A stretch of DNA of 64,000 nucleotides from assembly GCF_001902635.1 (NCBI RefSeq), contig NZ_MJAO01000004.1:62001-126000 (forward strand), written 5' to 3'. Position numbers and translations under genes: made by a program. Under the pieces are notes generated by a model that was not told where the DNA came from, did no database searches, and saw nothing but the letters and a program-made list of their open reading frames with translations. The DNA comes from Serratia marcescens (GTDB taxonomy: Bacteria; Pseudomonadota; Gammaproteobacteria; Enterobacterales; Enterobacteriaceae). Positions 1 through 64,000 of this stretch are shown here, piece after piece (positions within the stretch are counted from its first letter, which is position 1; each line of letters begins with the position of its first letter).

Positions 1-6
1 CTGCAT
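1..6 (-). CDS. Possible start of the gene downstream of uhpB (partial)
   Basis: On the minus strand an ATG lies at positions 6-4, preceded by a good ribosome binding site (GGGAGG, around 12-17). It would begin a gene that continues off the left edge. By synteny with uhpABC the gene could be uhpC, the sugar-phosphate sensor partner of UhpB, but only two codons are visible, so the identity is inference. Confidence 0.35.
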
Positions 7-90
7 AGCCGCCTCCCTGGTGCTGACTATAAGAAGGTGAAAAGGAAAGGGGATGAGATAAAGTCCGGAGTGGCTAAGACTTTTTCCTAG

Positions 91-1632
91 TTAGTCGGCG
101 GTTTGTTGCAAATTTGTGGGCAGGTTAACAATTACCCGCGTGCCGCGCTGCGTTTCCAGCGTCATTTCGCCGCCGAGCGCGCTGACCCGTTCGCGCATCC
201 CTTGAATGCCGAAGCCGGGCTGCTTGCCCGCACGGATGCCGACGCCGTTGTCCCGCACCTCAAGGTGTAAAAGCGCGCCTTGCTGATACAAAACGATGGC
301 GACCTCGCTGGCCTCGGCGTGCTTGCACACGTTGTTGAGCAGTTCTTGCAGCAGCCGATAGAGGGTGAAGCGCACCGTTTCGCCGGCGGGCGTGTCGGTC
401 AGCCGGTAGTCGAAACGGCAGCGGATGCCCCGTTCGGCAAAGGCGAATTCGTTCAGCAGGTGGTGAAGTGCCTCTTCGAACGCCAGTTCGTCCAGCGCGG
501 GCGGGCGAAGCTGGCGCAGCAGCTGGCGCGTAGAGTGGTGAATGCGCCGGGCGAGTTCGCCTATCTGGTGTGCGGCGGCCTGGGTTTGCGCCGGATCGTG
601 CGCCCGCTTGACCAGCTGCGACTGGATTTGAATGGCGGTGATGTTTTGGCCGATTTCATCGTGCAGCTCGCGCGCCAGGTTTTTCCGCGTGTCTTCTTCG
701 GTGTGGATCAGTTGTTCGGTCAGCGCCCGCCGCGCCGCCAGCTCTTCTTCCAGGCGGCGGCGATAGTGGTGCAGGTTTTGCGCCAGGTGTTGCTGACGGC
801 TGATGGCGATGCCCAGGCCGATGCCGAGCAGCGCCTGCGTCGCCAGAAAAATTTCCAGCTCGACCAGATTGCCGAACCCCACGCCGACCTGCCGGGCTAT
901 GGTGATCATCATGCTGCCGAGCAGGCCGGACAGCACGCCGCCCTGCCAGCCGAATTTCCACGCCATCACTACGTTCGGCAGAAACACCACGATCAGCAGC
1001 AGGCGCTCGATTTCCGGTGACAGCACCATCTGCGTACCGATGCCGATCACGAAGAACAGGCTGCACCAGATGATTAAAGACGCGCGCAGCGGCGGGTTGG
1101 TGGTGTCCAGCCCCAGCAGGTGGTAACGGTGCTGCTGGCGCAGAAATTCAAAGATCAGGTAGACGAACGGGGTCAGCAAGACGCCGCCGGTAAATGATGC
1201 CAGGCCGAGCAGCATCGTCGGGCTTGGCACGAACGGTGAAAGCAGGGCGGTGTTGAGCAGCGAAGTGGCGGTCACCGCGGCCAGCAGCAGCGTCAGCCGC
1301 TGCCAGTAGAGCGGAAAACGGTGCCAGAGTCGTTGCGCGACCGCAGCCGGAAGCAGGGTGATGAACGGCGCGGCCAGCAGGCCGTAGCCGCTCAGCAGGC
1401 GTTCGCCGTGCAGCCAGCACAGCAGCAGCAACGGTGGCACGATCAAGGCGGGCCAATAGCGACGCGCCAGCAGGATCAGCAGCGCGAGATAGACGCCGTG
1501 CGGCAGAAACAGCGCCGCCTGATTGCCGTTGTGGGTCAGATAAAAACCGAGCGTCCACAGCATCAGCCAGCCGCTGCCCCAGGCCAACAGGATAAACAGC
1601 GAGATAACCCAGGGCCGGAGTTTGGGCGACAT
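91..1632 (-). CDS. uhpB: UhpB-type sensor histidine kinase
   Basis: A 513-residue membrane histidine kinase. The first ~280 residues are a run of hydrophobic segments (MASE1-like), followed by a short coiled region and a HisKA_3 dimerisation domain with the phospho-acceptor histidine in ELHDEIGQN (His324). The C-terminal ATPase domain has an N-box with LNNVCKHA and a G-box DNGVGI followed by GFGIQGM. This is the NarL/UhpB kinase class. In E. coli UhpB works with UhpC to sense external glucose 6-phosphate and phosphorylates UhpA. The chosen ATG (1632) overlaps the uhpA stop as TGATG, so the two are translationally coupled; a longer upstream reading frame would run into uhpA. The ligand in this organism is inferred. 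Confidence 0.82.
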   Translation of the reverse strand: MSPKLRPWVISLFILLAWGSGWLMLWTLGFYLTHNGNQAALFLPHGVYLALLILLARRYWPALIVPPLLLLCWLHGERLLSGYGLLAAPFITLLPAAVAQRLWHRFPLYWQRLTLLLAAVTATSLLNTALLSPFVPSPTMLLGLASFTGGVLLTPFVYLIFEFLRQQHRYHLLGLDTTNPPLRASLIIWCSLFFVIGIGTQMVLSPEIERLLLIVVFLPNVVMAWKFGWQGGVLSGLLGSMMITIARQVGVGFGNLVELEIFLATQALLGIGLGIAISRQQHLAQNLHHYRRRLEEELAARRALTEQLIHTEEDTRKNLARELHDEIGQNITAIQIQSQLVKRAHDPAQTQAAAHQIGELARRIHHSTRQLLRQLRPPALDELAFEEALHHLLNEFAFAERGIRCRFDYRLTDTPAGETVRFTLYRLLQELLNNVCKHAEASEVAIVLYQQGALLHLEVRDNGVGIRAGKQPGFGIQGMRERVSALGGEMTLETQRGTRVIVNLPTNLQQTAD

Positions 1633-2261
1633 CAATGCCCCGCCAGCAGCTGATGATCGAGGGCGAAGTGCACCAGCTCGATGGTGCTGTTGCATTGCAG
1701 CTTGCCCAGCACGTTGGCGCGATGCACGTGCACCGTTTTATGGCTGAGATCGAGCTTGAAAGCGATCTCCTTTACGCTGTCGCCTCTGACCAGCAGATCG
1801 AAAATTTCGCGCTCGCGCGGGGTCAGCGCTTCCAGCGCCGTGGCCGGCTGTTCGCCGCCGCGCAGCGCCCGCAGCGCATCGGCGCACAGGTAATGGCCGC
1901 CCATATCGACGGAGCGCACCGCTTGCACCAGCTCTTCCGGCCCGCAGCGTTTGGTCAGATAGCCGCTGGCGCCGGCATCCAGCGCGCTCTGCACGAAGGT
2001 GGGGGAGTCATAAATGCTGAGTATGATCGCGCGGAACTGCGGCTTCTGCGCCCGCAGGCGTTTCAACAGGCTCAGGCCGTTTTCATCCGGCATGGCGATG
2101 TCCATCACCGCGACGCTGACGTCGTCGCGCAGCAATGCCGGCCAGGCCGCCGCCGCACTGCTGTATTGCCCCACCACGTCGAGGTCGTCCTCGAGGCTGA
2201 GCAATTGCGCAAAGCCGGAGCGCACCACCACATGGTCATCCACCAGTATCACACGGATCAT
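1632..2261 (-). CDS. uhpA: UhpA-type response regulator
   Basis: A 209-residue NarL/FixJ-family regulator. The receiver domain (1-120) has the acidic pair DDH near residues 8-10, phospho-acceptor Asp54 in AVMDIAMPDE and the conserved Lys in YLTKRCGPEE. The C-terminal LuxR-type helix-turn-helix carries LTPREREIFDLL and HKTVHVHRANVLGKL, close to UhpA. UhpA activates the hexose-phosphate transporter gene uhpT in enterics. ATG at 2261 is preferred over a GTG three codons upstream because alignment with UhpA begins there. First gene of the uhpAB pair; uhpT is not in the window. Confidence 0.82.
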   Translation of the reverse strand: MIRVILVDDHVVVRSGFAQLLSLEDDLDVVGQYSSAAAAWPALLRDDVSVAVMDIAMPDENGLSLLKRLRAQKPQFRAIILSIYDSPTFVQSALDAGASGYLTKRCGPEELVQAVRSVDMGGHYLCADALRALRGGEQPATALEALTPREREIFDLLVRGDSVKEIAFKLDLSHKTVHVHRANVLGKLQCNSTIELVHFALDHQLLAGH

Positions 2262-2384
2262 TTTTCGCACTCTGTTGCCGAATCATGACCCTATGATGCC
2301 TGCCGCCGCGGAGCTGGCAATCGGCCAAGCGCGGTTATGCAATCGGTGTAACAGAATCGTAATAAAAGGGCGCCGCCGGCGCCG

Positions 2385-3179
2385 TCAACGATCCAAATCG
2401 ATGGCGAAATGCCGCCACAGCGCGGCGCGCCGTTCCTCTTCCGAATGCAACGTCGTTTCGTGGCGCTGGTGATCTTCGGTCACGATCAGCTTGTTGTCGC
2501 TGAGGGTCACCCGGCCGTGTTCCGTCGGCCGTGAACACACCAGGCGCTGGGTGAAGTGCGACTGCGGCGAGGTGCTGTGGAAGCGGCACATCTCGTCGAA
2601 CTCATGCGGCTCGCGCGGCTGAACGGTAAAGCGATACAGGGTTTTGGCATGCGAACGTTGGTCGCCGTTGCGGCGCTCCAGCAGGTAATACTCGCCTTCC
2701 CGCTCCAGGTGGAAGGTGCCGCTGGCCTGCGGTTGTGGCTCGGCGACGACGATCTTCAGCGGCGTCAGGAAGGAATCGCCGAAACCGACGTCCACCAGCC
2801 AGGCCTGCTCCTCCAGGTCCACCCGCAGTGCCAGATGGTCGTAGGGCGGGCCGAAATGGCCGTCGCGCGCGCGGATCTCGCCGGAGATAAAGCTCACCCT
2901 GAAACCGAGCTCCCGCAGCAACAGGGCGAACAGCGTGTTCAGCTCATAACAAAAACCGCCGCGGTTGCGTTCGACCACCTTGCTGAACAGCGCTTTCGGC
3001 GCCAGCTGAATGCCCTGATGATAAATAATGCTCAGGTTCTCGAACGGTACGCTCAGCATGTGGCGATGGTGCAGCTGTTGCAACGTGGGGAGGTCAGGGC
3101 GGGCGGTGCCGGTAAAGCCGATGTGCTGCAGGTAGCGTTGGGTATCCACAGGGCGTCTCGCATGAGAAAAAGTAGGCAT
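2385..3179 (-). CDS. Arylamine N-acetyltransferase
   Basis: A 264-residue cytoplasmic enzyme of the NAT family, transferring acetyl from acetyl-CoA to arylamines, hydrazines and arylhydroxylamines. The catalytic triad is visible: Cys77 in RGGFCYELN, His115 in YDHLALRV and Asp130 in VDVGFGDS. Length is typical (about 270-280 residues). It stands alone between uhpA and the flippase gene, all on the minus strand but with separating gaps, so co-transcription is not evident. The physiological substrate in bacteria is often unknown. Confidence 0.9.
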   Translation of the reverse strand: MPTFSHARRPVDTQRYLQHIGFTGTARPDLPTLQQLHHRHMLSVPFENLSIIYHQGIQLAPKALFSKVVERNRGGFCYELNTLFALLLRELGFRVSFISGEIRARDGHFGPPYDHLALRVDLEEQAWLVDVGFGDSFLTPLKIVVAEPQPQASGTFHLEREGEYYLLERRNGDQRSHAKTLYRFTVQPREPHEFDEMCRFHSTSPQSHFTQRLVCSRPTEHGRVTLSDNKLIVTEDHQRHETTLHSEEERRAALWRHFAIDLDR

Positions 3180-3238
3180 AAAATAGCGGGCTTTGCGGCT
3201 TTTGTGAGCGCATTACGTGCTGCGCTGCGGTAACCGGA

Positions 3239-4528
3239 TTATTTCCCCGGGGGGCGTTTGAGGTAGAGCGCAGGGTTCAGTGAACGCAGATGCATTTTCA
3301 GCACGGCGCCCCGATGGAAGATATAGTTGAGTACGGTCAATGACAGCAGTTCGGTCAGCAAGGTGCTGTAAGCTGCGCCCATCATGCCGTATTGCCGAAT
3401 CAGGCAGTACGATAGGGGAATATTGATGATAAATACCAACAACATTTTGCGGGAGAGAAATCCGTAACCGGAAAACAGCACGATATATTTATAGGCCACG
3501 GTACCCAAGGCGGAGAGCAGGGTGGCGACGGCCAGCACGCCCATGGCTGAATAGGCCGCCAGGTATTGCTCGCCATACAACAGCGTGATGACCGGCTTAC
3601 CGAGCCAAACGATCCCGGCGACGATAACGAAGGCGATGGTCAGCACCAGCCCATTCAGTTTGGCGGTGGCGCGCATCGCGTCTTCGCGCCGATAAGCGAA
3701 GATTTTCGCGAAGAACGAGGTGATAACGGCATCCGTGACGAACATCCAGGCGGTCGCCAGGGTAATGGCGACCGAGTAAATTCCCAGCACCGTGGCGGAA
3801 ACGAACCACATTAAAAACAGTTGTGCCAGCCGGGTATAAATGGCAATGGACACATTGGATACCGCTAACGGCAGGCCGCTGGCGAGCAGGTAGCGCACGT
3901 ATTTGCGACGAATGCGGCCGGTGGCGGAAAAGCCGGGATGGCGGCGATGATAAAGGTGACGGCGGATCAGGTAAGGGATCAGGTAAACCATCACGATAGG
4001 GATGCCCAGAAAGTACAGATGCAGATCAAAATACACGGTCAGCCAGCGGGCGAGCAATGCGCTGGCTAAGCCAGCCACGTTGGCCATGGTATTGAAACGC
4101 GACTCCAGCCGGGCATCGTGGTAAATGGCGAAAACGTCTTTGAGCGAAAAGAACGAGGCGAGGAACGTGGCAGCGCAGAAGTAAAACGTCGTGAAGTCTT
4201 CCCGCAGCCCGGTATAAAGCAAGATGATCGCAGAAAGCGCGACGAAACAGGTCTGCCTCAGCCGGTTGGTGGAGAACATGAGCGCTGCGCCGGATTGCGG
4301 GTTGCGGCTAATGCGCTTGAAGAGGATGGTGTCCGAGCCCAGCAGCGCCAATGTTTGGGTAATGGCGAAAATCGCGGTGGCAAAGGTAATCTTTCCGAAG
4401 CTTTCCGGTCCGATATATTTTGCCATATAAGCGGTAATGAAAATAATGCCGAGGATAGATACCGTTTTTTCCGCGATCATCCAGGAAGCGTTTCTTATTA
4501 TGCTGAAGTCTATGGCTTTTAATTTCAC
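3239..4528 (-). CDS. Polysaccharide flippase (Wzx/MATE-like)
   Basis: A 429-residue integral membrane protein with about 12 hydrophobic segments. The opening NASWMIAEKTVSILGIIFI and the phrase MAKYIGPESFGKITFA are typical of oligosaccharide-repeat-unit flippases (PST family). Such proteins move undecaprenyl-linked glycans across the inner membrane. It is divergent from the ATP-grasp gene at 4684, with a 155-base AT-rich gap between. No glycosyltransferases or polymerase accompany it here, so its glycan is unknown; it may serve a locus elsewhere. Confidence 0.85.
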   Translation of the reverse strand: MKLKAIDFSIIRNASWMIAEKTVSILGIIFITAYMAKYIGPESFGKITFATAIFAITQTLALLGSDTILFKRISRNPQSGAALMFSTNRLRQTCFVALSAIILLYTGLREDFTTFYFCAATFLASFFSLKDVFAIYHDARLESRFNTMANVAGLASALLARWLTVYFDLHLYFLGIPIVMVYLIPYLIRRHLYHRRHPGFSATGRIRRKYVRYLLASGLPLAVSNVSIAIYTRLAQLFLMWFVSATVLGIYSVAITLATAWMFVTDAVITSFFAKIFAYRREDAMRATAKLNGLVLTIAFVIVAGIVWLGKPVITLLYGEQYLAAYSAMGVLAVATLLSALGTVAYKYIVLFSGYGFLSRKMLLVFIINIPLSYCLIRQYGMMGAAYSTLLTELLSLTVLNYIFHRGAVLKMHLRSLNPALYLKRPPGK

Positions 4529-4683
4529 TGACGCTTCCTTGTCACTTTGTGGTATGGGGGGGCTTCGGCTTTTTCATCCTTTCACTATCACGAAGGTTGT
4601 TTTATATTTTACAACTGAAGCCAATTGCATTTAAACTTTAGCTGGGTCTTACATCATGTTGCATTAATGGATGAATCAACAGA
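4529..4683. promoter_or_regulatory. AT-rich divergent intergenic region
   Basis: This 155-base gap separates the divergent flippase and ATP-grasp genes and should hold both promoters. It is markedly AT-rich compared with most of the window, which in enterobacteria often goes with H-NS silencing of acquired surface-polysaccharide genes. No operator could be identified. Confidence 0.35.
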
Positions 4684-5535
4684 ATGAGAAAATTCGTAAA
4701 ATATCTTTATAAGGTATCACCTGACTTTATTTATTATCAGGTCTCGCATTACCTTGTTCACGGGAGCTTTGTCAATTTTTTGAATCCTAAGCGTTTTTCA
4801 GAACGCATTTATCACCGAATGCGCTACCCGCGCGAAGATTTCAGCCTGCTGGCAGACAAGGTAGCGGTAAGAGATTATATATCCAGTCGCGTTTCGGAAA
4901 AATACCTAACGCCGGTCATCATGATCACTGAGAATTTTACTGAACAGGACTATTTGTCTCTGCCGCAATCTTTTGTTATCAAAACCAATAATGCTTCTCA
5001 ACAAGTGAAAATCGTCGGCGATAAAAACAGGGTGAGTTATAAGGAGATTGCGAATACTCTTAACGAGTGGTCGAAAATAACGTATTGGAAACGCTTTCGT
5101 GAGAAACACTATGCGAAGATCCCGCAGCAGATCCTGGTTGAAAATCTGTTAGATATCGAACGTGACGGTGAATTGATCGACTACAAAGTACATGTTTTCA
5201 ACGGCAACCAGCCCTATTTGTTCGTGGAGCTGCTGCGCGGTGGCCCGGAGCCGACCTCGCTGGAGTTTTTGGATCGCCATGCGCATCACTGCTTTTTTAC
5301 CCAGAAGGATATCCCTCAGGTTAATACCCTGCGCGAGAAGCCTGAATTCTGGGATGAGATGATTGAGGTTGCCCAAGCCGTTGCCGCCGACCTGGACTAT
5401 TGCCGCGTCGATTTCTACCTGACGCGAGACAGGCTCTATATCGGCGAGCTGACGCTCACCCCCGGCGCAGGCAATGAAGTGTTTCAACCGCGCTCCACGA
5501 ACCTGTTGCTGGGTGAGCTGATGGCCAAAACCTGA
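4684..5535 (+). CDS. TupA-like ATP-grasp protein
   Basis: A 283-residue protein matching the TupA-like ATP-grasp family. The N-terminal LNPKRFSERIYHRM, the FVIKTNNASQQVKIV stretch (ATP-grasp lysine and flexible loop), IDYKVHVFNG and the C-terminal VDFYLTRDRLYIGELTLTPG (metal-binding acidic residues) all fit. In teichuronic and other surface polysaccharide loci these proteins are thought to ligate amino acids or act on sugar carboxylates. It is divergent from a flippase, which supports a role in cell-surface glycan modification. The N-terminal part is lower in GC than the flanks, a sign of transfer. Substrate unknown. Confidence 0.8.
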   Translation: MRKFVKYLYKVSPDFIYYQVSHYLVHGSFVNFLNPKRFSERIYHRMRYPREDFSLLADKVAVRDYISSRVSEKYLTPVIMITENFTEQDYLSLPQSFVIKTNNASQQVKIVGDKNRVSYKEIANTLNEWSKITYWKRFREKHYAKIPQQILVENLLDIERDGELIDYKVHVFNGNQPYLFVELLRGGPEPTSLEFLDRHAHHCFFTQKDIPQVNTLREKPEFWDEMIEVAQAVAADLDYCRVDFYLTRDRLYIGELTLTPGAGNEVFQPRSTNLLLGELMAKT

Positions 5536-5558
5536 ACGCTATATCGGGCGCTACTGGA

Positions 5559-5584
5559 AAACAGGCCCCTCGAGGGGCCTGTTT
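5559..5584. terminator. Bidirectional terminator
   Basis: A perfect 11-base inverted repeat (AAACAGGCCCC / GGGGCCTGTTT) with a TCGA loop lies between the converging genes ending at 5535 (+) and 5588 (-). The A and T ends give a U-run in both directions. Confidence 0.9.
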
Positions 5585-5587
5585 CGG

Positions 5588-7408
5588 TTACCAGGATTTA
5601 TGCGGGTTGCGTGAGACGATGTCGATCTTTTGGCACAGCAGTTGGGTGATGTTCACCGACGTGGGTTGGGCCGCACTGCCGGTAAAGTTTTTCAGCACGA
5701 TGGCGATGCGCGCGTAATTGACGTAGCCCTCAGGCAGCGGCAGGTACTCGGCAACGTCGAGTGCGGTAATGCGATCCGACGTCATCGTCGCCGAAGTGGT
5801 CGGCGTTACCGTACCGGTGCGGCCCCACTGGCAGGCTTTTTCCAGCAGGGTGGTGACGCCGGCATCGCCGTTCAGTACATACTTGCCTTGGTAGGTGCCG
5901 ATGATGACATCAAGGCTGTTCAGGCCCTTCAGGTTTTCCAACGTGGCGCGCCACAGCACCAGATCGTTTTTCGCGATAGGGAAGTAGATCTCGACGCGTT
6001 TGTCCGCCGTCGTCGCCGTTTTGGTGGTGGCGGTGAGGACGCCGTTTTGCAGCGTCACCGCCAGATCGGCGGTCTCCGTTTGCGAAACGCGGGCACCGCC
6101 GAAGGCGTAGACGTTATTCAACGCCAGCGCGCCGTTCTCTTTCCAGCTCGGCTCCGGCAGATGGTTGACGCCATCGCCCAGGTAGAGCAGACGCCACATG
6201 TTGACATAGCCGGGCGCGCCGATCTTCTTCATCTCAATGTGGTTGTTGGACCAGCCTTTTTTAATGTCTGCGTTCACCAGATCGAAACCGTCGATATAAC
6301 ATTTTCCGCTCAGATCGCTGGACTTATCGAAGAAGAAATACTCGACGTACTGGTAGGGCACGCTGCTGCCGGCATCGGTGTTGTTGGTCATCACGCTGTG
6401 CCATTGGCTGTCTTTGATTTTTACCGTACCGCCGTTGTTGCTGGTAAAGACCGGCCGGTAGTTGCGGCAATTGGCGTTGCCCCATTCGAAGTGGCAATTT
6501 TTAAAGTCCAGCGTGCCGCCCTTAAGGTCGAACAAACCATAGTCGGTATTGGCCAACTGTTCGGTTTCATTGCTAAAGCCGCTGTAGTCGAACGAACAGT
6601 CGCGGAAGGCCAGGGCATGCACCCCCTGATAGTAGTTTCTGCTGTCGCCGAACAGGCATTTGTAGAAGACAATTTTTTCGCCGGCGTTGGCGGTGGTTTC
6701 AGACCAGATCGGCCAGAAGCAGCCGCGCACCATGATGCTGTGCCAGCTCTGGATATAGGCGTTGTTGCCGAAGACGATGCCTTTGTACAGGTTGGTCAGC
6801 CAGACGTTTTGTACCAGCAGTTGGCAGGCCGGCAGGCCGTGCATGTTCGAGGCATCGCTGTAGACGCACAGGCCGCGCAGGTTGGCTGCCGCGCCGGGCG
6901 CCCCGACGATGCGCAGGTTGTAAATCGCCGGCGCGCCCAGCGAATATTGCACGCGCACGCACTCGATGTTGGCGGCGCCGCTGAAATCCAGAATGGTGCC
7001 CTTAAAATCGACGGCGTTTTTCCACAGCTTCAGGTTGGCGGTGGTTTTGCACGGGCGAACGCCGCCGGGGCCAACCAGGGTAATCCCCGCCGGGGTGGTT
7101 GGGATCGGCAACTGCCACCACTCTTCGCCTTTGACCTGCAAGAAGTTGCATGCGCGGGTGATGGTCAGCGAGTAATCCAGCTCGTCGCCCGGCAGGTGCC
7201 ACCAATCGATGCTGTAATCGCCGTCATTGATGATGCGTTTCCAGCGGCGGTTTTGCGCGTCGACGAGCAGGGTGACGCCGTTGTCCTGGCTGCTGGTATC
7301 CGCATCGTCTCGGGTAAATACGCCGTGGTGGTAGCGGTTTTCGAGCATCACTGCGGTTTCGCTGCCGGCATAGCTGCGCAGGTTGGCGTAATCACTTAAT
7401 GAAATCAT
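5588..7408 (-). CDS. Tailspike-like right-handed beta-helix protein
   Basis: A 606-residue protein. The N-terminal 75 residues (LRSYAGSETAVMLENRYHHG, then NRRWKRIINDGDYSIDWW) resemble the head-binding and neck segment of phage tailspikes. The centre is a series of short Gly/Asn/Phe-rich strands (FRDCSFDYS, FKNCHFEWG) typical of a parallel beta-helix. No signal peptide is seen. ATG 7408 is chosen because it follows a GAGG ribosome site and aligns with tailspike starts; upstream codons are low-complexity. No phage structural genes flank it, so it is either a prophage remnant or a domesticated glycan-binding or depolymerising protein next to the polysaccharide genes. Confidence 0.72.
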   Translation of the reverse strand: MISLSDYANLRSYAGSETAVMLENRYHHGVFTRDDADTSSQDNGVTLLVDAQNRRWKRIINDGDYSIDWWHLPGDELDYSLTITRACNFLQVKGEEWWQLPIPTTPAGITLVGPGGVRPCKTTANLKLWKNAVDFKGTILDFSGAANIECVRVQYSLGAPAIYNLRIVGAPGAAANLRGLCVYSDASNMHGLPACQLLVQNVWLTNLYKGIVFGNNAYIQSWHSIMVRGCFWPIWSETTANAGEKIVFYKCLFGDSRNYYQGVHALAFRDCSFDYSGFSNETEQLANTDYGLFDLKGGTLDFKNCHFEWGNANCRNYRPVFTSNNGGTVKIKDSQWHSVMTNNTDAGSSVPYQYVEYFFFDKSSDLSGKCYIDGFDLVNADIKKGWSNNHIEMKKIGAPGYVNMWRLLYLGDGVNHLPEPSWKENGALALNNVYAFGGARVSQTETADLAVTLQNGVLTATTKTATTADKRVEIYFPIAKNDLVLWRATLENLKGLNSLDVIIGTYQGKYVLNGDAGVTTLLEKACQWGRTGTVTPTTSATMTSDRITALDVAEYLPLPEGYVNYARIAIVLKNFTGSAAQPTSVNITQLLCQKIDIVSRNPHKSW

Positions 7409-7605
7409 GGAGTAACCCTCGTTTTGGACAATAAGCGGCCGGTGCAATATGGCGATTGCAGGGGCGGCGGCATAGGGAAATGGCACTGTGGCCGAAGGGC
7501 GAAGCGGTTCGCGAACCCGGTCGGCAGGCATAAATTAACAGGCTAAAACGAGGGCATTAAGCGTTGGGCGTTGTGTCCGGCGCCAGCAGACATTGCGTGG
7601 CAGGT

Positions 7606-8505
7606 TCAGGTTGTTTCTGTAATAGCGAGAGTTTGCAACCAGTTGAGAAACGCCGCTGCGCCGGGTTTTTCCAGCGTGCGTGCCGGGTAGATCACGTAGT
7701 AGGGTTTGCTGAGCGGCAGCGCCGGTTCGGCCAGCGTGACTAACTGACCGGACGCCAGTTCTCGGGCGATCAGCCGCCGCTGGCCGAGCAGCACCCCGCG
7801 CCCTTGCACGGCGGCGTCGATGGCCAGCGAGGTCAGGTTATAGGTCAACCCGTGCCGCGCCGGCGGCATGCGATCGGCGGCGGTGAACCACTCGTGCCAG
7901 CCCGGCAGAAACTGGCTCTCCTTGCCCCAGTCGACGTGGATCAGCGGCTGCTGCGTCCAGTCGCCGCGATCGCGCAGCGCCGGGCTGCACACCGGCTGCA
8001 CCCGATCCTGAAACAGCTGCACCTTTTCCAGCAGCGGGTAATCCTGATCGCCGAAGCACAGCGCGAAGTCCGCCGCCGAATGGGCGAAATCGACCGCCGC
8101 ATGGGTGGCGTGCAACCGCAGATCGCCGTCGGGGCACTGCGCCAGCCAGGCGTCCAGCGCCGGGTTCAGCCACTTGGAGGCCAACGCCGGCAGGGCGAAC
8201 ACCGTCAGCGCCTGCTTGCCGCGCTGGCGCTCGACGTGCTGCTGCGCCACGCGCAGCGTTTCGAACGCCTCCTGAACGTAGGCCAGGTAATCCGCACCTT
8301 GTTCGGTCAGCGTGACGCCGCTTTTGGCGCGGATGAACAGCGTGATGCCCAGGTGCTGCTCCAGCTGGCGGATCTGCTGGCTGACGGCGGCGGCGGTCAG
8401 CGCCAGCGTATCCGCCGCCCGGGCCAGGCTGCCGGTGCGGGCGGCGGTTTCGAACGCCAGAATGGCGCTCAGCTTGGGCAAGCGCGCGCGGGAAGGTGAG
8501 TGCAT
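7606..8505 (-). CDS. LysR-family regulator, GcvA-like
   Basis: A 299-residue LysR-type regulator. The N-terminal helix-turn-helix reads LPKLSAILAFETAARTGSLA, then LTAAAVSQQIRQLEQHLGI, the arrangement of the GcvA branch; the rest is a LysR substrate-binding domain. It is divergently placed to the 2-oxoglutarate oxygenase gene at 8622, with 116 bases between, the usual layout for a LysR regulator and its target. The effector is unknown. Confidence 0.88.
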   Translation of the reverse strand: MHSPSRARLPKLSAILAFETAARTGSLARAADTLALTAAAVSQQIRQLEQHLGITLFIRAKSGVTLTEQGADYLAYVQEAFETLRVAQQHVERQRGKQALTVFALPALASKWLNPALDAWLAQCPDGDLRLHATHAAVDFAHSAADFALCFGDQDYPLLEKVQLFQDRVQPVCSPALRDRGDWTQQPLIHVDWGKESQFLPGWHEWFTAADRMPPARHGLTYNLTSLAIDAAVQGRGVLLGQRRLIARELASGQLVTLAEPALPLSKPYYVIYPARTLEKPGAAAFLNWLQTLAITETT

Positions 8506-8621
8506 GGGCAGGGCTATCGCTAAGAATTGGTTAGCTTATCCATAACGTATTTTTGTTATGGCGGCAATGCGCCATTCGCTACAGTGAGAGGCATCCGGCT
8601 ATCGCACACGAGGGGAACGTC

Positions 8622-9401
8622 ATGCCGCAACTTGCCGATATTATCGATCTGTCCGCCCATCCCATCGACGACGCCGCGTTCCGCGCCCGTTGCAGGCAAA
8701 CGCTGGAGAGCACCGGCGCGCTGGTGCTGCCGGGCTTTCTGCGCGCCGCCGCGCTGGCGACGGTGCGGCTGGAAGGCGCCGAACAGCACCACGCGGCGTT
8801 TTACGCCACCAGTAAACACAACGTGTATCTGCGGCCGCAGGACGACGCGCTGCCGGCCGATCACGCGCGCAACCGGCTGGTGGTGTCGTCCAAAGGCTGC
8901 ATTACCGACGAAGATATTCCGCCGCAGTCGCCGCTGCGCGCGCTGTACGACGCCCCGGCGTTTCGCGCGTTCCTCTGTGCGGTGCTGGATGAGGCGCAGC
9001 TGTATCCCTACGCCGATCGGCTATCGTCAATCAACCTGCATTACGCCCATACCGGCCAAGAGCTGGGCTGGCACTTCGATAACTCGTCGTTCGCCATCAC
9101 GCTGCTGATCCAGAAACCGGCGGCGGGCGGGCGTTTCGAATACGTGGAGAACCTGCGCGACGCGGATCGCGGCGAAATGAACTATGCCGGGGTCATGCAG
9201 GTGCTGGACGGGGAGCGGGCGGCCAAACGGCTGGCGATCGAGGAGGGGGATTTGGTGCTGTTTCGCGGGCGCAACGCCATGCACCGGGTGACGCCGACCG
9301 AAGGCGACACCACGCGCATGCTGGTGGTGCTGGCCTACAATGCTCAGCCGGACGTCATGCTGTCGGAAAGCGCCAGAATGACGTTTTACGGCCGGTTATA
9401 G
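8622..9401 (+). CDS. 2-oxoglutarate/Fe(II)-dependent oxygenase
   Basis: A 259-residue cytoplasmic oxygenase. The facial triad is visible as H151-x-D153 in GWHFDNSS and His221 in NAMHRVTP, with Arg232 (TTRM) placed to bind 2-oxoglutarate. The double-stranded beta-helix strands LLIQKPAAGGRFEYV and GDLVLFRG frame it. The start is an ATG with AGGGG upstream. The substrate cannot be read from sequence; its LysR partner is divergent, and the next gene across a terminator is the asparagine permease, so an amino-acid hydroxylase is one possibility. Confidence 0.82.
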   Translation: MPQLADIIDLSAHPIDDAAFRARCRQTLESTGALVLPGFLRAAALATVRLEGAEQHHAAFYATSKHNVYLRPQDDALPADHARNRLVVSSKGCITDEDIPPQSPLRALYDAPAFRAFLCAVLDEAQLYPYADRLSSINLHYAHTGQELGWHFDNSSFAITLLIQKPAAGGRFEYVENLRDADRGEMNYAGVMQVLDGERAAKRLAIEEGDLVLFRGRNAMHRVTPTEGDTTRMLVVLAYNAQPDVMLSESARMTFYGRL

Positions 9402-9410
9402 CGGATAAAA

Positions 9411-9432
9411 AAACCGCCCCGGAGGGCGGTTT
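9411..9432. terminator. Bidirectional terminator
   Basis: AAACCGCCC / GGGCGGTTT perfect inverted repeat with a CGGA loop, flanked by an A-run on the left, between the converging oxygenase (+) and ansP (-) genes. Confidence 0.9.
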
Positions 9433-9438
9433 GTCGAG

Positions 9439-10905
9439 TCAGTGCGGGTTCTGTTCTTCGTGAGCCTGCTGCTCCAGCTTCACTTCCTGCGCGCGTTTGC
9501 GCAGGCCGAACCAGCCCAGCGTCAGCAGCACCGCCAGCACCGGAATGGTGGCGATAGTCCAGGTGCCGTTCGGGTAGTCGAACGCCATCATCACCACCAC
9601 GGTCAGCAGGAACGCCAGCGTCAGCCAGGAGGTGAACGGTGCGCCCGGCATTCTGAACGACACCGGCTGAGCGCGGCCTTCACGGATGGCTTTGCGCAGG
9701 CGCATCTGGCAGACGATGATAAACGCCCAGGAGGCGATGATGCCCAGCGAGGCAATGTTCAACACGATCTCGAACACCTGCGAAGGTACCAGATAGTTGA
9801 GCACCACGCCGATCACGTAGATGCCGCAGGTGACCAGGATGCCGGCGTAAGGTACCTGCTGGCTGCTCATTTTAGCCATCAGCTTCGGCGCGGAGCCGCC
9901 CATTGCCAACGAGCGCAGGATGCGGCCGGTGGAGTAGAGACCGGAGTTGAGGCTGGACAGCGCGGCGGTCAACACCACGATGTTCATGACGGTGCCGATA
10001 TAAGGCACGCCCAGCTTGCTGAAGAAGGTGACGAACGGGCTTTGGCCGGCCTGATAGGCGTTCCACGGCAGCAGCAGCACCAGCAGCACCACGGAGCCGA
10101 CGTAGAACAGGCCGATACGCCAGATTACGCTGTTGATCGCCTTCGGCATCATTTTGGCCGGATCTTTACACTCGCCGGCGGCGGTGCCGATCAGCTCGAT
10201 GCCGGCGAAGGCGAAGATCACCCCTTGCACCAGCACCAGTGCCGGCAGCAGGCCGTGTGGGAACATGCCGCCGTTTTCGGTGATCAGGTGCAGGCCGGTG
10301 GTATTGCCTGCCACCGGGGTGCCGGTGCCGAGGAACACCACGCCGACGATCAGGAACAGCGCGATGGCGGCGACCTTGATCAGCGCGAACCAGAACTCCA
10401 TTTCGGCGAACCATTTCACGCCGATCATGTTCATGGTGGCGACGATGCCGAGCGCGCCAAGGGCGAACAGCCATTGCGGCACGTCGGCGAAGGTGCCCCA
10501 ATAGTGCATATACAGCGCTACCGCGGTGATGTCGACGATGCCGGTCATCGCCCAGTTGAGGAAGTACATCCAGCCGGCGACATAAGAGGCTTTCTCACCG
10601 AGAAACTCGCGGGCGTAAGAAACGAAGCTGCCGCTGGAAGGGCGATGCAGCACCAGTTCGCCCAGCGCGCGCAGAATGAAGAAAGAGAAGATCCCGCACA
10701 CCAGATAAACCAGTGCCAGCGCCGGCCCGGCCAGTTCGAGACGGCCGCCGGTACCGAGGAACAAGCCGGTGCCGATCGAACCGCCGATGGCGATCATTTG
10801 GATCTGCCGGTTGCCCATGCTTTTGTGATAACCGGATTCATGGGAGTCTAGCCAGCGTCTTCTGGCGGCGTGTTTGTCATCCGCCGACTTTTTTTGTGAG
10901 TGCAT
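9439..10905 (-). CDS. ansP: L-asparagine permease
   Basis: A 488-residue amino acid permease of the APC family with about 12 membrane segments. It matches E. coli AnsP over its full length, including RRWLDSHESGYHKSMGNRQ, the substrate-binding GGSIGTGLFLGTG loop, the HRPSSGSFVSYAREFLGEK stretch and WRIGLFYVGSVVLLVLLLPW. AnsP imports L-asparagine by proton symport. It is a single gene ended by the terminator at 9411; candidate control sites lie in the long upstream gap. Confidence 0.93.
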   Translation of the reverse strand: MHSQKKSADDKHAARRRWLDSHESGYHKSMGNRQIQMIAIGGSIGTGLFLGTGGRLELAGPALALVYLVCGIFSFFILRALGELVLHRPSSGSFVSYAREFLGEKASYVAGWMYFLNWAMTGIVDITAVALYMHYWGTFADVPQWLFALGALGIVATMNMIGVKWFAEMEFWFALIKVAAIALFLIVGVVFLGTGTPVAGNTTGLHLITENGGMFPHGLLPALVLVQGVIFAFAGIELIGTAAGECKDPAKMMPKAINSVIWRIGLFYVGSVVLLVLLLPWNAYQAGQSPFVTFFSKLGVPYIGTVMNIVVLTAALSSLNSGLYSTGRILRSLAMGGSAPKLMAKMSSQQVPYAGILVTCGIYVIGVVLNYLVPSQVFEIVLNIASLGIIASWAFIIVCQMRLRKAIREGRAQPVSFRMPGAPFTSWLTLAFLLTVVVMMAFDYPNGTWTIATIPVLAVLLTLGWFGLRKRAQEVKLEQQAHEEQNPH

Positions 10906-10958
10906 TATCCGTCCTGTTTACCTGTCTATGATTAACTCCGCCCTGAGCTGCAGAGCAA

Positions 10959-10979
10959 ACGATTGCCATCAGCAATCGT
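10959..10979. repeat. Inverted repeat upstream of ansP
   Basis: ACGATTGC / GCAATCGT perfect 8-base arms with a CATCA spacer, about 55 bases upstream of the ansP ATG. It could be an operator or a leader hairpin; no protein is identified for it. Confidence 0.45.
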
Positions 10980-11154
10980 AATGAGAATGAGGTCGTGGCA
11001 TCATTCCGCTGTTTATTGTGTATACAGCCGCCGTAAAATAATGGCGTGGCATGCTACCGTTTCCCGTTAAATGTGGCAAAAAAACCTGTGTGCAAAGCGT
11101 GAACAAGTGTGTTTGTTTTTTAAACTGAAAACAAAAGCGCATATTATTCAGTAA

Positions 11155-11210
11155 GATGAGTCTCATTATCAACACGGAAATATCGAACGATAAAAGTGAT
11201 TGAAATCACA
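11155..11210. promoter_or_regulatory. Candidate Fur-like and CRP/FNR-like sites in the ansP upstream gap
   Basis: The gap 10906-11343 has no credible gene. At 11195-11210 the sequence AGTGA-N6-TCACA is one base from the CRP consensus and also reads as a near-FNR palindrome. At 11152-11170 a sequence ending CTCATTATC matches the Fur 19-mer at about 13 positions. Both are about 250-300 bases from ansP, so their relevance is uncertain. Confidence 0.3.
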
Positions 11211-11343
11211 GAATAATAATTACCGTGCAAATTAAAGGGAATTGGCGGCTATTTTGCGTGAGGGAGACGGCGGGCGGGAAATAAGACGGGGCTTTGCCTG
11301 CGCCGTGGTGAACGTGCGCAGGCGAAAAGGGCGGGCGTTAACC

Positions 11344-11781
11344 TCAGGCGGATTCACCGGCCGGCAGGGCCGAAGCCGGCAGGCCGAACAGTTTGTCGAA
11401 TGCCCAGTTAAACAGGAAGGTGTAGCAAGGAATGATGACGATCAGCGCCATATCCAGCAGCAGCGCTTGCCACAGCGTGATGCCCATCCACCAGGCGATC
11501 AGCGGGATCAGATACACCACCAGCGTCAGCTGAAACCCGACCGCGTGCAAAATGCGGCGCTTGAGGGTACGGGCGCGCGACGCCTGGCGGCTCTCCCACC
11601 ACTCGAACAGGTAGTTGTAAATGAAGTTCCAGCTGACCGCGATAGTGGTGATCACCACCGCCAGCGGCCCGGTGCTGGTCGGCGCGTGGCCCGACAGCAG
11701 CGCCAGCCCCAGCGCCGAGATCGTCATGCCGATAATTTCATAAGCGGTGACATACACCAGTTTGCGTTTGACGCCTTGCAT
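11344..11781 (-). CDS. PACE-family multidrug efflux transporter
   Basis: A 145-residue inner membrane protein with four hydrophobic segments arranged as two tandem bacterial transmembrane pairs, typical of the PACE family (AceI relatives). Hallmarks are the first-helix acidic residue in VTAYEIIGM, NFIYNYLFEWWE and the C-terminal FNWAFDKLFGLP. AceI exports chlorhexidine and short-chain diamines; the substrate here is inferred. The LysR gene at 11894 is divergent, matching the AceI/AceR arrangement. Confidence 0.9.
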   Translation of the reverse strand: MQGVKRKLVYVTAYEIIGMTISALGLALLSGHAPTSTGPLAVVITTIAVSWNFIYNYLFEWWESRQASRARTLKRRILHAVGFQLTLVVYLIPLIAWWMGITLWQALLLDMALIVIIPCYTFLFNWAFDKLFGLPASALPAGESA

Positions 11782-11866
11782 TGTTTTCTCCCGATCTGTT
11801 TTTAGTTGCCTCTGTGGCGACGGCGGCTAAGATAGCGTCAATCACATTGATAGAAAAAGTCAGGAG

Positions 11867-11885
11867 CTGTCAGTTTTACTGACAG
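11867..11885. repeat. Inverted repeat before the LysR gene
   Basis: CTGTCAGT / ACTGACAG perfect arms with a TTT loop lie just before the ATG at 11894, inside the divergent PACE/LysR gap. It may be a regulator site or a translation-control hairpin over the ribosome binding region. Confidence 0.5.
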
Positions 11886-11893
11886 GTTGAGCG

Positions 11894-12787
11894 ATGAATT
11901 TTTCCAGCGACAATATCGAACTGTTTTTGGCGGTGCTCGATCGCGGTTCGTTTTCCGCCGCCGCCCGCGCGCTGCGGCGCGTGCCGTCTGCCGTCAGCAT
12001 GGGCATCGCCAACATGGAGGCGGAACTCGGTTTCGCACTGTTCGATCGCTCGCACCGCGAACCGACGCCGACCGCGCTGGCGCTGGCTTTGGCGCCGCAC
12101 GCCCGGTTGATCGCCGGGCAGCTCAAGCAGCTGCAGGTGCATGCCATCGAACTTTCACAAGGGCTGGAGAGCACGCTTTCGATCGGCGTGGCGTCGGACA
12201 TCAACGGCGCCGGCCTGCTGGCGGCGGTGAAAACGCTGTCGCAGCGTTACCCGCTGCTGAATATCGAAGTGCTCACGGCGCCGCAGGACGACGTGCTGCA
12301 CATGCTGCATCAGGGGCGCATCGGCGTCTGCCTGGCGTTCGGCGGGCTGAACATCAACAGTGCGGAGCAGTTCCACTCCGTCGGCGCGGAGTCACTGGTG
12401 GCGATGGTGTCGCCGCAGCATCCGGCGCTGGACGGCGCGGCGGGCGAGCTGTTTCTCGAGGATCTGGTCAACGTGCGGCAGATCATGGTGGCCAGCCGCG
12501 ATCTGCCGATCGGCGATCTGCGCCCGCAGGTGGCGGAGGCCTACTGGCGCACCGACAGCCTGCCGATGGCGATGAACATGGTGGAAGCGGGCCTGGGTTG
12601 GGGCAACTTCCCGCTGTCGCTGGCCGAACCGCTGCTGGCGCAGGGGCGGCTGGTGCCGCTGAAATTCAAAAACACCAAGAACGAACTGCGCTTGCCGATG
12701 CATCTGATCTGGCTGAAGAGCCGCCCGCTGGACAAGGCGGCGCGCGAACTGGTGGCGCTGATGCGCGAAGCGCCGCAGGAAAGCTGA
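11894..12787 (+). CDS. LysR-family regulator of the PACE gene
   Basis: A 297-residue LysR-type regulator with an N-terminal helix-turn-helix (LFLAVLDRGSFSAAARALRR, then VPSAVSMGIANMEAELGFALF) and a substrate-binding domain. It is divergent from the PACE transporter gene with a 112-base shared promoter region, as with AceR/AceI, so it probably activates that gene in response to an amine or biocide; this is inference. No ribosome site stronger than GGTTGAG is seen before the ATG, and an inverted repeat overlaps that region. Confidence 0.87.
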   Translation: MNFSSDNIELFLAVLDRGSFSAAARALRRVPSAVSMGIANMEAELGFALFDRSHREPTPTALALALAPHARLIAGQLKQLQVHAIELSQGLESTLSIGVASDINGAGLLAAVKTLSQRYPLLNIEVLTAPQDDVLHMLHQGRIGVCLAFGGLNINSAEQFHSVGAESLVAMVSPQHPALDGAAGELFLEDLVNVRQIMVASRDLPIGDLRPQVAEAYWRTDSLPMAMNMVEAGLGWGNFPLSLAEPLLAQGRLVPLKFKNTKNELRLPMHLIWLKSRPLDKAARELVALMREAPQES

Positions 12788-12804
12788 CGGCCGGGTACGC
12801 TTGT

Positions 12805-13368
12805 TCAATCCGCGTGGCGCTTGCGCCACCAGAAGCGCACCAGCAGGATGGCGGCGATCGCCAGCGCGACAAACAGCAGGCTGGAGAGTTTTTTGTCGAA
12901 GCCGGTGACGAAACTTTCGATCGCCTGGCCGCCAAAATAGCCGAGCATGACGAAGATCGTCGCCCACAGTATGGCGCCGAGGATATTGAGCGGCACGAAG
13001 CGCGACGGCGGCAGGCGGCTGGCGCCGATCAGCACCGGGCCGATGATGCGAAAGCCGTACATAAAGCGCACGCCGATCACGAACAGCATCGGGTGGCGGG
13101 CGATCAGCCTTCTGGCGCGCGCGATGCGCTTTTCCTGCCCTTTGAGCCGCGAGATGACCCGGCCTTCGAACCGGCGGCCGGTGAAGTACAGCAGCTGATC
13201 CCCCAGCGTGCCGCCCAGCGCCACCACCGCGATCACCCACGGCCAGTGCAGCAGCCCTTCATGGGCGGCGATGCCGCCCAGCAGCGTGATGGTTTCCCCC
13301 TCCGCCAGGCAGCCGATAAACAACGCCCAGTAGCCGTAGTCCGTAATGTAGTGGGCCAAATCGGTCAT
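12805..13368 (-). CDS. DedA-family membrane protein
   Basis: A 187-residue inner-membrane protein of the DedA/SNARE-associated family. It has the family's reentrant signature region EGETITLLGGIAAHEGLLHW, the conserved GDQLLYFTGRRFEGR and VRFMYGFRIIGPVLIGASR. DedA proteins act in lipid-carrier (undecaprenyl phosphate) flipping and membrane homeostasis. Single gene, convergent with the LysR gene. The exact paralogue (such as YohD-like) is uncertain. Confidence 0.87.
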   Translation of the reverse strand: MTDLAHYITDYGYWALFIGCLAEGETITLLGGIAAHEGLLHWPWVIAVVALGGTLGDQLLYFTGRRFEGRVISRLKGQEKRIARARRLIARHPMLFVIGVRFMYGFRIIGPVLIGASRLPPSRFVPLNILGAILWATIFVMLGYFGGQAIESFVTGFDKKLSSLLFVALAIAAILLVRFWWRKRHAD

Positions 13369-13418
13369 TCCTTACTCCTTATGTGACTGACGCATAAGGG
13401 CAAGTATACGCCCGATCG

Positions 13419-14096
13419 CTAGCCTTGGGCGATCTGGGCCACCAACGCTCTGCGCCGCGCCAGGCTTTCCGCCATTTGTGCCTGTACCCTGGCGTAAATG
13501 TGCGGCGGGGCCAGTTCCGGCGTGCCGCCCGTGAACGGCGGGGCCGGGGCGTATTCCAGATAGAGTTGGATCGTCTGGGCGGTGTCTTCGCCGTGCAGTT
13601 CGGCGATCAGCGCCAGCGCAAAGTCGATGCCGGCGGTGACGCCGCCGCCGCTGATCACGTTGCCGTCGCGCTCTACGCGTGCAGCGCTGGGTATGGCGCC
13701 GAACAGCTGCAGGCTGTCGCGCATCGACCAGTGGCAGGCGGCGCGTTTGCCCGGCAGCAGACCGGCGGCGGCCAGGATCAGCGAACCGGTGCATACCGAG
13801 GTCAGGTAGCGGGCATCGGTGCCCAGCCGCCGGATTTGCTGCATAAACGCCTTATCCTGCAGCGCCTGGGTGCAACCGCTGCCGCCTGGCACGCACAGCA
13901 CGTCGCAGCGCGCGATCTCCGGCAGCGGGCGCAGTTGGGTGAAGTGCAAGCCTTCCGACTCGACATCCGCGCCGTCTACCGAAGCGACGATGATTTCCGC
14001 GCCCGGCATGTGGCGCAGAAACTGCAGCGGGCCGGTGAAGTCGAGTTGAGTGACGCCTTGATAGATGGGAAATACAATCACGAGTGGTTCAGACAT
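13419..14096 (-). CDS. DJ-1/PfpI-family protein
   Basis: A 225-residue cytoplasmic protein of the DJ-1/PfpI superfamily, isonitrile-hydratase-like branch. The nucleophile elbow cysteine is in YLTSVCTGSLILAAAGLL, and the N-terminal VIVFPIYQGVTQLDFTGPLQ is typical. ATG 14096 gives a start matching relatives; upstream codons belong to the divergent promoter. It is divergent from the GlxA-type regulator at 14188, which itself carries the same domain, so the pair may act together. The reaction is unknown. Confidence 0.83.
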   Translation of the reverse strand: MSEPLVIVFPIYQGVTQLDFTGPLQFLRHMPGAEIIVASVDGADVESEGLHFTQLRPLPEIARCDVLCVPGGSGCTQALQDKAFMQQIRRLGTDARYLTSVCTGSLILAAAGLLPGKRAACHWSMRDSLQLFGAIPSAARVERDGNVISGGGVTAGIDFALALIAELHGEDTAQTIQLYLEYAPAPPFTGGTPELAPPHIYARVQAQMAESLARRRALVAQIAQG

Positions 14097-14187
14097 GACA
14101 TTCGCCTCATTTTTATCGTTGGACCTGGGCCATAATAGCCGCCCTGTTTTTGGCTGATATGACAGATAACCCTCAAAAAGCGCCATC

Positions 14188-15132
14188 ATGAAAACGATCG
14201 GTTTTGTGGTTTTTCCCGGTTTTAACCTGCTGGACTTTGCCGGCCCGCTGGCGGCGTTCGATAACGTCAGCCAGTTTACCGATCCGCCGGCCTACCGCTG
14301 CGTGGCGATCTCGCCGCAGGGGGGGATGATCGCCAGCTCGGCCGGGGTGGAGATCGCCACGCAGCCGTGCGGCGACGAGCGTTTCGATACGCTGGTGGTG
14401 GCCGGCGGCAGCGGCAACGTGATGGCGGCGCAGTCACCGGCGCTGGCAGCGTTCCTGGCAGCCCACAGCCGGCGAGCGCGGCGCATCGCCAGCGTGTGTA
14501 CCGGGGCGTTTATTCTGGCGGCCTGCGGCTTGCTGGACGGCAAACGCGCTACCACCCATTGGTATCATGCGGCGCGGCTGCAGCAGAGTTACCCGCGCAT
14601 CCGCGTCGACAGCAACCGCATCTTCATTCGCGACGGCGATATCTGGACCTCGGCCGGCATCAGCGCCGGCATCGATCTGGCGCTGGCGTTGATCGAAGAC
14701 GACCTCGGTGCCACGATGGCGGCGGGCGTGGCGCGGCAGCTGGTGGTTTATCACCGGCGCCCCGGCGGGCAGTCGCAGTATTCGCTGTTGCTGGCGTTGA
14801 ATCCGTCGTCGGATCGCATGCGTGCCGCGCTGTCGTTCGCCCGCGAGCATTTGCATCTGCCGCTGTCGGTGGCGGATCTGGCCGACGCCGCCTGCCTGAG
14901 CGAGCGCCAGTTCGGCCGGCTGTTCCGCGCCGAAACCGGCCAGACGCCGGCCAAGGTGATCGAACAGCTGCGGGTGGAGGCGGCCAGAGTGCGCATCGAA
15001 GAGAGCGCCGAACCGCTGGAGGCGATCGCCCGTTCGGTGGGATTCAGCGATCCGGAGCGCATGAGGCGGGCGTTTATCCGCGTATTTGGCCTGTCGCCGC
15101 AGGCGATCCGCCGGCTCGGCCGCGCGGGATGA
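14188..15132 (+). CDS. GlxA/FtrA-type AraC-family regulator
   Basis: A 314-residue fusion of a DJ-1/PfpI sensing domain (1-180; VFPGFNLLDFAGPLAAFD, cysteine in ASVCTGAFILAACGLL) and a C-terminal AraC helix-turn-helix pair (VADLADAACLSERQFGRLF, then IARSVGFSDPERMRRAF). It is divergent from a stand-alone DJ-1/PfpI gene 91 bases away and is followed after 45 bases by the SahH-like gene on the same strand, either of which may be its target. Confidence 0.88.
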   Translation: MKTIGFVVFPGFNLLDFAGPLAAFDNVSQFTDPPAYRCVAISPQGGMIASSAGVEIATQPCGDERFDTLVVAGGSGNVMAAQSPALAAFLAAHSRRARRIASVCTGAFILAACGLLDGKRATTHWYHAARLQQSYPRIRVDSNRIFIRDGDIWTSAGISAGIDLALALIEDDLGATMAAGVARQLVVYHRRPGGQSQYSLLLALNPSSDRMRAALSFAREHLHLPLSVADLADAACLSERQFGRLFRAETGQTPAKVIEQLRVEAARVRIEESAEPLEAIARSVGFSDPERMRRAFIRVFGLSPQAIRRLGRAG

Positions 15133-15177
15133 CTTTTTTGCCACGCCTTGCGGCGGGGCACAGCAGAGGAGCAACGG

Positions 15178-16281
15178 ATGTATCAGGATTTTGAGAGCGA
15201 ATTAATCTGGGCGATGCGCCATATGCCGCGCACCCGGGCGGCGGTGGCGGCGTTGCCGAATCTGCACGGGGTGCGGTTGGCGTGCAATATGCACCTGGAC
15301 CTGAAAATGGCGCCGCTGGTGGCCGGCCTGCTGGATAAGGGCGCGGCGATCTTCCTGACCACCTGCAATCCCACCACGGTGCAGGACGACGTGGTGGCCT
15401 GGCTGGAACGGCGGGGCGCGCAGGCCTATGCCTGGCGCGACATGAATGCCGGCGAATGGTCGGAGTCCTTCGACCGCGCGCTGGACTGGCAGCCGACCCA
15501 CCTGTGCGAAATGGGGGCGGATTTAACCACCCGTTTGCACCAATCGCCGAGCGGCCCGCAGATCGTCGCCGGGTTGGAGGCCACCGGATCGGGCATCAAC
15601 CGTTTGAACGGGGTGGCGCCGCGCTACCCGATCTTCAACTGGGACGATCTGCCGGTGAAAGAGGGGCTGCACAATCGGCATATGGTTGGGCTGACCGCCT
15701 GGCACACCTTCTTCCAGACCACCCATCTGACGCTGCACGAAAAGCGCGTGCTGGTGATCGGCTACGGCCTGGTCGGGCAGGGGACGGCGGCGGCGGCCAG
15801 GGCTTACGGCGGCCAGGTGATGGTGGCGGAAATCGATCCGGCGCGCGCGCTGCAGGCGCGCTATGACGGCTGGCAGGTGGTGGATCTGGCGAGCGGGGTC
15901 GCGCAGGCGGACGTGATCGCCACGGCGACCGGGGCAAAAAACGTGCTCTCGGCGCAGCATCTGCAACAGGCGCAGGACGGCGTGTTTATCCTCAACGTCG
16001 GCCACGTGGCGGAAGAGATCGATGTCGGCTTCCTGAAAGACCTGCCGCACCACGAGCCGATGCCTTATGTGAACGCTTACCAACTCAATGAGAAGACGGT
16101 CTATTTGCTGGCCAACGGCTCGATGTTCAATCTGACTGCCGGCTATGGCGACAGCCTCAACGCCTTCGACGTGACGCTGGCGGTGATGGCGGCCGGCATC
16201 GGCCATATCGTCGGCGCGGGGGCGCGGCAAACGCCGGGGTTGTACCTGCTGCCGCAGTCGGCCTGGCAGCCGGCGCTGTAA
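15178..16281 (+). CDS. S-adenosylhomocysteinase-like protein
   Basis: A 367-residue protein of the adenosylhomocysteinase superfamily. Visible features are [37 protein letters not shown] (substrate-site region) and a Rossmann NAD loop [20 protein letters not shown] followed by VAEIDP. It is shorter than true SahH (about 430 or more residues), and the family motif around the catalytic Lys/Asp reads [12 protein letters not shown] rather than the usual K-x4-DNxYG form. Start ATG 15178 has GAGGAG upstream. Enterobacteria usually recycle SAH by Pfs/LuxS, so a different nucleoside-like substrate is possible. Confidence 0.78.
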
Positions 16282-16432
16282 CTTTTCCTACGCGGGCGCT
16301 CATCCCAGTGTGCCCGCGGTTTGCGCCATTTTTAGGCCGACAGAATTTGTCACAAATCCGCCATACAATCCCAGTGCCAAGCGCCGAACCCTCACCTATA
16401 ATTCGCTGAGTTTAAGCCCCCATTTCAGAGTA

Positions 16433-17362
16433 ATGCCTGTGAAAATACGTGTTTTGGTTCTGACCCTGCTTGCTTTGCAGGCGGGCGCCGGCTTTGCGCC
16501 GCGCGCATTGGCCAGCGACAACGCCGCTGCCCTGCATGCCACCCAGCCGGAATTGGCCTCCGGCAGCGCGATGGTCGTCGATATGCAAACCCATAAGGTG
16601 ATGTACGCGCGCAACCCGGATGAAGTGGTGCCGATCGCCTCGATCACCAAGCTGATGACCGCCATGGTCACGTTGGACGCGCATTTGCCGCTCGACGAGA
16701 TGCTGTCGGTGGATATTCACCAGACGCCGGAGATGAAAGGGGTTTATTCGCGGGTGCGGCTGAACAGCGAAATCAGCCGCAAGGATATGCTGCTGCTGGC
16801 GCTGATGTCGTCGGAAAACCGCGCCGCCGCCAGCCTGGCGCACCACTATCCGGGCGGCTACAACGCCTTTATCAAAGCGATGAACGCCAAGGCCAGGGCG
16901 CTGGGCATGACCAATACCCATTACGTCGAACCGACCGGGTTGTCTATCCATAACGTGTCGACGGCGCGCGATCTGACCAAGTTGCTGATCGCCACCAAGC
17001 AATATCCGTTGATCGGCCAGCTCAGCACCACCACCGAGCGCATGGCCAGCTTCAAAGACCCGAACTACACGCTGCCGTTCCGCAACACTAACCACCTGGT
17101 GTACAACCCAAAATGGAACATTCAGCTGACCAAAACCGGTTTCACCAATCAGGCAGGCCACTGCCTGGCGATGCGCACCGTGATCGGCAACCGCTCGGTG
17201 TCGCTGGTGGTGTTGGATGCCTTCGGCAAATACACCCACTTCGCCGACGCCAATCGCCTGCGCAGTTGGATTGAAACCGGCAAGGTGACGCCGATCCCGG
17301 CCGCCGCCCGCGACTATCGCCGTCAAAAAGACGCCAGCCTGGCGAAAAACGCCACCGAATAA
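16433..17362 (+). CDS. pbpG: D-alanyl-D-alanine endopeptidase (PBP7)
   Basis: A 309-residue periplasmic penicillin-binding protein with an N-terminal signal sequence ending at ALA-SDN (about residue 27). The three active-site motifs are present: SxxK as S70-ITK, SEN at 127-129 and KTG in [13 protein letters not shown]7 cleaves D-Ala-mDAP cross-links in peptidoglycan. ATG 16433 is preferred because it starts directly at the signal peptide; upstream codons are not protein-like. In E. coli pbpG neighbours dld and yohC, all present in this window but apart. Confidence 0.93.
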
Positions 17363-17370
17363 CCCGCCCG

Positions 17371-17397
17371 GCGGCCTGCTCGTTCGCAGCAGGCCGC
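17371..17397. terminator. Hairpin between convergent genes
   Basis: GCGGCCTGCT / AGCAGGCCGC, 10-base perfect arms with a 7-base loop, between pbpG (+) and the acetyltransferase (-). No strong T-run follows, so it may stop transcription weakly or protect RNA ends. Confidence 0.6.
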
Positions 17398-17852
17398 TAT
17401 CGGCCTTCGGGCCGCCTGATGACAAATCCCCGTTCGCGATCGCCGTCGAAGCCCGCTTTCAGATAAAGCTGGTGCGCGCCGGTGCGTTGCTGCCCCGACA
17501 GCAGCATCACTTTGTAGCAGCCCTTGCGCCAGGCCAGCTGCAGCGCGTATTCGATCATGGCGAGCGCCACGCCGTGGCCGCGATAGGGCTCCGCCGTCAC
17601 CACGTGTTCGATGACGCCGAACGGCTGCGCCTGATGCGCCAGCCCCGGGATCAGCGCCAGCATGCAGGTGGCGATTGGCTGTTCTTCCGCCGCCGCTACC
17701 ACCAGACGGATCGCCGGATCGTCCAGCAGGCGCTGCAGGGTGCGGCGTGCGTCGTCGGTGCGCAGCGGCGCGTCCTGCGGCCGCAGCTCGCAGTACAATG
17801 CCAACAGGCCGTTGAGATCGTCCGGCTGCGCCAGGCGATGAATGATGTTCAT
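17397..17852 (-). CDS. GNAT-family N-acetyltransferase
   Basis: A 151-residue GNAT acetyltransferase. The acetyl-CoA loop is in VVTAEPYRGHGVALAMIEYA, and the C-terminal GAHQLYLKAGFDGDRERGF is standard. ATG 17852 follows GAGCAACC and matches the family start; the coding frame also continues upstream into the divergent promoter region. The substrate is unknown. Confidence 0.85.
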   Translation of the reverse strand: MNIIHRLAQPDDLNGLLALYCELRPQDAPLRTDDARRTLQRLLDDPAIRLVVAAAEEQPIATCMLALIPGLAHQAQPFGVIEHVVTAEPYRGHGVALAMIEYALQLAWRKGCYKVMLLSGQQRTGAHQLYLKAGFDGDRERGFVIRRPEGR

Positions 17853-17928
17853 GGTTGCTCCTTTACGCCGCTTCAACGGTAATCCGCTATCCTCCATTAA
17901 TACCACATCGTTTGCCGGAGAGGATGCT

Positions 17929-18333
17929 ATGAGTCAGGTTTCGACCTTTGTCATGTTCCAGGGGGAGGCGCAGCGGGCGATCGACCTCTATAGCCAGGTG
18001 TTTAAGCACTTTCGGCTCGAACAGGTGCAGTATTACGACGCCACGCACGAAGGGCGGCGGCTGATCAAACACGCTTCGATCGATTTCGATCGGCATCATC
18101 TGGTGTTCAGCGACAGCCCGATCAGCCATGACTTCGGTTTTACGCCGGCGGTGTCGCTGTTCGTCAATCTGGCCAACGAGGCGGAGCTGGAGCGGGTATT
18201 CACGCGCCTGGCGAAGGGCGGCAAGGTGCTGATGCCGCTCGATGATTACGGCTTCAGCGCCCGCTTCGGCTGGCTCAACGATCGCTTTGGGCTGTCCTGG
18301 CAGCTCAATGTGCCGGCGGGCGATTTGGGGTGA
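17929..18333 (+). CDS. PhnB-like VOC-family protein
   Basis: A 134-residue protein of the vicinal-oxygen-chelate superfamily, 3-demethylubiquinone methyltransferase-like branch (FVMFQGEAQRAIDLYSQVF at the N-terminus; the C-terminal FGWLNDRFGLSWQLNV is diagnostic). Start ATG 17929 has GGAGAGGA upstream. Function of this branch is not established. Divergent from the GNAT gene. Confidence 0.85.
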   Translation: MSQVSTFVMFQGEAQRAIDLYSQVFKHFRLEQVQYYDATHEGRRLIKHASIDFDRHHLVFSDSPISHDFGFTPAVSLFVNLANEAELERVFTRLAKGGKVLMPLDDYGFSARFGWLNDRFGLSWQLNVPAGDLG

Positions 18334-18361
18334 CGCCCGTGGCACCTGGATTTTCTGGGGA

Positions 18362-18381
18362 ATGCTGCCCTGCGGGCGGCA
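18362..18381 (+). terminator. Weak terminator-like hairpin
   Basis: ATGCTGCCC / GGGCGGCAT imperfect arms around a TGC loop, just after the PhnB-like gene; no T-run. Confidence 0.35.
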
Positions 18382-18592
18382 TCTCTCTACGCAACGCGGT
18401 ATTGAAACGGCTGTTTTTCAGTAAAGTATGACACGTCACACAAATTACCGGTTCTCATTAAATTTTTTTAACATTTGGGGTTGAATTTACAAATTAAGAT
18501 GTTATCTTACATTTGAAACATTTTGTTATCATTCTGTATTTATTTTTCCGTCTTATTTGACGGGTATTTAATTTTTCTAGGGATAATATTAA
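18382..18592 (+). promoter_or_regulatory. AT-rich promoter region of the biosynthetic cluster
   Basis: This strongly AT-rich stretch precedes the first cluster gene. Two overlapping sigma70-like candidates are visible: TTGAAT (18481-18486), 16 bases, TATCTT (18503-18508); and TTGAAA (18513-18518) with TATTTA near 18537. The run-rich AT content suggests H-NS binding. No specific operator is evident. Confidence 0.35.
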
Positions 18593-19162
18593 ATGCTTTT
18601 CAATTACGCATTTCTTGCAATCGGATTGCTGTGGATCATTTCTGAATCATGCATTGGCGCAACAAAAAATGCGAATTCAGATTCTGCAAATATAAAAGAC
18701 AAAGGCTCGGTCAGGTTGCTTAATGTGGTGACCTATAGCGCCCTCTTGCTTGCCTTTTGGATTAACACCTTAAAACTCCCTCGCTTTGCAAAGCCGGATG
18801 ACATTATATCCTGGTGCGGCCTGTTCATTATTATCCTCGGCCTGACGTTGCGCTGGTGCGCCATTTTGAAGCTGAAGAAATATTTTACGGTAAACGTCGC
18901 CATTTTGCATGACCACCAGTTATTGACCAGCGGGTTGTACCGCTACATCAGGCACCCTGCGTATTTGGGGGTGATCGTTGCCTTCGGCGGCATGGGGCTG
19001 GCCCTGGGAAGTTACCTGGCGATGGCTGTGCTGGTCGTTCCGGTGACGCTGGCTTTTCTTTGGCGCATCCGCATTGAAGAACGGGTTCTGCTCGCGGCTT
19101 TCCCTGAGTCCTATCGGTCGTATCAAAGAAACAGCTGGCGTTTGATTCCTCTTGTTATTTGA
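18593..19162 (+). CDS. Isoprenylcysteine carboxyl methyltransferase-like membrane protein
   Basis: A 189-residue integral membrane protein with about five hydrophobic segments. The C-terminal half carries the ICMT/phospholipid-methyltransferase signature: HQLLTSGLYRYIRHPAYLGV and a distal RIRIEERVLLAAFPESYRSY, which bind S-adenosylmethionine. Members methylate carboxyl groups or lipid head groups at membranes. First gene of the 19-gene run; a role in methylating a lipid-like product is inferred. Its 5' part is AT-rich, unlike the surrounding genome. Confidence 0.82.
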   Translation: MLFNYAFLAIGLLWIISESCIGATKNANSDSANIKDKGSVRLLNVVTYSALLLAFWINTLKLPRFAKPDDIISWCGLFIIILGLTLRWCAILKLKKYFTVNVAILHDHQLLTSGLYRYIRHPAYLGVIVAFGGMGLALGSYLAMAVLVVPVTLAFLWRIRIEERVLLAAFPESYRSYQRNSWRLIPLVI

Positions 19163-19176
19163 AAGGAACAATTACC

Positions 19177-19458
19177 GTGCACCCTGAAAATGAATATGTG
19201 GTTGCGGCAAGGAGAGCCAGAAAGAAGCTGGCATTTTACTTTCACTTCTTTATCTATTTAATTGTAAATATTCTATTGCTAACGATTAACCTGATACAGG
19301 GCGGGAAGCTTTGGTTCTTCTACCCGTTATTGGGGTGGCTGTTAGGGATATTGATTCACGCCTTCTTTACTTTTTCAAATCTGCATGCGCGTTGCTGGCG
19401 AAAAATGGTCGAGAAGGAAATTAACGCACTTGAGAAAAGTAAGAACATAAGGAGATAA
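19177..19458 (+). CDS. Small 2TM-domain membrane protein
   Basis: A 93-residue protein with two hydrophobic helices (FYFHFFIYLIVNILLLTI and FYPLLGWLLGILIHAFF) and basic ends, matching the 2TM domain family. GTG 19177 is preferred because GAAAGGAA lies about 8 bases upstream; a TTG at 19159 overlapping the previous stop is possible. Function unknown. It sits between the methyltransferase and the ACP, so may anchor or recruit cluster enzymes. Confidence 0.75.
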   Translation: MHPENEYVVAARRARKKLAFYFHFFIYLIVNILLLTINLIQGGKLWFFYPLLGWLLGILIHAFFTFSNLHARCWRKMVEKEINALEKSKNIRR

Positions 19459-19462
19459 CGCG

Positions 19463-19708
19463 ATGACTACACCAACGGCTTTGGAACAACTGTGTGAAGA
19501 AGTGGCCAAGATTTTAAAGGTAAACACGGTCGATGCAGATTGCCCACTGGGTCAATTAGGCATTGATTCATTAAATGTGGTTGAGTTAATCCTGGCTTGC
19601 CAGTTGATCTACCCGAACGTGATGGATTTCGACGATCTCAGCTTTGACGAACACTCTACGCTGCGGGAGATCGATAGCCGCATGATGGAAAGCAGCGTTA
19701 CGGTCTGA
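19463..19708 (+). CDS. Acyl carrier protein
   Basis: An 81-residue carrier protein with the phosphopantetheine attachment serine in LGIDSLNVVE (Ser36). Helix and loop spacing match stand-alone ACPs. It is the likely tether for intermediates made by the AMP ligase (26912), PLP decarboxylase (28424), the KAS III-like proteins and the dehydrogenases. AAGGAG lies just upstream. It is not the fatty-acid AcpP, which differs strongly and is encoded in the fab cluster. Confidence 0.92.
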   Translation: MTTPTALEQLCEEVAKILKVNTVDADCPLGQLGIDSLNVVELILACQLIYPNVMDFDDLSFDEHSTLREIDSRMMESSVTV

Positions 19709-19715
19709 GGTCATT

Positions 19716-20492
19716 ATGCAAACTATCGCAAAGAAAAAGGTCGGGTTTATCGTAGTGAGGGTGTTGCTCATTACGTTTGTCGTGGGCAATGCCATTGCCT
19801 GGCTGTCCGGCGCCAAACCCATTGATTTCCCCAAGTTGCCTTATGCGGCGGCTGACCAGACTGCCGTCAAGCAACTGGAAAGCACCCCGATGGGGGAGAT
19901 GTCCAGCGAACACGCACAGAGCCTGGGCATGCACTATTTCCTGCACAATCACCTGGAGGAGGCGCATCAGATCCTCCAAAGCGCATTGAACAGGGATGAG
20001 AGCAATGCTTCCTTGCAGGCGTTGAAGGCGGCAAATGACGTTAAGCGCGCGGGAGAGCGTCTGGATCTGCTGTTCGGTCAGATCAAGCTTTATGACCTGA
20101 AGCAGGCGCTGCACACACTAAAATCGGTGTCTGACGCTTTGCCTGAGCAGTTGGATATCCAACTTTTGGCGCTGTGGGCGTTTACCTCGGTTCCCGATAT
20201 CAATGACAGCGCGCAAAATGCCGTCGTTATTGCCAAACGCATCGAGCCGATACTGAATGCCGAGCAGTCGATGCCGCAGGCGCTGTCCGCCTCCAGCTGG
20301 TTGGCGATGGCGAGATTGTATCTGCACATGGCTGAATCGGCAGACGGCGCCACTCCAGCTGCGAGCTGGCAGCTGCAAGCCAGGAACGCTTGGCAACATT
20401 ACCAGGCGCTGAAGAACCCGCCGATCTGGTTGGAGCGGGAGAGCGCGGTGGTTGCGCAGGGCATTGCCGGGTTACCCGATGTTAAAGCCTGA
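19716..20492 (+). CDS. Membrane-anchored helical-repeat protein
   Basis: A 258-residue protein with an N-terminal membrane segment (residues 9-30, VGFIVVRVLLITFVVGNAIA) and an alpha-helical body with TPR-like spacing (LGMHYFLHNHLEEAHQILQS, NRDESNASLQALKAANDVKR). The body would face the periplasm. No catalytic motif is seen. It lies between the ACP and the ABC ATPase, overlapping the latter by 14 bases, so it probably helps assemble the export machinery; that role is inference. Confidence 0.72.
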   Translation: MQTIAKKKVGFIVVRVLLITFVVGNAIAWLSGAKPIDFPKLPYAAADQTAVKQLESTPMGEMSSEHAQSLGMHYFLHNHLEEAHQILQSALNRDESNASLQALKAANDVKRAGERLDLLFGQIKLYDLKQALHTLKSVSDALPEQLDIQLLALWAFTSVPDINDSAQNAVVIAKRIEPILNAEQSMPQALSASSWLAMARLYLHMAESADGATPAASWQLQARNAWQHYQALKNPPIWLERESAVVAQGIAGLPDVKA

Positions 20493-21171
20493 CAGCATGG
20501 AAATCGCAGTGGCCGAGCGGGTGGGGAAGCACTATCAGCGTGGCGACGTGCGCGTTGAGGCGCTGCAGTCAGTTTCTTTCTCATTGCGTCAAGGCGAGTT
20601 TCTGATTATCACCGGTGAAAGCGGCAGCGGAAAAAGCACCTTGCTGAATCTGTGCGGTGCGCTGGATGTGCCGGACACCGGGGTATTGCGGCTGTTTGGC
20701 CAGGATGTCGGCACGTTAAGCGATAACGAGCTGTCGCGGCTGCGAAAAGAAAAGATCGGGTTCATTTTCCAGGATTTTCACCTCATACCGGTATTAACGG
20801 CGCAGGAAAATGTCCGCTACGCCTTGGACATTCGTCACAGCGCCAACGCCGGCAAGAAAGCCCAGGCGCTGCTGGCCTCCGTCGGTTTGGCAGATAAATG
20901 CCAGGCCTTGGTGACCGAACTGTCGGGGGGGCAAATGCAACGGGTGGCGATAGCCAGAGCGTTGGCCGGTTCGCCGGCCTTGATTGTTGCCGATGAGCCG
21001 ACCGCTAACCTGGATAGCAAAAACAAAGCTATCGTAATGACGTTGCTTAAAAATTTGTGCCGTGAACGGAATGTCGCCGTGGTGCTTGTGACTCATGACC
21101 GCTCTTTGGTCAGTTGGGCGGATCGGGTGCTGGTCATGCAGGATGGGAAGGAGTGTGGCAAAGATGAATAG
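20479..21171 (+). CDS. LolD/MacB-type ABC transporter ATPase
   Basis: A 230-residue ATPase with Walker A GESGSGKST (46-54), signature LSGGQMQR, Walker B LIVADEPT and H-loop VTHD, in the LolD/MacB/FtsE class that works by mechanotransmission rather than channel transport. It overlaps the preceding gene; ATG 20479 is chosen, with ATG 20497 an alternative and no clear ribosome site. Its permease is the FtsX-type protein at 22771. Confidence 0.9.
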   Translation: MLKPDSMEIAVAERVGKHYQRGDVRVEALQSVSFSLRQGEFLIITGESGSGKSTLLNLCGALDVPDTGVLRLFGQDVGTLSDNELSRLRKEKIGFIFQDFHLIPVLTAQENVRYALDIRHSANAGKKAQALLASVGLADKCQALVTELSGGQMQRVAIARALAGSPALIVADEPTANLDSKNKAIVMTLLKNLCRERNVAVVLVTHDRSLVSWADRVLVMQDGKECGKDE

Positions 21172-21844
21172 GTTCTTTTGCGCGTTAGGTTTGCTGTGTT
21201 TTTCCTTTCTGAGTTACGGGCAAAACGCCGTCTTGTACCCAACGGCCATTCCCGATTCGGAGCAGGAACAGCGGGCGTTGAAGCAACAGCTGTTGTCGAC
21301 GCCGGCGGCGCAACGCACTCAGCAACAGTGGCGGCAACTGGCCATCGTCAGCATTTCATTGATTGATAATGCCGACGCGCCCGAGGTAAAAGAGGCGACG
21401 GCGGTTTTGCACCAGGCACTGACGATGTATCCTCAGGACGCTGAGCTTATGGCCGTTCAGGGGAGCCTGTTTTGCATTCAGGCAGGCAGCCGCAATATTG
21501 ATGGCATGCAAGCCATGACCTTGGCGAATAAGGGATTCCGCCAGTTGGACCGGGCTGTGATTATGGCGCCTGATTGGCTGGGGCCGCGTTTACAACGTGC
21601 GATCACCGCCAGCCGAGCGCCGGTTTTTCTCGGCAAGCGCCCGCTGGCGCGGGAAGATTTCACTTATCTCATAGCTGCGGTACCGGCCACCCCTGAGACG
21701 CAGGTGCTGAGGGCGATGTTGCTTTATCAATTTGGCGAGCTATCGCAGCAGGATAAGGCATTGGCCAGCTCTCTGTGGCAACAGGCGGCGGCTCTGGAAG
21801 GCGGCGTCTGGAGTGAGCGAGCCAGAGGGCGTCTGTCGCCCTGA
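21164..21844 (+). CDS. Exported TPR-like protein
   Basis: A 226-residue protein with an N-terminal signal sequence (MNRFFCALGLLCFSFLSYG) and TPR-like helices (AVLHQALTMYPQDAELMAVQ, LANKGFRQLDRAVIMAPDW). The start overlaps the ATPase stop by 8 bases. It resembles heme-lyase-type and other periplasmic TPR proteins in shape, but no specific function can be assigned. Likely part of the envelope export complex. Confidence 0.75.
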   Translation: MNRFFCALGLLCFSFLSYGQNAVLYPTAIPDSEQEQRALKQQLLSTPAAQRTQQQWRQLAIVSISLIDNADAPEVKEATAVLHQALTMYPQDAELMAVQGSLFCIQAGSRNIDGMQAMTLANKGFRQLDRAVIMAPDWLGPRLQRAITASRAPVFLGKRPLAREDFTYLIAAVPATPETQVLRAMLLYQFGELSQQDKALASSLWQQAAALEGGVWSERARGRLSP

Positions 21845-21880
21845 TATTGGAACTCGAATAATAATACGGAAGAACCGACA

Positions 21881-22774
21881 TTGATTGATTTCAACAGCTA
21901 CACCGAGCAGGCGAAGCATTACGATGAGACGATTGAAATCGTTGCCAAAATCACCGCCGGAAGCGTCGAAAATCTGAGCTATCGGTTGTATCGGCAGAGC
22001 GCCGAGCCAACTGACGTGATCATCGTTTATCACGGCGGCGGCGTTAACCGTGATGCCGGTTACGACATTCTTGCGCGTCAACTTGCCGCCTTGCAAGGCG
22101 TGGCGGTTTGCCTGGTTGATATTCGTGGGCATGGCTGTTCCGCCGGTGAACGGGGAACCGTCGAGCAGCCTGAGCGTATCTGGCGCGATGTCGATGTGAT
22201 GATGGCGGAGATGCGGCGCTATTTTCCTCAGGCGCGCCGGCATCTGTTCGGCCATTCCAGCGGCGCTGGAATGTTGCTTAATTATTTTACTCGTTATCCT
22301 TTCGAACAGCGTGCTGACAGCCTGATCATGCTGGCTCCGGAACTGGGGCCGTTCGCGGGCACGGCGCGTAATGCGGCATCGAGCTTTGCGCAAGTGCGCC
22401 AATGGCCCTTTGTCGTCAATGCCCTGAGCGGCGGGCGGTTATGCGGGCAGTTCCGCGCCGTCAAGTTGAATTTCACGCCAGAGGTGCTGGAAATGGCCCC
22501 CAGCTTTGTACGGCAATACAGCGTCAACATGGCCAATGCGCTAACGCCGCGCCACCCCGGCAAGCAGTTGGCGGAGTTGCCGGTTCCGACGTTGTTGTTG
22601 GCCGCTGCGCAGGACGAATTATTTAGTCCGCAGGCGATGCGCGACTTTGCCGGGAAGCATGGCAACGGCTGGCTTGAGTTTCGCTTTATTGAGGATAGTA
22701 CGCACCTGGACTGTGTGTTTAAGGCCCACCGTTATATCCATCAGTACATTGCCGGCGAGCGGCGGGGGGCATGA
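21881..22774 (+). CDS. Alpha/beta hydrolase (lysophospholipase-like)
   Basis: A 297-residue serine hydrolase starting with TTG. The oxyanion region is VYHGGGVNRDAG, the strand-turn DIRGHGCSAGE precedes the nucleophile elbow GHSSG (Ser126), with candidate acid Asp in AAQDELFS and His in DSTHLD. Closest in style to monoacylglycerol-lipase/lysophospholipase hydrolases. Similar hydrolases accompany ACP/ligase/decarboxylase sets in exosortase A loci. It may release or edit an ACP-bound or lipid intermediate. Confidence 0.85.
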   Translation: MIDFNSYTEQAKHYDETIEIVAKITAGSVENLSYRLYRQSAEPTDVIIVYHGGGVNRDAGYDILARQLAALQGVAVCLVDIRGHGCSAGERGTVEQPERIWRDVDVMMAEMRRYFPQARRHLFGHSSGAGMLLNYFTRYPFEQRADSLIMLAPELGPFAGTARNAASSFAQVRQWPFVVNALSGGRLCGQFRAVKLNFTPEVLEMAPSFVRQYSVNMANALTPRHPGKQLAELPVPTLLLAAAQDELFSPQAMRDFAGKHGNGWLEFRFIEDSTHLDCVFKAHRYIHQYIAGERRGA

Positions 22775-24000
22775 TGGTGCGGTTAAAGTTGGCTTTGCGA
22801 AACCTGTTTCGAAACAAAAGAAGAACGCTGGTTTCCGTCACCAATCTGGCGTTGGCATTGGCCGCAATCCTGCTGTTTTCCGGCTTTTGCGAGTCAATGT
22901 ATCAAGGGTTGCGTGAGAGTATGATCCGCTCTCAGCTTGGTCATATTCAGTTATTCAAACAAGGTTTTAATCAATTCGGCGCTTTGAGCGATGCCGGCAT
23001 GCTGCTGCCGGAACCGTTGAAAAATCGCATTGTGGCGCAGGCGCAGGCTTTGCCCGATGTAGAAATCGTTACGCCGCGGCTTGAAACCGACGTTTTAATT
23101 ACGAACGGCGATGCGCAAATGTCGTCGCATATCGTCGGGATCGATCCTGACAAGGAAGCGGTGCTGAGTTCGGCGATCCAATTGCTGCAGGGAAGCAACC
23201 TGTTTCCTGAACAGCAGGACGGCGTATTGTTGGGCGCGGCCCTGGCGAAGGCGCTGAAGGTTAAAGTGGGCGATAGCCTGACGCTGTTGGGCACGGCGGC
23301 GAACCAAACCATCAACGCGATGGACGTGACGGTGATCGGCATTGTCACCACTGGCGTGCAGGAGCGGGATCTGCGGACGGCCTACGCCAATTTGTCGTTG
23401 GTGGAGAATTTTCTCTTGAGCAAAGGGGCGACTCGCGTCGTGATTCTGCTTAACGATACGGCGAAAACCGATCGGGTATCCGGGCAGCTGCTCCACAGCT
23501 TGCAGAATGACGGTTCGGACTTTGAACTGCGCACCTGGAGCGAACTGGCTACCTATTATCATCAGGTTGTGGGCCTCTTCAGCGCCATTTTCACCTTTGT
23601 TAATGTGATCTTGCTGGTGGTCGCGGCCTTTGCCGTCTCCCATGCCCTGTCGATGAATGTGGTCGAAAGAACGCGGGAGATCGGCGTGATCAGAGCGATT
23701 GGCGCCAGCCGTAGTGAAGTCGTCGGTCTGTTCGTTATGGAAGGGGGAATGCTGGGCGTTGCGGGCGGCGTGCTGGGTGTTCTGCTGGCTTGGACGTTGG
23801 CGGCTCTGCTGAATCAATCTGGTTTGATGATGCCGACGCCACCCGGCAATACCGTGACGTATCCACTGAGAATTCTGCTTACACCGCTCATGTGTCTGTA
23901 CGCATTTGCCGCCAGCGTGTTCACTGCGTTGGTCTGTAGCGTATTGCCCGCGGCGCGGGCCGGAAAACTGATCATCATAAGAGCGCTCAACCATGCATAG
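22771..24000 (+). CDS. FtsX-type (LolE/MacB-like) ABC permease
   Basis: A 409-residue permease: an N-terminal membrane segment after RLKLALRNLFRNKRRTLVSV, a large periplasmic domain (about 45-265), then three membrane segments within the FtsX domain, including MNVVERTREIGVIRAIGASR, the signature contact with the ATPase. This is the LolC/E and MacB architecture, which extracts substrates from the inner membrane outer leaflet. ATG overlaps the upstream stop. Partner ATPase at 20479; LolA-like carrier follows directly. Confidence 0.9.
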   Translation: MMVRLKLALRNLFRNKRRTLVSVTNLALALAAILLFSGFCESMYQGLRESMIRSQLGHIQLFKQGFNQFGALSDAGMLLPEPLKNRIVAQAQALPDVEIVTPRLETDVLITNGDAQMSSHIVGIDPDKEAVLSSAIQLLQGSNLFPEQQDGVLLGAALAKALKVKVGDSLTLLGTAANQTINAMDVTVIGIVTTGVQERDLRTAYANLSLVENFLLSKGATRVVILLNDTAKTDRVSGQLLHSLQNDGSDFELRTWSELATYYHQVVGLFSAIFTFVNVILLVVAAFAVSHALSMNVVERTREIGVIRAIGASRSEVVGLFVMEGGMLGVAGGVLGVLLAWTLAALLNQSGLMMPTPPGNTVTYPLRILLTPLMCLYAFAASVFTALVCSVLPAARAGKLIIIRALNHA

Positions 24001-24763
24001 TTCAATAAGCCGACGCCGGTTAATCCAGTTGGGTGTCGCGGCGTGTTTACTGCCCGCGATGGTATTTAACGGCCAGGCGATGGCCGAACAGAAAGAGGCT
24101 CAACAGTGGTTCCGTCAACTTGGTCTGTTACGCGGCTTGCCCGGAGCCTTTAGCTTCACGCTGGACGTCACGTCTTACCGCAACGATGCGGTGGACGGTG
24201 AAAACCGTTTGGAGGTGATGTTTCAGTCTCACCAGCAGGTTTTGGTGCTGTTCCGCCAGCCCCAGAGCGCGGCCGGCCGGCGGATATTGGTCGACGGTGA
24301 CAACATGTGGCTGACCTTGCCGAGTTCACGGCGGATACTGCGGATCTCTCCGAGTCAGCGCCTGCTGGGGGAAGCGAGTAATGGGGATGTCATCAACACC
24401 AACTTTGCGGATTACGCGCTCAAGCAACAGCGCGATGTCGTAGAGAACAATGCGCGGTTCATTGAGTTGACGCTGGTGGCGCAAAGCAGCAATCAAAGCT
24501 ATCAGCGCGTGGTTTATCTGATCGATCCGGCGACGTCGTTGCCGCGTGTCAGCCGCCATTACACCGCAGCCGATAAGTTGATCAAAGAAATTCACTACGA
24601 ACGTTATGTGACGGAGCAGGGGCAGCCGCGAGTTGAGCGTATGCGCCTGGTTAATCCGATCTTCAGCGATCGCTATACCGTCATGACGTTGGGAAAATTT
24701 ACGCCTAAAGATTTTCCCGTCGGCATCTTCAAAAAAGAGAACCTGCTGAATTTGGTGATTTAG
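23993..24763 (+). CDS. LolA-like outer-membrane sorting carrier
   Basis: A 256-residue exported protein. The N-terminus ISRRRLIQLGVAACLLPAM has a twin-arginine look (SRRRLIQLG), ending near AMAEQKEA. The mature part resembles the LolA-like 'outer membrane lipoprotein-sorting' family (strands VLVLFRQPQSAAGRRILVDG, DNMWLTLPSSRRILRISPSQ, then FSDRYTVMTLGKFTPKDFP). Such proteins shuttle hydrophobic cargo across the periplasm. It overlaps the permease gene by 8 bases, so the two are coupled. Confidence 0.85.
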   Translation: MHSSISRRRLIQLGVAACLLPAMVFNGQAMAEQKEAQQWFRQLGLLRGLPGAFSFTLDVTSYRNDAVDGENRLEVMFQSHQQVLVLFRQPQSAAGRRILVDGDNMWLTLPSSRRILRISPSQRLLGEASNGDVINTNFADYALKQQRDVVENNARFIELTLVAQSSNQSYQRVVYLIDPATSLPRVSRHYTAADKLIKEIHYERYVTEQGQPRVERMRLVNPIFSDRYTVMTLGKFTPKDFPVGIFKKENLLNLVI

Positions 24764-24772
24764 GGAGCCGGC

Positions 24773-25690
24773 ATGCAGAACGAAGATGAAATTGACGATT
24801 TTCCTGTTCGGGATGGGTGTCGCATTAGCTGTCGTATCTACCGCCATGCGCAGCCACAGTCAGTGCTCTTGCTCTTGCCGGGATTTGGTTTAAGCAGCGA
24901 CGATTATATTTCATTTTGCGAGCGTCTGGTGAAAACCAGCCCGACGGTTGTCTACAGCCCTGACTTGCGAGGGCATGGGAAATCACAGGGCGCGCCGGGG
25001 GATGTCGCCTATATCGGCCAATTGCAGGATGACTTGAGCGACCTGTTGACGGCGATCAAATACCGACACCCAGGGATACCGCTGGTGTTGGCGGCCCATT
25101 CCGGCAGCAGCTCTTTGGCGATTGCCCATCTGGCTGCACGGCAGGATTCGGCGGTTCGGGCGTTATATCTGATCGCGCCGGTATTCTTTGGATACATGGA
25201 GTTTGATAGGCAGGTTAAACCCGCGTATCGCTACATTTACTATGGCCGATACCGTTGCTCGCCGCATGAAAATGTGGCTTCGCAGTTTAACGTCAATCAG
25301 CAGTTCCGCTATTCGCTGAAGCGGCACCTGATCGCGGCAGCATTGCCGTTTCAGCGCAAAATATGCGTGTTGCAGGTGCGGCGCGACGAAGAGCAGCCGT
25401 GGAAAAAATACAGTTTTCGCTTTTTGCAAAGTTACCGTTGCCCCCACCTTCAGAGCGCTTTGGAGAAGATCTCGGTGCCGGTACGGGTTTTGGTGGGCGC
25501 CGAGGATGAAGTGATGTTGCCTGATGCCGTGGTCAGCACGTTGAACTGGCATCTGGCCCCCGACATCTTACGTGAAATGCGGTGCCTCAGAGGCATGGGG
25601 CATTTCAGCATTCTGGCCGTGTCCGCTCTCTTGGTCAGCCAATGGTTGCGTATGACCATGGCTGAAATAGATGGCGAGAGACAACAGTAA
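24773..25690 (+). CDS. Second alpha/beta hydrolase
   Basis: A 305-residue serine hydrolase with LLLLPGFGLSSDDY (oxyanion strand), SPDLRGHGKSQG at 63-73 and nucleophile elbow AHSGS (Ser110; the second Gly of GxSxG is Ser). Candidate acid in VLVGAEDEVMLPD and His in GMGHFSI. Thioesterase-like roles are possible for ACP-bound products. ATG follows AGGGAGCC; 9 bases after the LolA-like gene. Confidence 0.85.
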   Translation: MQNEDEIDDFPVRDGCRISCRIYRHAQPQSVLLLLPGFGLSSDDYISFCERLVKTSPTVVYSPDLRGHGKSQGAPGDVAYIGQLQDDLSDLLTAIKYRHPGIPLVLAAHSGSSSLAIAHLAARQDSAVRALYLIAPVFFGYMEFDRQVKPAYRYIYYGRYRCSPHENVASQFNVNQQFRYSLKRHLIAAALPFQRKICVLQVRRDEEQPWKKYSFRFLQSYRCPHLQSALEKISVPVRVLVGAEDEVMLPDAVVSTLNWHLAPDILREMRCLRGMGHFSILAVSALLVSQWLRMTMAEIDGERQQ

Positions 25691-25704
25691 AAGGGGGGAG
25701 CCGC

Positions 25705-26847
25705 ATGGAGAGAATCTATGGTTGGTTTGGTGCAAGCGGCCCTGCTATACCGGGCGAAATGCAGCAAACGGTTTATCATGTTGATGGGAGTGTAGCAGGG
25801 CAACTCTCTGAGTCGGCTTTAGTTTATTGCCAGTGGGACGCCGGGCGGCGTCTGTTGATCCTGTCGCGAACGACAGAGGCGGCCTTGCCACTGTATTACT
25901 TATGCCGGCATGGGCAGCTGTTGTTTTCCAATCACTTGCCGTGGCTATTGTCGCAGCTGGGCGATGTGGCTTCGGCAATCGACATGAACTGCCTGGCCGA
26001 TCTGGCGATCGTCGGTTTCGTTGCGGCACCGCGAACGCAGTATCGGGATGTATTCCAACTGCCGCCCGCCGCACAACTCCAGTGGTGCTGGGGAGAGGGC
26101 ACGCCCAACGTGGCCTTGTTGCAGGCATCGCGAGCGGCACCACCGGCCGTCGGCGTTACTCTCAGGCAGCGGCAGGGCGGGAAAGCGCCCGACATGGTGC
26201 AGTTGTCCGATAACGTGATGATGTATAACGCGATTCCGCATGGCGCTGCAATGCTTGGCGAGTCGCATGGCGATCCGGCATTGTTGCGGTTGTCATTACA
26301 TATGCGCCAACTGCGCGCAGAGGCCGCGCATTTTCGGCTGGGGGCAGGTGCGCCTGAGGCTTCGGCTCTGCAACGGTTGTCGGTGCCCTGGCTGAAACGT
26401 CGATGGCAACGCCGTTTGCATGATTATTGGCAAACCACCCGAGTGCCTGAAATAGCGCGATGGTTTGCCGCAGAAGAAACGATGTCGGAAGCCGAGTGGC
26501 TCAGTGCGCTGATTGCCAGTGAACGGCAACGCATCATTCGTCTTATGGCGCAAGCTTATCAACAGCAGGCCGATTTCTATTACGCCGCCAAGGAGACGGA
26601 ACTGCATTTATCCGCGGAACAAGTGGATGAAAGTTTTAATTTGGATGCGCCAGAGGCCGGCAACTTATTCTGCCATGCCGTTCTGTTGGGAAAGTCATCG
26701 CTAAAGGTGAAACGATATATGACGTTGTCACCCGACAAAATACGGCGTGAATGGGGTAAAGAAAGCAATAGGCAATTGATAGGGATGATCTGCGCGATTT
26801 CATCGTTGGACTATCTTGACAGATTTTATTATCGCCTGCCTGTTTGA
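25705..26847 (+). CDS. Degenerate asparagine-synthase-like protein
   Basis: A 380-residue protein whose N-terminal third follows the class II glutamine amidotransferase part of AsnB (LPLYYLCRHGQLLFSNHLPW, then DLAIVGFVAAPRTQYRDVFQ, LPPAAQLQW). The catalytic Cys2 is absent (MERIYGWFG instead of MCGI), and the synthetase SGGLDS loop is not found; the C-terminal part is helical and divergent. It therefore should lack glutaminase and asparagine synthetase chemistry. An amidotransferase of this type also occurs in exosortase A loci. A scaffold or altered ligase role is inferred. Confidence 0.65.
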   Translation: MERIYGWFGASGPAIPGEMQQTVYHVDGSVAGQLSESALVYCQWDAGRRLLILSRTTEAALPLYYLCRHGQLLFSNHLPWLLSQLGDVASAIDMNCLADLAIVGFVAAPRTQYRDVFQLPPAAQLQWCWGEGTPNVALLQASRAAPPAVGVTLRQRQGGKAPDMVQLSDNVMMYNAIPHGAAMLGESHGDPALLRLSLHMRQLRAEAAHFRLGAGAPEASALQRLSVPWLKRRWQRRLHDYWQTTRVPEIARWFAAEETMSEAEWLSALIASERQRIIRLMAQAYQQQADFYYAAKETELHLSAEQVDESFNLDAPEAGNLFCHAVLLGKSSLKVKRYMTLSPDKIRREWGKESNRQLIGMICAISSLDYLDRFYYRLPV

Positions 26848-26911
26848 TGCTTGAATAATTATTAACTCGCTGTTAATTCAATTTAAACAAACTATTTTTA
26901 CAGTAGGGATT

Positions 26912-28387
26912 ATGCACAGCCATATAAAGCATTCACTCGCAGATATATATAACGAATTAGCCAATGGTTTGCCGATGCCAGATATTCGCGCCGTTGGTGA
27001 ACAACCGCTGACATTGGCCATGATTGAACGCTGGCGCGCGGCGCTGATCGCGCGCGGTGTGATGCACGGCGATCGTTTGCTGCTGTTGGCTCACCCGAGC
27101 GCCGCCAGCGTAGCGATAATGATCGCCGCCTGGCATGTGGGCGCGGTCGTTTGCCCGTTGCCGCCGCAAACGCCTTCGCCGGCGCTGAACGTTATCGCTC
27201 AAGACTGCGGTGCGGCCTTTGCTCTTGATGGCGCCAGTGAAGCGTGGTTGGAGACGGAGGGCGAGCCTTCGCCGCGGCAGTTTATCTACCGCACGGCGCC
27301 GGCGGTAACCGGCAGCGATCTGGCGTTGATCATCTACAGTTCCGGCAGCACCGGCGCACCTAAGGGGATCATGCTGTCCCACAACAATGTGCTATCGGCG
27401 CTGCGTTCAATTACGGCCTATCTGCAATTGCATGACAAGGACACGATCCTTTCCGTACCGCCGCTGCATTTTGATTACGGCCTGTATCAGGTGCTGTTCG
27501 GTTTCGCGGTGGGATGCCGGGTACTGCTGGCGCCGCCGGGCTGCAACGCCATGCAGTTGTTGAAGTTGATCAAAACGGAACAGCCGAGCGTGTTGCCGCT
27601 GGTGCCGGCTATCGGCGGAGGTCTTGCGAAGCTGGGCAATGCGCTGCGCCAGCAGCATGACTCGATTCGGCTGATCACCAATACCGGCGGCCATTTGCCC
27701 GCCGCCGTCGTCCAGAACCTGAAACGCGTGTTTCCAGAGGCGGCGGTATTGCTGATGTACGGCCTGACGGAATCCAAACGCGCTTTGTTCTTGCCCGCAG
27801 AGTTGGCGGCCAGTAAGCCTGACTCGGTGGGGAAACCCATGCCGGGTTTGGAGGCGAAAGTTTTCATTCAAGAGTGGCATGACGAGCGCCAAATTTTCCG
27901 CGAGTGTGCGCCTGAAGAAGTCGGCATGCTTTATGTGCGGGGCAGCTCGGTCATGCAGGGTTATACCCGAGAAGAAAATGGCGCCGGCGCACGCATGATT
28001 GACGGCGCCTACCGTGACGATAATTGGTTGGCGACCGGCGATCTGTTCCGTTATGACCTGGACGGCGACTTCTATTTTTGCGGGCGAGAAAAGGAATTGA
28101 TCAAGCAAGCAGGGTATTGCCTGTATCCGCGCACGCTGGAAGCGGTTGCCGAAAGCCATGAGTTGGTCATCGATTGCGCCGTCGTTGGCGTGAGCGATGC
28201 GGATGGCGATGAACATGCCTGTTTGTTCGTCAGGGCCGAAGGCCACTTGGAAAAGCATGATCTTTTGGCGTGGCTGAAAACCCATTTTGAACACCACTAC
28301 TTACCCCGCCGTATCGAAATCATCGAGCACTGGCCGATCAATCAGAATGGGAAAGTCAATAAAAAGGCATTGTGTGAGTTGCTATGA
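26912..28387 (+). CDS. AMP-forming acyl/aminoacyl-ACP ligase
   Basis: A 491-residue ANL-superfamily enzyme. Core motifs: YSSGSTGAPKG at 142-152, MYGLTESKR, the ATP-binding TGD, GREKELIKQAGY hinge and the C-terminal lysine in NQNGKVNKKAL. It should adenylate a carboxylate and load it on the ACP at 19463. With the PLP decarboxylase next door this matches the BtrJ/BtrK or VinN/VinO logic, in which an acidic amino acid is loaded and then decarboxylated on the carrier; the ligase class also occurs beside exosortase A. The substrate is not readable from sequence. Confidence 0.88.
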   Translation: MHSHIKHSLADIYNELANGLPMPDIRAVGEQPLTLAMIERWRAALIARGVMHGDRLLLLAHPSAASVAIMIAAWHVGAVVCPLPPQTPSPALNVIAQDCGAAFALDGASEAWLETEGEPSPRQFIYRTAPAVTGSDLALIIYSSGSTGAPKGIMLSHNNVLSALRSITAYLQLHDKDTILSVPPLHFDYGLYQVLFGFAVGCRVLLAPPGCNAMQLLKLIKTEQPSVLPLVPAIGGGLAKLGNALRQQHDSIRLITNTGGHLPAAVVQNLKRVFPEAAVLLMYGLTESKRALFLPAELAASKPDSVGKPMPGLEAKVFIQEWHDERQIFRECAPEEVGMLYVRGSSVMQGYTREENGAGARMIDGAYRDDNWLATGDLFRYDLDGDFYFCGREKELIKQAGYCLYPRTLEAVAESHELVIDCAVVGVSDADGDEHACLFVRAEGHLEKHDLLAWLKTHFEHHYLPRRIEIIEHWPINQNGKVNKKALCELL

Positions 28388-28423
28388 AAACGGTTAATCA
28401 AATTATATCTATTCGAGGGTAAT

Positions 28424-29575
28424 GTGACAGAGCTAATAAAAAAACTGGCTGACGGCCTGGCAGGGGGGCATTATTCTTTTGAGTCTCCGTGCTATATCTT
28501 TGATCCCAGCCTGATTAATAAGAATTTGGATGAACTTGAAGACTGCCTGGGGACTAAGGTCATTATTTCCATTAAGGCAAACCCGAATGTGGATGTGAAT
28601 TTGCGTTTGGTGCATCGTCAGGGCGGGGTGGAGGTCGCCTCATTGAAGGAGTTGAACCTGGCGGCGCATTCTGCTCAGGTTTATATCAATAATCCGTCAA
28701 TGGACAGAAACCTGATGCGTGCGGGGATTGCGGCGAATGCTTATTTCATCGTCGATACGCTGCAGCAACTCAATAGCCTGGTGGAATTGGCGGGTAAGCG
28801 GCCGCTGAAGCCGGTGATTCTGCGCTGCAACGTTGCGGTGATTGCTCAGCTGCAATCCGGAGCGCCTGTGATTCGCAAAGATCATTTCGGCATGGATTTG
28901 GAAACGCTATTCGAAGCAGTGCGTATTATTCGGCAAAGCGACAAGCTGAAGCTGCATGGATTCCATCTGTTTGCCGGCTCTCATACCTTCCTGCGTTTTG
29001 GCACTTTGGTGGCCGAAACCGCATTGTTGTTACTGCCACAGATCGAAGCGCATTACGGCGAGAAGATATCGTTGATCAATCTGGGCGGCGGTTTCGCTGA
29101 ACGCTGGTCGGAACAAACGGCAGGCTTCGAAGCCTATCGTTCTCTGCTGGCGAAGTTTCCGAGCCATGTCACGCTGGTCCATGAGGCCGGACGGGCGGTG
29201 TTTGCCTCCAGCGGCGTCTTTATGACCAAAGTGGTGGCGACCAAGCGGGTGGCCGATCAGCACTACACCATTTGCGACGGCGGCATGAATCAGAGCTTCC
29301 TGCTCTGCCAGACGGAAAACAACTTTCGGAAGTTACGCCAACCTTATCTGGTGCGCCAAAACGAAGGTGAGGCGTGCCTCCCGGCGGGCGGCGCGGAGCA
29401 TACGGTCTTAGTGGGATCGACCTGTAGCCGTGACGATGTCATCGGTCAATACGGCGACCGGAATGTGAAAGCGGGCGACATCTTCCTGTTTGACCACTGC
29501 GGCGCTTATCACAGCACGTATACCGTTAGCCGCTTCCTGGGGTTAAAGGAGGCGACGCATTATGTCATCTCATGA
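28424..29575 (+). CDS. PLP-dependent decarboxylase (DapDC fold)
   Basis: A 383-residue fold-type III decarboxylase starting with GTG after GAGGG. The PLP lysine is Lys51 in ISIKANPNVDV, the glycine-rich phosphate loop is INLGGGFAE, then HEAGRAVFASSG. The catalytic cysteine from the partner subunit is in STCSRDDV (Cys334) and the PLP tyrosine in CGAYHSTY (Tyr362). Relatives include LysA, BtrK, VinO and exosortase A-associated decarboxylases. Beside an ACP ligase it most likely decarboxylates an ACP-bound amino acid. It overlaps the next gene by 14 bases. Confidence 0.88.
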   Translation: MTELIKKLADGLAGGHYSFESPCYIFDPSLINKNLDELEDCLGTKVIISIKANPNVDVNLRLVHRQGGVEVASLKELNLAAHSAQVYINNPSMDRNLMRAGIAANAYFIVDTLQQLNSLVELAGKRPLKPVILRCNVAVIAQLQSGAPVIRKDHFGMDLETLFEAVRIIRQSDKLKLHGFHLFAGSHTFLRFGTLVAETALLLLPQIEAHYGEKISLINLGGGFAERWSEQTAGFEAYRSLLAKFPSHVTLVHEAGRAVFASSGVFMTKVVATKRVADQHYTICDGGMNQSFLLCQTENNFRKLRQPYLVRQNEGEACLPAGGAEHTVLVGSTCSRDDVIGQYGDRNVKAGDIFLFDHCGAYHSTYTVSRFLGLKEATHYVIS

Positions 29576-30623
29576 AACGTTAGCGAGTATGCATAGTTAT
29601 GGTGAATGCATCACGCGGCATTTGGCGCGGCATGTCGCGATGCCGGCGGCGACGCGCCGGTGCTTGAATGACAGCGTATTGCGTCATCTGGACTCGCGCA
29701 TGTTGATTGAAGATCCCCTGACGCCGTTGCAGCCTTTGCTAGAGGCGACCCCATTTCCTCTGCCGGCGATGGCCAGTCTGCCGGTGCTGGATGAGCATGT
29801 GGATGCCGTCGGCAGAGAGGGATTTGGCGGCCATTTCCTGAATATCATCGGCCTGTTCGGCCATATCATGCTGACGCTTGCCGGGAACGAGCGGCAGAAT
29901 GAGCAGGTCAGACAGTGGGTTGCCGAAGGGAAGCGCGGCGCATTCCTGATGACAGACGCCGGCGGTCCATCGCTTCATCAGTGGCGTTCGCAGGTTATCG
30001 GCGATGCGGCGCAAGGCAGCCGGATTACCTTGGATAAAGAGTGGGGCATCGGCGCCCTGGAATGCGAGTTCGCGATCGTCGTGTTGGCGCGTCCGGGGCA
30101 GATGATCCCCCAGGCCTATCTGTTGCCGCCTGACGCCTGCGCTCAACTGAATCGCCAATCCATAGGCGCCGCTTATCTCGACGGCCACGTTCAGCTGGGC
30201 AACTGCCAGGGGGATATGGCAAGCGATCCCGATTGGGCCTTGCGCCGTGGCGGGCTGATGGCGGTGAAACAGTTTTTGACCTTTGTGCGCCCGCGATTTG
30301 TGCGGGCGTTAATGCAACATCTGCATTGGCTGGAGGCTCAAGGCCGGTTGTCGCTTGACGAGCAGCAAAACGAGATGCGCGCCTATCTTGAGGATGTGGC
30401 GCGTCAGCTGTCTGAGCAACAGAGCTTCACCCGTTATTCCGAAGATGATGTGATGGCGCTGAAGTTCAGTTCTAACGCCTTGTTGTTCGATTTGGTCGAG
30501 AAGCAGCGCGTCCCCCAGTTGATGGATCAACGCGACCTGCTGGGATTCACAAAAATGGAGGGGAGTTCTTACCGCTGTCTGTTGGAGATTTGGCAACGCA
30601 ATCGGGGGAAGAAGCATGCATGA
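29562..30623 (+). CDS. Divergent acyl-CoA dehydrogenase-like protein
   Basis: A 353-residue protein with the acyl-CoA dehydrogenase layout: GGHFLNIIGLFGHIMLTLAG helix, an FAD-loop-like FLMTDAGGPSLHQWRSQV (compare TEPGAGSD), a beta region with DKEWGIGALECEFAIVVL, and C-terminal helices ending in MEGSSYRCLLEIW, which aligns with the EGT catalytic motif. It may thus keep a catalytic Glu, but overall similarity is low. Partner or paralogue of the enzyme at 32949. Substrate probably carrier-bound. Confidence 0.68.
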   Translation: MSSHETLASMHSYGECITRHLARHVAMPAATRRCLNDSVLRHLDSRMLIEDPLTPLQPLLEATPFPLPAMASLPVLDEHVDAVGREGFGGHFLNIIGLFGHIMLTLAGNERQNEQVRQWVAEGKRGAFLMTDAGGPSLHQWRSQVIGDAAQGSRITLDKEWGIGALECEFAIVVLARPGQMIPQAYLLPPDACAQLNRQSIGAAYLDGHVQLGNCQGDMASDPDWALRRGGLMAVKQFLTFVRPRFVRALMQHLHWLEAQGRLSLDEQQNEMRAYLEDVARQLSEQQSFTRYSEDDVMALKFSSNALLFDLVEKQRVPQLMDQRDLLGFTKMEGSSYRCLLEIWQRNRGKKHA

Positions 30624-31443
30624 GCTGCGTCTGGCCCGAGCGGCCTTTACACGTTATTCCCGCCCGCTGATCTCCACGTCGGCCGCGTTGGAGCAGCTGT
30701 CGCCCGCATTGGCGGAGGCGGTTGGGCAGCAGGTCGCCCATTGCTTGACCGGTTATGACGGCCCTGCGCCCGATCGGCACTTTCTCTGTTCCACCATCAT
30801 GGACTTGCCCTTCGCCAATCGGCTTATCGATTGGCGCACGTTGCAACAACAGATGCGTCGTTATACCGACGCCGCACCGGATACGCTGGTGAACGCGTAT
30901 GAATGCGCCAGCTGGGGATACTGCCTGCGGCAAGCGCTGATTGCACCGCAACCGGTCTCTCGCGTGATGTGCACCATTGTCGATCTCAACCTTATGGATC
31001 TCTCTTTTTGGCAGCAGAACCCCAACTGGGGCGCTTCCGGGTTTGGCATTGCGACGCTGTTGTTTAACGTCGAACCCGGTGCGGCGAAGCATCTGAATGT
31101 CGGCGTGGCGAAAAGCGCGAACTTCATCGCCGAGTTCAGCATCGCGGTGCGTCAATGTTTGGAAGACAAAGCGGCGTGCAAACTGGCCCTGCCGTTCTTT
31201 CCTGAACAGGTGACCCAGCTGTTTCAACGTTTATTGCCACAGGCCGACGCGCTGCCGGATCTTCACCCGCAGCTGGGGCACTGTTTTGGCGCCGATCCCT
31301 GGATTTCCTTAATCGAGCACGCCAAAGAGGCCAGAGACGGTCAACGGTTTTTGGCCACGTCTGTCGCGCTGAACGGCTATTGGGCGATGGCGGATGTCAG
31401 CCTTGAACCCGGCGGTGTTTATCGTTTTACGGAGGTCGGGTGA
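30616..31443 (+). CDS. KAS III-like protein, active site altered
   Basis: A 275-residue thiolase-fold protein. YECASWGYCL (Cys97) matches the nucleophile region of FabH-type ketosynthases; WGASGFGIATLLF matches the GDGAGAVVL strand; GHCFGADPW (221-229) sits where GNTGAAS should be, replacing the catalytic Asn; PFFPEQ stands where PHQAN would be, losing the His. The Cys is kept while His and Asn are altered, so an acyl-transfer or other reaction is more likely than decarboxylative condensation. Identification is by pattern reading only. Confidence 0.62.
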   Translation: MHELRLARAAFTRYSRPLISTSAALEQLSPALAEAVGQQVAHCLTGYDGPAPDRHFLCSTIMDLPFANRLIDWRTLQQQMRRYTDAAPDTLVNAYECASWGYCLRQALIAPQPVSRVMCTIVDLNLMDLSFWQQNPNWGASGFGIATLLFNVEPGAAKHLNVGVAKSANFIAEFSIAVRQCLEDKAACKLALPFFPEQVTQLFQRLLPQADALPDLHPQLGHCFGADPWISLIEHAKEARDGQRFLATSVALNGYWAMADVSLEPGGVYRFTEVG

Positions 31444-31964
31444 TGACTGACTGTCTGGCTTTTTACGGCAAGTTTTTAGGGCGTCCATTCCCTTACGGCG
31501 TCAGCCGGGCGAACGCAATGGTGTTGCCGATGGAACAGGCCGAGGATTATGAATCGCTCAGCCGGATGCCGAAGCCAATGCGCCAATCGCCGGTACTGTG
31601 CAGCTTCTCGGAAAAATACCTGTTGCTTGAACAGATCGTCATTGCGGCATTCGCCCACCTGCATTCGCTGGATCGCTGCGTCATGACGGCCATGATGCCG
31701 GGCGGCGTTCGGCTTCCGGCGCGTTTGCTGATGGAGGACGTTTTTCTGGTGCATCACGTCGATGATGAGGCCGAGCGACTGCGGCAAGGCGGGTGCAGTG
31801 TGTTGGTGATAGAAGAGTCGATCATTCGTCATCCGCTGGAGGCAGGGGACAACACCTTGCATCTGCGCTGGCTTGGCGCTGAGCAGGCAACCGCGCGCCA
31901 GGACTGGAGCGGGTTTCTGCGCGTCTTATCCGGGCTGAACATTGTGCCGGCGGGCGGAGCCTGA
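31443..31964 (+). CDS. Unrecognised 173-residue protein
   Basis: A soluble protein with no signal peptide or membrane helix. Distinctive stretches are FLGRPFPYGVSRANAMVLPM, a middle helix VIAAFAHLHSLDRCVMTAMM and HHVDDEAERLRQGGCSVLVI. I do not recognise a family. It lies between two KAS III-like genes, with TGATG coupling to the first and 2 bases to the second, so it probably forms a complex with them. ATG 31443 is used; a GTG three bases earlier is also open. Confidence 0.7.
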   Translation: MTDCLAFYGKFLGRPFPYGVSRANAMVLPMEQAEDYESLSRMPKPMRQSPVLCSFSEKYLLLEQIVIAAFAHLHSLDRCVMTAMMPGGVRLPARLLMEDVFLVHHVDDEAERLRQGGCSVLVIEESIIRHPLEAGDNTLHLRWLGAEQATARQDWSGFLRVLSGLNIVPAGGA

Positions 31965-31966
31965 CG

Positions 31967-32938
31967 ATGAACGGCGTTGCATTACATGGGATACGGCTTT
32001 TTCCCTGGGCGAAATTACGCTCTTTCCTGCCGACGTTGCCCCCACCGGGAAGCGAGCTGCCCGGCGCTGAGCTCATCCTGTTTTGCAGTTCCGGCGAGGT
32101 TGAGGTGCTGCAGCAACCTTGGGTGGTTGAATGGATGGCGAGAGAAGTGCGGCGGGGGACGGCGCCGCGACGCGCTTTTGTCTCGATGGCTTGCGCAAGC
32201 TGGTACGCCGCAGTGCTGGAGTTCATGCGGAGCGATTGCCGCAGCGCCGAGATTTGGGTCATTGAAGCCTGCGCGGATTTTATTCAGGAACGCTTGGATT
32301 GCGCGGGGCTGGGGCGAGGCGGCGAGGGATTATTGGCCAACGGCGGCGTGGCGTGCATCAGTCTGCGCAAGGGCGACGCGCGGGAAAGCGGTGTGCGTCT
32401 CGATGACTGTGCGCTGCTTTCCAAACCGGCGGGGTTACGGGGAACCGAACTGCTGATCAAACGTTATGCACAGTGGCTGTTGGCGCATCAGTGCGGAGAT
32501 GAACGCGCCGACTGGGTGTCCTTCGCCATCGAGACCCACTGGTCCAGGCAACTGCAGGCCGGTTTGGCGCTGTGGGGGAAAGACGCCATGAGAACGTTAG
32601 TCGCCCAACCGAGCCTGGAACAGGGGAAAGACCATTATATGGCGCTGAAGCCCCTGCATGAACTGGCCACTCATCTTCAGCGTCCCCTGGTTCGCCCGGT
32701 GATCCTGACCACGCTGGCCGCCGGCGGGCGAATTGGCTGCGCTATTTTTCGAGCCTGTGGAGATGATGCGGTGAACGCCGCGCCGGCGGGGGATATTTTG
32801 CCGATTCGTCTGCCCCCCGTCGCGTTGCCGAGCGGCGCCCCTCCCCGTTACTGCGAGCGGGAATACCGCTATCGCGACAACGAATATTTTCTGACTGAGC
32901 TGGATGAGTCCGGGCCAGCCTTACTGATGCATTCATAA
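31967..32938 (+). CDS. Second KAS III-like protein
   Basis: A 323-residue thiolase-fold protein. FVSMACASWYAAVLEFM (Cys76) corresponds to the ketosynthase nucleophile, FAIETHWSRQLQ (His191) may be the catalytic His helix, and GKDHYMALKPL (220-230) occupies the position of the Asn loop, again with His for Asn. The C-terminal VILTTLAAGGRIGCAIFRA resembles the terminal strand-helix of FabH. Together with the gene at 30616 it suggests a heterodimer in which one subunit keeps more of the catalytic set. Low overall similarity. Confidence 0.62.
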   Translation: MNGVALHGIRLFPWAKLRSFLPTLPPPGSELPGAELILFCSSGEVEVLQQPWVVEWMAREVRRGTAPRRAFVSMACASWYAAVLEFMRSDCRSAEIWVIEACADFIQERLDCAGLGRGGEGLLANGGVACISLRKGDARESGVRLDDCALLSKPAGLRGTELLIKRYAQWLLAHQCGDERADWVSFAIETHWSRQLQAGLALWGKDAMRTLVAQPSLEQGKDHYMALKPLHELATHLQRPLVRPVILTTLAAGGRIGCAIFRACGDDAVNAAPAGDILPIRLPPVALPSGAPPRYCEREYRYRDNEYFLTELDESGPALLMHS

Positions 32939-32948
32939 TGGAGCTTAT

Positions 32949-34760
32949 ATGAAAAACTTACCTGTTTATCGGGCGCCGTTGGCTGACATTCGTTTTGTCA
33001 TCTGGGAACAAAACCAGCTTGAAGAGAGCCTGGCCATCAACTATCCGCATCTGACGCGCGCCAGGGTTGATCGGGTGTTGGAAGAGGCTGCCGCTTTTGC
33101 ACAAGACGTGCTTGCCGACAGCTATCAGCAGGCAGACAGTCAAGAATGCTGGATGGATGAGCAGGGTAAGGTGCATGTGCCTGAGAGCTATCCGTCGTTG
33201 TTGGCCCAATTCCGGCAAACCTGGGGCGAGCGGCTGAAGCCGCAAGACCAGGGCGGATTGGGGCTGCCTCCTCTGGCGCAATATGCGGTATTGGAGATGT
33301 TTATGGGGGCTCATCCCGCCTTCATGACCTATGTCGGTTTCAATGGCCCGGCCATTCAGCTGTTGACGCGCTATGGCACGCCGGAGCAATTGGCGGAGTA
33401 CGGGCCGGCCTTATCCGAGTATCGCTGGACCTCCTGCTTATGCATCACCGAAGCAGAAGCGGGTAGCGATCTCAGCCGCCTCGTTACACAGGCTGAACGG
33501 CAAAGCGATGGCCGTTACCTGATCTCCGGGGAGAAACGCTTTATCTCGGCGGGTATGCATTCGTTGGCTGAAAACATTCTCTATTTCGTGTTGGCTCGGG
33601 TGAAAAACGGTCCGCAGGGCATGTTGGGCTTATCGTGTTTCATTGTGCCCCAGTTTGATCATGGTGCGGATAATCAGGTTCGCTGCCGTGAGGTGGTGAA
33701 GAAAATGGGCCTTAAGGGATGCGCCAATACCCATTTGCAGTTTGGTGAAAACGGGAAGTGCTACGGCTATCTGATGGGCGGGAAAGAGAACATCGGGTTG
33801 GTGCAACTGCTGAGCATGATGACCCCGGCGCGCATCAGTACGGGTATTTATGCCCTTGGGATGGCTTCCAGCGCCTATCTGAATGCGCTGGACTATGCGC
33901 AAAAACGGGTTCAAGGCAAACAGTTCGATCGGGCTATGAGCGCCAGCGCGCCTTCTCTGCCTATCATTGCGCACCCTGATATTCGCCGCATGCTGTCAAA
34001 AATGAAAGCGCAAACCGAAGGGTGCCGTGCGCTGTTGGGCAAACTGGGCATGGCGGAAACGGATTATCGCACCGCGTTACAGCGTGGGGAGCAGACGGCG
34101 GCGGAGAAACACCTGGCCTTTTTTGAACTGCTTACGCCATTGGTGAAAGCCTACTGCTCCAACGAGGCCTGGAACGTGGCGGAGAACGCTATCCAGGTGA
34201 TGGGGGGGAAAGGGTACCTTAGCGCGTATCCGGTTGAGCAATATGCGCGCGATTGCAAAGTCCTGTCGATATGGGAAGGCACCAACCATATTCAGGCGCA
34301 GTTCTTGTTGCGTGACAAGTTGGGGATGGGGCTGCGAGAAACGCACGCCTTGCGGGAGCTACGTGCGCGGCTGGATGCGTTCATCGCACAGGCGAAGTGC
34401 CAGGTTGAGCTGGCGCCGCTGACGGAGGCGTTGTTGACGGCGCAACAGGCCTTGGAGGGGAGTTTGACCGAATTGGGTGACGCCGTGCGGCAGGGGCACT
34501 TACTGAGCGTGCCGGCCTGCGCCAATGTGCTGATGGAAATGGTGGCGGAACTGATTATCGGTTGGTGCCTGGTTGAGGCGGCGTATTGCGCTCGCACCCT
34601 GACCGATCCCGTTTTGCGCGACGGGAAGCTCGCCACGGCGCGTTATTTCCTGTCTACGGTGTTGACGTTAAGCGGGGCGAAAGCGCAGCAGGTACGTTAT
34701 CTGATCCAGGCGGACAGCGTTTCCAACGTGGCCTTCTCGTGGAATACGGCTGATGCCTGA
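32949..34760 (+). CDS. Acyl-CoA dehydrogenase (large, DmdC/AidB-type)
   Basis: A 603-residue flavoprotein. FAD contacts are in SCLCITEAEAGSDLSRLVTQ and GEKRFISAGMHS; the catalytic glutamate motif is LSIWEGTNHIQAQ. Length with a C-terminal extension of about 130 residues matches acyl-CoA dehydrogenases with an added C-terminal domain. It should introduce a double bond alpha,beta to a thioester, here probably on the ACP-bound intermediate. Electron transfer flavoprotein genes are not in the window. Ten bases after the preceding gene. Confidence 0.9.
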   Translation: MKNLPVYRAPLADIRFVIWEQNQLEESLAINYPHLTRARVDRVLEEAAAFAQDVLADSYQQADSQECWMDEQGKVHVPESYPSLLAQFRQTWGERLKPQDQGGLGLPPLAQYAVLEMFMGAHPAFMTYVGFNGPAIQLLTRYGTPEQLAEYGPALSEYRWTSCLCITEAEAGSDLSRLVTQAERQSDGRYLISGEKRFISAGMHSLAENILYFVLARVKNGPQGMLGLSCFIVPQFDHGADNQVRCREVVKKMGLKGCANTHLQFGENGKCYGYLMGGKENIGLVQLLSMMTPARISTGIYALGMASSAYLNALDYAQKRVQGKQFDRAMSASAPSLPIIAHPDIRRMLSKMKAQTEGCRALLGKLGMAETDYRTALQRGEQTAAEKHLAFFELLTPLVKAYCSNEAWNVAENAIQVMGGKGYLSAYPVEQYARDCKVLSIWEGTNHIQAQFLLRDKLGMGLRETHALRELRARLDAFIAQAKCQVELAPLTEALLTAQQALEGSLTELGDAVRQGHLLSVPACANVLMEMVAELIIGWCLVEAAYCARTLTDPVLRDGKLATARYFLSTVLTLSGAKAQQVRYLIQADSVSNVAFSWNTADA

Positions 34761-36069
34761 GCGGATGATCAAAAACGCGGCTTTAGCCGCGTTTTTCGCA
34801 GCCGGAGTGACGCCGGTTTTCGCAATGGAATGGCGGCCTGAACTGCAGGCTCAAGGGCGTTACTCGCAGCAAGAGTACAATGCGGGATCCGCCCTCTCTC
34901 CCCAACGTTTTAGCTCTGCCGGCCGCGCGTTTTCGGACGTGGATGTGCTGTTTTCCCCGACGCTGATTGTCGACCAAAATCTACAGGGATTTTTGGGCGC
35001 GGCGGCGGGCTGGCAGAGGGCGGGGGGCCATGAGTCCCACAAGCTCCGGTTACTGGAGGCGGGGGCCTCACTGAGTAACGATCAACAAACGGAACGTCTT
35101 ACGCTCGGTAAAATGAAGGTGCGTTGGAGCCAGGATAGCGTCTATCACCCGCTGGATCTTTTCGGCCGGTATAACCAGCCCAAAAGCAGTCTGGGGGTTA
35201 ATGAGTTCGACGATTTTAAAAAAGAAGGCAACGTCATGGCTCGCTGGCAACGTACCGGCGACGTCCTGTCCCATGACGTTCTCTTGGTTGAGGCGGATAA
35301 CAACGCGTGGATGCCCGCCGCGCATCAGGTCGCATGGCGAGGCGTCATGCAAAGCGGAGAAAGCGAGTTTAGTCTGATTGCGGAAAAATCGGCGAACTAC
35401 CGCCCGCGCTGGGGGGCGGGGCTCAGCCAGGGGATGGGTGAGCAATGGACGTTATACGGTGAATATTTGCTCAGTCGCGATCGGGACATTCCGGTCTTAC
35501 GGCAGGTACAGCCTGAAATTCCGTTGGCGCCGGGCGTGGCGTTACCGGCGCTTTACGATTACCAGCGGGACGATAAACAGAGAAATTGGCAAAAATTATT
35601 GCTGACTTTGCGCTATTACTCCCAGGTTGGCGGCAGCGTTGAAGGCAGCCTGTTTTACAACGGCCACGGCCTCAATCGTCGCGAGTGGTCACAGTGGGAA
35701 AGCCGGCAATGGAGCGCCGCGGAAACCTTGACCGATGCTCAATTACGGCCCTACCTGGCCGGGGGGAATCCCTATATCCCCATGCTGGGCGACTCCGCCC
35801 GCCTGATGCAGGATTTTTACTTGCGCAGGTTTTATGCTTCGGTGCGCCTGGATAGCCTGGAGCGTTTTACCCAGGGGCGGATCGAAATGAATATGATCTT
35901 CGGCCTGGAAGACGGTAGCAGTTCATTGTGGATGGCGGGGGAATATCCGCTGAACGAGAAATTGCTCGTTAAACCCTACCTGATGCTGCAAAGCAACGTG
36001 CGTGGCGAAGGGCAGATGGCGCCGTTGAGCGCGTTGTTCGGGCTTAATTTTACTCTGGCGCTGCTTTAA
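34753..36069 (+). CDS. Outer-membrane beta-barrel protein
   Basis: A 438-residue exported protein with a signal sequence (MIKNAALAAFFAAGVTPVFA) and a mature part of alternating amphipathic strands rich in Trp, Tyr and Gln, ending with a hydrophobic strand and terminal leucine (FGLNFTLALL). This pattern indicates an outer-membrane barrel. It overlaps the dehydrogenase gene by 8 bases and is the last gene of the cluster. As the receiving end of the Lol-like path it could insert or secrete the product; no named family was recognised. Confidence 0.75.
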   Translation: MPERMIKNAALAAFFAAGVTPVFAMEWRPELQAQGRYSQQEYNAGSALSPQRFSSAGRAFSDVDVLFSPTLIVDQNLQGFLGAAAGWQRAGGHESHKLRLLEAGASLSNDQQTERLTLGKMKVRWSQDSVYHPLDLFGRYNQPKSSLGVNEFDDFKKEGNVMARWQRTGDVLSHDVLLVEADNNAWMPAAHQVAWRGVMQSGESEFSLIAEKSANYRPRWGAGLSQGMGEQWTLYGEYLLSRDRDIPVLRQVQPEIPLAPGVALPALYDYQRDDKQRNWQKLLLTLRYYSQVGGSVEGSLFYNGHGLNRREWSQWESRQWSAAETLTDAQLRPYLAGGNPYIPMLGDSARLMQDFYLRRFYASVRLDSLERFTQGRIEMNMIFGLEDGSSSLWMAGEYPLNEKLLVKPYLMLQSNVRGEGQMAPLSALFGLNFTLALL

Positions 36070-36165
36070 TGTTGCGTGGTGATTGCGTCCATCCGCCTAT
36101 TTGAATCCCATTGCCGCTATGCTAAAGAGAGTGTGTTCGCAATAACTTCAATAAGGATACGCACT

Positions 36166-37086
36166 TTGGCTGGAAGCAGTTTGTTAACCCTCATCGACGA
36201 CATCGCCTCATTGCTGGACGATGTCTCTTTAATGACCAAGATGGCGGCGAAAAAAACCGCCGGGGTGCTGGGGGACGATCTGGCGCTCAACGCGCAGCAG
36301 GTGTCCGGGGTGAAAGCCGATCGCGAACTGCCGGTGGTGTGGCGCGTTGCCAAAGGTTCGTTGGTCAACAAGGCGATCCTGGTGCCGTTGGCGTTGTTGA
36401 TCAGCGCTTTCGCGCCCTGGGCCATCACGCCGCTGCTGATGGTGGGCGGTGCCTACCTGTGCTACGAAGGGTTCGAAAAGGTGTTTCATAGTCTGAGCCA
36501 CGGCAAGCGGGCGCACGAGGAAAAGCCAGACGGGCCCGGCGCCAATGAGGACGTGGCGGCCTATGAGCAACGCAAGGTGAAAGGCGCGATACGCACCGAC
36601 TTCGTGCTGTCCGCCGAGATTATCGCCATTACGCTGGGCACCGTCGCCGGCGCCACCTTCAGCCAGCAGGTGATCGTGCTGTGCGGCATCGCCGTCGTGA
36701 TGACGGTCGGCGTGTACGGTATCGTCGCCGGCATCGTCAAGCTGGACGATCTGGGCTTGTATCTGAGCCGCAAAAGCAGCGCGCTGGTTCGCTCGATCGG
36801 CGACGGCATCGTGCGCGCCGCCCCTTATCTGATGAAAACGCTGTCGGTTGTCGGCACGATCGCCATGTTTATGGTGGGGGGCGGCATTCTGACCCACGGC
36901 CTGCCGCCGGTGCATCATCTGTTCGAAGACTGGGCCTCCTACGCCACCGTGGTGCCAACGTTTGGCCATATTCTGCAGGGCGTCATTCCTGCCTTGCTGA
37001 ACGTGGTGTTCGGGCTGGTTGCCGGCGGTGCGGTGCTGGCGGTGGTTTCGGCGCTGGGCGCGGTGCGCGCGCGTTTTAAAGCCTGA
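36166..37086 (+). CDS. yedI: DUF808 inner membrane protein YedI
   Basis: A 306-residue inner membrane protein matching E. coli YedI from its first residues ([20 protein letters not shown]). TTG 36166 is chosen because AAGGAT lies 8 bases upstream and YedI starts at that point; open frame upstream has no homology. It has about six membrane segments and a DUF808 signature [20 protein letters not shown]. Function unknown. It follows the cluster but has its own leader and normal GC, so is the first resident gene after it. Confidence 0.88.
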
Positions 37087-37097
37087 CAATTCAGCCG

Positions 37098-37121
37098 CCC
37101 GGCCTGTGGGTTAGGGCCGGG
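37098..37121. terminator. Hairpin between yedI and the acetyltransferase
   Basis: CCCGGCC / GGCCGGG arms with a 10-base loop lie between two converging genes. No long T-run. Confidence 0.55.
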
Positions 37122-37650
37122 TGCGGTCACCCGCGCCCAATGGGCGCTGCATAATGTGCGTATCGCGCCATTCCCCCAGCTTGAACCCCACCGCTTTCAA
37201 CGTCCCTGCACTGGTGAAGCCGAGCGATTGATGCAATGCCAATGAGCCGCGATTGGCGGCGGAATCGCCGACGATCGCCAGCATCTGGCGCCAGGGGCCT
37301 TGCTCACAACGGGCGATCAGCGCGCTCAGAAGCGCCTTGCCGACGCCCTTGCCCTGTTGCCCTTCGGCGATGTACACCGAGTCTTCCACGGTAAAGCGGT
37401 AAGCCGGCCGGGGGCGATACGGCGTGGCATAACAGTACCCCAAGAGGCGTCCTTCGCTTTTCGCCACCAGCCAGGGCAGGCCGGCTTCCTGTACCTTGCT
37501 CAGCCGCAGCTGCATTTCCGCCAGCGTCGGCGGCTGCTCTTCAAACGAGGCCGCGCCATGCAACACGTGGTGGGTGTAAATTTGCAGCACGGCGGCCATA
37601 TCGCCCGGCGTGGCGTCGAGGAGGCTGAGTACGAGAGCGGAACGCGTCAT
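37111..37650 (-). CDS. GNAT acetyltransferase, phosphinothricin/MnaT-like
   Basis: A 179-residue GNAT enzyme. VYIAEGQQGKGVGKALLSAL is the acetyl-CoA loop, followed by IVGDSAANRGSLALHQSLGF and GFKLGEWRDTHIMQRPL, typical of the phosphinothricin/methionine-sulfone acetyltransferase branch. Substrate probably a toxic amino acid analogue; inference from family. Confidence 0.85.
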   Translation of the reverse strand: MTRSALVLSLLDATPGDMAAVLQIYTHHVLHGAASFEEQPPTLAEMQLRLSKVQEAGLPWLVAKSEGRLLGYCYATPYRPRPAYRFTVEDSVYIAEGQQGKGVGKALLSALIARCEQGPWRQMLAIVGDSAANRGSLALHQSLGFTSAGTLKAVGFKLGEWRDTHIMQRPLGAGDRTRP

Positions 37651-37725
37651 GAAGATGCCTGTTTACCTTGGAAATCAGCGAATAAACGGCATTATGCGCG
37701 CTGCCCGCCGCCGGGGTAAATCGGG

Positions 37726-37749
37726 TTTTCTTATGGTGCGATAAGAAAA
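37726..37749. repeat. Perfect inverted repeat TTTTCTTAT / ATAAGAAAA
   Basis: Nine-base perfect arms with a 6-base spacer, between the end of nlpA and the start of the acetyltransferase gene (both minus strand). As an AT-rich palindrome it looks more like an operator or a dimer-binding site than a terminator, though on either strand it ends in T's. Confidence 0.5.
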
Positions 37750-37808
37750 GGCGATGATGATGTGGAAAGGGCTCTTTGCGTTGAGCCCATGAGGCGCTTG
37801 ATCTTGAA

Positions 37809-38621
37809 TTACCAGCCTTTCACCGCGCCGCCGTTGAAGATTTTCTCGGCGGCTTTGGCCACTTCGTCCGATTCGTAGGCCTTGATGAAGTTCTGCACGT
37901 TCGGTGCGTCCTTGTTATCTTCGCGGGTGACGATGATGTTGGTGTACGGCGAGTCTTTGTCTTCGATGAAGATACCGTCTTTGGTCGGCGTCAGGCCGGT
38001 TTGATTGATATAGGTGGTGCTGATGATGGCGACGGTGACTTTCGGGTCATCCAGCACGTGCGGCAGCTGCGCGCCTTCCAGCTCCATGATCTGGTAATTG
38101 TGCGGGTTGGCGCTGATGTCCAGGGCGGTAGGCAGCAGCCCCTTGCCTTGCTTCAGGGTAATCAGCCCGGTTTTTTCCAGCAACAGCAGGGCGCGCCCCA
38201 GGTTGGTCGGGTCGAGCGGGATAGCGATCACCGCGCCGTCCTGCAGCTCTTTCAGCGATTTTATCTTTTTGGAGTAGCCGGCCATCGGGAAGACGAAGGT
38301 ATTGCCGACCGCCACCAGCTTATAGCCGTGATCCTTGTTTTGCTGTTCGAGGAACGGGCGGTGCTGGAACACGTTGGCATCCAGTTCGCCTTTGTCGGTG
38401 GCGTCGTTCGGCAGCAGCGAACCGCTGAAGCCGATCAATTCGACGTCCAGCCCGTATTTCTCTTTCGCCACCTGCCTGGCGACTTCCGCTACGTCCTGTT
38501 CGGCGCCGTTGATGACGCCGACCTTGATATGGTTCTGGTCGGTTTTTTGATCGCAGCCCTGAAGCGCCAATACGGCGGCGAAGGCCGCCGCCAGAGGGGT
38601 GATACGCCAGCGTGAGGTCAT
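37809..38621 (-). CDS. nlpA: NlpA/MetQ-family lipoprotein
   Basis: A 270-residue inner-membrane lipoprotein: signal with lipobox LQGC (about residue 23) followed by Asp at +2 (CDQKT), the inner membrane retention signal, then NlpA/MetQ substrate-binding fold (KVGVINGAEQDVAEVARQVA, PLDPTNLGRALLLLEKTGLI). Related MetQ binds methionine; E. coli NlpA has a minor methionine role. No ABC partners (MetN, MetI) are adjacent, favouring NlpA. A 15-base perfect palindrome lies upstream. Confidence 0.88.
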   Translation of the reverse strand: MTSRWRITPLAAAFAAVLALQGCDQKTDQNHIKVGVINGAEQDVAEVARQVAKEKYGLDVELIGFSGSLLPNDATDKGELDANVFQHRPFLEQQNKDHGYKLVAVGNTFVFPMAGYSKKIKSLKELQDGAVIAIPLDPTNLGRALLLLEKTGLITLKQGKGLLPTALDISANPHNYQIMELEGAQLPHVLDDPKVTVAIISTTYINQTGLTPTKDGIFIEDKDSPYTNIIVTREDNKDAPNVQNFIKAYESDEVAKAAEKIFNGGAVKGW

Positions 38622-38710
38622 CGAAGTCTCCCTGAAAAGAACAATAAAATCAGTCGGTTTTTGTCTTTACAGCTAAGCCTGAACCGCGGATGAAGTCAAA
38701 CGCTCGTTCA

Positions 38711-38743
38711 GCATAAACGGCTATAGCTTATAGCCGTTTATGC
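38711..38743. repeat. 15-base perfect palindrome upstream of nlpA
   Basis: GCATAAACGGCTATA / TATAGCCGTTTATGC with a 3-base GCT spacer, located between the nlpA start (38621) and the end of the DUF1460 gene (38752), both on the minus strand. There is no T-run, so an operator for nlpA or a repeat is as likely as a terminator. Confidence 0.6.
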
Positions 38744-38751
38744 ATGGGGGA

Positions 38752-39603
38752 TTATCGGCGGAGCGAACGCAACACCACGATGCCCGGCGTGGCCATGACG
38801 TAATCCATAAAGGGCGAATCGACCACCCGCATGTTAGCCTTGCGCGAGGAGGCGTTGCGCAGCACCGGGCCGTTTTCGGTCATGACGAAGATGCCGGTAT
38901 GGGTGACGTCCAGCCCGTCCAGGTTGGTGTAAATGCCGATGTAATCGCCGGTGTGCAGCTGGGCCAGTACCCGCTCGTCGACGCTGTCGCTGGGGATATA
39001 GGTCACGCTGCGCTGCACGTTGGGCAAGCCGGGCAGGTAGCGGCTGCCGTCCGCCTTCTGGTTGAGGTTTTTCACGAGGCTGACGGCGTGTGGGCTGAGC
39101 TGAGCGGTGATGTCTTCGGCCACCTTGTGCGGCCGCAGCGCCCAGTCGGTGAAGAAGTGTTTGCGCTGCGGGAAGGCTATCTTGCCGTCGACATAGCGGA
39201 TGTCTATCAGACGCTGCGTGAACTCGGCCTCGCTGCGGGCGGTGCTGAGCGCTTCCACATAATCGATGTAGGTGAAGCAATCCAGACCGCGGAAGTCGAT
39301 CACCAGCTGCTCGGGGGTGCTCTGCGAACCGATCAGGCGGTTGGCGAGATAGGGCGTGCCGAGAAACTCGTGCGAAATCAGGGAGACGGTGCGGCCATGA
39401 GGTTGTGCGGCGGGCCAACCGGCGCGCAGCGCGAGGATCGCCTGCAGCTTGCTGCGGGTGTTGTCGTCCATCTCCACCTGTGCGCCCGGCGGAGAAACGG
39501 CCGCGTCGGTCGGCGGGGTCGCGGGGACGACGACGGCGGGGCGCGCGGCGCATCCGCTCATGGCAATAGCTAACATCAGTAAAACAACCTTGTTCTTGTT
39601 CAT
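38752..39603 (-). CDS. DUF1460 (amidase-like) lipoprotein
   Basis: A 283-residue lipoprotein with a lipobox AMSGC (around residue 18). The mature part has the NlpC-like DUF1460 features: GLDCFTYIDYVEAL (candidate nucleophile cysteine), TYIPSDSVDE and DVTHTGIFVMTENG (candidate His). Family members act as cell-wall amidases, probably on anhydro-muropeptides. ATG 39603 is at the signal peptide; an ATG four codons earlier is possible. Confidence 0.85.
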   Translation of the reverse strand: MNKNKVVLLMLAIAMSGCAARPAVVVPATPPTDAAVSPPGAQVEMDDNTRSKLQAILALRAGWPAAQPHGRTVSLISHEFLGTPYLANRLIGSQSTPEQLVIDFRGLDCFTYIDYVEALSTARSEAEFTQRLIDIRYVDGKIAFPQRKHFFTDWALRPHKVAEDITAQLSPHAVSLVKNLNQKADGSRYLPGLPNVQRSVTYIPSDSVDERVLAQLHTGDYIGIYTNLDGLDVTHTGIFVMTENGPVLRNASSRKANMRVVDSPFMDYVMATPGIVVLRSLRR

Positions 39604-39707
39604 ACGGCCCTCCATGGGTGTCGCTGGCTTATCAAAGTAAACGATAACAGTTCTCATCCGATGGTAGGGGTTAAAAAGTCAACATCGCCTCAATGGCGGT
39701 CGATAAA

Positions 39708-40250
39708 TCAGTAACCGATTTCGCTATTGAACGGCAAATACCAGAACAGCGCGATTTCATGATCGGCGATCTCCGGCTCGGCGCGGTACAGCAAGTGGTC
39801 GATGCCGCCGAGGATAAACCCGTAATGCTGGTAGCAGCGGCAGGCCGCCAGATTGTTGTTCTGCGTCTCGAGCATCATACCTGAGGTTTCCTGCTGCCGC
39901 GCCCACTGTTTGGCGCAGTCCAGCAGCGTTCCGGCGATGCCGAGGCGGCGCGCATGGGCACTGACGGCGATCTCTTCGATCAGGGTGTAACCGTTCCAGT
40001 TTTTGCTCAGGGTGATATGACCGACGGCTTCATCCTGGAGGTGCGCCAGGAAGGTGACGCTGTCTTCATTGGCGAACGGCGCCAGGGGATAATGCTTGCG
40101 AAACGGCGCCACCGGGCGGGTTGGCCAGCTGTCGACCGGGCTGTCGAACTGCGGCAGGGCGTAACAGGCGATGGTAAAACCGAAATCGCCGCAGGCCAGA
40201 TACTCGGCGGGCAATGCTGCCACGGCCACAACGCGGATGGCCGGGTTCAT
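39708..40250 (-). CDS. Streptothricin acetyltransferase-like GNAT
   Basis: A 180-residue GNAT enzyme. It resembles streptothricin N-acetyltransferases across its length, notably RPVAPFRKHYPL near residue 45, the acetyl-CoA segment IEEIAVSAHARRLGIAGTLL and MLETQNNNLAACRCYQHYGF followed by ILGGIDHLLY. ATG overlaps the stop of the preceding hexapeptide-transferase gene, so the two form one transcript. Resistance to streptothricin-type amines is possible; a housekeeping substrate cannot be excluded. Confidence 0.8.
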   Translation of the reverse strand: MNPAIRVVAVAALPAEYLACGDFGFTIACYALPQFDSPVDSWPTRPVAPFRKHYPLAPFANEDSVTFLAHLQDEAVGHITLSKNWNGYTLIEEIAVSAHARRLGIAGTLLDCAKQWARQQETSGMMLETQNNNLAACRCYQHYGFILGGIDHLLYRAEPEIADHEIALFWYLPFNSEIGY

Positions 40251-40717
40251 TACGGCAGCTCCCGCAGCAGGCGCGCCGGGTTGCCGGCATAGATCCCCTT
40301 GCGGGTGATGTCGCGGGTGACGACCGCGCCGGCGCCGATCACCGTATCGCTGCAGATCTCGACCGCCAATACCGTGGCGCCGGAACCGATGGAGACGCGA
40401 TCGCCGATGCGCGTGCGCCCCCAGCTGGCCGGATCGGCATTGGGCGCGCCGTCTCTGAACAGATCGTTGGCGAAGGTGACGCCGTGGCCGACAAAGCACG
40501 CTTCGCCGAGGGTGACGTATTCACAGATAAAGCTGTGCGACTGAATTTTGCTGCGCGCGCCGATGCTGACGTGGCGCTGGATCTCGACGAACGGGCCGAC
40601 GAAAACGTCGTCGCCGAGCCGGCAGCCGTACAGATTGCAGGGTTCAATGACGGTGACGTTGCGCCCGGCGTCGACATCGACGATCCCCGCCTGGCGGGTG
40701 GTGATGACGGATGGCAT
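40250..40717 (-). CDS. Left-handed beta-helix (hexapeptide) acyltransferase
   Basis: A 155-residue protein composed of hexapeptide repeats (VTVIEPCNLYGCRLGDDVFV, RIGDRVSIGSGATVLAVEIC, DTVIGAGAVVTRDITRKGIY), ending with GNPARLLREL as in sugar O- or N-acetyltransferases. His residues HSFICEYV and VGHGV lie in the acyl-transfer zone. It probably acetylates a nucleotide sugar or amino sugar; substrate unknown. ATG 40717 precedes MPSVITTRQ; translationally coupled to the next GNAT gene. Confidence 0.83.
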   Translation of the reverse strand: MPSVITTRQAGIVDVDAGRNVTVIEPCNLYGCRLGDDVFVGPFVEIQRHVSIGARSKIQSHSFICEYVTLGEACFVGHGVTFANDLFRDGAPNADPASWGRTRIGDRVSIGSGATVLAVEICSDTVIGAGAVVTRDITRKGIYAGNPARLLRELP

Positions 40718-40806
40718 GGCATTCCTCGCGGTCTGGATTGAATGGAGGGAGTATAAGACAAAGCGCCGCGCCTTTGCGCTTTCCGCACGTTTTCTCGCCA
40801 AAAGAC

Positions 40807-40812
40807 TATAAT
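40807..40812 (+). promoter_or_regulatory. Promoter -10 element for yohC
   Basis: An exact TATAAT, about 110 bases upstream of yohC, with transcription expected around 40818-40820. No good -35 hexamer is seen at 16-18 bases, so the promoter may need an activator. Confidence 0.5.
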
Positions 40813-40817
40813 TAGTA

Positions 40818-40919
40818 CAGGGGAGAGAGCCCCGTGGCCGCAATCCTCGCACGGGTAGCTGTCCGTCGGAGGTGTGAAATTCGTTCGCCGATCGCGGCCT
40901 ACGGCGAGATAGGAGGTGT
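40818..40919 (+). ncRNA. Structured 5' leader of yohC
   Basis: The predicted 100-nt leader can fold into GGGG(A6-like loop)CCCC at 40820-40833, CCGTG / CACGG around 40832-40854 and a CGCCG / CGGCG hairpin near 40887-40906, with an alternative GGCCGC / GCGGCC long-range pairing and an AGGAGG ribosome site at the 3' end. This suggests a riboswitch-like or thermometer control, not a recognised class. Confidence 0.4.
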
Positions 40920-40922
40920 CTC

Positions 40923-41513
40923 ATGGTTAATCATGTTTGGGGACTTCTGGCGCATCCCAGCGCCGAGTTCGAACAGATCAAAAGCGAGAATGAAAGCGTC
41001 TCGCACCTCTACACCCATCACGTGTTGCTGTTGGCGGCTATCCCGGTGGTGTGCGCTTTTATCGGCACCACCCAGTTGGGCTGGCTCTCCGGCGAGGGAC
41101 ATGCCATCAGGCTCGACATGTTTACCGCGCTTTATACCGCCGTGGCGTTTTACCTGCTGATGCTGGCAGGCGTAGCGGCCATGGGGCAAGTCATTCACTG
41201 GATGGCACGGCGTTATGAATCGCGCCCAAGCCTGCACCGTTGCATGGTGTTCGCCGGTTATGTGGCGACCCCGATGTTCCTTAGCGGGGTGGTGGCGCTC
41301 TATCCGGTTGTCTGGCTGTGTTTGTTTGTCGGCATCATCGGCCTGTGCTATTCGGGCTATCTGCTGAATCTGGGGATCCCGCACTTCCTGAATATCGACA
41401 GTAAGGAAGGGTTCATCTTCTCCAGCTCGACCTTCGCTATCGGCATTCTGCTGCTTGAGCTGTTGCTTGGGCTGACGGTGCTGCTGTGGGGGTATGGTTC
41501 CTGGTTGTTCTGA
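40923..41513 (+). CDS. yohC: YIP1-family inner membrane protein
   Basis: A 196-residue membrane protein with about five hydrophobic segments. It matches E. coli YohC throughout (HVWGLLAHPSAEFEQIKSEN, HHVLLLAAIPVVCAFIGTTQ, CMVFAGYVATPMFLSGVVAL, SSSTFAIGILLLELLLGLTV). Function unknown. Preceded by an AGGAGG site and a structured leader, and ended by a strong terminator, so monocistronic. Confidence 0.92.
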   Translation: MVNHVWGLLAHPSAEFEQIKSENESVSHLYTHHVLLLAAIPVVCAFIGTTQLGWLSGEGHAIRLDMFTALYTAVAFYLLMLAGVAAMGQVIHWMARRYESRPSLHRCMVFAGYVATPMFLSGVVALYPVVWLCLFVGIIGLCYSGYLLNLGIPHFLNIDSKEGFIFSSSTFAIGILLLELLLGLTVLLWGYGSWLF

Positions 41514-41529
41514 GTTAACGGTTGTTGTC

Positions 41530-41566
41530 GCCCCCGTGCCGGCGGAACGGCGCGGGGGCTTTTGCT
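41530..41566 (+). terminator. Terminator after yohC
   Basis: GCCCCCGTGCCG / CGGCGCGGGGGC with a 6-base loop followed by TTTTGCTTTT. Rho-independent, convergent with the EamA gene. Confidence 0.92.
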
Positions 41567-41567
41567 T

Positions 41568-42419
41568 TTATGCGCGGCGGAAGACCAGCATCACGCCGAG
41601 CACGATGCCCGCCATGCCCAGCAGGCTCAGCGCGGCTAACGCGTGGCCGAGCAGCAGGTAATCCAGCAGGGCGGTGACCGCCGGGATCAGGTAGAACAGG
41701 CTGGTGACCTGCACCAAATTACCGCGTTGGATCAGGCGATACAGCAGGAAGGTCGCCAGCACTGAGATGACCACCGCCATCCACAGCAGCGGCAGCACGA
41801 ATTCAGGCCGCCACGCGACCCGCAGCGGCTCAAACGGCAGCGCCAGCGCACACATCAATAGTCCGACGGCATACTGCAGCGGCAAGACCGCCAGCGGCGG
41901 CTGCGTCATGCCTTTTTGCAGCAGGGTGCCGGCGGTCATACAGCCCAGCGCGATAAAGGCGAACAGCATGCCGCTCAGCGAGAAGCGCGCCACCATCAGG
42001 CTTTGATACACCACCAGCGTCAGCCCGGCCAACGCCAGTGCCAGCCCGAGCGCGCGCAGCCCGGCGCAGCGGCGTTCGGTGATCAACTGGGTGAGGATCG
42101 GCTGTACGCCGAGCAGCGTGGCCAGCACGCCGGGTGTAATGCCCCGCTCCAGCGCCAGCAGATAGCAGATTTGATAGCTGCCGATCATCAGCATGCCGAT
42201 CAGCGCGACGCGCCGGCGGGTGCCGGGAGCAGGCAGGCACTGGCGCCGCCACAGGCCGATGGCCAACAGCACCGCCAGCGCGATGGCGCAGCGGAAGAAC
42301 AGAAAAGCGAAGGCGGAGGCATGCTCCAGCCCCCAACGGGAGAAGATCGCGCCGCTGCTCCAAAGCAGGACGAACAGCACAGCCAGGCCGGCATTGGCCC
42401 AGAGAGAAGGTAATCGCAT
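41568..42419 (-). CDS. EamA-family (DMT) transporter
   Basis: A 283-residue inner-membrane protein with about ten hydrophobic helices in two EamA repeats (SRWGLEHASAFAFLFFRCAI in the first; LPLLWMAVVISVLATFLLYR and a GHALAALSLLGMAGIVLGVM ending in the second). DMT exporters move amino acids and other small metabolites outwards. ATG 42419 has AGGTGA upstream. A valine-rich leader peptide and hairpins lie before it, suggesting control by branched-chain amino acid supply. Confidence 0.87.
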   Translation of the reverse strand: MRLPSLWANAGLAVLFVLLWSSGAIFSRWGLEHASAFAFLFFRCAIALAVLLAIGLWRRQCLPAPGTRRRVALIGMLMIGSYQICYLLALERGITPGVLATLLGVQPILTQLITERRCAGLRALGLALALAGLTLVVYQSLMVARFSLSGMLFAFIALGCMTAGTLLQKGMTQPPLAVLPLQYAVGLLMCALALPFEPLRVAWRPEFVLPLLWMAVVISVLATFLLYRLIQRGNLVQVTSLFYLIPAVTALLDYLLLGHALAALSLLGMAGIVLGVMLVFRRA

Positions 42420-42449
42420 ATCAATTTCACCTGTCGTGAAAATCACAGG

Positions 42450-42502
42450 CTCCGGCGCGCGCGGCGGTCTACGCCTGAACGCAACAGATCAATAAGCCGG
42501 AG
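42450..42502 (-). terminator. Candidate attenuator hairpin before the EamA gene
   Basis: Read on the minus strand, CTCCGGC (42502-42496) pairs with GCCGGAG (42456-42450), followed by CCTGTGATTTT. An inner GGCG / CGCC hairpin lies between. Positioned between a valine-rich leader peptide and the transporter start. Confidence 0.45.
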
Positions 42503-42520
42503 GTAAAAAGTCGGTGTGGC

Positions 42521-42667
42521 TTAGCGCACGACCACAACGCGTGGCGGGTAAGCGGCAACCGCAGCAACGACAGAGGAAACGGCGGGTGGGGCGGAGGAAG
42601 CACACAGCAAAACGACGGCCGGAACGGTCGCGTTTGTCGGATCTGTGCTGTGCGCAAACTGAGTCAT
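42521..42667 (-). CDS. Valine-rich leader peptide
   Basis: A 48-residue peptide preceded by CAGGAACC 6-8 bases before the ATG. It begins MTQFAHSTDP and ends YPPRVVVVR with 11 valines, including four in a row just before the stop. Ribosome stalling at those codons under valine shortage could steer the downstream hairpins (42450-42502). The style recalls ivbL, the leader of ilvBN, whose peptide ends in valine runs, but no ilvB is adjacent; an EamA transporter follows instead. Confidence 0.6.
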   Translation of the reverse strand: MTQFAHSTDPTNATVPAVVLLCASSAPPAVSSVVAAVAAYPPRVVVVR

Positions 42668-42838
42668 GTGGGTTCCTGAAAACCGGGAGTGAAACTAATC
42701 GCTTCAAACATAGCCAAGTTCGACGGGATGCGCAACTGCATTACGCAGGAAATAACGCGGTTAATAGCAATAGAAATCTTACTTTTTATATTTTGGTATG
42801 ATGTTTTGGCTCACTAATCGTTTTTTAAGGGCAAAATG

Positions 42839-42918
42839 GCGAGGACTACGCTTATCGGGTTTCTGCCGCATAAAGTCTGCTTTGGTCACCCATGACCTAA
42901 TGCGGCAGAATTCCTCGC
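42839..42918. repeat. Nested inverted-repeat element
   Basis: Three nested perfect repeats: outer GCGAGGA / TCCTCGC (42839-42845, 42912-42918), middle TTCTGCCGCAT / ATGCGGCAGAA (42861-42871, 42900-42910), inner GGTCA / TGACC (42884-42897). The 80-base element would fold into one long stem on either strand. Between the leader peptide promoter side and the end of the isochorismatase gene; nothing else is seen in 42668-42958. Confidence 0.6.
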
Positions 42919-42958
42919 TGTCAATAAGTATTATTCTCTTGGAATATATGCAGTTAGT

Positions 42959-43609
42959 TTAATTTGAAACAGGAGTATTGAGCAATTGCTGCTCCCAAAG
43001 ATATGCTATACCGGTGCCGCCGGAATGCTGTATGACAGCATCCATTAGCTCAGGAAGGTGTTCACTTCGTGCCCAATCACGCTGCCACTCAGCACCCAAC
43101 GCCAACCAAGTCAACATGTTCACTCCGGCGGCGAGCATACGCTGAATCGCAACCTCATGAGCTTCGACGGAAACGCCCCCGGATGCGTCGGTTATGACTG
43201 TGACATCCCAACCCTCACCTGCCGCCTGGATCGCGGGCATGGCGACACAAACTTCTGTCCACAGACCGGCAATGATTAACTGTTTGCGGCCGGTTGCCTT
43301 AACCGCATCGACGACCTTTTGATCCTCCCAGGTATTGATGAATGTCCGGTCAATCACCTCCTGATCAGGAAAAACATCGGTAATCTGAGGGAATATATCC
43401 CCACCATTCTTAGCAACAACACTTGTCAGGATAGTGGGTACATTAAAGGCCTTGCCAAGTTTAGCCAGTGCCGTAGAGTTATTAACAACAATCAATGGAT
43501 CATGACTGTTTATGTTTGCCAATTGAAAAGGTTGGTGATCGATGAGAACCAGTACTGAATCTTGGGGGCGAAGCAGTGAATTAAGTCCATTGCGAATACG
43601 AAAAGTCAT
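42959..43609 (-). CDS. YcaC-like isochorismatase-family hydrolase
   Basis: A 216-residue cysteine hydrolase. Catalytic Asp24 is in VLVLIDHQPF and the nucleophile Cys121 in GLWTEVCVAM; ITDASGGVSVEAHE follows as in YcaC. Such enzymes are octameric, with uncertain substrates (amides, possibly quinone-related). Part of a minus-strand group with a second YcaC-like gene. The upstream gap 43610-43875 is AT-rich. Confidence 0.85.
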   Translation of the reverse strand: MTFRIRNGLNSLLRPQDSVLVLIDHQPFQLANINSHDPLIVVNNSTALAKLGKAFNVPTILTSVVAKNGGDIFPQITDVFPDQEVIDRTFINTWEDQKVVDAVKATGRKQLIIAGLWTEVCVAMPAIQAAGEGWDVTVITDASGGVSVEAHEVAIQRMLAAGVNMLTWLALGAEWQRDWARSEHLPELMDAVIQHSGGTGIAYLWEQQLLNTPVSN

Positions 43610-43875
43610 TAATATATCCTTTATATGGTTGTTGGCAGGAAATAGAGGGCGAAATGGGTATAAATAATTATCCTTCCGCCATTATAAAATTAACAATCAC
43701 TCCGATATAATGCAAAATAATAATTTGTTCTATCCATATAATCCCAGTGGCGCTATTTTGTTGGTTTTGTGATGGCTTTGGTTATAAATAAGATATGTAG
43801 AGGTGAGTGGAATATAAAACCATTCCAATGGTTAGAAACTCAATTTCTGAGTTCGGCTATTTGCACCGATAGTGC
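43610..43875. promoter_or_regulatory. AT-rich gap with two small palindromes
   Basis: Contains AACCATT / AATGGTT (43818-43833) and AACTCA / TGAGTT (43837-43853) as tandem hairpins just past the end of the second hydrolase gene. They could be a terminator of that gene or an operator for the gene at 43609. No coding region is supported. Confidence 0.4.
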
Positions 43876-44451
43876 TTAAGTTGGATTGAGCAATTGGGCA
43901 AGCATTTTCCCTTTATTCGTAGTCCAGTCAATCGCGAGTTCAGAAACGATTTGCGGTGTGGAGGTAATGACACCGCCCGCCTGCTCAATACGGCGTAATG
44001 CGGCATCGTCACCGGTTTTGGTGAAGGAAGCCGATGCGTCGGTGACGACCTGTACTTCATAACCCTCATCCAGCAACTGCAGCACGGGAAACACAACACA
44101 GACCTCTGTGGTAATTCCCGCCACAATGACTTTTTTACGGCCTGTGTTTTTTACCGCAGTATTAAAGTTCGGGTCGTGCATGGCATTAACAATGCCGCTG
44201 CGTTTGATCCGGTTAGCAAAGGCTTCCGGCGCTACAGCCTGTAATTCAGGGATCAAGGGACCTTGAGCCTGTTCCTCCAGGCTTGACGTTAGTATCAATG
44301 GGAGTTCGGTAGCCAGTGCGATTTTGGCCAACAGTACGGTGTTTTTCTTGATATCGGCGACATCATGCGAATGTGTCCAGGAAATCGTACCTGTTTGGTG
44401 ATCAATTAACAGCAGGGCGCTGTTTCGCGCTGTATAGACATTGTGATGCAT
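43876..44451 (-). CDS. Second isochorismatase-family hydrolase
   Basis: A 191-residue cysteine hydrolase, distinct from its neighbour. Asp17 region ALLLIDHQTG, Cys in AGITTEVCVVFP, and IKRSGIVNAM match the family. It differs from the adjacent YcaC-like protein in lacking the C-terminal tail. With the NmrA-type gene 59 bases upstream (44511) it forms a minus-strand operon. Substrate unknown. Confidence 0.84.
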   Translation of the reverse strand: MHHNVYTARNSALLLIDHQTGTISWTHSHDVADIKKNTVLLAKIALATELPLILTSSLEEQAQGPLIPELQAVAPEAFANRIKRSGIVNAMHDPNFNTAVKNTGRKKVIVAGITTEVCVVFPVLQLLDEGYEVQVVTDASASFTKTGDDAALRRIEQAGGVITSTPQIVSELAIDWTTNKGKMLAQLLNPT

Positions 44452-44510
44452 AAGAACTCCTTTTTGCTTTTGGGTCGTAATCCCAACGCAGGGTTAATGG
44501 CCAGACATGA

Positions 44511-45359
44511 CTAGGCAGAGTTCTGCTGACGAAGCCAATCGTCCAGAGTGAGTAGTTCGGGCTGCCGGCTTCGCAGGCCGGAAATATCAGCGGCATAACC
44601 CGACTCACCGAACCATTCGAACATTCTACGTGCATCATAGGGCAGCAGCCGCAGCAGGAGCCTTGGGATGGGGAAGGGCAGACCTGTAGACCAACCGTGT
44701 TGACGTAAGGCGGCCACGATTTGTAGGCGCGTCAACTCGTCACCCGCAATTTCCTCTGCCTTGCCGATAAACTTGTCGGGATGCGAAAAAGCATTCGCTA
44801 CCCACTTGCCGATGTCGGCCGTAGCGATCATTTGCAATTTTTTCTCTTTGGGGAGATAGCTTTTCATCAACAGCATCAAGACGGTACGAATGCGTGATTC
44901 GACCAGGTTATCCATAAAGAAGACAGGGCGAACAATGCTCACCGGCAAGCCGATACGGCGGATATATTCTTCTACCTGCCATTTACTGTCGAAATGGGGC
45001 ACGCGTGAACGGCGGTCTGCTCCGCCTACGGAAGAGTAAACAAAATGTTTGACCCTGGCAGCCAGTGCTGCATCTGCGACTGCCTTACCCTGCTGTATTT
45101 CGATCGTAGCTCCTTGCTCGGAGCTTTGTACGGAAAAAACGCCGTATGCGCCGCTAAAGGCCGCATGTAGCGTATCTCGCCGATCGATGTCCGCTCTGAC
45201 TAACTCCACACCTTGCAGAGTTAAGCGCTTCGCCATTTCAGAATGCGGGTTTCTGGACACGCAACGCACATGCCAACGTGCATCGCTCAAGAGTGAGCGC
45301 AAGACCGCCCCACCTTGATGCCCCGTCCCGCCCAGAACAACGATCGTTTTTTTCGTCAT
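44511..45359 (-). CDS. NmrA/HSCARG-type NAD(P)-binding protein
   Basis: A 282-residue Rossmann-fold protein of the atypical short-chain dehydrogenase family. N-terminal dinucleotide loop VVLGGTGHQGGAVLRSLL and the YSSVGGADRRSRVPHFDSKW segment characterise the NmrA/HSCARG redox-sensing branch, which lacks the usual YxxxK pair. It is divergent from an HxlR regulator, the classic arrangement for electrophile-inducible reductase-like genes. Confidence 0.86.
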   Translation of the reverse strand: MTKKTIVVLGGTGHQGGAVLRSLLSDARWHVRCVSRNPHSEMAKRLTLQGVELVRADIDRRDTLHAAFSGAYGVFSVQSSEQGATIEIQQGKAVADAALAARVKHFVYSSVGGADRRSRVPHFDSKWQVEEYIRRIGLPVSIVRPVFFMDNLVESRIRTVLMLLMKSYLPKEKKLQMIATADIGKWVANAFSHPDKFIGKAEEIAGDELTRLQIVAALRQHGWSTGLPFPIPRLLLRLLPYDARRMFEWFGESGYAADISGLRSRQPELLTLDDWLRQQNSA

Positions 45360-45443
45360 AAAAGAACCCTGAAATATAGAATAAATGCTAATTCATTTGT
45401 TACCATAATAAATATCAGATGTTTTATGAAAAGGACAAGTAGG

Positions 45444-45821
45444 ATGAATAATGATACTAAGTTTGAAAATAATGATTGTAACCATTCTCCGGCGACGACG
45501 CATTGCCCGCCGACCGAGGCTGAACTTGCGGAATTTCGCCAAGGCGTAGCTATGATTATTGGCAAGTGGAAGGTTGAAATATTATGGGTTCTGCTAGGGG
45601 GACCATTGCGTTTTGGTGAGGTGCGCAGAGCATTGCCAGGGATCACTCAGCATATGCTTACGGCGCAACTGCGTGCATTGGAGGCCGATCTGCTGATTAG
45701 CAGAGTACAATTTGCTGAAATCCCACCACGTGTGGAATATGCGCTTACCGAGCATGCCCATACGCTTAAACCCGTATTTATTGCGTTATCCGAATGGGCC
45801 AGGTCAGTAAAAGTCAAATAG
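45444..45821 (+). CDS. HxlR-family regulator
   Basis: A 125-residue winged-helix regulator with the HxlR core IIGKWKVEILWVLLGGPLRF, then GITQHMLTAQLRALEADLLI and VEYALTEHAHTLKPVF. Cysteines at the N-terminus (NDCNHSPATTHCPP) could sense oxidants or electrophiles, as in YodB/HypR. Divergent from the NmrA-type gene by 84 bases; probably controls it and the hydrolases. ATG 45444 is chosen because AAAGGA lies 8 bases upstream; an ATG six codons earlier is possible. Confidence 0.85.
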   Translation: MNNDTKFENNDCNHSPATTHCPPTEAELAEFRQGVAMIIGKWKVEILWVLLGGPLRFGEVRRALPGITQHMLTAQLRALEADLLISRVQFAEIPPRVEYALTEHAHTLKPVFIALSEWARSVKVK

Positions 45822-46038
45822 ATTAATTCTTTGCGGTCATAGCAGGCAATAAGGGCGGTTTGATTTCTCACGTGGAGGTCGGTTTAGGTAATAAATAACT
45901 GACTTAGTCATATTTATTATACTAAGTTTCATTTTTTTGCCTTATTGCATGAGGGCGTTATTGATGGTTACATTCTCGAAAATAATTCAGGTTGGGCGAC
46001 TTGACTAACAAGCTGAATGTGACATTCGGAGATGAACC

Positions 46039-46938
46039 ATGCATATGCACCCTGCAACCGGATCGGAAATGATGCCAAGAGCCATTACACATCGTACCAA
46101 AGGGCAGAGTCATGGGCCTATTACACGGTTGATGAGTCCCTCCGACCTTGGGCAGATCATTAAGCCGTTCGTGTTTCTGGATTTGTTCGACGTCAATCGG
46201 CATACGGCAGCGGCCTTGGCCGATATGCCATTGCATCCCCATTCGGGCGTGGCGACCGTTACTGTTCCTGTCGAGGGGGGCTTACGTTACAACGACCCGG
46301 ATAGTGGTCAGGGTACCCTGTATTACGGTGGGGTTGAATGGATGCTGGCCGGTGGGGGAGTCTGGCATGGCAAAGAGTTATCACCTGCCGATGTGCCACG
46401 TATTACCGGTTTTCAACTCTGGCTTTCTCTGCCCGCCGAGTTGGAAAACAGCACGCCCGTCAGCCGCTATATTGAAGCTGAACACACCCCGCAGGTTGGA
46501 CCGGCTCGCGTGATCGTTGGCGCTTATGACGGCGCGAAGGGACCGGTTTCCGCGCCGGCAGGCATTAACTATCTGCTGGTGACCCTGAGCCCTGGTGAGC
46601 ATTGGCATTACCAGCCTCCGGCCGGACATCGCGTTGGCTGGTTGGCTTTGGCCAAAGGTTCATTGAATGCCGAGACGTCAATTGAAGAAGGTGAGATTGT
46701 TGTCTTCGAATCCAATGAAACGCCAATCAGTTTGGCCAATGCGGGATCCGAAGAAGCGACTTTCGTGCTGGGCTCAGCAATACCGCATCCGTACTCACTG
46801 CATTTGGGTAACTATTCGGTACATACGTCAGCGGCGGCGCTTGAGATGGGAGAGCGGCATATTATCGACATGTGGCAAAAGCTGAAGCAAGAAGGCGATC
46901 GCCAAACATCATCAGGCACTATTCCGGTTTATCGCTAA
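46039..46938 (+). CDS. Pirin-family protein
   Basis: A 299-residue bicupin. The N-terminal cupin has the metal-binding histidines DMPLHPHSGVATVTVPVEGG and WHGKELSP; the second cupin region includes LSPGEHWHYQP. Bacterial pirins such as YhhW can act as quercetin dioxygenases; others act as redox sensors. Preceded by an AT-rich gap (45822-46038) and 218 bases from the HxlR gene, suggesting it belongs to the same stress group. Confidence 0.85.
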   Translation: MHMHPATGSEMMPRAITHRTKGQSHGPITRLMSPSDLGQIIKPFVFLDLFDVNRHTAAALADMPLHPHSGVATVTVPVEGGLRYNDPDSGQGTLYYGGVEWMLAGGGVWHGKELSPADVPRITGFQLWLSLPAELENSTPVSRYIEAEHTPQVGPARVIVGAYDGAKGPVSAPAGINYLLVTLSPGEHWHYQPPAGHRVGWLALAKGSLNAETSIEEGEIVVFESNETPISLANAGSEEATFVLGSAIPHPYSLHLGNYSVHTSAAALEMGERHIIDMWQKLKQEGDRQTSSGTIPVYR

Positions 46939-47020
46939 CGTAAGGCTGATTTCAACAGGGCGTCTGTACAGGGGTGAGCGGTTAGCCATCCGTTGGCGGC
47001 GAACTGTGCTGTGTAAAAGA

Positions 47021-47038
47021 GGCCCGCGGCGGCGGGCC
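47021..47038 (-). terminator. Terminator of dld
   Basis: GGCCCGC / GCGGGCC with a 4-base loop; on the minus strand it is followed by TCTTTTAC, so it ends dld transcription. It may also act on the convergent pirin gene. Confidence 0.75.
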
Positions 47039-47050
47039 AATCGGGCGGTC

Positions 47051-48757
47051 TTAGCGGGAGTTTTCGGCCCAGCCTTTGCGTTTGCTGGTTTTGCCGATGC
47101 CGGGATTGAAGCTGTTGGTCGGGTCGGCGGTGCGGTAGAACGCCTGCAGATCCGCCTTGGCGTGGTACAGGTGGCCGACGTTATGCTCCGCCGGGTATTC
47201 GGCGCCGCGCCGGTTGAGGATCTCGAGCATCTTTTCCTTCAGCGCGTGGCTGTCGACGCCCTTTTTCACCACGTAGTCCTGATGGAAGACGTGGCACATA
47301 AAGTGGCCGTAGTACAGCTTGTGCACCAGCTGGCTGTCGATCTCCGGCGGCAGGGTTTCGAACCAGTCGGTATCGTTGCGGCGCAGGGCGATGTCCAGCG
47401 CCAGAATATCCTCCACCTTGTCGGCATGCACCGCGTGGTAGCGCACCGCGGCGCCGGCGGCGGCGAAACGGTGCAGGAAAGCCTTTTTGCCCTCGTCAGG
47501 GGTACAGGTGAAGAAGGCGCCTTCGGCCTGGGCGAAATAGTCGGTCAGGTAGCGCTGCGCTTCATCCACGCCGGGGCCGGCCATCTTCAGCAGCAGGTGG
47601 TGTTCGAAACGTGTACGGTATTCCTTCATGCGCTTCGGCAGGTGGCTCGGCGCCAGATGGCTCAGGCCCTGCATCAGCCGATCGGTCAGGTTGTGCGGCA
47701 GCAGCGGCAGCTTGTTGAGGCTGGCGTCCATGCGGCCTTTCAGCGTGAAGAAGCGCGGCATCTGATCGGTGCCGAGCCTGTCGATCATCATGAAGGTGTC
47801 TTTGCCATACACCTCGGCGATGTCGAAGATATCGCGGTGCATGTACTCACCGGCCACCGGCAGGTTTTCGAACCGGCTCAGCATGTGGCGCCGCAGCTCG
47901 GTCAGCACCGCGGTGTCGTTGGTGCCGATATAAAACACCTGCTCTTTGCCTTCTTTCTCGAAGGTGTCGAGCCGCACCGCGAACACCGCCAGCTTGCCGG
48001 CGCAGCCGGAGGCCTCGAACAGGCGGCGTTTGTCGGCGTTGAAGCGGGAAGGGGTGTCGGCGTCGACGTCGCGCACCCGGCTGGCGTACTCGTTATCCGA
48101 GGCGCGCAGCTCGCCGTATTCAACGTCTGTCGGGCGATAGTCGCCTTTTTCCAGCCGGGTGATGATCTCTTCCGGCGTGTCGCCGAGCCGAATACCCAGA
48201 TGGTTCACCAGGCGCAGTTGCCCGTCTTCCCCTAACTGGGCGTACAGCGCCATTTCGGTATAGGCCGGGCCGCGTTTCACCAGCGAACCGCCGGAGTTGT
48301 TGCACACGCCGCCGATCACCGAGGCACCGATGCAGGAGGAGCCGATCACCGAATGGGGTTCGCGGCCGTAGGGTTTGAGCAATTTTTCGAGGTGGTGCAG
48401 GGTACTGCCGGGGAAACCGACCACCTGCTTGCCGTTGTCCAGCACTTGAATATGGTCGAGACGCAGGGTGCTGACGATGACGATATCGCGGTCATAGTCG
48501 CTGCCGCTGGGGGTTGAACCTTCGGTCAGGCCGGTATTGGCGGCCTGCATGATGACGATTTTGTCGGCGGCCACGCAGGCCTGCAGAATGCGCCACAGCT
48601 GCAGCAGGCGGGTGGGGAACACCACCGCCAGCGCCTGGCCTTCGCCGGAGCGGAACCCCTTGCGGTACCGCTCGGTGTTGCGATCGCCGGTCAGCAGCTG
48701 CGGGCCGCCGACGATGTCTTTGAGCTGGTTGAGAAACGCCTGATTGCCTGACTGCAT
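47051..48757 (-). CDS. dld: Quinone-dependent D-lactate dehydrogenase
   Basis: A 568-residue peripheral membrane flavoenzyme that oxidises D-lactate to pyruvate and passes electrons to quinone. Features: N-terminal FAD-binding type-4 domain (TGLTEGSTPSGSDYDRDIVI, then SSCIGASVIGGVCNNSGGSL) and a C-terminal membrane-binding domain (KEYRTRFEHHLLLKMAG, HVFHQDYVVKKG). Length close to E. coli Dld (571). Gene ended by the hairpin at 47021; monocistronic. Confidence 0.94.
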   Translation of the reverse strand: MQSGNQAFLNQLKDIVGGPQLLTGDRNTERYRKGFRSGEGQALAVVFPTRLLQLWRILQACVAADKIVIMQAANTGLTEGSTPSGSDYDRDIVIVSTLRLDHIQVLDNGKQVVGFPGSTLHHLEKLLKPYGREPHSVIGSSCIGASVIGGVCNNSGGSLVKRGPAYTEMALYAQLGEDGQLRLVNHLGIRLGDTPEEIITRLEKGDYRPTDVEYGELRASDNEYASRVRDVDADTPSRFNADKRRLFEASGCAGKLAVFAVRLDTFEKEGKEQVFYIGTNDTAVLTELRRHMLSRFENLPVAGEYMHRDIFDIAEVYGKDTFMMIDRLGTDQMPRFFTLKGRMDASLNKLPLLPHNLTDRLMQGLSHLAPSHLPKRMKEYRTRFEHHLLLKMAGPGVDEAQRYLTDYFAQAEGAFFTCTPDEGKKAFLHRFAAAGAAVRYHAVHADKVEDILALDIALRRNDTDWFETLPPEIDSQLVHKLYYGHFMCHVFHQDYVVKKGVDSHALKEKMLEILNRRGAEYPAEHNVGHLYHAKADLQAFYRTADPTNSFNPGIGKTSKRKGWAENSR

Positions 48758-48883
48758 GCTGTCTGTCTCCCTGTCATCCCCGTTGCTTTGGCGGCGGCGC
48801 CGAAGCGCCGCGCGGCAAGCTAAGAGGTTATCAATTAAATAACTTATTAAGCTATCAACTTGGCAGGTTAATGGCTTGTTGGT

Positions 48884-49678
48884 TTAGTAACGCTCTGCGT
48901 AACCGGCCCGGCGCTCTTCGTCGCGCAGCGTCAGGATCTCCACGCCGTCGGCGGTGACCGCCACGGTGTGCTCCCACTGCGCCGACAATTTTTTGTCGCG
49001 GGTCACCACCGTCCAGCCGTCTTTCTTCTGCTTGATGCGGCGGTCGCCCTGGTTAATCATCGGCTCGATGGTGAACACCATGCCTTCCTGCAACACCAGG
49101 CCGCTGCCAGGTTGGCCGTAGTGCAGCACCGCCGGTTCCTCGTGCATCTCGCGGCCGATGCCGTGGCCGCAATATTCCCGCACGATGCTGTAGCCGGCCT
49201 GCTCGGCGTGCCGCTGGACGGCGTAGCCGATATCCCCCAGGGTGGCGCCCGGTTTCACCGCGCGAATGCCTTGCCACATCGATTCATAGACGTTGTTCAC
49301 CAGCCGTTTGGCCAGCGGCGTGACCTGGCCGACGCAGTACATCTTGCTGGAGTCGGCGATGTAGCCGCCGTTTTCCAGCGTGATGTCCACGTTGACGATC
49401 ATGCTGGAACGCAGGATCTTGCTGGCCGACGGCACCCCGTGGCACACGACTTCGTCGATCGAGGTGTTGAGCACATAGGGGAAATCATACTGCCCCTTGC
49501 TGGCCGGGCGCGACTTCAATTCCTCGACGATAAACGCCTCGGCGCGGTCGTTGATCTCCATGGTGGAGATGCCTTCGACAATCACCTTATCGAGCATAGC
49601 AAACACCTTGGCCAGCAGGGCGCCGGAATGGCGCATTTTGGCAATCTCTTCCGGCGTTTTGATCACAATCTGTTTCAC
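48884..49678 (-). CDS. map: Type I methionine aminopeptidase
   Basis: A 264-residue metalloprotease that removes N-terminal methionine. Metal ligands are visible: YVLNTSIDEVVCHGVPSA, VNVDITLENGGYIADSSKMY, REYCGHGIGREMHEEP, FTIEPMIN and WEHTVAVT. It starts with GTG overlapping the ParD-like stop, so it is coupled to that gene rather than to rpsB as in the essential E. coli map. It is thus likely a second, accessory copy; symbol used for the family. Confidence 0.92.
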   Translation of the reverse strand: MKQIVIKTPEEIAKMRHSGALLAKVFAMLDKVIVEGISTMEINDRAEAFIVEELKSRPASKGQYDFPYVLNTSIDEVVCHGVPSASKILRSSMIVNVDITLENGGYIADSSKMYCVGQVTPLAKRLVNNVYESMWQGIRAVKPGATLGDIGYAVQRHAEQAGYSIVREYCGHGIGREMHEEPAVLHYGQPGSGLVLQEGMVFTIEPMINQGDRRIKQKKDGWTVVTRDKKLSAQWEHTVAVTADGVEILTLRDEERRAGYAERY

Positions 49679-49878
49679 CCAACAATCTCCTTCAACGTCA
49701 GTGCGTTATCTTTCATCATTTTTTTTACCAGCTGGGGGTAGGTCAGTTCCGGATGGAATTCCGCCAGCATGCCGATCTTGATCCAGTACTCGGCCTGCGC
49801 GTTGATGGAACGCGTCATGGTCAGGCTGGCGAGGCGCAGATCGTCATGCAGCGCGTCTGAAATTTTTACGATGCCCAT
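49675..49878 (-). CDS. ParD-like small protein
   Basis: A 67-residue protein of the ParD-like family: a short ribbon-helix-helix (GIVKISDALHDDLRLASLTM, then SINAQAEYWIKIGMLA). It resembles antitoxins but sits before a methionine aminopeptidase gene rather than a toxin, with overlapping stop and start (GTGA). ATG 49878 has GGAG 6 bases upstream; an ATG four codons before is possible. It may control its own operon. Confidence 0.8.
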   Translation of the reverse strand: MGIVKISDALHDDLRLASLTMTRSINAQAEYWIKIGMLAEFHPELTYPQLVKKMMKDNALTLKEIVG

Positions 49879-50046
49879 CGGCGTCTCCATAAATGAACAA
49901 TATACGAAGTGTATACGTTGTGGATGGTGGCGATTTGGCATTCCGTGGCGTAAGAAGATTCTGGCGACAACGATTGCCGCCGCCAGGCAATGCGTTTATT
50001 GTGATGAACGACTTTTTTGCCATGATTTTTCAGAAGGATTTAAGGC

Positions 50047-51150
50047 GTGACTAAACTACGTGTTGGGGTGATTTTTGGCGGTAAATCGGCGGAGCATGAG
50101 GTGTCGCTGCAGTCGGCCAAAAACATTGTGGATGCAATCGACAAAGAGAAGTTTGACGTCACGCTGCTGGGGATCGACAAACAGGGGCAGTGGCACATCA
50201 ACGACGCCTCCAACTACCTGCTCAACGCCGAGAACCCGGCGCTGATCGCGCTGAATCGCTCGAACAAGAACGTGGCGCTGATCCCGGGCCAGGAAAAACA
50301 GCAGCTGATCGAAGCGGGCAGCGCCGGCGCGCTGGGCCAGCTCGACGTCATCTTCCCGATCGTGCACGGCACGCTGGGGGAGGACGGCTCGCTGCAGGGG
50401 CTGCTGCGCATGGCCAATATGCCGTTCGTCGGCGCCGGCGTGCTCGGTTCGGCGGTCAGCATGGATAAAGACGTGACCAAACGCCTGCTGCGCGACGCCG
50501 GGCTGGCGGTGGCGCCGTTCGTCACCCTGACGCGCGCCAACCGCGCCGGATTCAGCTTTGAGCAACTGAGCGAGCGCCTCGGCCTGCCGCTGTTCGTCAA
50601 GCCGGCCAACCAGGGTTCCTCGGTCGGCGTCAGCAAGGTGGCAAACCACGCCGAGTTCGACGCGGCGGTGGCGTTGGCCTTCAGCTTCGATCACAAGGTG
50701 CTGGTGGAGTCGGCGATCGTCGGCCGCGAGATCGAGTGCGCGGTGTTGGGTAACGACGATCCGCAGGCCAGCGTGTGCGGCGAGATCGTGCTGAGTGACG
50801 CCTTCTATTCTTACGACACCAAATACATCAATGAGCAGGGCGCTCAGGTGGTGGTGCCGGCGGCGATCGCGCCGGAGGTGAGCGACCACATCCGCGACGT
50901 GGCGCTGAAGGCGTTCCGCGCGCTGGAGTGCTTCGGCCTGGCGCGGGTGGATGTGTTCCTGACGCCGGACAACCAGGTGGTGATCAACGAAATCAACACG
51001 CTGCCGGGCTTCACCAACATCAGCATGTATCCCAAGCTGTGGGCCGCCAGCGGCGTCAGCTATCAGGCGCTGATCACCCGCCTGATCGAATTGGCGCTGG
51101 AGCGCCATCAGCAGGATCGCGCGCTGAACAGCTCGGTGTTCGATCGCTAA
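50047..51150 (+). CDS. ddlA: D-alanine--D-alanine ligase A
   Basis: A 367-residue ATP-grasp enzyme joining two D-Ala for peptidoglycan. [20 protein letters not shown], the ATP loop [14 protein letters not shown] and the C-terminal metal site [20 protein letters not shown] are clear. GTG start with AAGG upstream. The length and internal insertions match DdlA rather than DdlB. Followed by a hairpin. Confidence 0.94.
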
Positions 51151-51158
51151 ACACGATA

Positions 51159-51179
51159 GGGGGCGGTAATGCCGCCCCC
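51159..51179. terminator. Hairpin between ddlA and the binding protein gene
   Basis: GGGGGCGG / CCGCCCCC around a short loop between two converging genes; no long T-run. Confidence 0.7.
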
Positions 51180-51184
51180 GTCCA

Positions 51185-51964
51185 TCACTTCACCGTCACG
51201 TCGATATCGCCGAAATACTTCTTCGACAGCGCCGCCACTGTGCCTTGCTGTTTCACTTTGGCGATGGCGGCATCCAGTTTTTTCTTCAGCGCTTCATCCC
51301 CTTTACGCAGCCCGAAGGCGATGCCTTCACCGAGGATTTTGTCGTCGCGCACCGCCTCGCCGACGAAGGCGAAGCCTTTGCCGTCCGGCTGCGACAGGAA
51401 GCCGCTTTGCCCCGACGGCGCCATCACCAGCGTGGCGTCGAGCCGGCCGGCTGCCAGGTCAAGGTAAACCTGATTTTGATCCTGGTAAGACACCACGTCC
51501 ACGCCTTCCGGCGCCCAATGGGTTTTGGCGTAGATCTCCTGAATCGAGCCTTGCAGCACGCCCACGTGTTTGCCCGCCAGCGATTTGGCGTCCGGCAGCA
51601 GGCCGCTGTCGGCTTTGGCGATCAGCCGGTTCGGCACCTGATAGATGGCGTCGGTAAAGGCGATCGCCTGGCGCCGCTGTTCGGTCACGTTCATCGCCGA
51701 GTTGATGGCGTCGAACTTGCGCGCCTGCAGCGCCGGGATCAGGCTGTCGAACGAGGTTTCGACCCAGCTGCATGTTAATTGCGCGGCGGCGCACACCGCG
51801 TCGCCCAGTTCAATGTCGAACCCTTCCAGTTTGCCACTGGCGGACTTGGACTCGAACGGCGGATACAGCGCTTCCAGGCCGAAGCGCAGGCTGTTTTCCG
51901 CCGCCGGCGAAGCGCCGGCGGCCAGCAGACATCCGGCGGCGAACAGCGTTTTCAGTGTTTTCAT
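51185..51964 (-). CDS. Lysine/arginine/ornithine-type binding protein
   Basis: A 259-residue periplasmic binding protein with signal sequence MKTLKTLFAAGCLLAAGASP and the ArgT/HisJ fold (RFGLEALYPPFESKSASGKL, DAINSAMNVTEQRRQAIAFT, DLAAGRLDATLVMAPSG). It should bind basic amino acids. No ABC permease or ATPase is adjacent, so it may share a shared HisQMP-type system. ATG 51964 starts the signal sequence. Confidence 0.87.
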   Translation of the reverse strand: MKTLKTLFAAGCLLAAGASPAAENSLRFGLEALYPPFESKSASGKLEGFDIELGDAVCAAAQLTCSWVETSFDSLIPALQARKFDAINSAMNVTEQRRQAIAFTDAIYQVPNRLIAKADSGLLPDAKSLAGKHVGVLQGSIQEIYAKTHWAPEGVDVVSYQDQNQVYLDLAAGRLDATLVMAPSGQSGFLSQPDGKGFAFVGEAVRDDKILGEGIAFGLRKGDEALKKKLDAAIAKVKQQGTVAALSKKYFGDIDVTVK

Positions 51965-51998
51965 AGGCAGTGCCCCTTTCCCGTGGTCGGACAAAAAG

Positions 51999-53153
51999 TT
52001 ACACCTGGCTCAGGCGGCGCGCGCCTTCCAGCAGGGTCTGGTTATCTTTGGAAAAACTCAGCCGGATAAGGCCGGTATCGCTGCCGTCGCTGTAGAACGC
52101 CGACAGCGGGATCGTCGCCACCTTAGCTTCGCGGATCAAGCGTACGGCGAAATCATTGTCGCTTTCGTGACTGAAGCCGCTAAAGCGGGCCAGCATGAAG
52201 AAGCTGCCGCGGCTGGGCAGCAGCTCAAAGCGCGAATCCTGCAAGGCGCTGGCCAGCAGATCGCGCTTTTGTTGGTAAAACGCCGCCAGCCCCAAGTAGC
52301 TCTGTGGGTTGGCGAGCGCGGCGACGAAGGCGTGCTGCATCGGCGTATCGGCGGAGAACACCATAAACTGGTGTACCTTGCGGATCTCGTCCATCAGCGC
52401 CGCCGGCGCCAGGCAATAGCCAACGCGCCAGCCGGTGACGTGGTAGGTTTTACCGAACGACGACACGATCACGCTGCGTTCCGCCAGTTGCGGGTAGCGC
52501 GCCATGCTGTGGTGAATATCGCCGTCGAATACCACGTGTTCGTAGACCTCGTCGGACAGGATCACGATGTCGGTGTCGCGGGTCAGGGCGGTCAGGCGTT
52601 CGATGTCGTGCTCGTCAAACACCGCGCCGGTCGGGTTGTGCGGCGTGTTGACGATGATCATGCGCGTTTTGCCGTTGATGGCGGCGGCCACTTCGTCCCA
52701 GTCGACGCGAAAGTCCTGCAGCGACAGTTTGATCGCCACCGGCGTGGCGCCCTGCAGGCGCACGATCGGCGCATAGCTGTCGAACGCCGGTTCGAAATAG
52801 ATCACCTCGTCGCCGGGATGCACCAGCGCGCTGATCGCCGAGTACAGCCCTTCGCTGGCGCTGGCGATCACCGTGATTTCTTCGTCGGCGTCATAGCGTG
52901 CGCCATACAATCGTTCAGCTTTTTCCGCCAGAGCAGCACGTAACGCCGCCACGCCGCTCATCGGCGCGTATTGGTTATGACCTGCGCGCATGGCTTGCGC
53001 CGTTGCCTCGATCAGCTGCGGGTCGCCGGCGAAGTTGGGCGCGCCCTGCGACAGATTGAGGGCTTGATGTTCGGCGCTGAGTTGGCCAATGACGGTGAAA
53101 ATGGTGGTGCCGACGTCCGGCAGCTTCGAGCGGGATGAGCAGGCGCTCTGCAT
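51999..53153 (-). CDS. ybdL: Methionine/aromatic aminotransferase YbdL
   Basis: A 384-residue fold-type I aminotransferase. It matches YbdL: SKLPDVGTTIFTVIG, NQYAPMSGVAALR, NTPHNPTGAVFDEHD (substrate loop), ILSDEVYEHV and the PLP lysine in SSFGKTYHVTGWRVGY. YbdL transaminates methionine and related amino acids. Thirty-four bases separate it from the ArgT-like gene, so they may be cotranscribed. Divergent from the LysR gene at 53419. Confidence 0.9.
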   Translation of the reverse strand: MQSACSSRSKLPDVGTTIFTVIGQLSAEHQALNLSQGAPNFAGDPQLIEATAQAMRAGHNQYAPMSGVAALRAALAEKAERLYGARYDADEEITVIASASEGLYSAISALVHPGDEVIYFEPAFDSYAPIVRLQGATPVAIKLSLQDFRVDWDEVAAAINGKTRMIIVNTPHNPTGAVFDEHDIERLTALTRDTDIVILSDEVYEHVVFDGDIHHSMARYPQLAERSVIVSSFGKTYHVTGWRVGYCLAPAALMDEIRKVHQFMVFSADTPMQHAFVAALANPQSYLGLAAFYQQKRDLLASALQDSRFELLPSRGSFFMLARFSGFSHESDNDFAVRLIREAKVATIPLSAFYSDGSDTGLIRLSFSKDNQTLLEGARRLSQV

Positions 53154-53273
53154 GATGGGCTCCAGGCAAACAGGGAAGTGTTGAGCGATTAAGCATCAGG
53201 CGGCGTAGGCGGACAAGGGAAAGTTTGTCATACTTGCCATGCACTACGATCATACCTAATTCCCCTTCATCCT

Positions 53274-53371
53274 TGAAACGATCTCGGCGTTGGCTGCGTT
53301 CGCTTACCCGAATCACTGACTTATGTCAGCTCATCGGGGCGCGCTCGCTGGCCGCCTTGATATCGTTCCAA
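53274..53371. repeat. Long imperfect intergenic palindrome
   Basis: Arms TTGAAACGAT / ATCGTTCCAA at the ends, CCCGA / TCGGG inside and a CTGAC-TTAT-GTCAG tip: about 98 bases folding into one stem. It resembles dispersed enterobacterial intergenic repeats in form. It lies upstream of the LysR gene at 53419. Confidence 0.7.
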
Positions 53372-53418
53372 TGATTTTGAGGAATTATTGCTATTTAAGG
53401 TATTTAGAGGAACACGCT

Positions 53419-54339
53419 ATGCCGATATCCCTGCCGTCGCTCGACGTGTTGAAAACCTTTGTGGTGGTGGCGCAACGCCTCAACTTTACCCATGCTGCCC
53501 GCCAGCTGCACCTGACGCAGGGGGCGGTCAGCCGGCAAATTCTCGGGCTGGAACAGCGTCTGGGTTATCCGCTGTTCAGCCGCCAGGCGCGCGGCCTGGC
53601 GCTGACGCCGCAGGGTGCGCAGCTGCTGGCGCCGGTGCAGCAGGCGTTGGGGCAGTTGGACGAGGCGCTGACGCGGGCCGCCGCCCCGCCGGGGGCGCTG
53701 CGCATCAAATGCCCGACCTGCGCGATGCGCTGGGTGCTGCCGCGCGTGATTCGTCTGCAGAACGAACGGCCGGATATGCATATCGAACTGACCGCCTCGG
53801 TGTCGCACGGCCTGGATTTCAGTACCGAGCAGTTTGACGCCGCGGTGGTATTCGGCCGGCCGCCGGGAAAAAAACTGACCGCGCACCTGCTGTTTGATGA
53901 AATCCTTACGCCGGTCTGCACGCCGGCGTTTCTGCCGTCTGCGCCCCAACTGGCGGATCTGACGGACAAAACCCTGCTGCATCCGACGCGCGATCGGCGC
54001 GACTGGCTGCGCTGGCTGAAGGCAGCGGGGGCCGATGCGCTGCCGTCCGGCAAGGCTCAGCATTTCGATACCCTCGATCTGGCGATGAGCGCCGCGCTGC
54101 AGGGATTCGGCATCGCCATCGGCGATCTGTGCCTGCTGGAGGAGGATATTCAGGCGCGGCGCGTCGTCACGCCGTTCCCGCTCTGCGTCAGCAGCGGCGC
54201 GGCTTACTATTTGGTCTATCCTGAGCGCGGGGTGTTGCCGCCGGCGTTGGCGCAGCTTGTCGACTTCCTGACGGCGGAGGCCGCCGACAGCCGCACCCGA
54301 CTAAAGAATTATCTGCCGATAACCTGTAATGCTTTGTAA
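53419..54339 (+). CDS. LysR-family regulator
   Basis: A 306-residue LysR-type regulator with HTH region LKTFVVVAQRLNFTHAARQL, then LTQGAVSRQILGLEQRLGYP, followed by a substrate-binding domain of the GcvA/DsdC-like type. Divergent from ybdL across a repeat-containing gap, so ybdL is a possible target. ATG 53419 has GAGG upstream. Confidence 0.88.
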   Translation: MPISLPSLDVLKTFVVVAQRLNFTHAARQLHLTQGAVSRQILGLEQRLGYPLFSRQARGLALTPQGAQLLAPVQQALGQLDEALTRAAAPPGALRIKCPTCAMRWVLPRVIRLQNERPDMHIELTASVSHGLDFSTEQFDAAVVFGRPPGKKLTAHLLFDEILTPVCTPAFLPSAPQLADLTDKTLLHPTRDRRDWLRWLKAAGADALPSGKAQHFDTLDLAMSAALQGFGIAIGDLCLLEEDIQARRVVTPFPLCVSSGAAYYLVYPERGVLPPALAQLVDFLTAEAADSRTRLKNYLPITCNAL

Positions 54340-54451
54340 ACATTACCGATGCGAATTCCCTTGGCGATGAAACAGAGTGTGGCAAACTGTTTCTTCACTC
54401 CGATTCAACCCCGCGGCTTTGGCAGCGGAAACACGCCTGAGATAAAACAAG

Positions 54452-56749
54452 ATGAAATGGCTTTGTGTGGTGAGTATGTTGTCCGGTCTGGCCCTCAGCC
54501 CGGCTTTTGCGCAGGAAACGCCGATAACGCAGGGCATTCACGCCCAGCAGCGCGACGCCTTCGTGTCCCATTTGATGAAGCAGATGACGCTGGAAGAGAA
54601 GATCGGCCAGCTGCGGCTGATCAGCGTCGGGCCGGATAACCCGAAAGAAGCGATCCGCGAGGGCATCCGCAAAGGGCAGATCGGCGCCATCTTCAATACC
54701 GTCACCCGCCCGGACATTCGGGTGATGCAGGATCAGGCGATGCAGCTCAGCCGCCTGAAAATCCCGTTGTTCTTCGCCTATGACGTGGTACACGGCCAGC
54801 GCACCGTGTTCCCGATCAGCCTGGGGCTGGCGGCCAGCTTCGATCTGGAAGCGATTGCGCTCAGCGCCCGGGTGGCGGCGCAGGAAGCCAGCGATGACGG
54901 CCTCAACATGACCTTCGCGCCGATGGTCGATATTACCCGCGATCCGCGCTGGGGCCGGGTCTCCGAAGGCTTCGGCGAAGACACCTGGCTGGTGTCGAAA
55001 ATCGCCAAAGTGATGGTCGACGGTTATCAAAACGGCGACCCGGCTAAACCCGGTTCGGTAATGGCCAGCGTTAAGCACTTTGCGTTGTACGGCGCCGTCG
55101 AAGGCGGCCGCGATTACAACACCGTCGACATGAGCCCGCTGCGCATGTATCAGGACTATCTGCCGCCTTACAAAGCGGCGGTGGATGCCGGCAGCGGCGG
55201 GGTGATGGTGTCGCTCAACTCGGTGAACGGCGTGCCGGCCACCGCCAACCCGTGGCTGCTGAAAGATCTGCTGCGTGAGCAATGGGGCTTCAAGGGCATC
55301 ACCATCAGCGATCACGGCGCAATTAAAGAACTGATTAAGCACGGCGTGGCGGCTGACGCGCGCGACGCGGTGCGGCTGGCGATCACCTCCGGCGTCGATA
55401 TGAGCATGAGCGACGAGTTTTACGACAAGTACCTGCCGGGGCTGGTGAAAGACGGGCTGGTGCCGGAAAGCGATATCGACCGCGCCTGCCGCGACGTGTT
55501 GAACACCAAGTACGACATGGGCCTGTTCAAGGATCCGTATGTGCATCTGGGCCCGGCGGGTTCCGATCCGCAGGACACCAACGCCGAAAGCCGCCTGCAC
55601 CGCGCCGAAGCGCGGGTGGTGGCGCGCAAAACGATGGTGCTGCTGAAAAACGATAAGCAGACGCTGCCGCTGAGCAAACAGGCGACCATCGCGCTGGTCG
55701 GGCCGATGGCCGACAGCCAGCGCGACGTGATGGGCAGCTGGTCCGCCGCCGGGGTGGTCAAGCAGTCGGTCACTCTGCGCGAAGGGCTGGAGCGGGCGGT
55801 AGGCGACAAGGCGCGCATTCTTTACGCCAAGGGCGCCAACGTCACGCAGGATAAAGGCATCATCGACTACCTGAACGAGTATGAGCCGGCGGTGGCGTTC
55901 GACACCCGTTCGCCGCAGCAGATGATCGACGAAGCGGTGCAGGCGGCGAACAAGGCCGACGTGGTCGTGGCGGTGGTGGGCGAATCGCAGGGCATGGCGC
56001 ACGAGGCCTCCAGCCGCGCCGACATCACGATTCCGCAGAGCCAGCGCGATCTGATCGCCGCGCTGAAAGCCACCGGCAAGCCGCTGGTGCTGGTGTTGAT
56101 GAATGGCCGGCCGCTGGCGCTGAGCTGGGAGAGCGAGCAGGCGGATGCGATGCTGGAAACCTGGTACAGCGGTACCGAGGGCGGCAACGCGGTGGCGGAC
56201 GTGTTGTTCGGCGATTACAACCCGTCGGGTAAACTGCCGATGACCTTCCCGCGTTCGGTCGGCCAGATCCCGATGTACTACAACCACCTGAACACCGGCC
56301 GCCCGTTCGGCAAAGAGAACCCAGGCAAGTACACCTCGCGCTACTTCGACTCGCCGAACGGCCCGCTGTATCCATTTGGTTACGGCCTGAGCTACACCAC
56401 TTTCAGCCTGTCGGATCTGAAACTGTCCAGCCCGACGATGGCGCGTAACGGCAAGCTAACCGCCAGCGTCACGCTGAAGAATACCGGCAAGTACGATGGC
56501 GCCACGGTGGTGCAGCTGTATCTGCAGGACGTGACCGCCTCGGTCAGCCGCCCGGTGAAAGAGCTGCGCAACTTCAAGAAAGTGGCCCTGCGGGCCGGCC
56601 AGTCGCAGCAGGTCGAACTGCCGATTAGCGAAGACGATCTGAAGTTCTACAACGCCAGCCTGAAATGGGGGGCGGAGCCGGGCAAATTCAACGTCTTCGT
56701 TGGCCTGGACTCCGACAACGTGCAGGCGCAAAGCTTTACGCTGAAGTAA
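54452..56749 (+). CDS. bglX: Periplasmic beta-glucosidase
   Basis: A 765-residue glycoside hydrolase family 3 enzyme with a signal peptide (MKWLCVVSMLSGLALSPAFA) and a catalytic TIM-barrel, the nucleophile Asp in GITISDHGAIKELIKHG, a second domain (ADVVVAVVGESQGMAHEASS) and a C-terminal fibronectin-III-like domain. Length agrees with E. coli BglX (765). It hydrolyses beta-glucosides such as gentiobiose in the periplasm. Confidence 0.95.
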   Translation: MKWLCVVSMLSGLALSPAFAQETPITQGIHAQQRDAFVSHLMKQMTLEEKIGQLRLISVGPDNPKEAIREGIRKGQIGAIFNTVTRPDIRVMQDQAMQLSRLKIPLFFAYDVVHGQRTVFPISLGLAASFDLEAIALSARVAAQEASDDGLNMTFAPMVDITRDPRWGRVSEGFGEDTWLVSKIAKVMVDGYQNGDPAKPGSVMASVKHFALYGAVEGGRDYNTVDMSPLRMYQDYLPPYKAAVDAGSGGVMVSLNSVNGVPATANPWLLKDLLREQWGFKGITISDHGAIKELIKHGVAADARDAVRLAITSGVDMSMSDEFYDKYLPGLVKDGLVPESDIDRACRDVLNTKYDMGLFKDPYVHLGPAGSDPQDTNAESRLHRAEARVVARKTMVLLKNDKQTLPLSKQATIALVGPMADSQRDVMGSWSAAGVVKQSVTLREGLERAVGDKARILYAKGANVTQDKGIIDYLNEYEPAVAFDTRSPQQMIDEAVQAANKADVVVAVVGESQGMAHEASSRADITIPQSQRDLIAALKATGKPLVLVLMNGRPLALSWESEQADAMLETWYSGTEGGNAVADVLFGDYNPSGKLPMTFPRSVGQIPMYYNHLNTGRPFGKENPGKYTSRYFDSPNGPLYPFGYGLSYTTFSLSDLKLSSPTMARNGKLTASVTLKNTGKYDGATVVQLYLQDVTASVSRPVKELRNFKKVALRAGQSQQVELPISEDDLKFYNASLKWGAEPGKFNVFVGLDSDNVQAQSFTLK

Positions 56750-56756
56750 CCCTGTT

Positions 56757-56785
56757 CCCCCTCGTTCACGCGCTGAACGAGGGGG
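56757..56785. terminator. Terminator-like hairpin after bglX
   Basis: CCCCCTCGTTCA / TGAACGAGGGGG perfect 12-base arms with a 5-base loop, followed by CATCCTTTC. T-run is short. Confidence 0.75.
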
Positions 56786-56819
56786 CATCCTTTCACGTTA
56801 ACGTACCGGAGCTTGCTTT

Positions 56820-57743
56820 ATGAAACGGTATCTGGACTGCAGCGCCAGCGATCTGGCCGATATCGGCAAAGCCGATTTGCTCTACGCCATCCGCGCCAGC
56901 GAAGGGCGTATTTTGGTCAGCGAAACCATCGCGGTCACTCAACCGCTGCTCAATAATGTCACCAACGCCGAACTGGCGGCCAGCCAGGGGGCCGACCTGC
57001 TGTTGCTGAACCTGTTCGACGTCAACCAACCGCATATCGCGGGCTTGCCCGCCGACGTGCCGCCGCAAGAGGCGCTGCGCACGCTGCAGCGGCTGACCGG
57101 GCGGGTAATCGGCGTGAACCTGGAGGCCGTCGATCCGGCTTTCGCCACCGAACATAACGATTTCTGGCAGATGACGGCCGGCCGTGCCGCCACCGCCGAG
57201 AATGCGCGCAAGCTGTATCAGCTCGGCGCGCGCATGGTGGTGCTGACCGGCAACCCGAACAACGGCGTCAGCAATCAGGCGATCGCCGCCGCGCTGAAAG
57301 CGATTCGCGATGAGGTGGGTGACGAGATGGTGCTGGTGACCGGCAAGATGCACGGTGCCGGTATCGTGCGCGAAAGCGGCAGCCAGCTGATCGGCGAACA
57401 GGACATCGCGCTGTTCGTGGAGAACGGCGCGGACATCGTGCTGTTGCCGGCACCGGGCACCATTCCCGGCATGTCGCAGGAGAAAGTGGCGGCGCTGATC
57501 GCCTTTGCCCAGCGGCAGGGCGCGCTGGCGATGACGGCGATCGGCACTTCGCAAGAGGGCGCCGACGTGCAGACCGTGCGGCAGATCGCGCTGATGAGCA
57601 AAATGGCCGGGGCGGACCTGCACCATATCGGTGATACCGGCTATCTGGGGCTGGCGCTGCCGGAAAACATTTTCGCTTACAGCGTGGCGATTCGCGGCGT
57701 GCGCCATACCTACAGCCGCATGGCGCGTTCTGTAAACCGCTAA
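56820..57743 (+). CDS. TIM-barrel protein of unknown function
   Basis: A 307-residue soluble protein, probably a TIM barrel. Repeated beta-strand/loop motifs: VSETIAVTQPLLNNVTNAEL, GADLLLLNLFDVNQPHIAGL, ARMVVLTGNPNNGVSNQAI, ADIVLLPAPGTIPGMSQEKV and a C-terminal LHHIGDTGYLGLALPENIF. It resembles a conserved family often linked to sugar PTS operons, with no proven reaction. It follows bglX by 70 bases with a hairpin between, so they may share readthrough. Confidence 0.72.
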   Translation: MKRYLDCSASDLADIGKADLLYAIRASEGRILVSETIAVTQPLLNNVTNAELAASQGADLLLLNLFDVNQPHIAGLPADVPPQEALRTLQRLTGRVIGVNLEAVDPAFATEHNDFWQMTAGRAATAENARKLYQLGARMVVLTGNPNNGVSNQAIAAALKAIRDEVGDEMVLVTGKMHGAGIVRESGSQLIGEQDIALFVENGADIVLLPAPGTIPGMSQEKVAALIAFAQRQGALAMTAIGTSQEGADVQTVRQIALMSKMAGADLHHIGDTGYLGLALPENIFAYSVAIRGVRHTYSRMARSVNR

Positions 57744-57760
57744 ACCGCCGGCGCTTTAGG

Positions 57761-58786
57761 TTAAACCTTTTGCGCCGTCACGATGCTGTAATAGCCGAGC
57801 GACGGTATCACCTGCGGCGTATCGAAGCCCGCATCGGTCAACATGTCGCTGATGTCCTTGCCGGAATATTGGCGCCCCTGCGTCGTCCAACCCAGCATCA
57901 GCAGATTGTAGCCGGCAAGAGCCGATGGGCCGGCTTTTTCGTCGGCGAACAACGCTTCGTGGATCACTATCCTGCCGCCGACGGGGAGTGCGTCATAGCT
58001 CTTTTGCGCCAGAAAGCGATTTTTGTCCGCTGTCCAGCCGTGAAAGACATTGGAGTACAGATGCAGATCCGCTGAAGGGTAGGGATCGCACCACATATCG
58101 CCGCCGTGCGTGCTGATGCGGTCGCTGAAACCGTAACGTTGCGCGTAGTCGGTGGCCAACGGACAAACTTCCGGCAGATCGAAGACGGTACACGTCAATC
58201 TGGGCCAGTGTGCCATCAGGCCGATGGCGTGAATGCCGGAGGCGCCGCCGATATCCAGCGCCACGCGATGCGACGACAAGGAGAGGCGCGTTGGCCACAG
58301 GCTGGCTGAACCGATGCTCAGGCTATGCATAGCGCGGGTAAATCGGTCGGCTTTGTCGGCATCGACCCCGTGCGTTTCGTACACTTCCTGTTCGCCATAG
58401 ACCTGCGGTATATTTTTCCGGATAGCGCCTTCCAGATTTTTCAGCGAAAAGGTTTCGCTGTTGTCATACAGCAAATCCCAATAATAACCAAAATAGTGCG
58501 GACTGCTTTTTAACAGGAAAGCGTCTGTCTCCGGAGCGAGATAAAACTTTCCTTTTTCGGAGGTAATTAATTTCAACGCTTCCAATGCCGCCATTATGGC
58601 TTCAACCGGCCGCTTATCAATGTTTGTCGCAGCGCCAATGTCGACCATGTTGCAAGGGCGCTCGGCGATAAATTCAAATATCCCCAGGCGATGCGCAATA
58701 ATCACCGCCGGATAAAGGTATAGGTTCATGGTGATATCGAATATGATCTTGTCATCATAGTGCGGTGGCCGTATGGAATGAATCAT
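57761..58786 (-). CDS. SAM-dependent O-methyltransferase
   Basis: A 341-residue methyltransferase of the acetylserotonin/plant-COMT-like fold. An N-terminal winged-helix dimerisation part (VIIAHRLGIFEFIAERP, ALEALKLITSEKGKFYL) precedes the SAM-binding DIGGASGIHAIGL, DLPEVCPLA and MWCDPYPSADLHLYSNVFHG. These enzymes methylate small-molecule hydroxyls. It stands alone. A 10-base-arm palindrome lies upstream at 58894. Confidence 0.85.
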   Translation of the reverse strand: MIHSIRPPHYDDKIIFDITMNLYLYPAVIIAHRLGIFEFIAERPCNMVDIGAATNIDKRPVEAIMAALEALKLITSEKGKFYLAPETDAFLLKSSPHYFGYYWDLLYDNSETFSLKNLEGAIRKNIPQVYGEQEVYETHGVDADKADRFTRAMHSLSIGSASLWPTRLSLSSHRVALDIGGASGIHAIGLMAHWPRLTCTVFDLPEVCPLATDYAQRYGFSDRISTHGGDMWCDPYPSADLHLYSNVFHGWTADKNRFLAQKSYDALPVGGRIVIHEALFADEKAGPSALAGYNLLMLGWTTQGRQYSGKDISDMLTDAGFDTPQVIPSLGYYSIVTAQKV

Positions 58787-58893
58787 AGGGGTCCTCTCCT
58801 GTTAAGGTATGGTGCTCCTTGAGAGGCTATGTCACGCCCTTGATTTTGGCAAAGTGCTGCACGATGTATGCCTTTTACCCACCGTTCCCATAC

Positions 58894-58918
58894 GAATAAT
58901 CTCTTTGTGAGATTATTC
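58894..58918. repeat. Palindrome upstream of the methyltransferase
   Basis: GAATAATCTC / GAGATTATTC perfect 10-base arms, 5-base TTTGT spacer, about 110 bases from the methyltransferase start. The gap 58787-59110 holds no credible gene. Operator-like. Confidence 0.5.
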
Positions 58919-59110
58919 TTGGCTTGAATCGAGAGGGGCGTCACGCCAGACGGAAAGTGATGGTTTTCGTTTTATTAAGGGGTGACGTAATTACAGTGAT
59001 TAACGCGTTATGCTTGTGCTACTCTGTGGCCGCCGTTATAAGTATCGGCATTCATATTAATTATGTAAATAATTCAAAATCAAATAATTCATTATTAAAA
59101 CGAGTCAACA

Positions 59111-59503
59111 ATGAAAAAATGTATTCTGACCGGCGTCATTGCCGCGACTCTGGGTCTGTTCAACACCGCCAATGCTGAAGGGATGGATCCTGCCGCGTTG
59201 AAGAACGTGTATGACATCACGCGCAATACTTCCGGGCTGATGTCTTACTGCGTCGATAAAGGTTTCCTGAAAGCGGACAGCATCGACAACGCTAAGAAAA
59301 TGGTGGCCTACGTGGAAGGCATTCCCGGCGGCGTAGACACGCGTGACGGCGACAAGCGTGAAGCGCTGGGCCGTGAAGGTAAGGTGTTGAACGACGATGG
59401 CAAAGCGGTTGCGTTGGAACAGGAAGCGCCGCAGGGGCTGAAAACCTGGTGCCAGCAAGCTGACGAAGGGATCCGCAAAGGGCTGGCCTCTGTAGGTCAG
59501 TAA
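59111..59503 (+). CDS. Small secreted protein, DUF2501-like
   Basis: A 130-residue protein with a signal peptide (MKKCILTGVIAATLGLFNTA, cut near NAEGMD). The mature part has two cysteines (SYCVDKGFL and TWCQQADEG) likely disulfide-linked. GLMSYCVDKGFLKADSIDNA vaguely resembles YjjA/DUF2501. Function unknown. Ribosome site is weak (AGTCAAC), and the gene lies alone. Confidence 0.78.
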   Translation: MKKCILTGVIAATLGLFNTANAEGMDPAALKNVYDITRNTSGLMSYCVDKGFLKADSIDNAKKMVAYVEGIPGGVDTRDGDKREALGREGKVLNDDGKAVALEQEAPQGLKTWCQQADEGIRKGLASVGQ

Positions 59504-59522
59504 GCGTTTTTCAGGCCGTATT

Positions 59523-59548
59523 GGGTCCGCCACCTGACTGGCGGATCC
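59523..59548 (+). terminator. Terminator-like hairpin after the small secreted protein
   Basis: GGGTCCGCCA / TGGCGGATCC arms (one G-U pair) with a 6-base loop; only a short T-rich tail. Confidence 0.55.
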
Positions 59549-59633
59549 GTTCCCTTGGCCACCATTCAATTCTCCTCCTTCCTTCAGCGCATTCTGCATC
59601 CGGTTTGATCTCGACGATTGTTTCGCCATGCGC

Positions 59634-59661
59634 ATCGCTATATCATTAAATATATAACGAT
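59634..59661 (+). promoter_or_regulatory. ModE-type operator
   Basis: A 28-base near-palindrome, ATCGCTATAT then an 8-base spacer then ATATAACGAT, matching the ModE molybdate-repressor consensus. It lies 18 bases before the ATG at 59680, in position to cover the promoter of the following ABC operon. This strongly supports control by molybdate availability. Confidence 0.8.
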
Positions 59662-59679
59662 AGTCAACCGGTCACTGCT

Positions 59680-60729
59680 ATGTTCAACGCTCTCCCGCGC
59701 CTGCTGCTGGCGCTTACTCTGTTTTCCACCGCCGCCTTGGCGGATCGCCAGGTTACCGATCAGCTCAACCGCCAGGTCACGCTGCCCGACCACATCACCC
59801 GGGCCGTGGTGCTGCAACACCAGACGCTGAACCTATTGGTGCAGCTTGACGCCATGCCTCAGGTGGTTGGCGTGCTCAGCAGTTGGAAAAAGCAGCTGGG
59901 GCCGAACTACCTGCGGCTGGCGCCGGCGTTGGCGACCCTGCCGATGCCGGGCGATCTGACCACGATGAACATCGAGAGCCTGCTCGGCCTGCATCCGCAG
60001 GTGGTGTTCGTGGCCAACTATGCACCGCCGGAGATGATTGCGCAGATCGAACGGGCGGGTATTCCGGTGGTGGCGGTCTCGCTGCGCCGCGAAGCGGCCG
60101 ATCAGGCGGGCAAAATGAATCCCCAGCTGAGTGATGAAGATCGGGCCTATACGCTGGGGCTGCAGGACGGCATTCGCCTGATCGGCGAGGTGATGGCGCG
60201 TCAGCCTCAGGCCGAAGCGTTGATTAAGGACGTCATCCAACAGCGCGCGTTGGTCGCCGAACGGCTGCGCGATCTGCCTGAAGATCAACGGGTGCGGGTG
60301 TATATGGCCAACCCCGATCTCACCACCTACGGCGCCGGCAAGTATACCGGGTTGATGATGCGGCACGCCGGTGCGCTCAACGTGGCGGCGAAGGAGATTC
60401 AGGGGTTTAAACAGGTTTCTATCGAGGATGTTCTGAAGTGGGATCCGGCGGTGATTTTCGTGCAGGAGCGCTACCCGGACGTGGTGAAACAGATCCTGAC
60501 GTCACCGCAGTGGCAGCCGATCGACGCGGTGAAGAATAAGCGGGTCTACCTGATGCCGGAGTACGCCAAGGCCTGGGGGTATCCGATGCCGGAGGCGATG
60601 GCGTTGGGTGAGTTGTGGATGGCGAAAAAACTTTACCCGCAGCGTTTTGCCGATATCAATCTGCAGCAGCGGGTCGATGCTTACTATCAACGTTATTACC
60701 GCGCCACCTGCTGCCAGAGCGGGCAATGA
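59680..60729 (+). CDS. MolA-like periplasmic oxyanion-binding protein
   Basis: A 349-residue substrate-binding protein of the BtuF/FepB fold with signal peptide (FNALPRLLLALTLFSTAALA). Features such as NIESLLGLHPQVVFVANY, TTYGAGKYTGLMMRHAGALN and SIEDVLKWDPAVIFVQERYP match the FecB/MolA class. The upstream ModE box and the ModA-like gene at the operon end suggest molybdate or tungstate rather than siderophore or B12. Overlaps the permease gene as ATGA. Confidence 0.82.
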   Translation: MFNALPRLLLALTLFSTAALADRQVTDQLNRQVTLPDHITRAVVLQHQTLNLLVQLDAMPQVVGVLSSWKKQLGPNYLRLAPALATLPMPGDLTTMNIESLLGLHPQVVFVANYAPPEMIAQIERAGIPVVAVSLRREAADQAGKMNPQLSDEDRAYTLGLQDGIRLIGEVMARQPQAEALIKDVIQQRALVAERLRDLPEDQRVRVYMANPDLTTYGAGKYTGLMMRHAGALNVAAKEIQGFKQVSIEDVLKWDPAVIFVQERYPDVVKQILTSPQWQPIDAVKNKRVYLMPEYAKAWGYPMPEAMALGELWMAKKLYPQRFADINLQQRVDAYYQRYYRATCCQSGQ

Positions 60730-61727
60730 GGCTGGGCTGGCTGGCATTGCTGACGCTGTGCTGCGCGCTGTTTTCGCTCGGCGTTGGCCGCTTTCAGGTG
60801 CCGATGACGCACAGCCTGATGATTTTGCTGGAGCCGTTCACCGGGCAGCATTATGCCGGCATCGATGCTATCCAACGCCAGGTGATCCTGGGCGTGCGCG
60901 TGCCGCGGGTGCTGTTGGCGATGGGTGCCGGCGCGGCGCTGGCCCTGTGCGGCGCAGCCTTGCAGGGCGTCTTTCGCAACCCGCTGGTCGATCCGCATAT
61001 CATCGGCGTGTCTTCCGGCGCGGCCTTCGGCGGCACGCTGGCTATCCTGCTCAGCCTGCCGTTGGCGGTGCTGCTGCTGTCGGCTTTTGTTTTCGGCATG
61101 GCGGCACTGCTGCTGATTTTCACGCTCACCAGCGCCATTGTGCGGCGCAATATTCTCTCTTTGGTACTGGCGGGGGTGATCCTCAGCGGTTTCTTCTCCG
61201 CCTGCGTCAGCCTGATGCAATATCTGGCGGATACCGAAGAGAAACTGCCGAGCATCGTGTTTTGGCTGCTTGGCAGCTTTGCCACCGCCGATCGGCAAAA
61301 GCTGTTGATGCTGTTTGCACCTCTGCTAGTGGCCGGCGGCTTGCTGCTGGCGCTGCGTTGGCGCATCAATCTGCTGTCGTTAGGCGATGAGGATGCCGCT
61401 GCGTTGGGTATCAACGTTGAGCGCACCCGCTGGCTGATTTTGACGCTGTGCGCCGCCATCGTGGCCGCCCAGGTGGCGGTCAGCGGCAGCATAGGTTGGG
61501 TCGGTCTGGTGATCCCGCACGTGGCGAGGCGGCTGGTGGGGCCGGATCACCGGCACCTGCTGCCGGCTTCGCTTTGCCTGGGGGCTTTGTACATGCTGGT
61601 GATCGACGATTTGGCGCGCACGCTGAGCAGCAGCGAAATCCCGCTGGGCATTCTGACCGCGCTGATTGGCGCGCCGCTGTTCGCGCTGCTGTTGCGCCGC
61701 GCGCAAGTGAGAGGCTGGCATGACTGA
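60726..61727 (+). CDS. FecCD-family ABC permease (MolB-like)
   Basis: A 333-residue inner membrane permease with about ten hydrophobic helices: LGVRVPRVLLAMGAGAALAL, GVFRNPLVDPHIIGVSSGAA, GWVGLVIPHVARRLVGPDHR (conserved in BtuC/FecD/MolB). Type II importer permease. ATG overlaps the binding-protein stop; the ATPase start overlaps its end by 8 bases. Confidence 0.88.
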   Translation: MRLGWLALLTLCCALFSLGVGRFQVPMTHSLMILLEPFTGQHYAGIDAIQRQVILGVRVPRVLLAMGAGAALALCGAALQGVFRNPLVDPHIIGVSSGAAFGGTLAILLSLPLAVLLLSAFVFGMAALLLIFTLTSAIVRRNILSLVLAGVILSGFFSACVSLMQYLADTEEKLPSIVFWLLGSFATADRQKLLMLFAPLLVAGGLLLALRWRINLLSLGDEDAAALGINVERTRWLILTLCAAIVAAQVAVSGSIGWVGLVIPHVARRLVGPDHRHLLPASLCLGALYMLVIDDLARTLSSSEIPLGILTALIGAPLFALLLRRAQVRGWHD

Positions 61728-62499
61728 CACCTTATTGGCCGCCAGGGGGGTGAGTTTTGCCTGGCCGGGCGGGGCACCGCTGTTCCAACATCTGGACATT
61801 CAGCTGCGGCGCGGCGAAGTGCTGGCAGTATTAGGCCCGAATGGGCGCGGCAAAAGCACGCTGCTGCAGTTGTTGTTAGGCAGCCTGACGCCGCAATCCG
61901 GCGAGATTGAACGCCGTGGTGAGATTGGCTTTGTCCCGCAGCACTTTTCACCGCCGTTCGCCTATCGGGTGCTGGATATCGTATTGATGGGGCGGGCGCG
62001 CCATGTTGGCCTGTTCCGTTCACCGTCAACCAAGGATCATCGGCTGGCGAGAGAAGCGTTGCAAACGTTGGGTTTACAGGATCTGGCGGAGCGTGAATTC
62101 GGCAGCCTATCCGGCGGCCAGCGCCAGTTGGTGATGATCGCGCGCGCGTTGGCAATGCGCTGCAAGGTGTTAATCCTGGATGAACCGACTTCGGCGCTGG
62201 ATCTGCATTACCAGGATCGGGTGTTGAGCCTGATGGCTCGCCTGGCGCGGGAGCAACAGTTGGCGGTGATCTTCTCCACGCACCAGCCGAACCATGCTCA
62301 CGCGGTGGCCGATCGGGCTTTGCTGCTGGGCAAAGAAGGGCGCAGCCGGCTCGGGGCCTGCCGCGAGGTGCTAACGGCGCAATCCCTGTCGCCCCTGTTC
62401 GAGCTGGCGATCGAACGGGTGCCGCTCACGGTGGCGGGCCGCCGCTACGCGACGCTGGTGCCGCTGTATCGCAGCCAATTGGAGCGACATGATGAGTGA
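61720..62499 (+). CDS. ABC transporter ATPase (MolC-like)
   Basis: A 259-residue ATPase: Walker A LGPNGRGKSTLLQ (the usual S/C position after G is R), signature LSGGQRQLVMIARA, Walker B VLILDEPTSALDLHY, H-loop STHQPNHA. Belongs with the permease at 60726. The C-terminal 60 residues are an extension seen in FecE/MolC types. Confidence 0.88.
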   Translation: MTDTLLAARGVSFAWPGGAPLFQHLDIQLRRGEVLAVLGPNGRGKSTLLQLLLGSLTPQSGEIERRGEIGFVPQHFSPPFAYRVLDIVLMGRARHVGLFRSPSTKDHRLAREALQTLGLQDLAEREFGSLSGGQRQLVMIARALAMRCKVLILDEPTSALDLHYQDRVLSLMARLAREQQLAVIFSTHQPNHAHAVADRALLLGKEGRSRLGACREVLTAQSLSPLFELAIERVPLTVAGRRYATLVPLYRSQLERHDE

Positions 62500-63217
62500 T
62501 ATCCTGCTGTTTGCCGCCGGCAGCCTGCGGCTGGCGTTTGCGCCACTGCTGTCGGCGTTCCAGCGGCACGCCGGGCAAAAAGTCACGGCGGAATTCGGCC
62601 CGGCGGGGTTATTGCGCCAACGGATAGAGAACGGCGAACGGCCACAGCTGTTCGCCTCGGCCAACGTGGCGCACCCGCAAAGGTTGGCGGATCTTGGAAT
62701 GGCGGGCGCGGTGCAGATTTTTGCGCGCAATCGGCTATGCGTGACGGTACGCAACGTGCCGGCATTAACTGAACGTCCGCTGCCAGAGGTGCTGTTCGAT
62801 CCGCACTGGTGCCTTGCCACCTCGACACCGGGGGCAGATCCTTCCGGTGATTATGCGCAGCGGCTTTTCGAACGCTGCGAGCAATACTGGCCGGGGCAAG
62901 GGGAAGCGCTGCGCCGCCGGGCGCTGCCGTTGGTTGGCGGCAGGGATTCCGCCCCAGTGCCGGCGGGCCGATTGGCGGCGGAATATCTGATAGCCGGCGG
63001 GCAGGCGGATATTTTTCTCGGCTACGCCAGCTATGCTCCGGCTTTAGCCGCCTACCCGACGTTGGCGGTGCGGCCGTTGGCGCCGCCGCTGGACATCGAG
63101 GCGGATTACGGTTTATGCCTGTTGGATGACGACGCGCAGCGGTTGGCCGCATTTATCTTGAGCGAACAGGGGCAGGAAATCCTGAGCCGACACGGGTTTA
63201 TGCGGCGCGCGGAATGA
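62489..63217 (+). CDS. ModA-like protein without a signal peptide
   Basis: A 242-residue protein with the ModA/solute-binding type II fold: FAAGSLRLAFAPLLSAFQRH, then FGPAGLLRQRIENGERPQLF, FASANVAHPQRLADLG, AAEYLIAGGQADIFLGYASY, and a C-terminal LSEQGQEILSRHGF. The N-terminus (MMSDILLF) starts directly in the first strand, so no export signal is present and it should be cytoplasmic. It ends a ModE-controlled operon, overlapping the ATPase gene. Could buffer or sense molybdate inside the cell. Confidence 0.8.
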   Translation: MMSDILLFAAGSLRLAFAPLLSAFQRHAGQKVTAEFGPAGLLRQRIENGERPQLFASANVAHPQRLADLGMAGAVQIFARNRLCVTVRNVPALTERPLPEVLFDPHWCLATSTPGADPSGDYAQRLFERCEQYWPGQGEALRRRALPLVGGRDSAPVPAGRLAAEYLIAGGQADIFLGYASYAPALAAYPTLAVRPLAPPLDIEADYGLCLLDDDAQRLAAFILSEQGQEILSRHGFMRRAE

Positions 63218-63221
63218 CTCG

Positions 63222-63239
63222 CCGGGCCTGACGGCCCGG
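63222..63239. terminator. Hairpin between converging genes
   Basis: CCGGGCC / GGCCCGG with a TGAC loop, between the ModA-like gene and the alpha/beta hydrolase. Confidence 0.65.
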
Positions 63240-63246
63240 GGAATCT

Positions 63247-64000
63247 TTACCAAAACAGCGGCGTGGTGTTTTCAGCCAGAAATGCCAACAGCGTTTCGTT
63301 GACCGCCGCCGGATTTTCCTTGTTGCTGATATGCCCGGCGTTGGGGATCAGCACATGCCGACAACCGAGCATCTCCGCCATGCGCTGCCCCTCCGCCGGT
63401 GGGCGTGGCTTATCTTGCGCACCGGTGATCACGATGCTGGCGGCGGTGATTTTTTCCAGCAGCGCCAGCTTGTCGGGGCGGCCGAAGATCATCCGGCCGA
63501 GCGGCACGATACTCTCGCGCAGGCGATCGGCGGGTAGGTCTCGCAGTTGAGACAACAGCGATTGCAACAACGCGTCGGGTACGTCATCGGAATAAAAGAG
63601 CGAAGCGACATGCTCCAGCAATGGAGAAGCGATGGCGCCGGCCTGTTCAACGGCGGCCAGCATGCCCATATAGCGTTGCCGCGCTTCCGGTGTTTCGTCG
63701 CCCAGGTAGCTGTCCATCAGCGCCAACACTTTTACCCGCTCCGGCGCCAGCGCCGCCAGTTCGGCGCCCCACATGCCGCCGACGGACAAGCCGACGATGC
63801 CGAACTCTTCGATATCCAGGCGATCCATTAGCGCCAGATGATCGGCGGCGATATCCGACAGGCTGGTTCGCCCGGCCGGCAGCGCCGGTGAGTCGCCATG
63901 GCCCCAAAGCTCCGGCACGATCAGGCGGTAGCGTTTAGCCAGCGCTTCAAACTGCGGCGCCCACATGTTCAGATCGAACAGATAGCTGTGGCCAAGCAGC
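63247..64000 (-). CDS. Alpha/beta hydrolase (partial, runs off the edge)
   Basis: At least 250 residues are visible; the frame continues past 64000, where the minus strand reads LLGHSYLFDLNMWAPQ, the oxyanion-loop region. The nucleophile elbow is GLSVGG (IVGLSVGGMWGAELA), preceded by ELWGHGDSPAL; candidate His in IPNAGHISNKEN near the C-terminus. Such proteins cover 3-oxoadipate enol-lactonase-like and related hydrolases. The start codon is outside the window, so the full length and function are unknown. Confidence 0.8.
   Translation of the reverse strand, partial: LLGHSYLFDLNMWAPQFEALAKRYRLIVPELWGHGDSPALPAGRTSLSDIAADHLALMDRLDIEEFGIVGLSVGGMWGAELAALAPERVKVLALMDSYLGDETPEARQRYMGMLAAVEQAGAIASPLLEHVASLFYSDDVPDALLQSLLSQLRDLPADRLRESIVPLGRMIFGRPDKLALLEKITAASIVITGAQDKPRPPAEGQRMAEMLGCRHVLIPNAGHISNKENPAAVNETLLAFLAENTTPLFW

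Follow-up and report, generated by a model that had tools for sequence, protein, structure and literature searches.

Described systems

The afc gene cluster of the Burkholderia cepacia complex makes AFC-BC11, an antifungal N-acyl-tetrapeptide, and, as its authors describe it, does so with beta-alanine obtained from aspartate and with no normal peptide synthetase, the product being N-acyl-(dehydro-beta-alanine)3-dehydrolysine (PMC12186527). The same account presents AfcQ, AfcP, AfcK, AfcA and AfcL as studied biochemically, classes AfcL as KAS III-like, and has both AfcN and AfcO as required for AFC-BC11 (PMC12186527). With bolagladin (bol), of Burkholderia gladioli, aspartate is reported to become a beta-alanyl unit on a free carrier, with N-acylation free of a fatty acyl-AMP ligase (FAAL) proposed to occur via KAS III homologues, and with dehydro-beta-alanine arising via an acyl-CoA-dehydrogenase-type enzyme (PMC7756342).

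Exosortase-A systems also possess a ligase and a decarboxylase, both entered in NCBIfam as no more than hypothetical equivalogs. Lol-type sets of ATPase, permease and carrier normally handle envelope lipoproteins. The VinN/VinO/VinL unit, i.e., that of the vicenistatin starter unit, feeds a polyketide synthase. Decarboxylation in that unit takes place on the carrier, and the recognition residues of VinN are given as Asp230, Ser299 and Arg331 (PMC7756342).

The locus

The window, that is, the whole 64,000-nucleotide stretch of Serratia DNA analysed here, carries between a PhnB-like gene and yedI, just where the initial annotation had placed it, a run of 19 same-strand ORFs (18593-36069, +) of which neighbors overlap or lie no more than 64 bases apart, and all of which are open frames in the ORF listing (Table 1). 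The description of these as a co-directional biosynthesis-plus-envelope cluster thus stands. Profile scans agree as well with the calls of a carrier protein (ACP), AMP ligase, PLP decarboxylase, two alpha/beta hydrolases, ICMT-like protein, LolD-like ATPase, FtsX/MacB permease and LolA-like carrier, and back also a 2TM protein and an acyl-CoA dehydrogenase. No condensation domain is found by those scans among the 19 proteins, i.e., this is not a classical modular NRPS.

What has to be given up is the statement that no described cluster has this make-up, as the core matches the afc/AFC-BC11 pathway, which is both named and studied biochemically (PMC12186527). A match to a known pathway, or genes that are usually separate, had been named as findings that would speak against the cluster as initially read; the former is seen for the core, and the latter is not seen, with the set recurring in 21 other loci. 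Because of that recurrence, the grouping is not one of chance. A close relative in E. coli was considered and dropped, megablast giving no E. coli match to the cluster. A promoter scan found 5 sites versus 10.9 expected.

Table 1. The 19 genes of the cluster, numbered from the first nucleotide of the window
Feature	Position	Strand	Evidence
ICMT/PEMT-like membrane methyltransferase	18593..19162	+	Pfam ICMT E 8e-21
2TM-domain membrane protein	19159..19458	+	Pfam 2TM E 3e-18; also at Xenorhabdus locus L018
Carrier protein, AfcK homologue	19463..19708	+	Pfam PP-binding; 48% identical to Burkholderia homologue
TPR1, membrane-anchored TPR-like	19716..20492	+	weak PilW similarity, E 3e-4
LolD-like ABC ATPase	20452..21171	+	TIGR02211 220.5 bits (cut-off 307.75); Walker A, LSGGQ, DEP
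TPR2, exported TPR-like	21095..21844	+	homologues at equivalent place in branch II
Hyd1, alpha/beta hydrolase	21881..22774	+	68-72% identical to related-genome copies between PhnB and yedI
FtsX/LolCE-type permease	22771..24000	+	Pfam FtsX, MacB_PCD; 41% identical in L015
LolA-like periplasmic carrier	23993..24763	+	Pfam LolA_like E 3e-28
Hyd2, alpha/beta hydrolase, candidate thioesterase/release enzyme	24773..25690	+	Pfam Hydrolase_4
Degenerate AsnB-like protein	25705..26847	+	GATase_7 in 12/22 family members, E up to 1, best 3e-12
AfcQ/VinN-type adenylating enzyme	26912..28387	+	Asp188, Thr258, Arg290, Lys481 invariant
AfcP-type PLP decarboxylase	28424..29575	+	39% identical to Burkholderia homologue over 381 aligned columns
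U353, AfcJ homologue, dehydrogenase-like	29562..30623	+	37-44% identity; tree
U275, AfcL homologue, putative acyl/peptidyl transferase	30616..31443	+	30-42% identity
U174, AfcM homologue	31440..31964	+	29% identity over 113 residues; placed after AfcL homologue likewise
U323, possible acyltransferase	31967..32938	+	22/22 branch-II, 0/23 branch-I loci
AfcE-type acyl-carrier-protein dehydrogenase	32949..34760	+	43% identity to Burkholderia protein adjoining citrate synthase
Putative outer-membrane protein	34753..36069	+	signal-like N-terminus; no Pfam match

A second branch of afc-type loci

The window locus belongs to a second branch (branch II) of afc-type clusters, and is related distantly, and with its genes rearranged, to afc of Burkholderia. 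Shared between the two are seven core homologues, i.e., of AfcK, AfcQ, AfcP, AfcJ, AfcL, AfcM and AfcE, along with a LolD/FtsX/LolA set, and neither has condensation domains. By contrast, gene order differs, the window cluster is missing the FAAL AfcA, AfcN, AfcO, AfcR and the citrate synthase AfcS, and it has in addition TPR1 and TPR2, Hyd2, the AsnB-like protein, U323, the ICMT-like protein and the 2TM protein. As identities to afc proteins are 21-48%, substrate or repeat number may differ. The published residue numbers, namely AfcQ Arg311/Lys503, AfcK Ser40 and AfcL Cys111, are reproduced in the Burkholderia homologues.

Two gene trees, including that of U353, recover the same two branches (built without L014, L015, L016, L034 and L060, which are duplicates or cut). 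Branch II consists of 22 loci: that of the window, one of Xenorhabdus kozodoii, and 20 others which are mostly of marine gammaproteobacteria. Within it the block of ligase, decarboxylase, U353, U275, U174 and U323 has a single order in all 21 uncut loci, the carrier, TPR1 and a hydrolase are present in 22/22, and the additions of the branch are the degenerate AsnB-like protein, two TPR-like proteins, a hydrolase and U323. TPR1 indeed is found in 22/22 branch-II versus 0/23 branch-I loci.

Counting every AMP-ligase frame listed, there is one AMP ligase in 21 of the 22 branch-II loci, the 22nd being cut, and no second one in any of the 22 stretches, whereas all 23 branch-I loci have a second, AfcA-type ligase. 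A fatty acyl-AMP ligase thus is present at 0/22 branch-II loci, where hits of a FAAL profile are cross-matches to the branch-II ligases, and a full-length AfcA homologue anywhere in the genome was found in only two of the four branch-II genomes tested. Citrate synthase (AfcS; queried as Pfam Citrate_synt) is seen in 0/22 branch-II versus 23/23 branch-I loci, and no AfcR homologue was detected in branch II. Five Pseudomonas branch-I loci carry citrate synthase and dehydrogenase in one open frame.

That the product is AFC-BC11 itself, or a close congener with a citrate-derived acyl chain, might be argued from the core and dehydrogenases common to both, but the second ligase, the citrate synthase, the AurF-like AfcN and the KAS III-like AfcO are absent from the window and the other 21 branch-II loci. 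We hold this to be extremely improbable and reject it over the missing second ligase and citrate synthase.

Predicted route from aspartate to beta-alanine

Among PDB profiles, 3wvn, which we take to be VinN, matches the ligase with an E of 6e-47, second to gramicidin synthase A (5e-51). The four ligase residues of Table 1 are kept in the window, in 20 enzymes of branch II and in 22 of branch I, where the 23rd row, L056, has its ligase in two frames and scored too low to be counted (the motif recurs in its first piece). Arg290 and Lys481 correspond to AfcQ Arg311 and Lys503, and the cut L060 is left out of both ligase and decarboxylase rows. Asp188, Thr258 and Arg290 are the equivalents of VinN Asp230, Ser299 and Arg331, with Thr258 keeping the hydroxyl of Ser299, in a mapping where the Arg is tied to the published AfcQ number and the Asp and Thr columns are placed by spacing and motif. 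This recognition trio is present in the window and in 42/42 aligned AfcQ-type enzymes; in AfcA-type ligases the Thr and Arg positions are taken by Gly and Leu, respectively (23/23). Directly following the pocket Asp is a Tyr in 20/20 branch-II relatives versus an Ala in 22/22 branch-I enzymes. A control with A domains from eight short loci in the organism's own genome gave only one readable motif and carries no weight here. From these recognition residues, Asp is the predicted substrate of the ligase, with activation at its side-chain carboxyl.

The carrier and the decarboxylase are similarly conserved. Carrier Ser36, the phosphopantetheine serine, corresponds to AfcK Ser40 and is invariant in the window and 44 others, as are decarboxylase Lys51 (the PLP lysine), Cys334 and Asp338 in the window and 43 others.

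A different use of this chemistry is conceivable, closer to that of exosortase-A genes, in which no lipopeptide is secreted and a small tag or head group made from beta-alanine modifies a lipid or lipoprotein of the envelope. Ligase and decarboxylase do have TIGR03098 and TIGR03099 as their best NCBIfam models, one hydrolase touches TIGR03100/03101, the AsnB-like protein touches TIGR03108, the Asp-recognition residues are identical in 20/20 exosortase-A 'acyl-CoA ligases' examined, and lipoproteins are what a Lol-type set normally serves. All of these scores nevertheless are far under curated cut-offs (266 of 592 bits for the ligase, 126 of 478 for the decarboxylase), none of the 19 proteins matched an exosortase, the remaining genes differ, and profiles of the carrier, both hydrolases, AsnB-like protein, U353, U275 and dehydrogenase match 0/20 exosortase-ligase stretches, these spanning only 3.2-4.6 kb. 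We thus view such a tag as unlikely.

Dehydrogenases, putative transferases and the AsnB-like protein

Two acyl-CoA-dehydrogenase-like proteins had been called. One has profile support and is the AfcE-type protein, in which Glu443 of a WEG motif is invariant, and the other, U353, is weaker, with a PDB-profile match to the acyl-CoA dehydrogenase FadE3 at E 0.025 together with its AfcJ homology. Similarly, of two proteins called KAS III-like, the label suits U275 as a homologue of AfcL; its Cys97 aligns with catalytic AfcL Cys111 and is invariant in the window and 44 others. U323 has no KAS similarity detectable by Pfam, PDB-profile or hhalign comparison. Since those comparisons gave no significant match, calling it KAS III-like leans solely on invariant Cys, His and Asn, i.e., Cys76, His223 and Asn305, which along with Glu44 are invariant in 23/23 sequences. 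A relationship of U323 to AfcO, AfcR or U275 was also considered and set aside, profile comparison giving no significant hhalign match.

The AsnB-like call survives as a partial glutamine-amidotransferase domain, with Cys2 and the SGGxDS synthetase loop each found in 0/22 family members. An active asparagine synthetase was considered and rejected over this lack of Cys2 and ATP loop in all 22, and the protein probably is not a catalytic synthetase. Ser110, Asp245 and His277 of Hyd2 are invariant across 21 branch-II relatives.

Envelope genes

As with LolCDE/LolA, there is an ATPase, an FtsX-type permease and a LolA-like carrier; unlike in that system, there is one permease only, scores are below the LolD and LolCE cut-offs (125 bits versus 362 for the permease), and no LolB is seen. 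The permease is 28-29% identical to that of Burkholderia afc and the LolA-like protein 21-23% identical to its afc counterpart (E 2e-10 at best). True starts probably are at 20482 for the ATPase and at about 21164 for TPR2. The outer-membrane barrel of the initial annotation is less certain: its family aligns by hhalign with a branch-II protein (of L015) at 100% probability, and that protein with the Burkholderia one at 55%, though the direct comparison gives 0.3%.

The ABC transporter gene BCAS0204 is dispensable for antifungal activity in Burkholderia, and probably is not the LolD homologue, judging by position. The outer-membrane protein AfcI is reported as dispensable for AFC-BC11 production (PMC12186527). 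Given both, export by these genes is putative even in Burkholderia.

Proposed pathway

We consider it likely, from sequence comparison, that this second-branch afc-type cluster specifies a condensation-domain-free, peptide-like assembly on one free carrier, joined to a Lol-like export route. We infer its chemical steps in this organism from homology, conserved residues and gene neighborhood. (1) The AfcQ-like ligase would adenylate the side-chain carboxyl of L-Asp and load the carrier, (2) from which the AfcP-like enzyme would strip the alpha-carboxyl, leaving beta-alanyl-carrier, the free amine of which may take another Asp, giving oligo-beta-alanine. (3) N-acylation of the amine would not be the work of a FAAL, as it is in afc, and probably falls to an acyltransferase that uses thioesters (U323 or U275), along the lines proposed for bolagladin; (4) AfcE- and AfcJ-like dehydrogenases would give dehydro-beta-alanine; and (5) the U275 cysteine and/or Hyd2 would release the chain, (6) which the ICMT-like protein may methylate. 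(7) LolD/FtsX would extract the product from the inner membrane, the LolA-like protein carry it, and the outer-membrane protein place or release it. Neither the NRPS module that bol feeds nor a polyketide synthase, as with vicenistatin, is present in the cluster.

A formerly unreadable cluster thereby comes with definite expectations as to its chemistry (Asp on a carrier, beta-alanine, acylation, dehydrogenation and Lol-like export) and its class of product, and can be placed among relatives. If true, Burkholderia lipopeptide chemistry would extend to marine Gammaproteobacteria, to Xenorhabdus and to one enterobacterium of the window's genus. More tentatively, branch II might be an uncharacterised family of condensation-domain-free N-acyl beta-peptide makers lacking a fatty acyl-AMP ligase, having a dead asparagine-synthetase relative as scaffold and sending lipopeptide to the outer membrane via a dedicated Lol-type set of ATPase, permease and LolA-like carrier. 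The Asp-to-beta-alanine carrier module could then also account for the small-molecule part, so far unexplained, of exosortase-A systems, making three kinds of envelope-linked system with one chemistry, and a substrate hypothesis would follow for the exosortase-A-associated ligase and decarboxylase.

Distribution and flanks

U353 was found in 0/29 other genomes searched of the window's genus (1/30 including the window), i.e., distribution is patchy. This rarity, along with an AsnB-like protein lacking catalytic motifs, could suggest a decaying or silent island of no present function, except that all 19 frames are open, active-site residues are retained, and all 22 members of the AsnB-like family are degenerate, a state that therefore looks ancestral rather than like decay. 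Such an island is, in our judgment, very improbable.

Of 11 related genomes examined, 8 have PhnB, Hyd1 and yedI in that order without cluster genes and three are undecided, the stretch available being short. Hyd1 belongs to the resident genes of the genus. The Xenorhabdus kozodoii cluster has 18 genes plus a relic of the Hyd1 hydrolase, in the gene order of the window, and a protein 60% identical to the ICMT-like one adjoins that cluster upstream, on one contig.

Relationship to the afc Cluster

The run consists of 19 open frames on the plus strand, with neighbours overlapping or no more than 64 bases apart (ORF listing of the window), and most gene labels of the initial annotation are upheld by Pfam and NCBIfam scans. 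Eight of the 19 lack a Pfam match at E 0.001, namely U353, U275, U174, and U323 along with the outer-membrane, AsnB-like, and two TPR-like proteins. That annotation also recognized no described cluster of this make-up, which does not stand. Protein searching yielded Burkholderia megaplasmid proteins 38–39% identical to the window decarboxylase, and comparison of the 19 proteins with Burkholderia loci gave homologues, in Burkholderia gene order, of LolD, FtsX, LolA, U353, carrier, U275, U174, decarboxylase, ligase, and dehydrogenase. Those loci are the afc cluster (PMC12186527). The window cluster thus is a variant of the known afc kind, with the afc core itself already described.

AFC-BC11 is N-acyl-(dehydro-beta-alanine)3-dehydrolysine (PMC12186527). 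In vitro reconstitution there has AfcQ activating the aspartate side chain and loading AfcK, AfcP decarboxylating, and AfcQ then repeating; myristate is added by AfcA, a fatty acyl-AMP ligase (FAAL), and the beta-alanine trimer is moved to Lys-CoA by AfcL (PMC12186527). Here the letters J, K, L, M, P, and Q are assigned from gene order along with published annotations, and K, L, and Q from residue number as well. The letter AfcE is based on position, as the homologue precedes a Pfam-confirmed citrate synthase and a methyltransferase, just as afcE (BCAS0208) adjoins citrate synthase BCAS0207 (PMC6301696).

Clusters of the afc kind, with FAAL and citrate synthase, are seen also in Chromobacterium, Pseudomonas, Trinickia, and Robbsia (L042–L044, L047–L051, L054, L057, L064), five Pseudomonas loci having citrate synthase in one open frame with dehydrogenase. 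Among the matches listed, titles and abstract openings of the open literature showed no connection of afc with marine bacteria, Serratia, or Xenorhabdus, which does not prove that none has been described.

Two Branches of Cluster

A genome scan with U353 found 47 loci, that is, 21 window-like, 22 afc-like, and four others (L033/L034, L035, and L055, the last with U353 as the only gene recognized). Branch II, counting the window, thus comprises 22 loci, and branch I, counting plasmid locus L012, 23. As to whether the set stays together, as the initial annotation had asked, eight genes indeed occur jointly in all 22 branch-II loci: carrier, TPR1, hydrolase, AsnB-like, U353, U275, U174, and U323. 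Ligase and decarboxylase are found in 21 (L060 being cut), as is LolD. TPR2 is seen in 16/22, FtsX in 13/22, and LolA in 4/22, with most stretches ending at that point. Dehydrogenase is present in 11 of the 22 stretches; where more sequence is taken from the genome containing L041, it is located past the export genes.

Each uncut branch-II locus has one AMP ligase, versus at least two in 23/23 branch-I loci, and citrate synthase is found in 0/22 versus 23/23. TPR1, U323, and the AsnB-like gene are absent from all 23 branch-I loci, counted within flanks reaching about 10 kb from U353, such that genes farther out would escape these counts. Trees of U353 (47 rows) and decarboxylase (46 rows) separate the branches with support of 100/96 and 100/99, both pairing the window with Xenorhabdus kozodoii; the places of L033 and L035 themselves are unsure due to long branches.

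L033 and L034 lie on contigs of equal length (46,579 bases), at identical positions, in soil MAGs assigned to two different phyla, and probably are a binning duplicate. Their arrangement is of a third type, in which AfcL/AfcM-like genes occur as a second set. An approximately 650-residue flavoprotein is encoded by the 20 branch-II loci other than those of the window and Xenorhabdus, which lack it, and the products of those 20 clusters may be halogenated or oxidized.

Residues of the Ligase and the Exosortase-A Systems

Published residue numbers recur in Burkholderia homologues, with Arg311 and Lys503 in the AfcQ homologue of L036, Cys111 in the AfcL homologue of L012 (numbered 125 in L036, where the mechanical ORF begins earlier), and Ser40 in the AfcK homologue. 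Window equivalents are Arg290, Lys481, Cys97, and Ser36. Upon alignment, Asp188, Thr258, Arg290, and Lys481 are invariant across the window, 20 branch-II, and 22 branch-I ligases; in all 23 AfcA-type ligases used as a control, Gly replaces the Thr and Leu the Arg, while Asp and Lys are general. Recognition residues named for VinN are Asp230, Ser299, and Arg331 (PMC7756342). One pocket neighbour is Tyr in 20/20 branch-II relatives and Ala in 22/22 branch-I enzymes, and the exact substrate therefore could differ.

Among NCBIfam models, ligase and decarboxylase score highest against exosortase-A-associated ones, at 266 bits for the former and 126 bits for the latter, each under its cut-off. A sample of 229 genomes from the class includes 30 with a ligase above the TIGR03098 cut-off, and residue checking covered 20 of these 30 (loci L078–L097). 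Asp, Arg, and the catalytic Lys are present in 20/20, the third place being Ser in 18 and Thr in two. These AfcQ/VinN-type residues suggest, at the level of sequence, that the exosortase-A-associated ‘acyl-CoA ligases’ activate aspartate. Short stretches around these ligases match the decarboxylase profile in 16/20 and the carrier profile in 0/20. No paper treating VinN and exosortase together was found in the open literature.

Acylation and Export

As the cluster has no FAAL, N-acylation would most simply proceed from a thioester donor. KAS III homologues are proposed for the acylation step by the bolagladin authors (PMC7756342). U275 is AfcL-like with its cysteine kept, and U323, for which profile comparison detected no family, has Cys76, His223, and Asn305 invariant in 23/23 sequences. 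Full-length AfcA homologues are found in two of four branch-II genomes tested, one being the window's own, so a FAAL encoded outside the cluster does not account for acylation in general; help in trans is possible in the window's host. A structural role is favoured for the AsnB-like family, as both catalytic signatures are missing from 22/22 members. Export would be via LolD/FtsX/LolA, going by domain content and linkage. AfcI is dispensable for production in Burkholderia (PMC12186527), which is not the same as being dispensable for export.

The Chromosomal Site and Host

The Xenorhabdus kozodoii locus (L018) has the window's gene order from 2TM through the outer-membrane protein, with an ICMT-like gene, 60% identical, directly upstream on the same contig. 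Where Hyd1 would stand, it has no more than 81 residues matching the C-terminal part of Hyd1 (43%), and the remaining 20 branch-II loci have the flavoprotein instead. Hyd1 is a resident gene of the window's genus placed mid-cluster, with Xenorhabdus possessing a C-terminal relic in the same slot.

The initial annotation took the flanking genes as consistent with an inserted island. PhnB-like, Hyd1, and yedI occur in that order without intervening cluster genes in 8 of 11 related genomes (the remaining three stretches being too short); in three of those eight, Hyd1 and yedI are separated by about 2.3 kb of other DNA. Two histories fit these data equally: loss of an ancestral cluster from the other genomes with Hyd1 left behind, or arrival of the cluster, whose genes lie on both sides of Hyd1, around that gene, with spread to or from Xenorhabdus. 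Identities of window versus others, and of others among themselves, are 69–73% and 87–98% for Hyd1, 83–85% and 96–100% for PhnB-like, and 93–94% and 98–99% for yedI. With all three divergent, the window's species is, judging from these genes, a general outlier, and Hyd1 thus may have diverged vertically.

The host genome is 5.26 Mb (G+C 58.6%), in a genus which includes several 1.5–2.5-Mb members (30-genome sample). Genome searching found U353 in 1/30 genomes of the genus, i.e., the window's own only, and decarboxylase at E 1e-30 in 3/295 sampled from the order, the window's own among them. The host is rich in carrier domains, with 49 PP-binding matches, many within very large PKS/NRPS-type frames.

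Coordinates of features in the window, its host genome, and related loci
Feature	Sequence	Position	Remark
Window	host contig C4	62001-126000	
19-frame run	window, + strand	18593-36069	
Mechanical ORF start	window	20452	probably too early, true start later
Mechanical ORF start	window	21095	probably too early, true start later
Hyd1	window	21881-22774	
Hyd1 slot	L018	about 2852-3232	
Flavoprotein	L019 and equivalents	13362-15320 (L019)	Trp_halogenase-like by Pfam in the three scanned
Carrier-rich region	host contig C2	about 88-169 kb	
Carrier-rich region	host contig C7	about 225-249 kb	
Fatty acyl-AMP-ligase-like gene	host contig C7	163926-166691	near small carrier-protein frame; perhaps another lipopeptide-type locus or helper in trans
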